This document shows, one piece after another, positions 1 to 64,000 of a stretch of DNA of 64,000 nt; position 1 is the stretch's first letter; the number at the start of each line of letters is the position of its first letter. The DNA is from Acholoe squamosa. Its lineage: Eukaryota > Annelida > Polychaeta > Phyllodocida > Polynoidae. The position numbers and the translations under genes were made by a program. Location of the stretch: positions 4,032,501 to 4,096,500 of the forward strand of contig OX439041.1 of the NCBI GenBank assembly GCA_949317995.1. The letters run 5' to 3'. The notes under the pieces are model-generated. The model was given only the letters and a program-made list of their open reading frames with translations, was not told the DNA's origin and made no database searches.

Positions 1-1021
1 ATAACAACAGAAAAACATTTAAATAGTGAATGATTGGCCTAAAATCAATTGAAAAAAAAATAGAAAATGAGGCTTGAGCTGCTGAAAAGAGTGCTTTGCA
101 GGGGCTGGGTAGTAGCAGAGTGGCTGGGAGTGCCCAATAAATGTTTAAAATCAAAGCCAGGGCCTTATTCTATCATATAAACCACAGATGTGCATGTATT
201 TGCGTGTAACAGAGAAGCTATGGGACCAGAAATCATTTCATCAAGGGCATTACACGATTCATCATGAGCCTTACATCAGGCAAGCAACTCTGGTTTTGGG
301 CAACCAAGGCATGTTGAGACTCATTTCTTTTTTTTTAAATGGCACCTCATCAATAGATATATGCCATAGGATGGGTTAGATAAGCCAGTAACGATTAATA
401 CAGCCTGTACATACACAAGTGCTGTTTAAGAGGGGTGGGTTGACTTCAAAAATACTTGAATGTGTATTGCCCGCAAAGGGTGAATAGTACTCAAAAAAGA
501 ATTTCACCAAAATTCCCCTATACAGACCCCTTGATGGTGATGAGAAGGAAGTCTGAGGATACTATATTTTTAGCTGATCTAATGCCATAAATGATTCATC
601 ATGAGACTGACATCACTATTTTCAACTTAGAAGAATGGTTAGCGTAAAAAAGAAATTGAGACATATCACCTCCATTCCCCATGGAATTGTTTCTTTGGAC
701 CCCCCACTAAGGAATAAATAAAATTATGGTGGTCTCTTACTGCTTTGCTTGATGGTTCAGGGGGTGGAATGAGGTTGAAATTGAAAGAAAATGCTATTTT
801 GGGCCATTTTTTAACTTTGGGCCATTATATCTCAAAAGATTCTGGTCCGACATATGCAAATTTGACCTTTCTTTGATTCCCAGGATTTTTACTTTCAAAT
901 AACACCAAAAAGAGGAAGAATGTTTAAATAGTTTTTATTCTGCACGCCCTAACCCAAAAAAGACACTAAAAAGCAGAAAGTGGGAGCTTTGTCAGGAATC
1001 GCCCATATATAGATAACATAC

Positions 1022-1135
1022 CCTCACAGTTGTTGCCTGTGTAGCCTGGTGTACAGGTACATGTGTACAAACCCACTTCATCATTGCAGGTTGCACCGTT
1101 CTCACACTGATTTGGACTGCAATCATTGATATCGT
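1022..1135 (-). CDS. EGF exon 26 (Thr form)
   Basis: Thr form, last exon in gene direction inside the window. The gene probably continues to the left. Confidence 0.8.
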
Positions 1136-4100
1136 CTGTAAAAGGGAGATAAACATAAGAGAATCTGCTCCTTATCATTTAACATTCTATAGCCGATAGT
1201 GGAGTAGTGCACCAGACCCGACAATTGTCATGATGCAAAAATGCACCCCTGGTGAGTAACTCACCTGGGCTATATTTGTGCATTATGACCTTCAGTATTG
1301 ATAAATTGTACGAAGGGAGACATGACACTCAAATAGGCAATGACATATGGAGTATATATTCTACTAATGCTGCACCAATTCATTCGCAGGTTTTAAGAAC
1401 AGTAAGTGAGTTTTAAAATCGGGTTGAAGTCAGATAAATGTCAGAGTAAGTTGGCAAGTATGAGATTCACCCTGAATCTAAGGACTTGATTAAGATTTCT
1501 AAACACATAGGGGATGTATTATAACAACAGAAAAACATTTAAATAGTGAATGATTGGCCTAAAATCAATTGAAAAAAAATATAGAAAATGAGGCTTGAGC
1601 TGCTGAAAAGAGTCCTTTGCAGGGGCTGGGTAGTAGCAGAGTGGTTGGGAGTGCCCAATAAATGCTCAAAATCAAAGCCAGGGCCTTATTCTATCATATA
1701 AACCACAGATGTGCATGTATTTGGGTGTAACAGAGAAGCTATGGGACCAGAAATCATTTCATCAAGGGCATTACACGATTCATCATGCGCCTTACATCAG
1801 GCAAGCAACTCTGGTTTTTGGCAACCAAGGCATGTTGAGACTCATTTCTTTTTTTTTAAATTGCACCTCATCAATAGATATATGCCATAGGATGGGTTAG
1901 ATAAGCCAGTAACGATTAATACAGCCTGTACATACACAAGTGCTGTTTAAGAGGGGTGGGTTGACTTCAAAAATACTTGAATGTGTATTGCCCGCAAAGG
2001 GTGAATAGTACTCAAAAAAGAATTTCACCAAAATTCCCCTATACAGACCCCTTGATGGTGATGAGAAGGAAGTCTGAGGATACTATATTTTTAGCTGATC
2101 TAATGCCATAAATGATTCATCATGAGACTGACATCACTATTTTCAACTTAGAAGAATGGTTAGCGCAAGAAAAAAATTGAGACATATCACCTCCACTCCC
2201 CATGGAATTGTTTCTTTGGACCCCCCACTAAGGAATAAATAAAATTATGGTGGTCTCTTACTGCTTTGCTTGATGGTTCACGGGGTGGAATGAGGTTGAA
2301 ATTGAAAGAAAATGCTATTTTGGGCCATTTTTTAACTTTGGGCCATTATATCTCAAAAGATTCTGGTCCGCCATATGCAAATTTGACCTTTCTTTGATTC
2401 CCAGGATTTTTACTTTCAAATAACACCAAAAAGAGGAAGACTGTTTAAATAGTTTTTATTCTGCACGCCCTAACCCAAAAAAGACACTAAAAAGCAGAAA
2501 GTGGGAGCTTTGTCAGGAATCGCCCATATATAGATAACATACCCTCACAGTTGTTGCCCGTGTAGCCTGGTGCACAGGTACATGTGTACAAACCCACTTC
2601 ATCATTGCAGGTTGCACCGTTCTCACACTGATTTGGACTGCAATCATTGATATCGTCTGTAAAAGGGAGATAAACATAAGAGAATCTGCTCCTTATCATT
2701 TAACATTCTATAGCCGATAGTGGAGTAGTGCACCAGACCCGACAATTGTCATGATGCACGAATGCACCCCTGGTGAGTAACTCACCTGGGCTATATTTGT
2801 GCATTATGACCTTCAGTATTGATAAATTGCACGAAGGGAGACATGACACTCAAATAGGCAATGACATATGGAGTATATATTCTACTAATGCTGCACCAAT
2901 TCATTTGCAGGTTTTAAGAACAGTAAGTGAGTTTTAAAATCGGGTTGAAGTCAGATAAATGTCAGAGTAAGTTGGCAAGTATGAGATTCACCCTGACTCT
3001 AAGGACTTGATTAAGATTTCTAAACACATAGGGGATGTATTATAACAACAGAAAAACATTTAAATAGTGAATGATTGGCCTAAAATCAATTGAAAAAAAA
3101 ATAGAAAATGAGGCTTGAGCTGCTGAAAAGAGTGCTTTGCAGGGGCTGGGTAGTAGCAGAGTGGCTGGGAGTGCCCAATAAATGCTTAAAATCAAAGCCA
3201 GGGCCTTATTCTATCATATAAACCACAGATGTGCATGTATTTGTGTGTAACAGAGAAGCTATGGGACCAGAAATCATTTCATCAAGGGCATTACACGATT
3301 CATCATGAGCCTTACATCAGGCAAGCAACTCTGGTTTTGGGCAACCAAGGCATGTTGAGACTCATTTCTTTTTTTTTAAATGGCACCTCATCAATAGATA
3401 TATGCCATAGGATGGGTTAGATAAGCCAGTAACGATTAATACAGCCTGTACATACACAAGTGCTGTTTAAGAGGGGTGGGTTGACTTCAAAAATACTTGA
3501 ATGTGCATTGCCCGCAAAGGGTGAATAGTACTCAAAAAAGAATTTCACCAAAATTCCCCTATACAGACCCCTTGATGGTGATGAGAAGGAAGTCTGAGGA
3601 TACTATATTTTTAGCTGATCTAATGCCATAAATGATTCATCATGAGACTGACATCACTATTTTCAACTTAGAAGAATGGTTAGCATAAGAAAAAAATTGA
3701 GACATATCACCTCCATTCCCCATGGAATTGTTTCTTTGGACCCCCCACTAAGGAATAAATAAAATTATGGTGGTCTCTTACTGCTTTGCTTGATGGTTCA
3801 GGGGGTGGAATGAGGTTGAAATTGAAAGAAAATGCTATTTTGGGCCATTTTTTAACTTTGGGCCATTATATCTCAAAAGATTCTAGTCCGACATATGCAA
3901 ATTTGACCTTTCTTTGATTCCCAGGATTTTTACTTTCAAATAACACCAAAAAGAGGAAGAATGTTTTAATAATTTTTATTCTGCACACCCTAACCCAAAA
4001 AAGACACTAAAAAGTACTAATGCTGCACCAATTCATTTGAAGGTTTTAAGAACAGTAAGTGAGTTTTAAAATCGGGTTGAAGTCAGATAAATTTCAGAGT

Positions 4101-7100
4101 AAGTTGGCAAGTATGAGATTCACCCTGACTCTAAGGACTTGATTAAGATTTCTAAACACATAGGGGATGTATTATAACAACAGAAAAAACATTTAAATAG
4201 TGAATGATTGGCCTAAAATCAATTGAAAAAAAATAGAAAATGAGGCTTGAGCTGCTGAAAAGAGTGCCTTGCAGGGGCTGGGTAGTAGCAGAGTGGCAGG
4301 GAGTGCCCAATAAATGCTTAAAATCAAAGCCAGGGCCTTATTCTATCATATAAACCACAGATGTGCATGTATTTGGGTGTAACAGAGAAGCTATGGGACC
4401 AGAAATCATTTCATCAAGGGCATTACACGATTCATCATGCGCCTTACATCAGGCAAGCAACTCTGGTTTTGGGCAACCAAGGCATGTTGAGACTCATTTC
4501 TTTTTTTTTAAATGGCACCTCATCAATAGATATATGCCATAGGATGGGTTAGATAAGCCAGTAACGATTAATACAGCCTGTACATACACAAGTGCTGTTT
4601 AAGAGGGGTGGGTTGACTTCAAAAATACTTGAATGTGCATTGCCCGCAAAGGGTGAATAGTACTCAAAAAAGAATTTCACCAAAATTCCCCTATACAGAC
4701 CCCTTGATGGTGATGAGAAGGAAGTCTGAGGATACTATATTTTTAGCTGATCTAATGCCATAAATGATTCATCATGAGACTGACATCACTATTTTCAACT
4801 TAGAAGAATGGTTAGCATAAGAAAAAAATTGAGACATATCACCTCCATTCCCCATGGAATTGTTTCTTTGGACCCCCCACTAAGGAATAAATAAAATTAT
4901 GGTGGTCTCTTACTGCTTTGCTTGTTGGTTCAGGGGATGGAATGAGGTTGAAATTGAAAGAAAATGCTATTTTGGGCCATTTTTTAACTTTGGGCCATTA
5001 TATCTCAAAAGATTCTAGTCCGACATATGCAAATTTGACCTTTCTTTGATTCCCAGGATTTTTACTTTCAAATAACACCAAAAAGAGGAAGAATGTTTTA
5101 ATAATTTTTATTCTGCACACCCTAACCCAAAAAAGACACTAAAAAGTACTAATGCTGCACCAATTCATTTGAAGGTTTTAAGAACAGTAAGTGAGTTTTA
5201 AAATCGGGTTGAAGTCAGATAAATTTCAGAGTAAGTTGGCAAGTATGAGATTCACCCTGACTCTAAGGACTTGATTAAGATTTCTAAACACATAGGGGAT
5301 GTATTATAACAACAGAAAAAAAATTTAAATAGTGAATGATTGGCCTAAAATCAATTGAAAAAAAATAGAAAATGAGGCTTGAGCTGCTGAAAAGAGTGCC
5401 TTGCAGGGGCTGGGTAGTAGCAGAGTGGCAGGGAGTGCCCAATAAATGCTTAAAATCAAAGCCAGGGCCTTATTCTATCATATAAACCACAGATGTGCAT
5501 GTATTTGGGTGTAACAGAGAAGCTATGGGACCAGAAATCATTTCATCAAGGGCATTACACGATTCATCATGCGCCTTACATCAGGCAAGCAACTCTGGTT
5601 TTGGGCAACCAAGGCATGTTGAGACTCATTTCTTTTTTTTTAAATGGCACCTCATCAATAGATATATGCCATAGGATGGGTTAGATAAGCCAGTAACGAT
5701 TAATACAGCCTGTACATACACAAGTGCTGTTTAAGAGGGGTGGGTTGACTTCAAAAATACTTGAATGTGCATTGCCCGCAAAGGGTGAATAGTACTCAAA
5801 AAAGAATTTCACCAAAATTCCCCTATACAGACCCCTTGATGGTGATGAGAAGGAAGTCTGAGGATACTATATTTTTAGCTGATCTAATGCCATAAATGAT
5901 TCATCATGAGACTGACATCACTATTTTCAACTTAGAAGAATGGTTAGCATAAGAAAAAAATTGAGACATATCACCTCCATTCCCCATGGAATTGTTTCTT
6001 TGGACCCCCCACTAAGGAATAAATAAAATTATGGTGGTCTCTTACTGCTTTGCTTGTTGGTTCAGGGGATGGAATGAGGTTGAAATTGAAAGAAAATGCT
6101 ATTTTGGGCCATTTTTTAACTTTGGGCCATTATATCTCAAAAGATTCTAGTCCGACATATGCAAATTTGACCTTTCTTTGATTCCCAGGATTTTTACTTT
6201 CAAATAACACCAAAAAGAGGAAGAATGTTTTAATAATTTTTATTCTGCACACCCTAACCCAAAAAAGACACTAAAAAGTACTAATGCTGCACCAATTCAT
6301 TTGAAGGTTTTAAGAACAGTAAGTGAGTTTTAAAATCGGGTTGAAGTCAGATAAATTTCAGAGTAAGTTGGCAAGTATGAGATTCACCCTGACTCTAAGG
6401 ACTTGATTAAGATTTCTAAACACATAGGGGATGTATTATAACAACAGAAAAAAAATTTAAATAGTGAATGATTGGCCTAAAATCAATTGAAAAAAAATAG
6501 AAAATGAGGCTTGAGCTGCTGAAAAGAGTGCCTTGCAGGGGCTGGGTAGTAGCAGAGTGGCAGGGAGTGCCCAATAAATGCTTAAAATCAAAGCCAGGGC
6601 CTTATTCTATCATATAAACCACAGATGTGCATGTATTTGGGTGTAACAGAGAAGCTATGGGACCAGAAATCATTTCATCAAGGGCATTACACGATTCATC
6701 ATGCGCCTTACATCAGGCAAGCAACTCTGGTTTTGGGCAACCAAGGCATGTTGAGACTCATTTCTTTTTTTTTAAATGGCACCTCATCAATAGATATACG
6801 CCATAGGATGGGTTAGATAAGCCAGTAACGATTAATACAGCCTGTACATACACAAGTGCTGTTTAAGAGGGGTGGGTTGACTTCAAAAATACTTGAATGT
6901 GCATTGCCCGCAAAGGGTGAATAGTACTCAAAAAAGAATTTCACCAAAATTCCCCTATACAGACCCCTTGATGGTGATGAGAAGGAAGTCTGAGGATACT
7001 ATATTTTTAGCTGATCTAATGCCATAAATGATTCATCATGAGACTGACATCACTATTTTCAACTTAGAAGAATGGTTAGCATAAGAAAAAAATTGAGACA

Positions 7101-10100
7101 TATCACCTCCATTCCCCATGGAATTGTTTCTTTGGACCCCCACTAAGGAATAAATAAAATTATGGTGGTCTCTTACTGCTTTGCTTGATGGTTCAGGGGG
7201 TGGAATGAGGTTGAAATTGAAAGAAAATGCTATTTTGGGCCATTTTTTAACTTTGGGCCATTATATCTCAAAAGATTCTAGTCCGACATATGCAAATTTG
7301 ACCTTTCTTTGATTCCCAGGATTTTTACTTTCAAATAACACCAAAAAGAGGAAGAATGTTTTAATAATTTTTATTCTGCACACCCTAACCCAAAAAAGAC
7401 ACTAAAAAGTACTAATGCTGCACCAATTCATTTGAAGGTTTTAAGAACAGTAAGTGAGTTTTAAAATCGGGTTGAAGTCAGATAAATTTCAGAGTAAGTT
7501 GGCAAGTATGAGATTCACCCTGACTCTAAGGACTTGATTAAGATTTCTAAACACATAGGGGATGTATTATAACAACAGAAAAAAACATTTAAATAGTGAA
7601 TGATTGGCCTAAAATCAATTGAAAAAAAATAGAAAATGAGGCTTGAGCTGCTGAAAAGAGTGCCTTGCAGGGGCTGGGTAGTAGCAGAGTGGCAGGGAGT
7701 GCCCAATAAATGCTTAAAATCAAAGCCAGGGCCTTATTCTATCATATAAACCACAGATGTGCATGTATTTGGGTGTAACAGAGAAGCTATGGGACCAGAA
7801 ATCATTTCATCAAGGGCATTACACGATTCATCATGCGCCTTACATCAGGCAAGCAACTCTGGTTTTGGGCAACCAAGGCATGTTGAGACTCATTTCTTTT
7901 TTTTTAAATGGCACCTCATCAATAGATATATGCCATAGGATGGGTTAGATAAGCCAGTAACGATTAATACAGCCTGTACATACACAAGTGCTGTTTAAGA
8001 GGGGTGGGTTGACTTCAAAAATACTTGAATGTGCATTGCCCGCAAAGGGTGAATAGTACTCAAAAAAGAATTTCACCAAAATTCCCCTATACAGACCCCT
8101 TGATGGTGATGAGAAGGAAGTCTGAGGATACTATATTTTTAGCTGATCTAATGCCATAAATGATTCATCATGAGACTGACATCACTATTTTCAACTTAGA
8201 AGAATGGTTAGCATAAGAAAAAAATTGAGACATATCACCTCCATTCCCCATGGAATTGTTTCTTTGGACCCCCCACTAAGGAATAAATAAAATTATGGTG
8301 GTCTCTTACTGCTTTGCTTGATGGTTCAGGGGGTGGAATGAGGTTGAAATTGAAAGAAAATGCTATTTTGGGCCATTTTTTAACTTTGGGCCATTATATC
8401 TCAAAAGATTCTAGTCCGACATATGCAAATTTGACCTTTCTTTGATTCCCAGGATTTTTACTTTCAAATAACACCAAAAAGAGGAAGAATGTTTTAATAA
8501 TTTTTATTCTGCACACCCTAACTCAAAAAAGACACTAAAAAGTACTAATGCTGCACCAATTCATTTGAAGGTTTTAAGAACAGTAAGTGAGTTTTAAAAT
8601 CGGGTTGAAGTCAGATAAATTTCAGAGTAAGTTGGCAAGTATGAGATTCACCCTGACTCTAAGGACTTGATTAAGATTTCTAAACACATAGGGGATGTAT
8701 TATAACAACAGAAAAAAACATTTAAATAGTGAATGATTGGCCTAAAATCAATTGAAAAAAAATAGAAAATGAGGCTTGAGCTGCTGAAAAGAGTGCCTTG
8801 CAGGGGCTGGGTAGTAGCAGAGTGGCAGGGAGTGCCCAATAAATGCTTAAAATCAAAGCCAGGGCCTTATTCTATCATATAAACCACAGATGTGCATGTA
8901 TTTGGGTGTAACAGAGAAGCTATGGGACCAGAAATCATTTCATCAAGGGCATTACACGATTCATCATGCGCCTTACATCAGGCAAGCAACTCTGGTTTTG
9001 GGCAACCAAGGCATGTTGAGACTCATTTCTTTTTTTTTAAATGGCACCTCATCAATAGATATATGCCATAGGATGGGTTAGATAAGCCAGTAACGATTAA
9101 TACAGCCTGTACATACACAAGTGCTGTTTAAGAGGGGTGGGTTGACTTCAAAAATACTTGAATGTGCATTGCCCGCAAAGGGTGAATAGTACTCAAAAAA
9201 GAATTTCACCAAAATTCCCCTATACAGACCCCTTGATGGTGATGAGAAGGAAGTCTGAGGATACTATATTTTTAGCTGATCTAATGCCATAAATGATTCA
9301 TCATGAGACTGACATCACTATTTTCAACTTAGAAGAATGGTTAGCGTAAGAAAAAAATTGAGACATATCACCTCCATTCCCCATGGAATTGTTTCTTTGG
9401 ACCCCCCACTAAGGAATAAATAAAATTATGGTGGTCTCTTACTGCTTTGCTTGATGGTTCAGGGGGTGGAATGAGGTTGAAATTGAAAGAAAATGCTATT
9501 TTGGGCCATTTTTTAACTTTGGGCCATTATATCTCAAAAGATTCTGGTCCGACATATGCAAATTTGACCTTTCTTTGATTCCCAGGATTTTTACTTTCAA
9601 ATAACACCAAAAAGAGGAAGAATGTTTAAATAGTTTTTATTCTGCACGCCCTAACCCAAAAAAGACACTAAAAAGCAGAAAGTGGGAGCTTTGTCAGGAT
9701 ATCCATTTAAGGTGGTACCACCCTAAATATGCGCTGCGACCCGAAAAAATCCACTATCGCTGACACTTGACAAAATATTTCAAATACTTAAAATTTCCTC
9801 AGAACTAAGCCAAATATACCAGATTGTAGCTTTTGAAATGGCAAAAATCATACACTAGGTCTGTCATAACAAAGTGCAATCAGATTTTTCGCAAATCGCC
9901 ATGGAAACCACCGATGTGATTTTGTGGTCTGCCACCTGAGTCACTACACATCTATCATAGGTCCCTTTGGTCCACAGTAAATGATCTAAATTATTTTCAT
10001 TCTTTTCCAATCTTTTTTTAAAAATATTCTCCAAGCCTCCAGGATAATTTTAATGCCAATATATACACAGACAACCTGTTTAGAACCCATTTTATAGCCC

Positions 10101-13100
10101 TAGAAGTGAAAAATTGACTGTATTTAGTGCAGGACTTTTACCATTCTACCCGGAAGTGACCTGATTTAGGGTGGTACCACCTTAACAGAAAAGTTTGTTT
10201 TTTTGGTTGCCATGGTTACCACAAAATTCCTTCATAAATACAATATTTTAAGTCCCTTTAGTCAGAAACAACCCTAAAATTCTGCCTAAAAACGACATTT
10301 TTTTGGTAATTTGGGCCTATTGAGATCATGGTCTGGTGTGCGCAGGCACAAATTGCTCAAAAAATGTCCCGTTTTAGGGTATCCATCTTCAATCGAACGT
10401 AGCGAAAAATCTGATTGCACTATGTCCTGTCAAATGTACCTCCAAACGTGCCTCAAACCATCTATTTTATGCCAGAATATCCCACTTAAGTCTCAGGAAA
10501 TTAGGGAAAGCAGTAGAAACAATAAAAATGCCCAATTATGGTCCTTTTTGAAGCCAAAATGGCTCTTTTGGGCCTAAATTGGGCATAACGAACAATGACA
10601 AGCTGTTATGTTGCCATGGCAACCAATAACAAACAATAGAATTCTGATCAATTAGGCACCCTATCTATTGCTTGACCCCATACCTTGATATCCAGTGTCA
10701 GAGCTGACATGTACCTTGTTAAAAATGTACCCATTTCTTCAAATTTAGCTAAGAACTGGAAATTCCCCTGATATACCCTCAATGGCCTGAACAGTAAAAA
10801 GCCAGTTTTGGGGCCTATATTCAATGAAAATCATGTGATTTTAGGGTCAAATCAAAGCAAATCTACAGTTTAACACCTCATTATCCATATAGGAGAGGGC
10901 CTAAACACTAATAAGTAATGATGATTTTAAAAAAAATAGGGTTAAGGGAAAAAAATGGCACAGATTTCTGCTGATCCTTGCATAATCCCATCCCCTGTTA
11001 AGGTGGTACCACCCTAAATATGCGCTGCGACCCGAAAAAATCCACTATCGCTGACACTTGACAAAATATTTCAAATACTTAAAATTTCCTCAGAACTAAG
11101 CCAAATATACCAGATTGTAGCTTTTGAAATGGCAAAAATCATACACTAGGTCTGTCATAACAAAGTGCAATCAGATTTTTCGCAAATCGCCATGGAAACC
11201 ACCGATGTGATTTTGTGGTCTGCCACCTGAGTCACTACACATCTATCATAGGTCCCTTTGGTCCGCAGTAAATGATCTAAATTATTTTCATTCTTTTCCA
11301 ATCTTTTTTTAAAAATATTCTCCAAGCCTCCAGGATAATTTTAATGCCAATATATACACAGACAACCTGTTTAGAACCCATTTTATAGCCCTAGAAGTGA
11401 AAAATTGACTGTATTTAGTGCAGGACTTTTACCATTCTACCCGGAAGTGACCTGATTTAGGGTGGTACATACCCTCACAGTTGTTGCCCGTGTAGCCTGG
11501 TGCACAGGTACATGTGTACAAACCCACTTCATCATTGCAGGTTGCACCGTTCTCACACTGATTTGGACTGCAATCATTGATATCGTCTGTAAAAGGGAGA
11601 TAAACATAAGAGAATCTGCTCCTTATCATTTAACATTCTATAGCCGATAGTGGAGTAGTGCACCAGACCCGACAATTGTCATGATGCACGAATGCACCCC
11701 TGGTGAGTAACTCACCTGGGCTATATTTGTGCATTATGACCTTCAGTATTGATAAATTGCACGAAGGGAGACATGACACTCAAATAGGCAATGACATATG
11801 GAGTATATATTCTACTAATGCTGCACCAATTCATTTGCAGGTTTTAAGAACAGTAAGTGAGTTTTAAAATCAGGTTGAAGTCAGATAAATGTCAGAGTAA
11901 GTTGGCAAGTATGAGATTCACCCTGACTCTAAGGACTTGATTAAGATTTCTAAACACATAGGGGATGTATTATAACCAACAGAAAAACATTTAAATAGTG
12001 AATGATTGGCCTAAAATCAATTGAAAAAAAAATAGAAAATGAGGCTTGAGCTGCTGAAAAGAGTGCTTTGCAGGGGCTGGGTAGTAGCAGGGTGGCTGGG
12101 AGTGCCCAATAAATGCTTAAAATCAAAGCCAGGGCCTTATTCTATCATATAAACCACAGATGTGCATGTATTTGGGTGTAACAGAGAAGCTATGGGACCA
12201 GAAATCATTTCATCAAGGGCATTACATGATTCATCACGCGCCTTACATCAGGCAAGCAACTCTGGTTTTGGGCAACCAAGGCATGTTGAGACTCATTTCT
12301 TTTTTTTTAAATGGCACCTCATCAATAGATATATGCCATAGGATGGGTTAGATAAGCCAGTAACAATTAATACAGCCTGTACATACACAAGTGCTGTTTA
12401 AGAGGGGTGGGTTGACTTCAAAAATACTTGAATGTGTATTGCCCGCAAAGGGTGAATAGTACTCAAAAGAGAATTTCACCAAAAATTCCCCTATACAGAC
12501 CCCTTGATGGTGATGAGAAGGAAGTCTGAGGATACTATATTTTTAGCTGATCTAATGCCATAAATGATTCATCATGAGACTGACATCACTATTTTCAACT
12601 TAGAAGAATGGTTAGCGTAAAAATAAAATTGAGACATATCACCTCCATTCCCCATGGAATTGTTTCTTTGGACCCCCACTAAGGAATAAATAAAATTATG
12701 GTGGTCTCTTACTGCTTTGCTTGATGGTTCAGGGGGTGGAATGAGGTTGAAATTGAAAGAAAATGCTATTTTGGGCCATTTTTTAACTTTGGGCCATTAT
12801 ATCTCAAAAGATTCTGGTCCGACATATGCCAAATTGACCTTTCTTTGATTCCCAGGATTTTTACTTTCAAATAACACCAAAAAGAGGAAGAATGTTTAAA
12901 TAGTTTTTATTCTGCACACCCTAACCAAAAAAAGACACTAAAAAGCAGAAAGTGGGAGCTTTGTCAGGAATCGCCCATATATAGATAACATACCCTCACA
13001 GTTGTTGCCCGTGTAGCCTGGTGCACAGGTACATGTGTACAAACCCACTTCATCATTGCAGGTTGCACCGTTCTCACACTGATTTGGACTGCAATCATTG

Positions 13101-16100
13101 ATATCGTCTGTAAAAGGGAGATAAACATAAGAGAATCTGCTCCTTATCATTTAACATTCTATAGCTGATAGTGGAGTAGTGCACCAGACCCGACAATTGT
13201 CATGATGCACGAATGCACCCCTGGTGAGTAACTCACCTGGGCTATATTTGTGCATTATGACCTACAGTATTGATAAATTGCACGAAGGGAGACATGACAC
13301 TCAAATAGGCGATGACATATGGAGTATATATTCTACTAATGCTGCACCAATTCATTTGCAGGTTTTAAGAACAGTAAGTGAGTTTTAAAATCGGGTTGAA
13401 GTCAGATAAATGTCAGAGTAAGTTGGCAAGTATGAGATTCACCCTGACTCTAAGGACTTGATTAAGATTTCTAAACACATAGGGGATGTATTATAACAAC
13501 AGAAAAACATTTAAATAGTGAATGATTGGCCTAAAATCAATTGAAAAAAAAATAGAAAATGAGGCTTGAGCTGCTGAAAAGAGTGCTTTGCAGGGGCTGG
13601 GTAGTAGCAGAGTGGCTGGGAGTGCCCAATAAATGCTTAAAATCAAAGCCAGGGCCTTATTCTATCATATAAACCACAGATGTGCATGTATTTGGGTGTA
13701 ACAGAGAAGCTATGGGACCAGAAATCATTTCATCAAGGGCATTACACGATTCATCATGCGCCTTACATCAGGCAAGCAACTCTGGTTTTGGGCAACCAAG
13801 GCATGTTGAGACTCATTTCTTTTTTTTTAAATGGCACCTCATCAATAGATATATGCCATAGGATGGGTTAGATAAGCCAGTAACGATTAATACAGCCTGT
13901 ACATACACAAGTGCTGTTTAAGAGGGGTGGGTTGACTTCAAAAATACTTGAATGTGTATTGCCCGCAAAGGGTGAATAGTACTCAAAAAAGAATTTCACC
14001 AAAATTCCCCTATACAGACCCCTTGATGGTGATGAGAAGGAAGTCTGAGGATACTATATTTTTAGCTGATCTAATGCCATAAATGATTCATCATGAGACT
14101 GACATCACTATTTTCAACTTAGAAGAATGGTTAGCGTAAGAAAAAAATTGAGACATATCACCTCCATTCCCCATGGAATTGTTTCTTTGGACCCCCCACT
14201 AAGGAATAAATAAAATTATGGTGGTCTCTTACTGCTTTGCTTGATGGTTCAGGGGTGGAATGAGGTTGAAATTGAAAGAAAATGCTATTTTGGGCCATTT
14301 TTTAACTTTGGGCCATTATATCTCAAAAGATTCTGGTCCGACATATGCAAATTTGACCTTTCTTTGATTCCCAGGATTTTTACTTTCAAATAACACCAAA
14401 AGAGGAAGAATGTTTAAATAGTTTTTATTCTGCACGCCCTAACCCAAAAAAGACACTAAAAAGCAGAAAGTGGGAGCTTTGTCAGGAATCGCCCATATAT
14501 AGATAACATACCCTCACAGTTGTTGCCCGTGTAGCCTGGTGCACAGGTACATGTGTACAAACCCACTTCATCATTGCAGGTTGCACCGTTCTCACACTGA
14601 TTTGGACTGCAATCATTGATATCGTCTGTAAAAGGGAGATAAACATAAGAGAATCTGCTCCTTATCATTTAACATTCTATAGCCGATAGTGGAGTAGTGC
14701 ACCAGACCCGACAATTGTCATGATGCACGAATGCACCCCCGGTGAGTAACTCACCTGGGCTATATTTGTGCATTATGACCTTCAGTATTGATAAATTGCA
14801 CGAAGGGAGACATGACACTCAAATAGGCAATGACATATGGAGTATATATTCTACTAATGCTGCACCAATTCATTTGCAGGTTTTAAGAACAGTAAGTGAG
14901 TTTTAAAATCAGGTTGAAGTCAGATAAATGTCAGAGTAAGTTGGCAAGTATGAGATTCACCCTGACTCTAAGGACTTGATTAAGATTTCTAAACACATAG
15001 GGGATATATTATAACAACAGAAAAACATTTAAATAGTGAATGATTGGCCTAAAATCAATTGAAAAAAAAATAGAAAATGAGGCTTGAGCTGCTGAAAAGA
15101 GTGCTTTGCAGGGGCTGGGTAGTAGCAGAGTGGCTGGGAGTGCCCAATAAATGCTTAAAATCAAAGCCAGGGCCTTATTCTATCATATAAACCACAGATG
15201 TGCATGTATTTGGGTGTAACAGAGAAGCTATGGGACCAGAAATCATTTCATCAAGGGCATTACACGATTCATCATGCGCCTTACATCAGGCAAGCAACTC
15301 TGGTTTTGGGCAACCAAGGCATGTTGAGACTCATTTCTTTTTTTTTAAATGGCACCTCATCAATAGATATATGCCATAGGATGGGTTAGATAAGCCAGTA
15401 ACGATTAATACAGCCTGTACATACACAAGTGCTGTTTAAGAGGGGTGGGTTGACTTCAAAAATACTTGAATGTGTATTGCCCGCAAAGGGTGAATAGTAC
15501 TCAAAAAAGAATTTCACCAAAATTCCCCTATACAGACCCCTTGATGGTGATGATAAGGAAGTCTGAGGATACTATATTTTTAGCTGATCTAATGCCATAA
15601 ATGATTCATCATGAGACTGACATCACTATTTTCAACTTAGAAGAATGGTTAGCGTAAAAATAAAATTGAGACATATCACCTCCATTCCCCATGGAATTGT
15701 TTCTTTGGACCCCCACTAAGGAATAAATAAAATTATGGTGGTCTCTTACTGCTTTGCTTGATGGTTCAGGGGGTGGAATGAGGTTGAAATTGAAAGAAAA
15801 TGCTATTTTGGGCCATTTTTTAACTTTGGGCCATTATATCTCAAAAGATTCTGGTCCGACATATGCAAATTTGACCTTTCTTTGATTCCCAGGATTTTTA
15901 CTTTCAAATAACACCAAAAAGAGAAAGAATGTTTAAATAGTTTTTATTCTGCACGCCCTAACCCAAAAAAGACACTAAAAAGCAGAAAGTGGGAGCTTTG
16001 TCAGGAATCGCCCATATATAGATAACATACCCTCACAGTTGTTGCCCGTGTAGCCTGGTGCACAGGTACATGTGTACAAACCCACTTCATCATTGCAGGT

Positions 16101-19100
16101 TGCACCGTTCTCACACTGATTTGGACTGCAATCATTGATATCGTCTGTAAAAGGGAGATAAACATAAGAGAATCTGCTCCTTATCATTTAACATTCTATA
16201 GCCGATAGTGGAGTAGTGCACCAGACCCGACAATTGTCATGATGCACGAATGCACCCCTGGTGAGTAACTCACCTGGGCTATATTTGTGCATTATGACCT
16301 TCAGTATTGATAAATTGCACGAAGGGAGACATGACACTCAAATAGGCGATGACATATGGAGTATATATTCTACTAATGCTGCACCAATTCATTTGCAGGT
16401 TTTAAGAACAGTAAGTGAGTTTTAAAATCGGGTTGAAGTCAGATAAATGTCAGAGTAAGTTGGCAAGTATGAGATTCACCCTGACTCTAAGGACTTGATT
16501 AAGATTTCTAAACACATAGGGGATGTATTATAACAACAGAAAAACATTTAAATAGTGAATGATTGGCCTAAAATCAATTGAAAAAAAAATAGAAAATGAG
16601 GCTTGAGCTGCTGAAAAGAGTGCTTTGCAGGGGCTGGGTAGTAGCAGGGTGGCTGGGAGTGCCCAATAAATGCTTAAAATCAAAGCCAGGGCCTTATTCT
16701 ATCATATAAACCACAGATGTGCATGTATTTGGGTGTAACAGAGAAGCTATGGGACCAGAAATCATTTCATCAAGGGCATTACATGATTCATCACGCGCCT
16801 TACATCAGGCAAGCAACTCTGGTTTTGGGCAACCAAGGCATGTTGAGACTCATTTCTTTTTTTTTAAATGGCACCTCATCAATAGATATATGCCATAGGA
16901 TGGGTTAGATAAGCCAGTAACGATTAATACAGCCTGTACATACACAAGTGCTGTTTAAGAGGGGTGGGTTGACTTCAAAAATACTTGAATGTGTATTGCC
17001 CGCAAAGGGTGAATAGTACTCAAAAGAGAATTTCACCAAAAATTCCCCTATACAGACCCCTTGATGGTGATGAGAAGGAAGTCTGAGGATACTATATTTT
17101 TAGCTGATCTAATGCCATAAATGATTCATCATGAGACTGACATCACTATTTTCAACTTAGAAGAATGGTTAGCGTAAAAATAAAATTGAGACATATCACC
17201 TCCATTCCCCATGGAATTGTTTCTTTGGACCCCCACTAAGGAATAAATAAAATTATGGTGGTCTCTTACTGCTTTGCTTGATGGTTCAGGGGGTGGAATG
17301 AGGTTGAAATTGAAAGAAAATGCTATTTTGGGCCATTTTTTAACTTTGGGCCATTATATCTCAAAAGATTCTGGTCCGACATATGCAAATTTGACCTTTC
17401 TTTGATTCCCAGGATTTTTACTTTCAAATAACACCAAAAAGAGGAAGAATGTTTAAATAGTTTTTATTCTGCACACCCTAACCAAAAAAAGACACTAAAA
17501 AGCAGAAAGTGGGAGCTTTGTCAGGAATCGCCCATATATAGATAACATACCCTCACAGTTGTTGCCCGTGTAGCCTGGTGCACAGGTACATGTGTACAAA
17601 CCCACTTCATCATTGCAGGTTGCACCGTTCTCACACTGATTTGGACTGCAATCATTGATATCGTCTGTAAAAGGGAGATAAACATAAGAGAATCTGCTCC
17701 TTATCATTTAACATTCTATAGCTGATAGTGGAGTAGTGCACCAGACCCGACAATTGTCATGATGCATGAATGCACCCCTGGTGAGTAACTCACCTGGGCT
17801 ATATTTGTGCATTATGACCTACAGTATTGATAAATTGCACGAAGGGAGACATGACACTCAAATAGGCAATGACATATGGAGTATATATTCTACTAATGCT
17901 GCACCAATTCATTTGCAGGTTTTAAGAACAGTAAGTGAGTTTTAAAATCGGGTTGAAGTCAGATAAATGTCAGAGTAAGTTGGCAAGTATGAGATTCACC
18001 CTGACTCTAAGGACTTGATTAAGATTTCTAAACACATAGGGGATGTATTATAACAACAGAAAAACATTTAAATAGTGAATGATTGGCCTAAAATCAATTG
18101 AAAAAAAAATAGAAAATGAGGCTTGAGCTGCTGAAAAGAGTGCTTTGCAGGGGCTGGGTAGTAGCAGAGTGGCTGGGAGTGCCCAATAAATGCTTAAAAT
18201 CAAAGCCAGGGCCTTATTCTATCATATAAACCACAGATGTGCATGTATTTGGGTGTAACAGAGAAGCTATGGGACCAGAAATCATTTCATCAAGGGCATT
18301 ACACGATTCATCATGCGCCTTACATCAGGCAAGCAACTCTGGTTTTGGGCAACCAAGGCATGTTGAGACTCATTTCTTTTTTTTTAAATGGCACCTCATC
18401 AATAGATATATGCCATAGGATGGGTTAGATAAGCCAGTAACGATTAATACAGCCTGTACATACACAAGTGCTGTTTAAGAGGGGTGGGTTGACTTCAAAA
18501 ATACTTGAATGTGTATTGCCCGCAAAGGGTGAATAGTACTCAAAAAAGAATTTCACCAAAATTCCCCTATACAGACCCCTTGATGGTGATGAGAAGGAAG
18601 TCTGAGGATACTATATTTTTAGCTGATCTAATGCCATAAATGATTCATCATGAGACTGACATCACTATTTTCAACTTAGAAGAATGGTTAGCGTAAGAAA
18701 AAAATTGAGACATATCACCTCCATTCCCCATGGAATTGTTTCTTTGGACCCCCCACTAAGGAATAAATAAAATTATGGTGGTCTCTTACTGCTTTGCTTG
18801 ATGGTTCAGGGGGTGGAATGAGGTTGAAATTGAAAGAAAATGCTATTTTGGGCCATTTTTTAACTTTGGGCCATTATATCTCAAAAGATTCTGGTCCGAC
18901 ATATGCAAATTTGACCTTTCTTTGATTCCCAGGATTTTTACTTTCAAATAACACCAAACAGAGGAAGAATGTTTAAATAGTTTTTATTCTGCACGCCCTA
19001 ACCCAAAAAAGACACTAAAAAGCAGAAAGTGGGAGCTTTGTCAGGAATCGCCCATATATAGATAACATACCCTCACAGTTGTTGCCCGTGTAGCCTGGTG

Positions 19101-22100
19101 CACAGGTACATGTGTACAAACCCACTTCATCATTGCAGGTTGCACCGTTCTCACACTGATTTGGACTGCAATCATTGATATCGTCTGTAAAAGGGAGATA
19201 AACATAAGAGAATCTGCTCCTTATCGTTTAACATTCTATAGCCGATAGTGGAGTAGTGCACCAGACCCGACAATTGTCATGATGCACGAATGCACCCCTG
19301 GTGAGTAACTCACCTGGGCTATATTTGTGCATTATGACCTTCAGTATTGATAAATTGCACGAAGGGAGACATGACACTCAAATAGGCAATGACATATGGA
19401 GTATATATTCTACTAATGCTGCACCAATTCATTTGCAGGTTTTAAGACTAGTAAGTGAGTTTTAAAATCGGGTTGAAGTCAGATAAATGTCAGAGTAAGT
19501 TGGCAAGTATGAGATTCACCCTGACTCTAAGGACTTGATTAAGATTTCTAAACACATAGGGGATCTATTATAACAACAGAAAAACATTTAAATAGTGAAT
19601 GATTGACCTAAAATCAATTGAAAAAAAACAGAAAATGAGGCTTGAGCTGCTGAAAAGAGTGCTTTGCAGGGGCTGGGTAGTAGCAGAGTGGCTGGGAGTG
19701 CCCAATAAATGCTTAAAATCAAAGCCAGGGCCTTATTCTATCATATAAACCACAGATGTGCATGTATTTGGGTGTAACAGAGAAGCTATGGGACCAGAAA
19801 TCATTTCATCAAGGGCATTACACCATTCATCATGCGCCTTACATCAGGCAAGCAACTCTGGTTTTGGGCAACCAAGGCATGTTGAGACTCATTTCTTTTT
19901 TTTTAAATGGCACCTCATCAATAGATATATGCCATAGGATGGGTTAGATAAGCCAGTAACGATTAATACAGCCTGTACATACACAAGTGCTGTTTAAGAG
20001 GGGTGGGTTGACTTCAAAAATACTTGAATGTTTATTGCCCGCAAAGGGTGAATAGTACTCAAAAAAGAATTTCACCAAAATTCCCCTATACAGACCCCTT
20101 GATGGTGATGAGAAGGAAGTCTGAGGATACTATATTTTTAGCTGATCTAATGCCATAAATGATTCATCATGAGACTGACATCACTATTTTCAACTTAGAA
20201 GAATGGTTAGCGTAAGAAAAAAATTGAGACATATCACCTCCATTCCCCATGGAATTGTTTCTTTGGACCCCCCACTAAGGAATAAATAAAATTATGGTGG
20301 TCTCTTACTGCTTTGCTTGATGGTTCAGGGGGTGGAATGAGGTTGAAATTGAAAGAAAATGCTATTTTGGGCCATTTTTTAACTTTGGGCCATTATATCT
20401 CAAAAGATTCTGGTCCGACATATGCAAATTTGACCTTTCTTTGATTCCCAGGATTTTTACTTTCAAATAACACCAAAAAGAGGAAGAATGTTTAAATAGT
20501 TTTTATTCTGCACGCCCTAACCCAAAAAAGACACTAAAAAGCAGAAAGTGGGGGCTTTGTCAGGAATCGCCCATATATAGATAACATACCCTCACAGTTG
20601 TTGCCCGTGTAGCCTGGTGCACAGGTACATGTGTACAAACCCACTTCATCATTGCAGGTTGCACCGTTCTCACACTGATTTGGACTGCAATCATTGATAT
20701 CGTCTGTAAAAGGGAGATAAACATAAGAGAATCTGCTCCTTATCATTTAACATTCTATAGCCGATAGTGGAGTAGTGCACCAGAACCGACTATTGTCATG
20801 ATGCACGAATGCACCCCTGGTGAGTAACTCACCTGGGCTATATTTGTGCATTATGACCTTCAGTATTGATAAATTGCACGAAGGGAGACATGACACTCAA
20901 ATAGGCGATGACATATGGAGTATATATTCTACTAATGCTGCACCAATTCATTTGCAGGTTTTAAGAACAGTAAGTGAGTTTTAAAATCGGGTTGAAGTCA
21001 GATAAATGTCAGAGTAAGTTGGCAAGTATGAGATTCACCCTGACTCTAAGGACTTGATTAAGATTTCTAAACACATAGGGGATCTATTATAACAACAGAA
21101 AAACATTTAAATAGTGAATGATTGGCCTAAAATCAATTGAAAAAAAATAGAAAATGAGGCTTGAGCTGCTGAAAAGAGTGCTTTGCAGGGGCTGGGTAGT
21201 AGCAGAGTGGCTGGGAGTGCCCAATAAATGCTTAAAATCAAAGCCAGGGCCTTATTCTATCATATAAACCACAGATGTGCATGTATTTGGGTGTAACAGA
21301 GAAGCTATGGGACCAGAAATCATTTCATCAAGGGCATTACACGATTCATCATGCGCCTTACATCAGGCAAGCAACTCTGGTTTTGGGCAACCAAGGCATG
21401 TTGAGACTCATTTCTTTTTTTTTAAATGGCACCTCATCAATAGATATATGCCATAGGATGGGTTAGATAAGCCAGTAACGATTAATACAGCCTGTACATA
21501 CACAAGTGCTGTTTAAGAGGGGTAGGTTGACTTCAAAAATACTTGAATGTTTATTGCCCGCAAAGGGTGAATAGTACTCAAAAAAGAATTTCACCAAAAT
21601 TCCCCTATACAGACCCCTTGATGGTGATGAGAAGGAAGTCTGAGGATACTATATTTTTAGCTGATCTAATGCCATAAATGATTCATCATGAGACTGACAT
21701 CACTATTTTCAACTTAGAAGAATGGTTAGCGTAAGAAAAAAATTGAGACATATCACCTCCATTCCCCATGGAATTGTTTCTTTGGACCCCCCACTAAGGA
21801 ATAAATAAAATTATGGTGGTCTCTTACTGCTTTGCTTGATGGTTCAGGGGGTGGAATGAGGTTGAAATTGAAAGAAAATGCTATTTTGGGCCATTTTTTA
21901 ACTTTGGGCCATTATATCTCAAAAGATTCTGGTCCGACATATGCAAATTTGACCTTTCTTTGATTCCCAGGATTTTTACTTTCAAATAACACCAAAAAGA
22001 GGAAGAATGTTTAAATAGTTTTTATTCTGCACGCCCTAACCCAAAAAAGACACTAAAAAGCAGAAAGTGGGGGCTTTGTCAGGAATCGCCCATATATAGA

Positions 22101-25100
22101 TAACATACCCTCACAGTTGTTGCCCGTGTAGCCTGGTGCACAGGTACATGTGTACAAACCCACTTCATCATTGCAGGTTGCACCGTTCTCACACTGATTT
22201 GGACTGCAATCATTGATATCGTCTGTAAAAGGGAGATAAACATAAGAGAATCTGCTCCTTATCATTTAACATTCTATAGCCGATAGTGGAGTAGTGCACC
22301 AGAACCGACTATTGTCATGATGCACGAATGCACCCCTGGTGAGTAACTCACCTGGGCTATATTTGTGCATTATGACCTTCAGTATTGATAAATTGCACGA
22401 AGGGAGACATGACACTCGAATAGGCGATGACATATGGAGTATATATTCTACTAATGCTGCACCAATTCATTTGCAGGTTTTAAGAACAGTAAGTGAGTTT
22501 TAAAATCGGGTTGAAGTCAGATAAATGTCAGAGTAAGTTGGCAAGTATGAGATTCACCCTGACTCTAAGGACTTGATTAAGATTTCTAAACACATAGGGG
22601 ATCTATTATAACAACAGAAAAACATTTAAATAGTGAATGATTGGCCTAAAATCAATTGAAAAAAAATAGAAAATGAGGCTTGAGCTGCTGAAAAGAGTGC
22701 TTTGCAGGGGCTGGGTAGTAGCAGAGTGGCTGGGAGTGCCCAATAAATGCTTAAAATCAAAGCCAGGGCCTTATTCTATCATATAAACCACAGATGTGCA
22801 TGTATTTGGGTGTAACAGAGAAGCTATGGGACCAGAAATCATTTCATCAAGGGCATTACACGATTCATCATGCGCCTTACATCAGGCAAGCAACTCTGGT
22901 TTTGGGCAACCAAGGCATGTTGAGACTCATTTCTTTTTTTTTAAATGGCACCTCATCAATAGATATATGCCATAGGATGGGTTAGATAAGCCAGTAACGA
23001 TTAATACAGCCTGTACATACACAAGTGCTGTTTAAGAGGGGTGGGTTGACTTCAAAAATACTTGAATGTTTATTGCCCGCAAAGGGTGAATAGTACTCAA
23101 AAAAGAATTTCACCAAAATTCCCCTATACAGACCCCTTGATGGTGATGAGAAGGAAGTCTGAGGATACTATATTTTTAGCTGATCTAATGCCATAAATGA
23201 TTCATCATGAGACTGACATCACTATTTTCAACTTAGAAGAATGGTTAGCGTAAGAAAAAAATTGAGACATATCACCTCCATTCCCCATGGAATTGTTTCT
23301 TTGGACCCCCCACTAAGGAATAAATAAAATTATGGTGGTCTCTTACTGCTTTGCTTGATGGTTCAGGGGGTGGAATGAGGTTGAAATTGAAAGAAAATGC
23401 TATTTTGGGCCATTTTTTAACTTTGGGCCATTATATCTCAAAAGATTCTGGTCCGACATATGCAAATTTGACCTTTCTTTGATTCCCAGGATTTTTACTT
23501 TCAAATAACACCAAAAAGAGGAAGAATGTTTAAATAGTTTTTATTCTGCACGCCCTAACCCAAAAAAGACACTAAAAAGCAGAAAGTGGGGGCTTTGTCA
23601 GGAATCGCCCATATATAGATAACATACCCTCACAGTTGTTGCCCGTGTAGCCTGGTGCACAGGTACATGTGTACAAACCCACTTCATCATTGCAGGTTGC
23701 ACCGTTCTCACACTGATTTGGACTGCAATCATTGATATCGTCTGTAAAAGGGAGATAAACATAAGAGAATCTGCTCCTTATCATTTAACATTCTATAGCC
23801 GATAGTGGAGTAGTGCACCAGACCCGACAATTGTCATGATGCACGAATGCACCCCTGGTGAGTAACTCACCTGGGCTATATTTGTGCATTATGACCTTCA
23901 GTATTGATAAATTGCACGAAGGGAGACATGACACTCAAATAGGCGATGACATATGGAGTATATATTCTACTAATGCTGCACCGATTCATTTGCAGGTTTT
24001 AAGAACAGTAAGTGAGTTTTAAAATCGGGTTGAAGTCAAATAAATGTCAGAGTAAGTTGGCAAGTATGAGATTCACCCTGACTCTAAGGACTTGATTAAG
24101 ATTTCTAAACACATAGGGGATCTATTATAACAACAGAAAAACATTTAAATAGTGAATGATTGGCCTAAAATCAATTGAAAAAAAATAGAAAATGAGGCTT
24201 GAGCTGCTGAAAATAGTGCTTTGCAGGGGCTGGGTAGTAGCAGAGTGGCTGGGAGTGCCCAATAAATGCTTAAAATCAAAGCCAGGGCCTTATTCTATCA
24301 TATAAACCACAGATGTGCATGTATTTGGGTGTAACAGAGAAGCTATGGGACCAGAAATCATTTCATCAAGGGCATTACACGATTCATCATGCACCTTACA
24401 TCAGGCAAGCAACTCTGGTTTTGGGCAACCAAGGCATGTTGAGGCTCATTTCTTTTTTTTTAAATGGCACCTCATCAATAGATATATGCCATAGGATGGG
24501 TTAGATAAGCCAGTAACGATTAATACAGCCTGTACATACACAAGTGCTGTTTAAGAGGGGTGGGTTGACTTCAAAAATACTTGAATGTTTATTGCCCTCA
24601 AAGGGTGAATAGTACTCAAAAAAGAATTTCACCAAAATTCCCCTATACAGACCCCTTGATGGTGATGAGAAGGAAGTCTGAGGATACTATATTTTTAGCT
24701 GATCTAATGCCATAAATGATTCTCATGAGACTGACATCACTATTTTCAACTTAGAAGAATGGTTAGCGTAAAAAAAAAATTGAGACATATCACCTCCATT
24801 CCCCATGGAATTGTTTCTTTGGACCCCCCACTAAGGAATAAATAAAATTATGGTGGTCTCTTACTGCTTTGCTTGATGGTTCAGGGGGTGGAATGAGGTT
24901 GAAATTGAAAGAAAATGCTATTTTGGGCCATTTTTTAACTTTGGGCCATTATATCTCAAAAGATTCTGGTCCGACATATGCAAATTTGACCTTTCTTTGA
25001 TTCCCAGGATTTTTACTTTCAAATAACACCAAAAAGAGGAAGAATGTTTAAATAGTTTTTATTCTGCATGCCCTAACCCAAAAAAATCGCCCATATATAG

Positions 25101-28100
25101 ATAACATACCCTCACAGTTGTTGCCCGTGTAGCCTGGTGCACAGGTACATGTGTACAAACCCACTTCATCATTGCAGGTTGCACCGTTCTCACACTGATT
25201 TGGACTGCAATCATTGATATCGTCTGTAAAAGGGAGATAAACATAAGAGAATCTGCTCCTTATCATTTAACATTCTATAGCCGATAGTGGAGTAGTGCAC
25301 CAGACCCGACTATTGTCATGATGCACGAATGCACCCCTGGTGAGTAACTCACCTGGGCTATATTTGTGCATTATGACCTTCAGTATTGATAAATTGCACG
25401 AAGGGAGACATGACACTCAAATAGGCGATGACATATGGAGTATATATTCTACTAATGCTGCACCAATTCATTTGCAGGTTTTAAGAACAGTAAGTGAGTT
25501 TTAAAATCGGGTTGAAGTCAGATAAATGTCAGAGTAAGTTGGCAAGTATGAGATTCACCCTGACTCTAAGGACTTGATTAAGATTTCTAAACACATAGGG
25601 GATCTATTATAACAACAGAAAAACATTTAAATAGTGAATGATTGGCCTAAAATCAATTGAAAAAAAATAGAAAATGAGGCTTGAGCTGCTGAAAAGAGTG
25701 CTTTGCAGGGGCTGGGTAGTAGCAGAGTGGCTGGGAGTGCCCAATAAATGCTTAAAATCAAAGCCAGGGCCTTATTCTATCATATAAACCACAGATGTGC
25801 ATGTATTTGGGTGTAACAGAGAAGCTATGGGACCAGAAATCATTTCATCAAGGGCATTACACGATTCATCATGCGCCTTACATCAGGCAAGCAACTCTGG
25901 TTTTGGGCAACCAAGGCATGTTGAGACTCATTTCTTTTTTTTTAAATGGCACCTCATCAATAGATATATGCCATAGGATGGGTTAGATAAGCCAGTAAAG
26001 ATTAATACAGCCTGTACATACACAAGTGCTGTTTAAGAGGGGTGGGTTGACTTCAAAAATACTTGAATGTGTATTGCCCGCAAAGGGTGAATAGTACTCA
26101 AAAGAGAATTTCACCAAAATTCCCCTATACAGACCCCTTGATGGTGATGAGAAGGAAGTCTGAGGATACTATATTTTTAGCTGATCTAATGCCATAAATG
26201 ATTCTCATGAGACTGACATCACTATTTTCAACTTAGAAGAATGGTTAGCGTAAAAAAGAAATTGAGACATATCACCTCCATTCCCCATGGAATTGTTTCT
26301 TTGGACCCCCCACTAAGGAATAAATAAAGTTATGGTGGTCTCTTACTGCTTTGCTTGATGGTTCAGGGGGTGGAATGAGGTTGAAATTGAAAGAAAATGC
26401 TATTTTGGGCCATTTTTTAACTTTGGGCCATTATATCTCAAAAGATTCTGGTCCGACATATGCAAATTTGACCTTTCTTTGATTCCCAGGATTTTTACTT
26501 TCAAATAACACCAAAAAGAGGAAGAATGTTTAAATAGTTTTTATTCTGCACGCCCTAACCCAAAAAAGACACTAAAAAGCAGAAAGTGAGAGCTTTGTCA
26601 GGAATCGCCCATATATAGATAACATACCCTCACAGTTGTTGCCCGTGTAGCCTGGTGCACAGGTACATGTGTACAAACCCACTTCATCATTGCAGGTTGC
26701 ACCGTTCTCACACTGATTTGGACTGCAATCATTGATATCGTCTGTAAAAGGGAGATAAACATAAGAGAATATGCTCCTTATCATTTAACATTCTATAGCC
26801 GATAGTGGAGTAGTGCACCAGACCCGACAATTGTCATGATGCACAAATGCACCCCTGGTGAGTAACTCACCTGGGCTATATTTGTGCATTATGACCTTCA
26901 GTATTGATAAATTGCAAGAAGGGAGACATGACACTCAAATAGGCACAGACATATGGAGTATATATTCTACTTATGCTGCACCAATTCATTTGCAGGTTTT
27001 AAGAACAGTAAGTGAGTTTTAAAATCGGGTTGAAGTCAGATAAATGTCAGAGTAAGTTGGCAAGTATGAGATTCACCCTGACTCTAAGGACTTGATTAAG
27101 ATTTCTAAACACATAGGGGATGTATTATAACAACAGAAAAACATTTAAATAGTGAATGATTGGCCTAAAATCAATTGAAAAAAAAATAGAAAATGAGGCT
27201 TGAGCTGCTGAAAAGAGTGCTTTGCAGGGGCTGGGTAGTAGCAGAGTGGCTGGGAGTGCCCAATAAATGCTTAAAATCAAAGCCAGGGCCTTATTCTATC
27301 ATATAAACCACAGATGTGCATGTATTTGGGTGTAACAGAGAAGCTATGGGACCAGAAATCATTTCATCAAGGGTATTACACGATTCATCATGTGCCTTAC
27401 ATCAGGCAAGCAACTCTGGTTTTGGGCAACCAAGGCATGTTGAGACTCATTTCTTTTTTTTTAAATGGCACCTCATCAATAGATATATGCCATAGGATGG
27501 GTTAGATAAGCCAGTAACGATTAATACAGCCTGTACATACACAAGTGCTGTTTAAGAGGGGTGGGTTGACTTCAAAAATACTTGAATGTGTATTGCCCGC
27601 AAAGGGTGAATAGTACTCAAAAAAGAATTTCACCAAAATTCCCCTATACAGACCCCTTGATGGTGATGAGAAGGAAGTCTGAGGATACTATATTTTTAGC
27701 TGATCTAATGCCATAAATGATTCATCATAAGACTGACATCACTATTTTCAACTTAGAAGAATGGTAAGCGCAAGAAAAAAATTGAGACATATCACCTCCA
27801 TTCCCCATGGAATTGTTTCTTTGGACCCCCCACTAAGGAATAAATAAAATTATGGTGGTCTCTTACTGCTTTGCTTGATGGTTCAGGGGGTGGAATGAGG
27901 TTGAAATTGAAAGAAAATGCTATTTTGGGCCATTTTATAACTTTGGGCCATTATATCTCAAAAGATTCTGGTCCGACATATGCAAATTTGACCTTTCTTT
28001 GATTCCCAGGATTTTTACTTTCAAATAACACCAAAAAGAGGAAGAATGTTTAAATAGTTTTTATTCTGCACACCCTAACCCAAAAAAGACACTAAAAAGC

Positions 28101-31100
28101 AGAAAGTGGGAGCTTTGTCAGGAATCGCCCATATATAGATAACATACCCTCACAGTTGTTGCCTGTGTAGCCTGGTGTACAGGTACATGTGTACAAACCC
28201 ACTTCATCATTGCAGGTTGCACCGTTCTCACACTGATTTGGACTGCAATCATTGATATCGTCTGTAAAAGGGAGATAAACACAAGAGAATCTGCTCCTTA
28301 TCATTTAACATTCTATAGCCGATAGTGGAGTAGTGCACCAGACCCGACAATTGTCATGATGCACGAATGCACCCCTGGTGAGTAACTCACCTGGGCTATA
28401 TTTGTGCATTATGACCTTCAGTATTGATAAATTGCACGAAGGGAGACATGACACTCAAATAGGCAATGACATATGGAGTATATATTCTACTAATGCTGCA
28501 CCAATTCATTTGCAGGTTTTAAGAACAGTAAGTGAGTTTTAAAATCGGGTTGAAGTCAGATAAATGTCAGAGTAAGTTGGCAAGTATGAGATTCACCCTG
28601 ACTCTAAGGACTTGATTAAGATTTCTAAACACATAGGGGATGTATTATAACAACAGAAAAACATTTAAATAGTGAATGATTGGCCTAAAATCAATTGAAA
28701 AAAAAATAGAAAATGAGGCTTGAGCTGCTGAAAAGAGTGCTTTGCAGGGGCTGGGTAGTAGCAGAGTGGCTGGGAGTGCCCAATAAATGCTTAAAATCAA
28801 AGCCAGGGCCTTATTCTATCATATAAACCACAGATGTGCATGTATTTGCGTGTAACAGAGAAGCTATGGGACCAGAAATCATTTCATCAAGGGCATTACA
28901 CGATTCATCATGAGCCTTACATCAGGCAAGCAACTCTGGTTTTGGGCAACCAAGGCATGTTGAGACTCATTTCTTTTTTTTTAAATGGCACCTCATCAAT
29001 AGATATATGCCATAGGATGGGTTAGATAAACCAGTAACGATTAATACAGCCTGTACATACACAAGTGCTGTTTAAGAGGGGTGGGTTGACTTCAAAAATA
29101 CTTGAATGTGTATTGCCCGCAAAGGGTGAATAGTACTAAAAAAAGAATTTCACCAAAATTCCCCTATACAGACCCCTTGATGGTGATGAGAAGGAAGTCT
29201 GAGGATACTATATTTTTAGCTGATCTAATGCCATAAATGATTCATCATGAGACTGACATCACTATTTTCAACTTAGAAGAATGGTAAGCGCAAGAAAAAA
29301 ATTGAGACATATCACCTCCATTCCCCATGGAATTGTTTCTTTGGACCCCCCACTAAGGAATAAATAAAATTATGGTGGTCTCTTACTTCTTTGCTTGATG
29401 GTTCAGGGGGTGGAATGAGGTTGAAATTGAAAGAAAATGCTATTTTGAGCCATTTTTTAACTTTGGGCCATTATATCTCAAAAGATTCTGGTCCGACATA
29501 TGCAAATTTGACCTTTCTTTGATTCCCAGGATTTTTACTTTCAAATAACACCAAAAAGAGGAAGAATGTTTAAATAGTTTTTATTCTGCACGCCCTAACC
29601 CAAAAAAGACACTAAAAAGCAGAAAGTGGGAGCTTTGTCAGGAATCGCCCATATATAGATAACATACCCTCACAGTTGTTGCCTGTGTAGCCTGGTGTAC
29701 AGGTACATGTGTACAAACCCACTTCATCATTGCAGGTTGCACCGTTCTCACACTGATTTGGACTGCAATCATTGATATTGTCTGTAAAAGGGAGATAAAC
29801 ATAAGAGAATCTGCTCCTTATCATTTAACATTCTATAGCCGATAGTGGAGTAGTGCACCAGACCCGACAATTGTCATGATGCACAAATGCACCCCTGGTG
29901 AGTAACTCACCTGGGCTATATTTGTGCATTATGACCTTCAGTATTGATAAATTGCACGAAGGGAGACATGACACTCAAATAGGCAATGACATATGGAGTA
30001 TATATTCTACTTATGCTGCACCAATTCATTTGCAGGTTTTAAGAACAGTAAGTGAGTTTTAAAATCGGGTTGAAGTCAGATAAATGTCAGAGTAAGTTGG
30101 CAAGTATGAGATTCACCCTGACTCTAAGGACTTGATTAAGATTTCTAAACACATAGGGGATGTATTATAACAACAGAAAAACATTTAAATAGTGAATGAT
30201 TGGCCTAAAATCAATTGAAAAAAAAATAGAAAATGAGGCTTGAGCTGCTGAAAAGAGTGCTTTGCAGGGGCTGGGTAGTAGCAGAGTGGCTGGGAGTGCC
30301 CAATAAATGCTTAAAATCAAAGCCAGGGCCTTATTCTATCATATAAACCACAGATGTGCATGTATTTGGGTGTAACAGAGAAGCTATGGGACCAGAAATC
30401 ATTTCATCAAGGGCATTGCACGATTCATCATGCACCTTACATCAGGCAAGCAACTCTGGTTTTGGGCAACCAAGGCATGTTGAGACTCATTTCTTTTTTT
30501 TTTAAATGGCACCTCATCAATAGATATATGCCATAGGATGGGTTAGATAAGCCAGTAACGATTAATACAGCCTGTACATACACAAGTGCTGTTTAAGAGG
30601 GGTGGGTTGACTTCAAAAATACTTGAAAGTGTATTGCCCGCAAAGGGTGAATAGTACTCAAAAGAGAATTTCACCAAAATTCCCCTATACAGACCCCTTG
30701 ATGGTGATGAGAAGGAAGTCTGAGGATACTATATTTTTAGCTGATCTAATGCCATAAATGATTCTCATGAGACTGACATCACTATTTTCAACTTAGAAGA
30801 ATGGTTAGCGTAAAAAAGAAATTGAGACATATCACCTCCATTCCCCATGGAATTGTTTCTTTGGACCCCCCACTAAGGAATAAATAAAATTATGGTGGTC
30901 TCTTACTGCTTTGCTTGATGGTTCAGGGGGTGGAATGAGGTTGAAATTGAAAGAAAATGCTAATTTGGGCCATTTTTTAACTTTGGGCCATTATATCTCA
31001 AAAGATTCTGGTCCGACATATGCAAATTTGACCTTTCTTTGATTCCCAGGATTTTTACTTTCAAATAACACCAAAAAGAGGAAGAATGTTTAAATAGTTT

Positions 31101-34100
31101 TTATTCTGCACGCCCTAACCCAAAAAAGACACTAAAAAGCAGAAAGTGGGAGCTTTGTCAGGAATCGCCCATATATAGATAACATACCCTCACAGTTGTT
31201 GCCCGTGTAGCCTGGTGCACAGGTACATGTGTACAAACCCACTTCATCATTGCAGGTTGCACCGTTCTCACACTGATTTGGACTGCAATCATTGATATCG
31301 TCTGTAAAAGGGAGATAAACATAAGAGAATCTGCTCCTTATCATTTAACATTCTATAGCCGATAGTGGAGTAGTGCACCAGACCCGACAATTGTCATGAT
31401 GCACAAATGCACCCCTGGTGAGTAACTCACCTGGGCTATATTTGTGCATTATGACCTTCAGTATTGATAAATTGCACGAAGGGAGACATGACACTCAAAT
31501 AGGCAATGACATATGGAGTATATATTCTACTTATGCTGCACCAATTCATTTGCAGGTTTTAAGAACAGTAAGTGAGTTTTAAAATCGGGTTGAAGTCAGA
31601 TAAATGTCAGAGTAAGTTGGCAAGTATGAGATTCACCCTGACTCTAAGGACTTGATTAAGATTTCTAAACACATAGGGGATGTATTATAACAACAGAAAA
31701 ACATTTAAATAGTGAATGATTGGCCTAAAATCAATTGAAAAAAAAATAGAAAATGAGGCTTGAGCTGCTGAAAAGAGTGCTTTGCAGGGGCTGGGTAGTA
31801 GCAGAGTGGCTGGGAGTGCCCAATAAATGCTTAAAATCAAAGCCAGGGCCTTATTCTATCATATAAACCACAGATGTGCATGTATTTGGGTGTAACAGAG
31901 AAGCTATGGGACCAGAAATCATTTCATCAAGGGCATTACACGATTCATCATGCGCCTTACATCAGGCAAGCAACTCTGGTTTTGGGCAACCAAGGCATGT
32001 TGAGACTCATTTCTTTTTTTTTTAAATGGCACCTCATCAATAGATATATGCCATAGGATGGGTTAGATAAGCCAGTAACGATTAATACAGCCTGTACATA
32101 CACAAGTGCTGTTTAAGAGGGGTGGGTTGACTTCAAAAATACTTGAAAGTGTATTGCCCGCAAAGGGTGAATAGTACTCAAAAGAGAATTTCACCAAAAT
32201 TCCCCTATACAGACCCCTTGATGGTGATGAGAAGGAAGTCTGAGGATACTATATTTTTAGCTGATCTAATGCCATAAATGATTCTCATGAGACTGACATC
32301 ACTATTTTCAACTTAGAAGAATGGTTAGCGTAAAAAAGAAATTGAGACATATCACCTCCATTCCCCATGGAATTGTTTCTTTGGACCCCCCACTAAGGAA
32401 TAAATAAAATTATGGTGGTCTCTTACTGCTTTGCTTGATGGTTCAGGGGGTGGAATGAGGTTGAAATTGAAAGAAAATGCTATTTTGGGCCATTTTTTAA
32501 CTTTGGGCCATTATATCTCAAAAGATTCTGGTCCGACATATGCAAATTTGACCTTTCTTTGATTCCCAGGATTTTTACTTTCAAATAACACCAAAAAGAG
32601 GAAGAATGTTTAAATAGTTTTTATTCTGCACGCCCTAACCCAAAAAAGACACTAAAAAGCAGAAAGTGGGAGCTTTGTCAGGAATCGCCCATATATAGAT
32701 AACATACCCTCACAGTTGTTGCCCGTGTAGCCTGGTGCACAGGTACATGTGTACAAACCCACTTCATCATTGCAGGTTGCACCGTTCTCACACTGATTTG
32801 GACTGCAATCATTGATATCGTCTGTAAAAGGGAGATAAACATAAGAGAATCTGCTCCTTATCATTTAACATTCTATAGCCGATAGTGGAGTAGTGCACCA
32901 GACCCGACAATTGTCATGATGCACAAATGCACCCCTGGTGAGTAACTCACCTGGGCTATATTTGTGCATTATGACCTTCAGTATTGATAAATTGCACGAA
33001 GGGAGACATGACACTCAAATAGGCAATGACATATGGAGTATATATTCTACTTATGCTGCACCAATTCATTTGCAGGTTTTAAGAACAGTAAGTGAGTTTT
33101 AAAATCGGGTTGAAGTCAGATAAATGTCAGAGTAAGTTGGCAAGTATGAGATTCACCCTGACTCTAAGGACTTGATTAAGATTTCTAAACACATAGGGGA
33201 TGTATTATAACAACAGAAAAACATTTAAATAGTGAATGATTGGCCTAAAATCAATTGAAAAAAAAATAGAAAATGAGGCTTGAGCTGCTGAAAAGAGTGC
33301 TTTGCAGGGGCTGGGTAGTAGCAGAGTGGCTGGGAGTGCCCAATAAATGCTTAAAATCAAAGCCAGGGCCTTATTCTATCATATAAACCACAGATGTGCA
33401 TGTATTTGGGTGTAACAGAGAAGCTATGGGACCAGAAATCATTTCATCAAGGGCATTACACGATTCATCATGCGCCTTACATCAGGCAAGCAACTCTGGT
33501 TTTGGGCAACCAAGGCATGTTGAGACTCATTTCTTTTTTTTTTTAAATGGCACCTCATCAATAGATATATGCCATAGGATGGGTTAGATAAGCCAGTAAC
33601 GATTAATACAGCCTGTACATACACAAGTGCTGTTTAAGAGGGGTGGGTTGACTTCAAAAATACTTGAATGTGTATTGCCCGCAAAGGGTGAATAGTACTC
33701 AAAAAAGAATTTCACCAAAATTCTCCTATACAGACCCCTTGATGGTGATGAGAAGGAAGTCTGAGGATACTATATTTTTAGGTGATCTAATGCCATAAAT
33801 GATTCATCATGAGACTGACATCACTATTTTCAACTTAGAAGAATGGTAAGCGCAAGAAAAAAAATTGAGACATATCACCTCCATTCCCAATGGAATTGTT
33901 TCTTTGGACCCCCCACTAAGGAATAAATAAAATTATGGTGGTCTCTTACTGCTTTTCTTGATGGTTCAGGGGGTGGAATGAGGTTGAAATTGAAAGAAAA
34001 TGCTATTTTGGTCCATTTTTTAACTTTGGGCCATTATATCTCAAAAGATTCTGGTCCGACATATGCAAATTTGACCTTTCTTTGATTCCCAGGATTTTTA

Positions 34101-37100
34101 CTTTCAAATAACACCAAAAAGAGGAAGAATGTTTAAATAGTTTTTATTCTGCACGCCCTAACCCAAAAAAGACACTAAAAAGCAGAAAGTGGGAGCTTTG
34201 TCAGGAATCGCCCATATATAGATAACATACCCTCACAGTTGTTGCCTGTGTAGCCTGGTGTACAGGTACATGTGTACAAACCCACTTCATCATTGCAGGT
34301 TGCACCGTTCTCACACTGATTTGGACTGCAATCATTGATATCGTCTGTAAAAGGGAGATAAACATAAGAGAATCTGCTCCTTATCATTTAACATTCTATA
34401 GCCGATAGTGGAGTAGTGCACCAGACCCGACAATTGTCATGATGCACAAATGCACCCCTGGTGAGTAACTCACCTGGGCTATATTTGTGCATTATGACCT
34501 TCAGTATTGATAAATTGCACGAAGGGAGACATGACACTCAAATAGGCAATGACATATGGAGTATATATTCTACTTATGCTGCACCAATTCATTTGCAGGT
34601 TTTAAGAACAGTAAGTGAGTTTTAAAATCGGGTTGAAGTCAGATAAATGTCAGAGTAAGTTGGCAAGTATGAGATTCACCCTGACTCTAAGGACTTGATT
34701 AAGATTTCTAAACACATAGGGGATGTATTATAACAACAGAAAAACATTTAAATAGTGAATGATTGGCCTAAAATCAATTGAAAAAAAAATAGAAAATGAG
34801 GCTTGAGCTGCTGAAAAGAGTGCTTTGCAGGGGCTGGGTAGTAGCAGAGTGGCTGGGAGTGCCCAATAAATGCTTAAAATCAAAGCCAGGGCCTTATTCT
34901 ATCATATAAACCACAGATGTGCATGTATTTGGGTGTAACAGAGAAGCTATGGGACCAGAAATCATTTCATCAAGGGCATTACACGATTCATCACGCGCCT
35001 TACATCAGGCAAGCAACTCTGGTTTTGGGCAACCAAGGCATGTTGAGACTCATTTCTTTTTTTTTTAAATGGCACCTCATCAATAGATATATGCCATAGG
35101 ATGGGTTAGATAAGCCAGTAACGATTAATACAGCCTGTACATACACAAGTGCTGTTTAAGAGGGGTGGGTTGACTTCAAAAATACTTGAATGTGTATTGC
35201 CCGCAAAGGGTGAATAGTACTCAAAAAAGAATTTCACCAAAATTCTCCTATACAGACCCCTTGATGGTGATGAGAAGGAAGTCTGAGGATACTATATTTT
35301 TAGCTGATCTAATGCCATAAATGATTCATCATGAGACTGACATCACTATTTTCAACTTAGAAGAATGGTAAGCGCAAGAAAAAAAATTGAGACATATCAC
35401 CTCCATTCCCCATGGAATTGTTTCTTTGGACCCCCCACTAAGGAATAAATAAAATTATGGTGGTCTCTTACTGCTTTTCTTGATGGTTCAGGGGGTGGAA
35501 TGAGGTTGAAATTGAAAGAAAATGCTATTTTGGGCCATTTTTTAACTTTGGGCCATTATATCTCAAAAGATTCTGGTCCGACATATGCAAATTTGACCTT
35601 TCTTTGATTCCCAGGATTTTTACTTTCAAATAACACCAAAAAGAGGAAGAATGTTTAAATAGTTTTTATTCTGCACGCCCTAACCCAAAAAAGACACTAA
35701 AAAGCAGAAAGTGGGAGCTTTGTCAGGAATCGCCCATATATAGATAACATACCCTCACAGTTGTTGCCTGTGTAGCCTGGTGTACAGGTACATGTGTACA
35801 AACCCACTTCATCATTGCAGGTTGCACCGTTCTCACACTGATTTGGACTGCAATCATTGATATCGTCTGTAAAAGGGAGATAAACATAAGAGAATCTGCT
35901 CCTTATCATTTAACATTCTATAGCCGATAGTGGAGTAGTGCACCAGACCCGACAATTGTCATGATGCACGAATGCACCCCTGGTGAGTAACTCACCTGGG
36001 CTATATTTGTGCATTATGACCTTCAGTATTGATAAATTGCACGAAGGGAGACATGACACTCAAATAGGCAATGACATATGGAATATATATTCTACTAATG
36101 CTGCACCAATTCATTTGCAGGTTTTAAGAACAGTAAGTGAGTTTTAAAATCGGGTTGAAGTCAGATAAATGTCAGAGTAAGTTGGCAAGTATGAGATTCA
36201 CCCTGACTCTAAGGACTTGATTAAGATTTCTAAACACATAGGGGATGTATTATAACAACAGAAAAACATTTAAATAGTGAATGATTGGCCTAAAATCAAT
36301 TGAAAAAAAATAGAAAATGAGGCTTGAGCTGCTGAAAAGAGTGCTTTGCAGGGGCTGGGTAGTAGCAGAGTGGCTGGGAGTGCCCAATAAATGCTTAAAA
36401 TCAAAGCCAGGGCCTTATTCTATCATATAAACCACAGATGTGCATGTATTTGCGTTTAACAGAGAAGCTATGGGACCAGAAATCATTTCATCAAGGGCAT
36501 TACACGATTCATCATGAGCCTTACATCAGGCAAGCAACTCTGGTTTTGGGCAACCAAGGCATGTTGAGACTCATTTCTTTTTTTTTAAATGGCACCTCAT
36601 CAATAGATATATGCCATAGGATGGGTTAGATAAGCCAGTAACGATTAATACAGCCTGTACATACACAAGTGCTGTTTAAGAGGGGTGGGTTGACTTCAAA
36701 AATACTTGAATGTGTATTGCCCGCAAAGGGTGAATAGTACTCAAAAAAGAATTTCACCAAAATTCCCCTATACAGACCCCTTGATGGTGATGAGAAGGAA
36801 GTCTGAGGATACTATATTTTTAGCTGATCTAATGCCATAAATGATTCATCATGAGACTGACATCACTATTTTCAACTTAGAAGAATGGTTAGCGCAAGAA
36901 AAAAATTGAGACATATCACCTCCATTCCCCATGGAATTGTTTCTTTGGACCCCCCACTAAGGAATAAATAAAATTATGGTGGTCTCTTACTGCTTTGCTT
37001 GATGGTTCAGGGGGTGGAATGAGGTTGAAATTGAAAGAAAATGCTATTTTGGGCCATTTTTTAACTTTGGGCCATTATATCTCAAAAGATTCTGGTCCGA

Positions 37101-40100
37101 CATATGCAAATTTGACCTTTCTTTGATTCCCAGGATTTTTACTTTCAAATAACACCAAAAAGAGGAAGAATGTTTAAATAGTTTTTATTCTGCACGCCCT
37201 AACCCAAAAAAGACACTAAAAAGCAGAAAGTGGGAGCTTTGTCAGGAATCGCCCATATATAGATAACATACCCTCACAGTTGTTGCCCGTGTAGCCTGGT
37301 GCACAGGTACATGTGTACAAACCCACTTCATCATTGCAGGTTGCACCGTTCTCACACTGATTTGGACTGCAATCATTGATATCGTCTGTAAAAGGGAGAT
37401 AAACATAAGAGAATCTGCTCCTTATCATTTAACATTCTATAGCCGATAATGGAGTAGTGCACCAGACCCGACTATTGTCATGATGCACGAATGCACCCCT
37501 GGTGAGTAACTCACCTGGGCTATATTTGTGCATTATGACCTTCAGTATTGATAAATTGCATGAAGGGAGACATGACACTCAAATAGGCGATGACATATGG
37601 AGTATATATTCTACTAATGCTGCACCAATTCATTTGCAGGTTTTAAGAACAGTAAGTGAGTTTTAAAATCGGGTTGAAGTCAGATAAATGTCAGAGTAAG
37701 TTGGCAAGTATGAGATTCACCCTGACTCTAAGGACTTGATTAAGATTTCTAAACACATAGGGGATGTATTATAACAACAGAAAAACATTTAAATAGTGAA
37801 TGATTGGCCTAAAATCAATTGAAAAAAAATAGAAAATGAGGCTTGAGCTGCTGAAAAGAGTGCTTTGCAGGGGCTGGGTAGTAGCAGATTGGCTGGGAGT
37901 GCCCAATAAATGCTTAAAATCAAAGCCAGGGCCTTATTCTATCATATAAACCACAGATGTGCATGTATTTGGGTGTAACAGAGAAGCTATGGGACCAGAA
38001 ATCATTCCATCAAGGGCATTACACGATTCATCATGCACCTTACATCAGGCAAGCAACTCTGGTTTTGGGCAACCAAGGCATGTTGAGACTCATTTCTTTT
38101 TTTTTAAATGGCACCTCATCAATAGATATATGCCATAGGATGGGTTAGATAAGCCAGTAACGATTAATACAGCCTGTACATACACAAGTGCTGTTTAAGA
38201 GGGGTGGGTTGACTTCAAAAATACTTGAATGTGTATTGCCCGCAAAGGGTGAATAGTACTCAAAAGAGAAATTCACCAAAATTCCCTATACAGACCCCTT
38301 GATGGTGATGAGAAGGAAGTCTGAGGATACTATATTTTTAGCTGATCTAATGCCATAAATGATTCTCATGAGACTGACATCACTATTTTCAACTTAGAAG
38401 AATGGTTAGCGTAAAAAAGAAATTGAGACATATCACCTCCATTCCCCATGGAATTGTTTCTTTGGACCCCCCACTAAGGAATAAATAAAATTATGGTGGT
38501 CTCTTACTGCTTTGCTTGATGGTTCAGGGGGTGGAATGAGGTTGAAATTGAAAGAAAATGCTATTTTGGGCCATTTTTTAACTTTGGGCCATTATATCTC
38601 AAAAGATTCTGGTCCGACATATGCAAATTTGACCTTTCTTTGATTCCCAGGATTTTTACTTTCAAATAACACCAAAAAGAGGAAGAATGTTTAAATAGTT
38701 TTTATTCTGCACGCCCTAACCCAAAAAAGACACTAAAAAGCAGAAAGTGGGAGCTTTGTCAGGAATCGCCCATATATAGATAACATACCCTCACAGTTGT
38801 TGCCCGTGTAGCCTGGTGCACAGGTACATGTGTACAAACCCACTTCATCATTGCAGGTTGCACCGTTCTCACACTGATTTGGACTGCAATCATTGATATC
38901 ATCTGTAAAAGGGAGATAAACATAAGAGAATCTGCTCCTTATCATTTAACATTCTATAGCCGATAGTGGAGTAGTGCACCAGACCCGACAATTGTCATGA
39001 TGCACAAATGCACCCCTGGTGAGTAACTCACCTGGGCTATATTTGTGCATTATGACCTTCAGTATTGGACTGATAATCACGAATCGTCGTTAACTGGCCT
39101 GTTCTTGTTCTCCCTTTAACAAAAACTTGAAATGAAGTAATATAAGTGTCTTTATCATTTATTCTGGTCGGGATGGGATAGAGCTACAAGGGGTATATGG
39201 GTTTTGCATATCTACGAGGCATATTTAGAGAGCTAGAGGGCTATAACTGCCCAAAATGAGGGTTTTTTTCGAACAAAAACACAATAATCTCAAGTGCAAC
39301 TGCAAATAATAAAAAATGCTGGGGCATAGGTTCCTTTTTTGGTTTTGGTTTTTCCCCTAGAGCACAGGGAAAATTTTAAGATCAAATAGGAATATGTGGC
39401 CACAGTCGTTATTATGCTGGGTCACTGAAGGTACATGGGCAGTTCTACACTAGACCCGAGAGAGACCCTAACATAGCAACCATGCTCTATTATTCATATA
39501 GCACAGAGATGATATAGATGTACCATGCGAAGCCTTAACATGTACCTAGATGCATGAAAAAAAAATTGGAAGTCTAGCTCCCATATCATGGTCTGGGTAG
39601 TCCATCCAATTTAGATGACACAGTTGGGGTAGTTTCGCGTTAGACCCGAGAGAGACCCTTCATGTCAGTCTGTCTCCAGTGTATAATATATTTAACTATA
39701 ATCTCTTACATGTTGATTGACCTTTGTATCAAAGTATCTTGGTCTGTTAGTATCAATCCCTCACTCCATAAAGTCTCAGAGATATAGTACCATAACTGGC
39801 GATTGGAACCGAGAGAGACCCTAGACCCGAGAGAGCCCCTAGCGTCAAACAGTTGAACTACCGTCGATGCGCCATCTAGCGTTTTCGTATGATCATTGCA
39901 CGGCAGGGTTGCAACGGATTCAAGCCAGAGGACACACGGACGACCATAACAAGGTGAGAAATCGATGAATAATGTTCTTATTTTGATGGTTTTTGACATA
40001 TATAAAGCAAAATTAACTAGTTTAACATGTATGGAACATAATTTAGATCAATTTGAAGGGGAAATATGGTAGAAAGACAAAAGCTGACTGACCGATAGGC

Positions 40101-43100
40101 CGGCGTTCGTAGCGTGTAAATGCTCTAGTATAAGCGGGTCTCTCTCGGTTCTAATTTTTGGGTCTCTCTCGGTTCTGATACAAAGTTTGGCGTAATTGCT
40201 GTGTACTACGTCATTCCCCTCCAATGTTATATCAATGCTATAGCTCAAACATCTATATTTTGTACGTATCAGAACCAAAAGAGACCTGTCTCAATATTAT
40301 AGTATAGGCGGGTCTCTCTCGGTTCTAAATTTCAGGTCTGATAGATGTTTGGCTGTATTCTTTTCTATATTTTGGGTCTCTCTCGGGTCTGATGCGTAAG
40401 CTCTATGGTCTATGTCTATGTGTTTGATGTTAAATGTATCTTCTTCTTCAGATGCCTTACAAAGACCGATCCTCTGCAGCAGCTAAGGCTTCGGCCAAAA
40501 AATCTAACACAAAATATAGGAAGAAAACCAAGGGGGACCCGGTGCGTTCTGCCGCTGTAGCAGCCTCACATGCTGTGAGTATAGAATAACTATATATAAT
40601 TTTCGATAAATATAAAGCGCAAGTAAATCTGAATATATATGTTGAATGACTGTCCCTAGATGCCTGAGAGAAATACCAGACTGAGTTATAGTGAAGTTAA
40701 TTTATAAATTTCCATGTTGTTATTTTTTGCAGAAGTTTGATGCCAAACGCCCATACAGGGATTTGACTGAGGAGGGCAAGGAAGAGAAGAGAAGGTCAAA
40801 GCGACGCTCCTACTACAAGGCCAAGGAGAAGAAAGCCGGTAAGAAAATCTTATAAGTTTTATTAATAATAATATTTTGTAAACACCTACAGATTTGGTAG
40901 AGCCCCCCGTGTACCTCTTCAGTCTGTTATTCTCTTGCCTTTGGTTTTTAATGTGTTTTAATACTCTTTCCTCTTTAGCTGCAGAGAAAGACTTTTGGAC
41001 AGCTGCAGGGGACGCTCCTCCGGCCGCCCCCATCCCGGATGATGGCGCCCCTGGGCCTGCTGCTGCTGACCCCGCGCCTGATGCTGCTGCCCCCGTCCAG
41101 AAGAGGAGATCACGCCGGGCAAAGGGAGGGTGCGCCGCCCCACCGCTGCCACTCCCCGAGAAGCGCAGGAGGACTACCTCTGCCCCTGCAAGCTCCACCA
41201 CCACCACACCTGCCTCCACCACCACCGCATCTGCCTCCACCACCACCTCAGCTTCCACAGCTACCACAGGGAGCAGGACACGCAGGAAGGGCCCCAGCTC
41301 CGCAGGAGGTTCTTGGTAAGTAGTCCATTACTATTGACATCATCCACCTGTATTGGTAGATATCTCTATAGCCCTGTTCCTGCAGTTAGGGTCTCTCTAG
41401 GGTCTAGTCCGTTACTATTGACATCATCCTCCTTGCAAACATTTAATGTCTCCAGTACAGGAGCATTATCTAGACACAGTTAGGATGTCTTATAATATAG
41501 ACATTAAAATTTATAACTATTTATATTTTCAGCTCGACAGAGGATGCACCAGTAGTGGCCAGCACCGGCAGCAGTGACCCCCCCCGTGGCCAGCACCTCT
41601 ACAGGTAGGAGGAAGGGACAGCCCCGAGCCACCCCTTCAGCAGCAGCTGGTCGGTCAGTATTGCTTTTTACTTCCTATAACATAACCAGTAGGTAAAAGT
41701 TAAAACCATATCTCTAATAACCAAAGAATATAGCTTGTCCCCTGATGTAGACCCTCCAGTACAGGAGTATGTACATAGATCTATGCAACATGTACATGTA
41801 TGTAGATGTATGACAACATTAGATTCATGTTTAATATGTTTAACTACATACATGTGTTGTTATTGAATTTCTGTGCAGGATACCTGAGTCCACCCCTGTC
41901 TCCCACTTCAACCTGTGACACCTTTGGAAGAATGAAACTGCTTAATTTCATTTTTAATCTCACATCGCGAGTGACACATACTTTTTACCTGGTAGACTGG
42001 AGGTCACTAGATGTTTGCTGGGTTCCCTTATATTTGAAATAGGTATGAGTGACATGTGGATACCTACGGTGTGTCGGGTTCTGCCTGGCGAACAACGAAG
42101 CATGTCTCACATATCTAGGAACCTCTCAGATGTCACGGTATCTGAATCTCAGCACCCTGCTACTATGGTGTTTTTTTTTGTGTGTCATTGGCTATCTTGA
42201 TGTAACTTATGTGAGGTCAAAAAAGGAAATTAAGCAGGCACTCTTAATCCATAACCTAAAGTGTAGCAGTGTGCTTTACAAGTGTAGACAAATTAAACTA
42301 CACACATAAAGTATCATCCTCCTGTATTGGTGGATATATCTAGGGCCCTGTTCCTGCAGTTAGGGTCTCTCTAAGGTCTAGTCCGTTACTATGGACATCA
42401 TCCTCCTGCACATAGGGTCTCTCTAGGGTCTAGTCCGTTACTATGGACATCATCCTCCTGCACATAGGGTACATTTAGGGTCTAGTCCTTGCAAACATTT
42501 AATGTCTCCAGTACAGGAGCATTACAGTAATAGCCAAGAGGAACATGTCTCACCCAATACCTCAAGTCTGTTACATGTGTGTACCCTCAACCTTTTCAGC
42601 TCTGTCAGCCCAGTGACACCCCCTGCTGCAGCCGAGAGGGAGCCTTCGCCAGACTACATCCCCCATCGGTAATTATTTTTTTTTCATTATTTCCTTTATG
42701 TTTGCAATAATAAATCTGACTTCATTCCAGGTGGCAACCAGGGATCAACACAACTACACACTTAAAACTATTATTTTGTCAAGTGATTTGTTTAATTAAC
42801 CAATACTTTGTTGTGTTGTGTTCTGTTTCTTAATGAAATTCCTTTTCTTACAGAGTGAGGACGGTCGAGGAGCTCCCGGTGGAGAGGGTGCCTCTGAGGT
42901 ACAACCTTAGGGGCCAACTCCACGTCACCTACTACACGGGCAGGGTGCTCGGCCGTGTAGTTAAGAAGGAGCCAGCGAGCAGTGAAGAGGAAGCCTAATT
43001 TTGTTTTTGTTTTTATTTTACTGAAGCCTGGAGCTGCCATTTTTCTTACTGTTAATTTAAAACTAACGAAAGTCTATGTATATATTTATATCTATCTATC

Positions 43101-46100
43101 TAAAGGAAAGTGTAATTTAAGTTTCATTCATATAGATCTATGAATATCTATCTATATATATTTAAAAGAGATATATATAAAGTTCTCCTTAAAAGAGACA
43201 TCTATTTAATAGAGTATTTAATAGAGATAACTATGTTATAAAATAAAAGTATCTATTTTTCTCACTATGTATATACTTTTGTCTTGTGGTTCTTTTGAAT
43301 TAAACACATAGATCCACTCAGTTACTGTGGACATCATCCTCCTGCAGTTAGGGTCTCTCTAGGGTCTGATCCATGATGACTTTACTTACCTTTTGGACTA
43401 TCTTTACCTTCTAGGTTGGTTGTCTCGATGCCCTTCCACAAAACACCATTTTCCAAGCTCCCAAAGGCTCGCAAGATGAGGAGGGAGATGGATGCAATGG
43501 AGCTCGAAATTGCAGAGCTGCGTAAGGCTGTCCGTCTGCAGAAAGGAAGCTCTACCTCAAGCCCCAAGCTCAGCTCCGCTCCCTCCTCAAGCCCCAAGTC
43601 AAGCTCCACATATGCAAACCCCAGCCCAAGAGACCCAAGCCAACTACACTGGGTAGACCCTGTATACCCAGTGCAGCAGGAAGTGATGGAGGCCCAACAA
43701 CTGCCTGCTGCCACACCGCAGCCTGCTGCCACTGATGCTCCGCAGCTGGCTGAACCAGCTGCACCACAGCCTGCTGCCACTGATGCTCCGCAGCTGGCTG
43801 AACCAGCTGCACCACAGCCTGCTGCCACTGATGCTCCGCAGCTGGCTGAACCAGCTGCACCACAGCCTGCTGCCACTGATGCTCCGCAGCTGGCTGAACC
43901 AGCTGCACCACAGCCTGTTGCTCCTGCTCCCCCACTTTCCCCAACAACAGAAACCATCCATGTGTTGGCGGCAATGGATGTTACCCCGAACGCTGACCGC
44001 TTGAAAGCTCTCACGAGCTACATCATGGTCAGCCAGCAGGTGCGTAAGACATCCACAAAAATTAAACAAAAGCTGATGCACTCACCTGCCACCAAAAAGG
44101 TCTACGGGCAGCAAGGCAGGCTGTCAAAAAGTGTAGGCCTTTCCCCCGACTATATCTTCCGGGAAAAGGAGAGTTCAAGGAAGAGGCTGGAGGATGCAGA
44201 AAACACCAGGAAACATGTCCTTGAGTTCCTCACACGAGAAGACGTTAGTTACGAGTTGCCCGACAAAAAGCATGCAACTAAGAAGGGGCAGCAGAAGTAT
44301 GCCCTCTCAGACACCCTGGTCAACCTCCACATGAGGTACTGTGCAGAATTCAAATCAGACCTGTCATTTGCCACCTTCCGCAGAGCCAGACCGATATGGT
44401 GCAAGCTGAACCACTTCCTTAAGAGGTCTGTCTGTCTCTGCAAACAGCATGCCAACATGGGCCTCATGTTGGAGGTTGTACCAGGGCTTCCTAACTCAAC
44501 ATCACAGTTACTGGAGTCTTTCACCGATGGGGAAATCATGGAGAAGATCAACAACCTGCCAGGGACACACGTGTCATACAGCACATGGGATAAGGTCACC
44601 AAAAAATACAACGACAAAGATGTCACTTACACCAAGCTGATCAAGGTACTAGACACAAAGGCAGACTTCATGACGAAATTCACAAGTGCACTGCCCAAAT
44701 TCCGGGCCCACTGCTCAAGAGTTGCTGCCCAGTTCAGTCAGTGCCAGGCACTCCGCGACAATCTCCCGAATGGTCACTGTATAATCCAGATGGATTATGC
44801 AGAAAACTGGAACTGCTCTTACCTCCGGGAGATTGCCGCGGCTTATTATTCGAAAGACCAAGTTACCCTTCACCCTATGGTGGTGAAGGTAAAGGCAGCC
44901 AATGGAGACCTGGAAACCATCACATTTGTCGGTGTGACTTCTGTCACAAACCACACGTTTCCGACCACCTGGGTCTTCATTGGCCAGCTGGTGGAAATCC
45001 TGAAGAAGTCACATGGTATTAATTTTGTCCATTTTGTCACTGACTCGCCCAGCAGTCAGTACCGCAACCGGTACACCATTCAAATGGTGGCCCGGTTTCA
45101 AGGTATCTTCAGCCTCGGAGCTGCCTGGAACTGGCTCTAGTCGGGCCATGGGAAGGGTGCATGCGACGGGGTCGGAGGTACCCTGAAGCGGCTGGCTGAT
45201 CGGCTTGTGAAGTCCAGCTCCATCATCCAGAATGCTGAGGACTTCACTGAGGTGGTGGGTCCAGCCACCAAAGTGAAGATCCTGTACGCTTCGGCAGATG
45301 ATATCAAGGCAGCCGAGCAGGAGGTGGCTGATTGGAAGAGCCCTGCCCTTCATGGCATTCTCTCTGTCCACCAGGCAGCATGCCACAACAGCAAGATAAT
45401 GGTGAGGGAGACGAGCTGCTACCAACCGTGCTGCTTGTCGGAGGACGGCTTCCACCCCTCATGTGCTAAATGGAGGCAGACGCGAGTAGCACAGGTTGGT
45501 GAGGTGGTTGAGGAGGTCCAGGATGAGTGGGAGGAGTGGGACTCTGGTTATGACACCACCGCAGAGGATGACCGCCCTCTCATCATCCTGCAGCAGGAGC
45601 TGCGTGATGAGGATGATAACATCCCCCTCGCTCAACTGCTCCATGATGAAGAGGACAACGAGGATGACATCCCTCTCGCCCAGCTGCCTGCCAGTGAGGA
45701 TGAGGATGACATCCCTCTCGCCCAGCTGCCGGACACAGAAGATGAGGATGACGTCCCCATCACCCAGCTGCAGCCCATCCGGCGTTCGACCCGGCGTCAG
45801 ACTCGTCGCACTTGTCGTCATTGAGCATTGCTTATATAAGGATGATACTGTGGGCATTGTCCTCCATTGGGTCATTTAGGTGGGCTTAACCCTCCATGAT
45901 AATGTTAGGAAAATGAATTAAGTAATTGGCATGATTATAATGAAACATAAATGAATGAAGTAATTGCAATGATTATATAAATAATGTACCATGGGTGGAC
46001 TGGGAGATAGGGGGGTAGATGTATTAAGTCATAGATGGATTAAATCATGATGGGTGGGCAAGGGGGGTAGGGTATGTAATTGTATGCAATGTTGGGGGAA

Positions 46101-49100
46101 AGGGTAGTCAATAAACATGTTCTTTCCAGTTCTGTTAAAAAGTGTTTCTGTTATATATACCAGACTAGACCCGAGAGAGACCCTACATCCAGAAGGTTGA
46201 TAGCCATAGTAACGGACTAGACCCGAGAGAGACCCTGTTTCCCATGCCCAGAGCAATAATTATATGCTGCAGACACCAGTGTTTTGTTTTACTGTGAAGA
46301 TAATGAATGTACCAAGCACCAAAAGTCCAAAACAACCACAAAGGTTTTGTAAAAATATGATTTTTTTGCAAATTTATGTGCCCGCATGCTATATTTTTAG
46401 CAAAACGGACCAGAAAAGAATATCTTTCCAAAGTAAAATCATGTTAAAAGGAGACTAATAAGAGAGTAAAAGGTTTAATGAACCTATGGGAGCATTCAAT
46501 TATTGTTATTAAGCACTTCCCTAAAGATAAAAGACATGGGAAAGAAAGAATGATATATAAAGGGTTTTCACCCCTGTTTTAGGCTACGGACTAGACCCGA
46601 GAGAGACCCTACTTAACTGCTGTAGCAGAACAAGGATAAGTCAAAGGCTAACATCCTTATAGGTGGTTGTAGACAAGCTCCTTAGCTACCATATGAAGTA
46701 GAAATAAGAGGGATAACCCATGTATTATGCAGTTTTACAATGTTTGGCAAAAGGCATGGTGAGTTGTGTAGGTGATCCCCTCGGACCGCAATATTTTAAT
46801 TTTACTATAATTATACCAAAAATTCATAGAATGTCCATCTAAATTCATTCCTAACATGCTCCAACATCTGTGTTTTACATATAAAAAAGAATAATAAAGG
46901 AAAGATTCATACAAAACATGCTAAATATGCATATACTGTACAGGGGTAGGGTCTCTCTCGGGTCTAGTGCGTAATTGAGGTAGTCCACTTCAGCCCTGTG
47001 CCCTGGATTTAAAAACGATATTTAACTTACCCACATATATGGACCCTAAGCCCCAACACATGTACTATGTGTACCCTAAAACTTTTTAGGCTGCTCCAGA
47101 ATATTTTTGGGACCCCCCTGGTAGCCCAGTTAACGACGATTCGTGATTATTGGTCATTGATAAATTGCACAAAGGGAGACATGACACTCAAATAGGCAAT
47201 GACATATGGAGTATATATTCTACTTATGCTGCACCATTTCATTTGCAGGTTTTAAGAACAGTAAGTGAGTTTTAAAATCGGGTTGAAGTCAGATAAATGT
47301 CAGAGTAAGTTGGCAAGTATGAGATTCACCCTGACTCTAAGGACTTGATTAAGATTTCTAAACACATAGGGGATGTATTATAACAACAGAAAAACATTTA
47401 AATAGTGAATGATTGGCCTAAAATCAATTGAAAAAAAATAGAAAATGAGGCTTGAGCTGCTGAAAAGAGTGCTTTGCAGGGGCTGGGTAGTAGCAGATTG
47501 GCTGGGAGTGCCCAATAAATGCTTAAAATCAAAGCCAGGGCCTTATTCTATCATATAAACCACAGATGTGCATGTATTTGGGTGTAACAGAGAAGCTATG
47601 GGACCAGAAATCATTCCATCAAGGGCATTACACGATTCATCATGCACCTTACATCAGGCAAGCAACTCTGGTTTTGGGCAACCAAGGCATGTTGAGACTC
47701 ATTTCTTTTTTTTTAAATGGCACCTCATCAATAGATATATGCCATAGGATGGGTTAGATAAGCCAGTAACGATTAATACAGCCTGTACATACACAAGTGC
47801 TGTTTAAGAGGGGTGGGTTGACTTCAAAAATACTTGAATGTGTATTGCCCGCAAAGGGTGAATAGTACTCAAAAGAGAAATTCACCAAAATTCCCTATAC
47901 AGACCCCTTGATGGTGATGAGAAGGAAGTCTGAGGATACTATATTTTTAGCTGATCTAATGCCATAAATGATTCTCATGAGACTGACATCACTATTTTCA
48001 ACTTAGAAGAATGGTTAGCGTAAAAAAGAAATTGAGACATATCACCTCCATTCCCCATGGAATTGTTTCTTTGGACCCCCCACTAAGGAATAAATAAAAT
48101 TATGGTGGTCTCTTACTGCTTTGCTTGATGGTTCAGGGGGTGGAATGAGGTTGAAATTGAAAGAAAATGCTATTTTGGGCCATTTTTTAACTTTGGGCCA
48201 TTATATCTCAAAAGATTCTGGTCCGACATATGCAAATTTGACCTTTCTTTGATTCCCAGGATTTTTACTTTCAAATAACACCAAAAAGAGGAAGAATGTT
48301 TAAATAGTTTTTATTCTGCACGCCCTAACCCAAAAAAGACACTAAAAAGCAGAAAGTGGGAGCTTTGTCAGGAATCGCCCATATATAGATAACATACCCT
48401 CACAGTTGTTGCCCGTGTAGCCTGGTGCACAGGTACATGTGTACAAACCCACTTCATCATTGCAGGTTGCACCGTTCTCACACTGATTTGGACTGCAATC
48501 ATTGATATCATCTGTAAAAGGGAGATAAACATAAGAGAATCTGCTCCTTATCATTTAACATTCTATAGCCGATAGTGGAGTAGTGCACCAGACCCGACAA
48601 TTGTCATGATGCACAAATGCACCCCTGGTGAGTAACTCACCTGGGCTATATTTGTGCATTATGACCTTCAGTATTGGACTGATAATCACGAATCGTCGTT
48701 AACTGGCCTGTTCTTGTTCTCCCTTTAACAAAAACTTGAAATGAAGTAATATAAGTGTCTTTATCATTTATTCTGGTCGGGATGGGATAGAGCTACAAGG
48801 GGTATATGGGTTTTGCATATCTACGAGGCATATTTAGAGAGCTAGAGGGCTATAACTGCCCAAAATGAGGGTTTTTTTCGAACAAAAACACAATAATCTC
48901 AAGTGCAACTGCAAATAATAAAAAATGCTGGGGCATAGGTTCCTTTTTTGGTTTTGGTTTTTCCCCTAGAGCACAGGGAAAATTTTAAGATCAAATAGGA
49001 ATATGTGGCCACAGTCGTTATTATGCTGGGTCACTGAAGGTACATGGGCAGTTCTACACTAGACCCGAGAGAGACCCTAACATAGCAACCATGCTCTATT

Positions 49101-52100
49101 ATTCATATAGCACAGAGATGATATAGATGTACCATGCGAAGCCTTAACATGTACCTAGATGCATGAAAAAAAAATTGGAAGTCTAGCTCCCATATCATGG
49201 TCTGGGTAGTCCATCCAATTTAGATGACACAGTTGGGGTAGTTTCGCGTTAGACCCGAGAGAGACCCTTCATGTCAGTCTGTCTCCAGTGTATAATATAT
49301 TTAACTATAATCTCTTACATGTTGATTGACCTTTGTATCAAAGTATCTTGGTCTGTTAGTATCAATCCCTCACTCCATAAAGTCTCAGAGATATAGTACC
49401 ATAACTGGCGATTGGAACCGAGAGAGACCCTAGACCCGAGAGAGCCCCTAGCGTCAAACAGTTGAACTACCGTCGATGCGCCATCTAGCGTTTTCGTATG
49501 ATCATTGCACGGCAGGGTTGCAACGGATTCAAGCCAGAGGACACACGGACGACCATAACAAGGTGAGAAATCGATGAATAATGTTCTTATTTTGATGGTT
49601 TTTGACATATATAAAGCAAAATTAACTAGTTTAACATGTATGGAACATAATTTAGATCAATTTGAAGGGGAAATATGGTAGAAAGACAAAAGCTGACTGA
49701 CCGATAGGCCGGCGTTCGTAGCGTGTAAATGCTCTAGTATAAGCGGGTCTCTCTCGGTTCTAATTTTTGGGTCTCTCTCGGTTCTGATACAAAGTTTGGC
49801 GTAATTGCTGTGTACTACGTCATTCCCCTCCAATGTTATATCAATGCTATAGCTCAAACATCTATATTTTGTACGTATCAGAACCAAAAGAGACCTGTCT
49901 CAATATTATAGTATAGGCGGGTCTCTCTCGGTTCTAAATTTCAGGTCTGATAGATGTTTGGCTGTATTCTTTTCTATATTTTGGGTCTCTCTCGGGTCTG
50001 ATGCGTAAGCTCTATGGTCTATGTCTATGTGTTTGATGTTAAATGTATCTTCTTCTTCAGATGCCTTACAAAGACCGATCCTCTGCAGCAGCTAAGGCTT
50101 CGGCCAAAAAATCTAACACAAAATATAGGAAGAAAACCAAGGGAGACCCGGTGCGTTCTGCCGCTGTAGCAGCCTCACATGCTGTGAGTATAGAATAACT
50201 ATATATAATTTTCGATAAATATAAAGCGCAAGTAAATCTGAATATATATGTTGAATGACTGTCCCTAGATGCCTGAGAGAAATACCAGACTGAGTTATAG
50301 TGAAGTTAATTTATAAATTTCCATGTTGTTATTTTTTGCAGAAGTTTGATGCCAAACGCCCATACAGGGATTTGACTGAGGAGGGCAAGGAAGAGAAGAG
50401 AAGGTCAAAGCGACGCTCCTACTACAAGGCCAAGGAGAAGAAAGCCGGTAAGAAAATCTTATAAGTTTTATTAATAATAATATTTTGTAAACACCTACAG
50501 ATTTGGTAGAGCCCCCCGTGTACCTCTTCAGTCTGTTATTCTCTTGCCTTTGGTTTTTAATGTGTTTTAATACTCTTTCCTCTTTAGCTGCAGAGAAAGA
50601 CTTTTGGACAGCTGCAGGGGACGCTCCTCCGGCCGCCCCCATCCCGGATGATGGCGCCCCTGGGCCTGCTGCTGCTGACCCCGCGCCTGATGCTGCTGCC
50701 CCCGTCCAGAAGAGGAGATCACGCCGGGCAAAGGGAGGGTGCGCCGCCCCACCGCTGCCACTCCCCGAGAAGCGCAGGAGGACTACCTCTGCCCCTGCAA
50801 GCTCCACCACCACCACACCTGCCTCCACCACCACCGCATCTGCCTCCACCACCACCTCAGCTTCCACAGCTACCACAGGGAGCAGGACACGCAGGAAGGG
50901 CCCCAGCTCCGCAGGAGGTTCTTGGTAAGTAGTCCATTACTATTGACATCATCCACCTGTATTGGTAGATATCTCTATAGCCCTGTTCCTGCAGTTAGGG
51001 TCTCTCTAGGGTCTAGTCCGTTACTATTGACATCATCCTCCTTGCAAACATTTAATGTCTCCAGTACAGGAGCATTATCTAGACACAGTTAGGATGTCTT
51101 ATAATATAGACATTAAAATTTATAACTATTTATATTTTCAGCTCGACAGAGGATGCACCAGTAGTGGCCAGCACCGGCAGCAGTGACCCCCCCGTGGCCA
51201 GCACCTCTACAGGTAGGAGGAAGGGACAGCCCCGAGCCACCCCTTCAGCAGCAGCTGGTCGGTCAGTATTGCTTTTTACTTCCTATAACATAACCAGTAG
51301 GTAAAAGTTAAAACCATATCTCTAATAACCAAAGAATATAGCTTGTCCCCTGATGTAGACCCTCCAGTACAGGAGTATGTACATAGATCTATGCAACATG
51401 TACATGTATGTAGATGTATGACAACATTAGATTCATGTTTAATATGTTTAACTACATACATGTGTTGTTATTGAATTTCTGTGCAGGATACCTGAGTCCA
51501 CCCCTGTCTCCCACTTCAACCTGTGACACCTTTGGAAGAATGAAACTGCTTAATTTCATTTTTAATCTCACATCGCGAGTGACACATACTTTTTACCTGG
51601 TAGACTGGAGGTCACTAGATGTTTGCTGGGTTCCCTTATATTTGAAATAGGTATGAGTGACATGTGGATACCTACGGTGTGTCGGGTTCTGCCTGGCGAA
51701 CAACGAAGCATGTCTCACATATCTAGGAACCTCTCAGATGTCACAGTATCTGAATCTCAGCACCCTGCTACTATGGTGTTTTTTTTTGTGTGTCATTGGC
51801 TATCTTGATGTAACTTATGTGAGGTCAAAAAAGGAAATTAAGCAGGCACTCTTAATCCATAACCTAAAGTGTAGCAGTGTGCTTTACAAGTGTAGACAAA
51901 TTAAACTACACACATAAAGTATCATCCTCCTGTATTGGTGGATATATCTAGGGCCCTGTTCCTGCAGTTAGGGTCTCTCTAAGGTCTAGTCCGTTACTAT
52001 GGACATCATCCTCCTGCACATAGGGTCTCTCTAGGGTCTAGTCCGTTACTATGGACATCATCCTCCTGCACATAGGGTACATTTAGGGTCTAGTCCTTGC

Positions 52101-55100
52101 AAACATTTAATGTCTCCAGTACAGGAGCATTACAGTAATAGCCAAGAGGAACATGTCTCACCCAATACCTCAAGTCTGTTACATGTGTGTACCCTCAACC
52201 TTTTCAGCTCTGTCAGCCCAGTGACACCCCCTGCTGCAGCCGAGAGGGAGCCTTCGCCAGACTACATCCCCCATCGGTAATTATTTTTTTTTCATTATTT
52301 CCTTTATGTTTGCAATAATAAATCTGACTTCATTCCAGGTGGCAACCAGGGATCAACACAACTACACACTTAAAACTATTATTTTGTCAAGTGATTTGTT
52401 TAATTAACCAATACTTTGTTGTGTTGTGTTCTGTTTCTTAATGAAATTCCTTTTCTTACAGAGTGAGGACGGTCGAGGAGCTCCCGGTGGAGAGGGTGCC
52501 TCTGAGGTACAACCTCAGGGGCCAACTCCACGTCACCTACTACACGGGCAGGGTGCTCGGCCGTGTAGTTAAGAAGGAGCCAGCGAGCAGTGAAGAGGAA
52601 GCCTAATTTTGTTTTTGTTTTTATTTTACTGAAGCCTGGAGCTGCCATTTTTCTTACTGTTAATTTAAAACTAACGAAAGTCTATGTATATATTTATATC
52701 TATCTATCTAAAGGAAAGTGTAATTTAAGTTTCATTCATATAGATCTATGAATATCTATCTATATATATTTAAAAGAGATATATATAAAGTTCTCCTTAA
52801 AAGAGACATCTATTTAATAGAGTATTTAATAGAGATAACTATGTTATAAAATAAAAGTATCTATTTTTCTCACTATGTATATACTTTTGTCTTGTGGTTC
52901 TTTTGAATTAAACACATAGATCCACTCAGTTACTGTGGACATCATCCTCCTGCAGTTAGGGTCTCTCTAGGGTCTGATCCATGATGACTTTACTTACCTT
53001 TTGGACTATCTTTACCTTCTAGGTTGGTTGTCTCGATGCCCTTCCACAAAACACCATTTTCCAAGCTCCCAAAGGCTCGCAAGATGAGGAGGGAGATGGA
53101 TGCAATGGAGCTCGAAATTGCAGAGCTGCGTAAGGCTGTCCGTCTGCAGAAAGGAAGCTCTACCTCAAGCCCCAAGCTCAGCTCCGCTCCCTCCTCAAGC
53201 CCCAAGTCAAGCTCCACATATGCAAACCCCAGCCCAAGAGACCCAAGCCAACTACACTGGGTAGACCCTGTATACCCAGTGCAGCAGGAAGTGATGGAGG
53301 CCCAACAACTGCCTGCTGCCACACCGCAGCCTGCTGCCACTGATGCTCCGCAGCTGGCTGAACCAGCTGCACCACAGCCTGCTGCCACTGATGCTCCGCA
53401 GCTGGCTGAACCAGCTGCACCACAGCCTGCTGCCACTGATGCTCCGCAGCTGGCTGAACCAGCTGCACCACAGCCTGCTGCCACTGATGCTCCGCAGCTG
53501 GCTGAACCAGCTGCACCACAGCCTGTTGCTCCTGCTCCCCCACTTTCCCCAACAACAGAAACCATCCATGTGTTGGCGGCAATGGATGTTACCCCGAACG
53601 CTGACCGCTTGAAAGCTCTCACGAGCTACATCATGGTCAGCCAGCAGGTGCGTAAGACATCCACAAAAATTAAACAAAAGCTGATGCACTCACCTGCCAC
53701 CAAAAAGGTCTACGGGCAGCAAGGCAGGCTGTCAAAAAATGTAGGCCTTTCCCCCGACTATATCTTCCGGGAAAAGGAGAGTTCAAGGAAGAGGCTGGAG
53801 GATGCAGAAAACACCAGGAAACATGTCCTTGAGTTCCTCACACGAGAAGACGTTAGTTACGAGTTGCCCGACAAAAAGCATGCAACTAAGAAGGGGCAGC
53901 AGAAGTATGCCCTCTCAGACACCCTGGTCAACCTCCACATGAGGTACTGTGCAGAATTCAAATCAGACCTGTCATTTGCCACCTTCCGCAGAGCCAGACC
54001 GATATGGTGCAAGCTGAACCACTTCCTTAAGAGGTCTGTCTGTCTCTGCAAACAGCATGCCAACATGGGCCTCATGTTGGAGGTTGTACCAGGGCTTCCT
54101 AACTCAACATCACAGTTACTGGAGTCTTTCACCGATGGGGAAATCATGGAGAAGATCAACAACCTGCCAGGGACACACGTGTCATACAGCACATGGGATA
54201 AGGTCACCAAAAAATACAACGACAAAGATGTCACTTACACCAAGCTGATCAAGGTACTAGACACAAAGGCAGACTTCATGACGAAATTCACAAGTGCACT
54301 GCCCAAATTCCGGGCCCACTGCTCAAGAGTTGCTGCCCAGTTCAGTCAGTGCCAGGCACTCCGCGACAATCTCCCGAATGGTCACTGTATAATCCAGATG
54401 GATTATGCAGAAAACTGGAACTGCTCTTACCTCCGGGAGATTGCCGCGGCTTATTATTCGAAAGACCAAGTTACCCTTCACCCTATGGTGGTGAAGGTAA
54501 AGGCAGCCAATGGAGACCTGGAAACCATCACATTTGTCGGTGTGACTTCTGTCACAAACCACACGTTTCCGACCACCTGGGTCTTCATTGGCCAGCTGGT
54601 GGAAATCCTGAAGAAGTCACATGGTATTAATTTTGTCCATTTTGTCACTGACTCGCCCAGCAGTCAGTACCGCAACCGGTACACCATTCAAATGGTGGCC
54701 CGGTTTCAAGGTATCTTCAGCCTCGGAGCTGCCTGGAACTGGCTCTAGTCGGGCCATGGGAAGGGTGCATGCGACGGGGTCGGAGGTACCCTGAAGCGGC
54801 TGGCTGATCGGCTTGTGAAGTCCAGCTCCATCATCCAGAATGCTGAGGACTTCACTGAGGTGGTGGGTCCAGCCACCAAAGTGAAGATCCTGTACGCTTC
54901 GGCAGATGATATCAAGGCAGCCGAGCAGGAGGTGGCTGATTGGAAGAGCCCTGCCCTTCATGGCATTCTCTCTGTCCACCAGGCAGCATGCCACAACAGC
55001 AAGATAATGGTGAGGGAGACGAGCTGCTACCAACCGTGCTGCTTGTCGGAGGACGGCTTCCACCCCTCATGTGCTAAATGGAGGCAGACGCGAGTAGCAC

Positions 55101-58100
55101 AGGTTGGTGAGGTGGTTGAGGAGGTCCAGGATGAGTGGGAGGAGTGGGACTCTGGTTATGACACCACCGCAGAGGATGACCGCCCTCTCATCATCCTGCA
55201 GCAGGAGCTGCGTGATGAGGATGATAACATCCCCCTCGCTCAACTGCTCCATGATGAAGAGGACAACGAGGATGACATCCCTCTCGCCCAGCTGCCTGCC
55301 AGTGAGGATGAGGATGACATCCCTCTCGCCCAGCTGCCGGACACAGAAGATGAGGATGACGTCCCCATCACCCAGCTGCAGCCCATCCGGCGTTCGACCC
55401 GGCGTCAGACTCGTCGCACTTGTCGTCATTGAGCATTGCTTATATAAGGATGATACTGTGGGCATTGTCCTCCATTGGGTCATTTAGGTGGGCATAACCC
55501 TCCATGATAATGTTAGGAAAATGAATTAAGTAATTGGCATGATTATAATGAAACATAAATGAATGAAGTAATTGCAATGATTATATAAATAATGTACCAT
55601 GGGTGGACTGGGAGATAGGGGGGTAGATGTATTAAGTCATAGATGGATTAAATCATGATGGGTGGGCAAGGGGGGTAGGGTATGTAATTGTATGCAATGT
55701 TGGGGGAAAGGGTAGTCAATAAACATGTTCTTTCCAGTTCTGTTAAAAAGTGTTTCTGTTATATATACCAGACTAGACCCGAGAGAGACCCTACATCCAG
55801 AAGGTTGATAGCCATAGTAACGGACTAGACCCGAGAGAGACCCTGTTTCCCATGCCCAGAGCAATAATTATATGCTGCAGACACCAGTGTTTTGTTTTAC
55901 TGTGAAGATAATGAATGTACCAAGCACCAAAAGTCCAAAACAACCACAAAGGTTTTGTAAAAATATGATTTTTTTGCAAATTTATGTGCCCGCATGCTAT
56001 ATTTTTAGCAAAACGGACCAGAAAAGAATATCTTTCCAAAGTAAAATCATGTTAAAAGGAGACTAATAAGAGAGTAAAAGGTTTAATGAACCTATGGGAG
56101 CATTCAATTATTGTTATTAAGCACTTCCCTAAAGATAAAAGACATGGGAAAGAAAGAATGATATATAAAGGGTTTTCACCCCTGTTTTAGGCTACGGACT
56201 AGACCCGAGAGAGACCCTACTTAACTGCTGTAGCAGAACAAGGATAAGTCAAAGGCTAACATCCTTATAGGTGGTTGTAGACAAGCTCCTTAGCTACCAT
56301 ATGAAGTAGAAATAAGAGGGATAACCCATGTATTATGCAGTTTTACAATGTTTGGCAAAAGGCATGGTGAGTTGTGTAGGTGATCCCCTCGGACCGCAAT
56401 ATTTTAATTTTACTATAATTATACCAAAAATTCATAGAATGTCCATCTAAATTCATTCCTAACATGCTCCAACATCTGTGTTTTACATATAAAAAAGAAT
56501 AATAAAGGAAAGATTCATACAAAACATGCTAAATATGCATATACTGTACAGGGGTAGGGTCTCTCTCGGGTCTAGTGCGTAATTGAGGTAGTCCACTTCA
56601 GCCCTGTGCCCTGGATTTAAAAACGATATTTAACTTACCCACATATATGGACCCTAAGCCCCAACACATGTACTATGTGTACCCTAAAACTTTTTAGGCT
56701 GCTCCAGAATATTTTTGGGACCCCCCTGGTAGCCCAGTTAACGACGATTCGTGATTATTGGTCATTGATAAATTGCACAAAGGGAGACATGACACTCAAA
56801 TAGGCAATGACATATGGAGTATATATTCTACTTATGCTGCACCAATTCATTTGCAGGTTTTAAGAACAGTAAGTGAGTTTTAAAATCGGGTTGAAGTCAG
56901 ATAAATGTCAGAGTAAGTTGGCAAGTATGAGATTCACCCTGACTCTAAGGACTTGATTAAGATTTCTAAACACATAGGGGATGTATTATAACAACAGAAA
57001 AACATTTAAATAGTGAATGATTGGCCTAAAATCAATTGAAAAAAAATAGAAAATGAGGCTTGAGCTGCTGAAAAGAGTGCTTTGCAGGGGCTGGGTAGTA
57101 GCAGATTGGCTGGGAGTGCCCAATAAATGCTTAAAATCAAAGCCAGGGCCTTATTCTATCATATAAACCACAGATGTGCATGTATTTGGGTGTAACAGAG
57201 AAGCTATGGGACCAGAAATCATTCCATCAAGGGCATTACACGATTCATCATGCACCTTACATCAGGCAAGCAACTCTGGTTTTGGGCAACCAAGGCATGT
57301 TGAGACTCATTTCTTTTTTTTTAAATGGCACCTCATCAATAGATATATGCCATAGGATGGGTTAGATAAGCCAGTAACGATTAATACAGCCTGTACATAC
57401 ACAAGTGCTATTTAAGAGGGGTGGGTTGACTTCAAAAATACTTGAATGTGTATTGCCCGCAAAGGGTGAATAGTACTCAAAAGAGAAATTCACCAAAATT
57501 CCCTATACAGACCCCTTGATGGTGATGAGAAGGAAGTCTGAGGATACTATATTTTTAGCTGATCTAATGCCATAAATGATTCTCATGAGACTGACATCAC
57601 TATTTTCAACTTAGAAGAATGGTTAGCGTAAAAAAGAAATTGAGACATATCACCTCCATTCCCCATGGAATTGTTTCTTTGGACCCCCCACTAAGGAATA
57701 AATAAAATTATGGTGGTCTCTTACTGCTTTGCTTGATGGTTCAGGGGGTGGAATGAGGTTGAAATTGAAAGAAAATGCTATTTTGGGCCATTTTTTAACT
57801 TTGGGCCATTATATCTCAAAAGATTCTGGTCCGACATATGCAAATTTGACCTTTCTTTGATTCCCAGGATTTTTACTTTCAAATAACACCAAAAAGAGGA
57901 AGAATGTTTAAATAGTTTTTATTCTGCATGCCCTAACCCAAAAAAGACACTAAAAAGCAGAAAGTGGGAGCTTTGTCAGGAATCGCCCATATATAGATAA
58001 CATACCCTCACAGTTGTTGCCCGTGTAGCCTGGTGCACAGGTACATGTGTACAAACCCACTTCATCATTGCAGGTTGCACCGTTCTCACACTGATTTGGA

Positions 58101-61100
58101 CTGCAATCATTGATATCATCTGTAAAAGGGAGATAAACATAAGAGAATCTGCTCCTTATCATTTAACATTCTATAGCCGATAGTGGAGTAGTGCACCAGA
58201 CCCGACAATTGTCATGATGCACAAATGCACCCCTGGTGAGTAACTCACCTGGGCTATATTTGTGCATTATGACCTTCAGTATTGATAAATTGCACGAAGG
58301 GAGACATGACACTCAAATAGGCAATGACATATGGAGTATATATTCTACTTATGCTGCACCAATTCATTTGCAGGTTTTAAGAACAGTAAGTGAGTTTTAA
58401 AATCGGGTTGAAGTCAGATAAATGTCAGAGTAAGTTGGCAAGTATGAGATTCACCCTGACTCTAAGGACTTGATTAAGATTTCTAAACACATAGGGGATG
58501 TATTATAACAACAGAAAAACATTTAAATAGTGAATGATTGGCCTAAAATCAATTGAAAAAAAAATAGAAAATGAGGCTTGAGCTGCTGAAAAGAGTGCTT
58601 TGCAGGGGCTGGGTAGTAGCAGAGTGGCTGGGAGTGCCCAATAAATGCTTAAAATCAAAGCCAGGGCCTTATTCTATCATATAAACCACAGATGTGCATG
58701 TATTTGGGTGTAACAGAGAAGCTATGGGACCAGAAATCATTTCATCAAGGGCATTACACGATTCATCATGCGCCTTACATCAGGCAAGCAACTCTGGTTT
58801 TGGGCAACCAAGGCATGTTGAGACTCATTTCTTTTTTTTTAAATGGCACCTCATCAATAGATATATGCCATAGGATGGGTTAGATAAGCCAGTAACGATT
58901 AATACAGCCTGTACATACACAAGTGCTGTTTAAGAGGGGTGGGTTGACTTCAAAAATACTTGAATGTGTATTGCCCGCTCAGGGTGAATAGTACTCAAAA
59001 AAGAATTTCACCAAAATTCCCCTATACAGACCCCTTGATGGTGATGAGAAGGAAGTCTGAGGATACTATATTTTTAGCTGATCTAATGCCATAAATGATT
59101 CATCATGAGACTGACATCACTATTTTCAACCTAGAAGAATGGTAAGCGCAAGAAAAAAATTGAGACATATCACCTCCATTCCCCATGGAATTGTTTCTTT
59201 GGACCCCCCACTAAGGAATAAATAAAATTATGGTGGTCTCTTACTGCTTTGCTTGATGGTTCAGGGGGTGGAATGAGGTTGAAATTGAAAGAAAATGCTA
59301 TTTTGGGCCATTTTTTAACTTTGGGCCATTATATCTCAAAAGATTCTGGTCCGACATATTCAAATTTGACCTTTCTTTGATTCCCAGGATTTTTACTTTC
59401 AAATAACACCAAAAAGAGGAAGAATGTTTAAATAGTTTTTATTCTGCACGCCCTAACCCAAAAAAGACACTAAAAAGCAGAAAGTGGGAGCTTTGTCAGG
59501 AATCGCCCATATATAGATAACATACCCTCACAGTTGTTGCCCGTGTAGCCTGGTGCACAGGTACATGTGTACAAACCCACTTCATCATTGCAGGTTGCAC
59601 CGTTCTCACACTGATTTGGACTGCAATCATTGATATCCTCTGTAAAAGGGAGATAAACATAAGAGAATCTGCTCCTTATCATTTAACATTCTATAGCCGA
59701 TAGTGGAGTAGTGCACCAGACCCGACTATTGTCATGATGCACGAATGCACCCCTGGTGAGTAACTCACCTGGGCTATATTTGTGCATTATGACCTTCAGT
59801 ATTGATAAATTGCACGAAGGGAGACATGACACTCAAATAGGCGATGACATATGGAGTATATATTCTACTAATGCTGCACCAATTCATTTGCAGGTTTTAA
59901 GAACAGTAAGTGAGTTTTAAAATCGGGTTGAAGTCAGATAAATGTCAGAGTAAGTTGGCAAGTATGAGATTCACCCTGACTCTAAGGACTTGATTAAGAT
60001 TTCTAAACACATAGGGGATGTATTATAACAACAGAAAAACATTTAAATAGTGAATGATTGGCCTAAAATCAATTGAAAAAAAATAGAAAATGAGGCTTGA
60101 GCTGCTGAAAAGAGTGCTTTGCAGGGGCTGGGTAGTAGCAGATTGGCTGGGAGTGCCCAATAAATGCTTAAAATCAAAGCCAGGGCCTTATTCTATCATA
60201 TAAACCACAGATGTGCATGTATTTGGGTGTAACAGAGAAGCTATGGGACCAGAAATCATTCCATCAAGGGCATTACACGATTCATCATGCACCTTACATC
60301 AGGCAAGCAACTCTGGTTTTGGGCAACCAAGGCATGTTGAGACTCATTTCTTTTTTTTTAAATGGCACCTCATCAATAGATATATGCCATAGGATGGGTT
60401 AGATAAGCCAGTAACGATTAATACAGCCTGTACATACACAAGTGCTGTTTAAGAGGGGTGGGTTGACTTCAAAAATACTTGAATGTGTAGTGCCCGCAAA
60501 GGGTGAATAGTACTCAAAAGAGAATTTCACCAAAATTCCCCTATACAGACCCCTTGATGGTGATGAGAAGGAAGTCTGAGGATACTATATTTTTAGCTGA
60601 TCTAATGCCATAAATGATTCTCATGAGACTGACATCACTATTTTCAACTTAGAAGAATGGTTAGCGTAAAAAAGAAATTGAGACATATCACCTCCATTCC
60701 CCATGGAATTGTTTCTTTGGACCCCCCACTAAGGAATAAATAAAATTATGGTGGTCTCTTACTGCTTTGCTTGATGGTTCAGGGGGTGGAATGAGGTTGA
60801 AATTGAAAGAAAATGCTATTTTGGGCCATTTTTTAACTTTGGGCCATTATATCTCAAAAGATTCTGGTCCGACATATGCAAATTTGACCTTTCTTTGATT
60901 CCCAGGATTTTTACTTTCAAATAACACCAAAAAGAGGAAGAATGTTTAAATAGTTTTTATTCTGCACGCCCTAACCCAAAAAAGACACTAAAAAGCAGAA
61001 AGTGGGAGCTTTGTCAGGAATCGCCCATATATAGATAACATACCCTCACAGTTGTTGCCCGTGTAGCCTGGTGCACAGGTACATGTGTACAAACCCACTT

Positions 61101-62677
61101 CATCATTGCAGGTTGCACCGTTCTCACACTGATTTGGACTGCAATCATTGATATCGTCTGTAAAAGGGAGATAAACATAAGAGAATCTGCTCCTTATCAT
61201 TTAACATTCTATAGCCGATAGTGGAGTAGTGCACCAGACCCGACAATTGTCATGATGCACAAATGCACCCCTGGTGAGTAACTCACCTGGGCTATATTTG
61301 TGCATTATGACCTTCAGTATTGATAAATTGCACGAAGGGAGACATGACACTCAAATAGGCAATGACATATGGAGTATATATTCTACTTATGCTGCACCAA
61401 TTCATTTGCAGGTTTTAAGAACAGTAAGTGAGTTTTAAAATCGGGTTGAAGTCAGATAAATGTCAGAGTAAGTTGGCAAGTATGAGATTCACCCTGACTC
61501 TAAGGACTTGATTAAGATTTCTAAACACATAGGGGATGTATTATAACAACAGAAAAACATTTAAATAGTGAATGATTGGCCTAAAATCAATTGAAAAAAA
61601 AATAGAAAATGAGGCTTGAGCTGCTGAAAAGAGTGCTTTGCAGGGGCTGGGTAGTAGCAGAGTGGCTGGGAGTGCCCAATAAATGCTTAAAATCAAAGCC
61701 AGGGCCTTATTCTATCATATAAACCACAGATGTGCATGTATTTGGGTGTAACAGAGAAGCTATGGGACCAGAAATCATTTCATCAAGGGCATTACACGAT
61801 TCATCATGCGCCTTACATCAGGCAAGCAACTCTGGTTTTGGGCAACCAAGGCATGTTGAGACTCATTTCTTTTTTTTTAAATGGCACCTCATCAATAGAT
61901 ATATGCCATAGGATGGGTTAGATAAGCCAGTAACGATTAATACAGCCTGTACATACACAAGTGCTGTTTAAGAGGGGTGGGTTGACTTCAAAAATACTTG
62001 AATGTGTATTGCCCGCAAAGGGTGAATAGTACTCAAAAAAGAATTTCACCAAAATTCCCCTATACAGACCCCTTGATGGTGATGAGAAGGAAGTCTGAGG
62101 ATACTATATTTTTAGCTGATCTAATGCCATAAATGATTCATCATGAGACTGACATCACTATTTTCAACTTAGAAGAATGGTAAGCGCAAGAAAAAAATTG
62201 AGACATATCACCTCCATTCCCCATGGAATTGTTTCTTTGGACCCCCCACTAAGGAATAAATAAAATTATGGTGGTCTCTTACTGCTTTGCTTGATGGTTC
62301 AGGGGGTGGAATGAGGTTGAAATTGAAAGAAAATGCTATTTTGGGCCATTTTTTAACTTTGGGCCATTATATCTCAAAAGATTCTGGTCCGACATATGCA
62401 AATTTGACCTTTCTTTGATTCCCAGGATTTTTACTTTCAAATAACACCAAAAAGAGGAAGAATGTTTAAATAGTTTTTATTATGCACGCCCCAACCCAAA
62501 AAAGACACTAAAAAGCAGAAAGTTGGAGCTTTGTCAGGAATCGCCCATATATAGATAACATACCCTCACAGTTGTTGCCTGTGTAGCCTGGTGTACAGGT
62601 ACATGTGTACAAACCCACTTCATCATTGCAGGTTGCACCGTTCTCACACTGATTTGGACTGCAATCATTGATATCGT
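1022..62677 (-). CDS. Large EGF-repeat protein gene, internal part, 26 exons
   Basis: Twenty-six minus-strand exons of 114 bases each encode one EGF-like domain per exon. Every exon starts after TTTTACAG and ends at G|GTATGT, so each is phase 1-1 and adds exactly 38 residues in frame. The domain core runs from DINDC to NNCE, with six cysteines spaced 4, 5, 8, 1 and 8. It fits the calcium-binding EGF pattern: DINDC before the first cysteine, then C-N-D-x4-Y-T-C, in which the Asp is the usual hydroxylation site. C-ENGA-T-C fits the O-fucose consensus and C-APG-Y-T-G-NN-C the O-GlcNAc (EOGT) consensus; CSPNQC does not fit the O-glucose site. Such arrays occur in Notch, fibropellins and other extracellular or membrane proteins. 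No signal peptide, membrane segment or other domain lies in the window, so the protein cannot be named. Coordinates span the first to last exon seen; both ends of the gene lie outside. Confidence 0.8.
1240..1284. other. Conserved intronic hairpin, one per complete unit
   Basis: The perfect palindrome GGTGAGTAACTCACC (1251-1265) is bracketed by CCC/GGG and by AATGCAC/GTGCATT, giving a possible 45-nt stem-loop. It lies about 105 bases upstream of the EGF acceptor in gene direction and recurs at the same place in every complete unit; this is the first copy. On the minus strand it contains CAG|GTGAGT, a consensus splice donor. It is absent from the five exon-less units. Confidence 0.5.
2543..2656 (-). 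CDS. EGF exon 25 (Ala form)
   Basis: Consensus exon, the first after the exon-less block in gene direction. Private intron changes include CACGGGGTGG and CCGCCATATG. Confidence 0.8.
3042..8701. repeat. Block of five exon-less 1,132-base units
   Basis: Five consecutive units lack the same 388 bases, equivalent to 974-1361 of the first unit. That removes the EGF exon, its splice sites and the intron hairpin. Deletion junctions (AAAAG|TACTAATGC) are at 4014/4015, 5146/5147, 6278/6279, 7409/7410 and 8542/8543. All five share further variants (GTTTTAATAATTT, CTGCACACCC, TTTGAAGG), so one deleted unit was amplified, not five separate deletions. For the EGF gene the block is only intron. Confidence 0.9.
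9711..10181. mobile_element. Miniature inverted-repeat element, copy 1 (471 bases)
   Basis: Bounded on both sides by TTAA (9707-9710 and 10182-10185), with 18-bp terminal inverted repeats GGTGGTACCACCCTAAAT. The outer 12 bases of each end are themselves a perfect palindrome. There is no coding potential. A TTAA target duplication is typical of piggyBac and Kolobok type elements; which of these mobilised it cannot be told from the ends alone. Confidence 0.75.
10186..10997. other. 812 bases between two miniature elements
   Basis: AT-rich sequence foreign to the array. At 10402-10421 it has an exact 20-base inverse match to 9873-9892 of the flanking miniature element (GCGAAAAATCTGATTGCACT), and it has looser CCATGG-centred similarities. 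It may be an older, decayed relative in the opposite orientation. An 88-codon open frame at 10311-10577 shows no recognisable domain. Confidence 0.4.
11002..11468. mobile_element. Miniature inverted-repeat element, copy 2 (3' end clipped)
   Basis: Same orientation as copy 1 and nearly identical; I see one clear substitution, GTCCGCAGT against GTCCACAGT. It starts after TTAA at 10998-11001 but lacks its last few bases and the right TTAA. It joins the array directly at GGTGGTAC|ATACCC, next to an EGF exon, with AC shared at the junction. Confidence 0.7.
11473..11586 (-). CDS. EGF exon 24 (Ala form, donor fused to a miniature element)
   Basis: The exon and its acceptor are normal. Downstream, the usual intron start is replaced straight after GTATGT by the end of a TTAA-type miniature element (GTATGTACCACCC). 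The six donor bases survive, so splicing is plausible, but the next intron would be about 8.8 kb, because five exon-less units follow before the exon at 2543. Confidence 0.75.
12994..13107 (-). CDS. EGF exon 23 (Ala form)
   Basis: Consensus exon. The unit is the partner of the one at 16530 in a three-unit, about 4.56 kb block duplication. Confidence 0.8.
14512..14625 (-). CDS. EGF exon 22 (Ala form)
   Basis: Consensus exon. Small private differences in the unit: CAGGGGTGG shortened by one G, and CCAAAAGAGG shortened by one A. Confidence 0.8.
16031..16144 (-). CDS. EGF exon 21 (Ala form)
   Basis: Consensus exon. The unit has private changes TGATGATAAGG and AAGAGAAAGAATG. Confidence 0.8.
17551..17664 (-). 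CDS. EGF exon 20 (Ala form)
   Basis: Consensus exon. Its unit shares GCAGGGTGGC, TACATGATTCATCACG, GCTGATAGTGG and CCTACAGTATTG with the unit at 11972, three units away. Confidence 0.8.
19071..19184 (-). CDS. EGF exon 19 (Ala form)
   Basis: Coding sequence and splice sites match the consensus. An intron change at about 19226 (TTATCGTTTA instead of TTATCATTTA) removes an upstream ATG, so a simple ORF scan misses this exon; it is intact. Confidence 0.8.
20590..20703 (-). CDS. EGF exon 18 (Ala form)
   Basis: Consensus exon, sister to exon 17 by shared intron variants. Confidence 0.8.
22109..22222 (-). CDS. EGF exon 17 (Ala form)
   Basis: Consensus exon. Shares AGAACCGACTATTG in the upstream intron with the unit at 20590, marking them as sister copies. 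Confidence 0.8.
23628..23741 (-). CDS. EGF exon 16 (Ala form)
   Basis: Consensus exon. Belongs to a run of units (about 19570-25609) sharing GGATCTATTAT, TTTATTGCCC and, in three of them, GGGGGCTTTG. Confidence 0.8.
25110..25223 (-). CDS. EGF exon 15 (Ala form, 36-base intron loss)
   Basis: Consensus exon. About 23 bases into its downstream intron, 36 bases present in other complete units (GACACTAAAA through TCAGGA) are missing. The GTATGT donor is unaffected. Confidence 0.8.
26628..26741 (-). CDS. EGF exon 14 (Ala form)
   Basis: Consensus exon. Private intron changes are GTGAGAGCT downstream and GAATATGCTCC upstream. Confidence 0.8.
28148..28261 (-). CDS. EGF exon 13 (Thr form)
   Basis: Thr form. 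An intron change upstream of the acceptor (AAACACAAGAG instead of AAACATAAGAG) is outside the splice-site core. Confidence 0.8.
29668..29781 (-). CDS. EGF exon 12 (Thr form, Asp to Asn)
   Basis: Reads NINDC instead of DINDC through a GAT to AAT change. This residue is normally a calcium ligand. Asn is allowed in the calcium-binding pattern, so binding may be weakened rather than lost. Also carries the Thr form of the C-terminal half. Confidence 0.8.
31188..31301 (-). CDS. EGF exon 11 (Ala form)
   Basis: Coding sequence identical to exon 10. The intron has a private GCTAATTTGG where other units have GCTATTTTGG. Confidence 0.8.
32708..32821 (-). CDS. EGF exon 10 (Ala form)
   Basis: Consensus exon. 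The unit (31687-33206) and the one at 30167 share CTTGAAAGTG, a 10-base T tract and loss of three bases (ATTCTCATGAG), marking a two-unit duplication. Confidence 0.8.
34231..34344 (-). CDS. EGF exon 9 (Thr form)
   Basis: Thr form with a coding sequence identical to exon 8. The unit has an 11-base T tract near 33535, against 9 in most units. Confidence 0.8.
35753..35866 (-). CDS. EGF exon 8 (Thr form)
   Basis: Thr form with linked silent ACA. Its unit and the next (34231) share intron variants TTCTCCTATAC and TGCTTTTCTTG, so they look like a recent neighbour duplication. Confidence 0.8.
37272..37385 (-). CDS. EGF exon 7 (Ala form)
   Basis: Consensus exon. Private changes (GATAATGG, CATGAAGGG) lie only in the flanking intron. 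Confidence 0.8.
38789..38902 (-). CDS. EGF exon 6 (Ala form, silent GAT)
   Basis: Third exon with the silent G|AT split codon. In gene direction, transposon copy 1 lies in the intron upstream of it, starting 165 bases from the acceptor edge of the exon. Confidence 0.8.
39064..39067. other. Target-site duplication ATTG, left of copy 1
   Basis: Unoccupied units read CAGTATTGATAAATT. Here CAGTATTG is followed by the element and ATTGATAAATT resumes after it, so ATTG is duplicated. Confidence 0.8.
39068..39097 (+). repeat. Left terminal inverted repeat, copy 1
   Basis: Begins GACTGATAATCACG and pairs with 47126-47155; mismatches are at positions 4 and 5 only. Confidence 0.85.
39452..39840 (+). 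promoter_or_regulatory. Left cluster of AGACCC two-half-site motifs, copy 1
   Basis: AGACCCGAGAGAGACCCT at 39452-39469 and 39642-39659, then a variant (GAACCGAGAGAGACCCT, from 39806) directly followed by one at 39823-39840. Each is a direct repeat of AGACCC with starts 11 bases apart. All face the same way and lie upstream of the inferred leader exon of gene A. A binding role is inferred. Confidence 0.5.
40136..40390 (-). promoter_or_regulatory. Second cluster of the 18-bp motif, opposite orientation, copy 1
   Basis: GGGTCTCTCTCGGTTCT starts at 40136, 40160 and 40310, and GGGTCTCTCTCGGGTCT at 40374. These sit in the inferred leader intron of gene A and point opposite to the cluster at 39452-39840. 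Confidence 0.45.
40452..42998 (+). pseudogene. Transposon gene A, copy 1 (six coding exons, frameshifted)
   Basis: Exons at 40452-40574, 40733-40838, 40979-41315, 41533-41653, 42600-42668 and 42854-42998, all with GT-AG introns. The reading frame carries across every junction in copy 2. Here exon 4 has eight Cs near 41578 instead of seven, which shifts the frame. The intact protein starts MPYKDRSSAAAK. It has a Lys/Arg-rich region (KRPYRDLTEEGKEEKRRSKR), an Ala/Pro then Thr/Ser-rich stretch with KRRSRRAKGG, and a C-terminus with RYNLRGQLHVTYYTGR and an acidic tail. I recognise no family. Its basic character fits a nucleic-acid-binding accessory factor of the element, which is inference. A poly(A) signal lies at 43242-43247. 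Confidence 0.6.
42362..42480. repeat. 52-base tandem repeat carrying the motif, copy 1
   Basis: Two full 52-base units start at 42362 and 42414, followed by a decayed third. Each holds AGGGTCTCTCTAGGGTCT (or AAGG) plus GTTACTATGGACATCATCC. Related single pieces occur at 41388 and 43350. The repeat lies in the intron before gene A exon 5. Confidence 0.6.
42999..43427 (+). other. Copy 1: gene A 3' region and gene B leader
   Basis: AT-rich, with TATCTATCTATC-like runs, an AATAAA at 43242-43247, one AGGGTCTCTCTAGGGTCT at 43350-43367 and an acceptor-like TTTACCTTCTAG ending at 43414. The in-frame stop at 43377-43379 limits how far gene B could extend upstream without splicing. Confidence 0.5.
43428..45824 (+). 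pseudogene. Transposon gene B, copy 1: DDE-like transposase broken by TAG
   Basis: A single open frame from ATG 43428 to TGA 45822-45824, interrupted only by TAG at 45138-45140 (codon 571). Order of parts: a short basic/helical N-terminus (about residues 10-40); a four-copy 16-residue PQPAATDAPQLAEPAA repeat; a Cys-containing segment (RPIWCKL, SVCLCKQHANM); a core with MDYAEN (Asp456) and TDSPSSQYRN (Asp539); and, just after the stop, SGHGKGACDGVGGTLKR. The tail is acidic with four IPLAQL-like repeats and ends Arg-rich. These motifs resemble a widespread group of uncharacterised metazoan transposase-like proteins, in which as I recall a Glu precedes (A/S)GHGKG. The TAG would then replace the third catalytic acid. 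The start context (TCGATGC) is weak, so an upstream exon is possible. Confidence 0.65.
43719..43910 (+). repeat. 48-base coding minisatellite, four copies (transposon copy 1)
   Basis: Four perfect 48-base units inside gene B encode PQPAATDAPQLAEPAA; a partial fifth follows. The repeat also creates long false open frames on both strands. Confidence 0.9.
45825..47125 (+). other. Copy 1: 3' region of gene B and right non-coding part
   Basis: Likely 3' untranslated region with AATAAA at 46110-46115 followed by a T/GT-rich stretch, so polyadenylation near 46135-46160 is plausible. Beyond it is AT-rich sequence with four 18-bp motifs and no coding exon I can support. Confidence 0.5.
46167..46965. 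promoter_or_regulatory. Right cluster of the 18-bp motif, copy 1
   Basis: Perfect AGACCCGAGAGAGACCCT at 46167-46184, 46219-46236 and 46593-46610, and the reverse orientation at 46948-46965, about 190 bases inside the right end. With the left cluster this gives subterminal motif groups at both ends, as seen for transposase-binding sites in some DNA transposons; the role here is inferred. Confidence 0.5.
47126..47155 (-). repeat. Right terminal inverted repeat, copy 1
   Basis: Read on the minus strand it begins GACCAATAATCACG, matching the left end in 28 of 30 positions. Confidence 0.85.
48398..48511 (-). CDS. EGF exon 5 (Ala form, between the two transposon copies)
   Basis: Same silent G|AT split codon as exons 4 and 6. 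The exon lies between the two 8.09 kb transposon copies, so the introns on both sides are about 9.5 kb long; the splice sites themselves are unchanged. Confidence 0.8.
48673..48676. other. Target-site duplication ATTG, left of copy 2
   Basis: Same duplicated ATTG at the same unit position as copy 1; its partner is at 56764-56767. Confidence 0.8.
48677..48706 (+). repeat. Left terminal inverted repeat, copy 2
   Basis: Same sequence as the left end of copy 1, directly after the ATTG duplication. Confidence 0.85.
48707..50060 (+). other. Copy 2: 5' non-coding region of gene A
   Basis: Equivalent to 39098-40451: leader donor ending at 49562, acceptor directly before ATG 50061, motif clusters at 49061-49449 and 49745-49999. 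Confidence 0.45.
50061..52606 (+). CDS. Transposon gene A, copy 2 (six coding exons, intact)
   Basis: Exons at 50061-50183, 50342-50447, 50588-50924, 51142-51261, 52208-52276 and 52462-52606. They total 900 bases, giving 299 residues plus stop. Phases run 0, 1, 2, 2, 2, and every intron is GT-AG with a pyrimidine-rich acceptor. That this chain of exons stays open, and that only the seven-C form does, is the main support for the model. A second acceptor before GATACCTGAG (exon start about 51488) would give an alternative short ending (IPESTPVSHFNL, then stop). Roughly, residues 1-76 are basic, 77-190 low-complexity, and 230-299 a more ordinary C-terminal domain. No known domain, no signal peptide and no membrane segment. 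Confidence 0.6.
52607..53035 (+). other. Copy 2: gene A 3' region and gene B leader
   Basis: Equivalent to 42999-43427, with the poly(A) signal at 52850-52855 and one motif at 52958-52975. Confidence 0.45.
53036..55432 (+). pseudogene. Transposon gene B, copy 2: DDE-like transposase broken by TAG
   Basis: Same layout as copy 1, with the TAG at 54746-54748 and the final stop at 55430-55432. The only amino-acid difference I found is SKNVG against SKSVG, about residue 234. Sharing the identical nonsense codon shows that it predates the duplication of the two copies. The frame after the stop stays open for 227 codons to the same end in both copies, so the damage is a single base change, possibly recent or tolerated by readthrough. 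Confidence 0.65.
53327..53518 (+). repeat. 48-base coding minisatellite, four copies (transposon copy 2)
   Basis: Same four units and number as copy 1. The equal copy number in such an unstable repeat argues that the two elements separated recently. Confidence 0.9.
55433..56733 (+). other. Copy 2: 3' region of gene B and right non-coding part
   Basis: Equivalent to 45825-47125, with AATAAA at 55718-55723 and motifs from 55775 to 56573. Confidence 0.5.
56734..56763 (-). repeat. Right terminal inverted repeat, copy 2
   Basis: Same sequence as the right end of copy 1, directly before the second ATTG. Confidence 0.85.
58006..58119 (-). CDS. EGF exon 4 (Ala form, silent GAT)
   Basis: The split codon is G|AT (Asp), a silent change shared only with the exons at 48398 and 38789. 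It marks the three-unit block that includes both transposon-bearing units. This unit has no transposon at the corresponding ATTG site near 58285. Confidence 0.8.
59526..59639 (-). CDS. EGF exon 3 (Ala form, split codon Glu)
   Basis: The acceptor is followed by AG instead of AC, so the split codon reads G|AG (Glu) instead of G|AC (Asp). This lies just before DINDC and is one of only three amino-acid-changing variants seen in the 26 exons. The TTTTACAG acceptor is intact. Confidence 0.8.
61044..61157 (-). CDS. EGF exon 2 (Ala form)
   Basis: Consensus exon with Ala in CTCAPGYTG. The surrounding unit shares ATTCCATCAAGG and GCAGATTGGC with the transposon-bearing units at 37771 and 47380, marking it as a relative of that block. 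Confidence 0.8.
62564..62677 (-). CDS. EGF exon 1 (Thr form)
   Basis: First exon of the window in gene direction. It has ACA (Thr) instead of GCA (Ala) in the CTCxPGYTG stretch, together with the linked silent ACA for the Thr of GYTG. Its downstream intron carries a few private changes (TTATTATGC, CCCCAACCC, AGTTGGAGC). Confidence 0.8.
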
Positions 62678-64000
62678 CTGTAAAAGGGAGATAAACATAA
62701 GAGAATCTGCTCCTTATCATTTAACATTCTATAGCCGATAGTGGAGTAGTGCACCAGACCCGACAATTGTCATGATGCAAAAATGCACCCCTGGTGAGTA
62801 ACTCACCTGGGCTATATTTGTGCATTATGACCTTCAGTATTGATAAATTGCACGAAGGGAGACATGACACTCAAATAGGCAATGACATATGGAGTATATA
62901 TTCTACTAATGCTGCACCAATTCATTTGCAGGTTTTAAGAACAGTAAGTGAGTTTTAAAATCGGGTTGAAGTCAGATAAATGTCAGAGTAAGTTGGCAAG
63001 TATGAGATTCACCCTGACTCTAAGGACTTGATTAAGATTTCTAAACACATAGGGGATGTATTATAACAACAGAAAAACATTTAAATAGTGAATGATTGGC
63101 CTAAAATCAATTGAAAAAAAAAATAGAAAATGAGGCTTGAGCTGCTGAAAATAGTCCTTTGCAGGGGCTGGGTAGTAGCAGAGTGGCTGGGAGTGCCCAA
63201 TAAATGCTTAAAATCAAAGCCAGGGCCTTATTCTATCATATAAACCACAGATGTGCATGTATTTGGGTGTAACAGAGAAGCTATGGGACCAGAAATCATT
63301 TCATCAAGGGCATTACACGATTCATCATGCGCCTTACATCAGGCAAGCAACTCTGGTTTTGGGCAACCAAGGCATGTTGAGACTCATTTCTTTTTTTTTA
63401 AATGGCACCTCATCAATAGATATATGCCATAGGATGGGTTAGATAAGCCAGTAACGATAAATACAGCCTGTACATACACAAGTGCTGTTTAAGAGGGGTG
63501 GGTTGACTTCAAAAATACTTGAATGTGTATTGCCCGCAAAGGGTGAATAGTACTCAAAAAAGAATTTCACCAAAATTCCCCTATACAGACCCCTTGATGG
63601 TGATGAGAAGGAAGTCTGAGGATACTATATTTTTAGCTGATCTAATGCCATAAATGATTCATCATGAGACTGACATCACTATTTTCAACTTAGAAGAATG
63701 GTTAGCGCAAGAAAAAAATTGAGACATATCACCTCCACTCCCCATGGAATTGTTTCTTTGGACCCCCCACTAAGGAATAAATAAAATTATGGTGGTCTCT
63801 TACTGCTTTGCTTGATGGTTCAGGGGGTGGAATGAGGTTGAAATTGAAAGAAAATGCTATTTTGGGCCATTTTTTAACTTTGGGCCATTATATCTCAAAA
63901 GATTCTGGTCCGACATATGCAAATTTGACCTTTCTTTGATTCCCAGGATTTTTACTTTCAAATAACACCAAAAAGAGGAAGAATGTTTAAATAGTTTTTA

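Follow-up and report, generated by a model that had tools for sequence, protein, structure and literature searches.

A 320-kb tandem array of near-identical EGF exons in Acholoe squamosa, probably part of a single membrane-anchored protein gene

The window analyzed here, the whole 64,000-nucleotide stretch C7:4032501-4096500 of the Acholoe squamosa genome (1.48 Gb in 63 contigs, 18 of them large, 53.9 to 127.1 Mb; C7 is contig OX439041.1 of assembly GCA_949317995.1), carries 26 copies of a 114-base exon for a single EGF module, EGF-A. All 26 were recovered on the minus strand at ≥97.5% identity to the first exon, with the first copy at 1022-1135 and the last at 62564-62677. The features of the window are listed below in window coordinates; every EGF-A exon was established by exon search and peptide reading.

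1022..1135, minus: EGF-A exon, Thr variant
2543..2656, minus: EGF-A exon
4015..8542, minus: four repeats of 1.13 kb, set off by five junctions of an identical deletion (unit position 973 joined to 1362), each junction lacking the exon
9704..11471, strand not assigned: insert of 1.77 kb within a unit, its ends formed by 471-bp direct repeats
11473..11586, minus: EGF-A exon
12994..13107, minus: EGF-A exon
14512..14625, minus: EGF-A exon
16031..16144, minus: EGF-A exon
17551..17664, minus: EGF-A exon
19071..19184, minus: EGF-A exon
20590..20703, minus: EGF-A exon
22109..22222, minus: EGF-A exon
23628..23741, minus: EGF-A exon
25110..25223, minus: EGF-A exon
26628..26741, minus: EGF-A exon
28148..28261, minus: EGF-A exon, Thr variant; unit comparisons use its unit as reference
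29668..29781, minus: EGF-A exon, Thr and Asn variants
31188..31301, minus: EGF-A exon
32708..32821, minus: EGF-A exon
34231..34344, minus: EGF-A exon, Thr variant
35753..35866, minus: EGF-A exon, Thr variant
37272..37385, minus: EGF-A exon
38789..38902, minus: EGF-A exon
39068..47155, plus: DNA transposon copy 1, inside an intron (with terminal inverted repeats and, by eye, an ATT target duplication)
48398..48511, minus: EGF-A exon
48677..56763, plus: DNA transposon copy 2, at the same unit position as copy 1 (99.93% identical over 8088 bp)
58006..58119, minus: EGF-A exon
59526..59639, minus: EGF-A exon, Glu variant
61044..61157, minus: EGF-A exon
62564..62677, minus: EGF-A exon, Thr variant

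The first codon of each EGF-A exon takes one base from the preceding exon, and all 26 exons have AG/GT borders and an open frame, confirming a preliminary description of this DNA as a run of 26 minus-strand, phase 1-1 EGF exons. The description had also counted only three amino-acid variants, and the peptides agree: 19 match the consensus, 5 carry Ala to Thr, 1 combines Ala to Thr with Asp to Asn, and 1 carries Asp to Glu. With a length of 114 bases and phase 1-1 borders, the exon supports the further proposal that each unit adds a whole domain without disturbing the frame. The units are indeed in tandem, but their 1.5-kb spacing is not uniform, being interrupted by 388-base deletions, the insert at 9704-11471 and the duplicated transposon. 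The array does not appear in the output of Tandem Repeats Finder, because the longest period there was 500. The EGF-A module has six cysteines in EGF spacing and, read by eye, DIND before Cys1 and C-N-D-x4-Y-x-C between Cys3 and Cys4; judged by these residues, it conforms to the consensus motif for calcium binding and beta-hydroxylation of EGF domains.

The window, which had been taken for the entire array, is only a slice of it. In the array sequence that was read (C7:3880001-4196000 and C7:4241801-4251800, with the window in the middle), BLAST gave 117 EGF-A matches: 114 of full length, one of 118/121 bases at C7:3968916, which is an intact exon, and two 28-base remnants to which exons have been reduced; several array units have no exon. 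The resulting 115 exons extend from C7:3922039 to 4242123, a span of about 320 kb, and AG/GT splice borders are present in all of them. The frame is open in 112, and the other 3 (C7:3925911, 3930763, and 3934092) have one premature stop in common, from a shared Tyr-to-stop change; an exact search of the genome found no fourth exact copy of the stop exon. An intron marker occurs at 81 places, 11 of which, between C7:4200482 and 4240802, lie outside the read sequence; if these 11 units retain the exon, 126 exons in total is a fair lower estimate. The exon-core pattern (≤3 mismatches) has 134 matches genome-wide on the array strand, at least one of them on contig C10, and 13 on the other strand, placing the upper bound by this pattern at about 133 exons.

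In the flanking sequence, reading frames were split at stops, and two exons, an EGF exon upstream and a transmembrane exon, were picked out by eye. The upstream border of the array is an EGF exon of diverged sequence (EINECENVMC...; C7:4243738-4243848), judged by eye to be phase 1-1. Downstream lie nine exons of a second type, EGF-B, from C7:3920072 down to 3897188, each of 114 bases and all open; about 330 bases on from two of these nine copies there is a 78% match to the third EGF type of a paralog. The exon that follows EGF-B codes for a hydrophobic helix, TLVFGLTGAVVIVILVFACILFVFLVNRR; its acceptor is phase 1, matching the EGF exons, and its donor reads CAG/GTATGT. If this donor is not used, the frame continues for 28 residues to a stop (C7:3896602-3896685), and such read-through is a possible short-tail form. 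An LTR element occupies about C7:3881450-3893794, and exons for the N-terminus and the tail were not found in C7:3880001-4196000 and 4241801-4251800. A typed model consisting of U1, two A, one B, and the transmembrane exon matched Pfam families PF00008 (E 5.3e-33) and PF07645 (E 1.6e-13), that is, EGF domains of the calcium-binding Notch type. The protein originally envisaged was extracellular; the product looks membrane-anchored rather than simply extracellular. A hint at deuterostome relatives is probably wrong, since the mitochondrial code is not that of echinoderms: in COX1 on the mitochondrial contig (C63; 15,641 bases), AAA stands for Lys, ATA for Met, AGA for Ser, and TGA for Trp at conserved positions. 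This COX1 lies between what we take to be nad2 and cox2 and presumably resembles annelid COX1; the animal was read as a lophotrochozoan, probably an annelid. Species with 18 chromosomes occur among the scale worms of the Polynoidae (PMC11371463, PMC10541532, PMC10288160).

The transmembrane exon matches eight places in the genome, the array locus and seven others. At four paralogous loci with few EGF copies (C12:56.325 Mb, C12:56.489 Mb, C7:9.046 Mb, and C10:73.89 Mb), the order A or A-prime, B, transmembrane is kept, and parts of three of the four were read as DNA. The C10 paralog has an A exon, the same 1.4-kb intron and then A-prime and B, as well as at least 4 EGF matches about 1526 bases apart; that at C7:9.046 Mb has A-prime and B in the part read, and one partly read paralog ends with A-prime, B, two further EGF exons, and the transmembrane exon. 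Relatives of the upstream exon lie at C7:3.286, 3.546, and 3.802 Mb and at C10:73.934 Mb. Among the located family loci, long amplification of the A unit is seen at the array locus alone.

Variation among the repeats was measured over 87 full-length units in the contiguous read part of the array (C7:3922039-4185953). Units differ pairwise by 1.35% on average and 3.2% at most, with 4 of the 3741 pairs identical, and units farther apart differ more: the figure is 0.99% for pairs within 2 kb of each other and 1.55% for those over 100 kb apart. By comparison, 55 of 1394 sites (3.9%) separate the array consensus intron from its counterpart in the C10 paralog, which indicates homogenization within the array. 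Together with duplicated multi-unit blocks, these values bear out the recent amplification and homogenization inferred in the preliminary description.

The array contains several such blocks and inserted elements. Between the exons at 2543 and 11473, a 388-base deletion that removes the exon is repeated five times (junctions at about 4014, 5146, 6278, 7409, and 8542 of the window). The 8.1-kb DNA transposon at 39068-47155 and 48677-56763, with terminal inverted repeats of 25 matching bases and an ATT target duplication, contains two open reading frames of 586 and 227 aa (stop-to-stop reading); its single Pfam match is a weak, low-complexity one under the cut-off, and the element may be an undescribed family. 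Because the second copy is 99.93% identical to the first and lies at the same unit position, it would have been duplicated together with its unit and not re-inserted. Similarly, an LTR retrotransposon occurs, about 99% alike, at the same intron position in three units (C7:4143243, 4171541, and 4187085), its copies having probably spread by segmental duplication of units and not by new insertions. A 3.3-kb dimer bearing the stop exon is likewise repeated and holds two of the three stop exons. We read these duplicated landmark blocks as likely marks of unequal crossing-over and gene conversion. The insert at 9704-11471 has near-identical counterparts at C7:3974977-3978036, where it is in tandem, and C7:3985389-3987156. 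These three inserts are 99.8-99.9% alike, whereas array units differ by 1.35% on average, and by its look the insert is a very recent short LTR-type element.

Copy number in arrays is often mis-assembled, and the array might on that account be an artifact of assembly. This is very unlikely here, given that so few unit pairs are identical among the 87 full units and that distinct transposon landmarks occur along the array. Moreover, loci L001-L035 contain no N bases, and exact direct repeats in the 316-kb stretch reach 3441 bases at most, so that long reads could resolve the array.

Contrary to what had been claimed, exons and introns are not equally uniform: across the 87 full-length units, variable sites number 312 of 1406 in the intron and 12 of 114 in the EGF-A exon (Fisher p 0.0027). 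Equal-size intron windows (1293 overlapping windows over the 1406 sites) have 25.4 variable sites on average, and none of the 1293 has 12 or fewer. When only sites varying in at least 2 units are considered, 10% of the intron windows have values no higher than the exon's; for pi (0.0078 in the exon, 0.0140 in the intron) the proportion is 19%. None of 35 distinct gap runs falls inside the exon, where 2.8 were expected. Within the array, 8 of 13 exon variants are non-synonymous, against an expected fraction of 0.77, which is not significant (p 0.17). Between loci, the A exon has no differences from its C10 copy at 98 sites, against the intron divergence of 55/1394 given above (p 0.046); paralogs G9 and G6 differ at 3 of 227 exon and 19 of 424 intron sites (p 0.039), and the exon-intron comparison between G9 and G5 is not significant (p 0.42). 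The ratio of non-synonymous to synonymous changes in EGF-B ranges from 0 to 0.52 in six comparisons between loci; A and A-prime in the paralogs display the reverse, with non-synonymous to synonymous counts of 5:0 and 7:1. The exon thus has about half as many variable sites as intron windows, which is consistent with a working gene; because the exon-intron, pi, and non-synonymous results are mixed, we regard constraint on the exon as likely rather than proven.

The three stop exons (3/115) count against a coding reading. They lead to an alternative, namely that the array is decaying, the exon having been amplified as DNA in a gene that is broken or splices round the array, with the likeness of the exons a residue of recent duplication. 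Two of the three stop exons lying in the repeated dimer, the same exon deletion occurring five times consecutively and transposable elements within several introns would all suit such decay. We nevertheless consider it unlikely, as 112 of 115 exons are open, every splice border is intact, the exon has fewer variable sites than any equal-size intron window, and gap runs are absent from it. The position of the stops allows another reading: they lie near the 3' end of the array, upstream of the EGF-B and transmembrane exons, with 107 of the 115 exons preceding the first of them, and might be used, giving a secreted protein with about a hundred EGF domains in a row and, by skipping alone, a membrane form. 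This possibility, which overlaps with the interpretation that we prefer, is rather unlikely, since the paralogs retain exon B and the transmembrane exon and a stop codon far upstream of later introns normally triggers mRNA decay.

The interpretation that we prefer, and regard as probable from the sequence features described above, is that the array is a protein-coding, exon-scale tandem repeat on the minus strand, within a gene belonging to a small family of single-pass membrane EGF proteins. Unequal crossing-over and gene conversion would have amplified the 114-base phase 1-1 exon, together with its 1.4-kb intron, to 115 copies at the least and probably to 126 or more; the neighboring EGF-B exon would have been amplified separately to nine. 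Joined in the mRNA, these exons would encode a rod of calcium-binding EGF domains with roughly 5,000 residues, far longer than the almost 1,000 residues first proposed, anchored by the transmembrane helix; alleles would differ in length by whole domains. For the transmembrane exon to be reached, the three stop exons would have to be skipped, which would be frame-neutral, and without skipping the haplotype read here would yield a truncated, secreted form. Many tandem copies of one exon are also what mutually exclusive splicing of the Dscam kind would use, but the copies are almost identical, so that choosing among them yields no diversity, and 114-base phase 1-1 exons can all be joined. We find such splicing improbable in the extreme, and likeness to a Dscam-like exclusive cluster was rejected, the exons not being diversified, with 87 of 115 giving one identical peptide.

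Searches with the upstream and B exons, which give positions only and counts that are lower bounds, revealed regular runs of like EGF matches in at least 5 other places in the genome. They comprise at least 47 matches at C7:17.959-17.993 Mb, mostly about 582 bases or a multiple apart; at least 28 at C1:3.000-3.073 Mb, many 1.70 kb apart; at least 11 at C15:3.544-3.555 Mb, about 865 bases or a multiple apart; at least 24 and at least 23, of two types, at C11:26.028-26.056 Mb, 1150 bases or a multiple apart; and at least 6 at C4:54.937-54.947 Mb, about 1480 bases or a multiple apart. Each run would belong to one gene. At C11:26.008-26.145 Mb, ten DSL matches flank both sides of the 1150-base array, in which the two types alternate, and this region may hold clustered Delta-like genes, or fragments of them, along with an EGF array of its own. 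We tentatively suggest, as a possibility short of even likelihood, that the array gene encodes an EGF filament of about 5,000 residues, tethered to the membrane and of allele-specific length, and that this genome has repeatedly made homogenized EGF-exon arrays as a general route in the lineage to length-variable surface proteins. By the usual EGF spacing, such a filament would be roughly a third of a micrometer long.

The module is a Notch-type calcium-binding EGF, and among solved structures a query of two modules is best matched by its relatives Delta-like 1 and Notch1. Phase 1-1 exons are typical of the EGF repeats of Notch and Delta/Jagged, which are mutually diverged and fixed in number. 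Identity as a Delta/Jagged ligand was rejected, since a profile search of the genome found no DSL domain near the array gene or the located family members; at E up to 1 there are 24 DSL matches genome-wide, with those on C7 and C10 at 62.8 Mb and 66.3 Mb only and none on C12. Silk repeats are also kept alike by recombination and are low-complexity protein repeats. Homogenization of silk genes is mentioned in the title of a paper on spider silk (PMC9779670). In the array, unlike in silk, the repeat is a folded, disulfide-bonded EGF domain on its own exon. Among the titles and abstract openings of the papers searched, no EGF exon array of like kind was found.

The best-known coding repeat with a whole exon set as its unit is, to our knowledge, LPA kringle IV type 2, the unit of which is frame-neutral. 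As in the array, a whole-exon unit with large introns is repeated in tandem in one coding gene, with many copies per allele according to a published account; it describes a 5.6-kb unit for a kringle domain, with two exons (160 and 182 bases) in 1 to more than 40 copies, and nonsense variants also occur within that repeat (PMC6314250). The array differs in its 1.5-kb unit with a single EGF exon, in its at least 115 copies and in being probably membrane-anchored, with one haplotype read here. Like the LPA repeat, it has a whole-exon unit of symmetric phase, and its copies resemble one another more closely than they do those at other loci. Unusually large for an exon-scale repeat, the array would work like the LPA kringle IV type 2 repeat and appears coding by every sign; transcription and copy-number variation would make it a full member of that kind. 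New relative to LPA are the single domain on a single exon, the several-fold more copies, and the separate amplification of two neighboring exons. Annotation from short reads would be likely to overlook or fragment a gene of this kind. The locus offers a system for asking how splicing handles more than a hundred near-identical exons, how frame-neutral arrays tolerate stop exons, and whether protein length is selected. Like human LPA, though with more copies, this gene can probably gain or lose protein domains whole.
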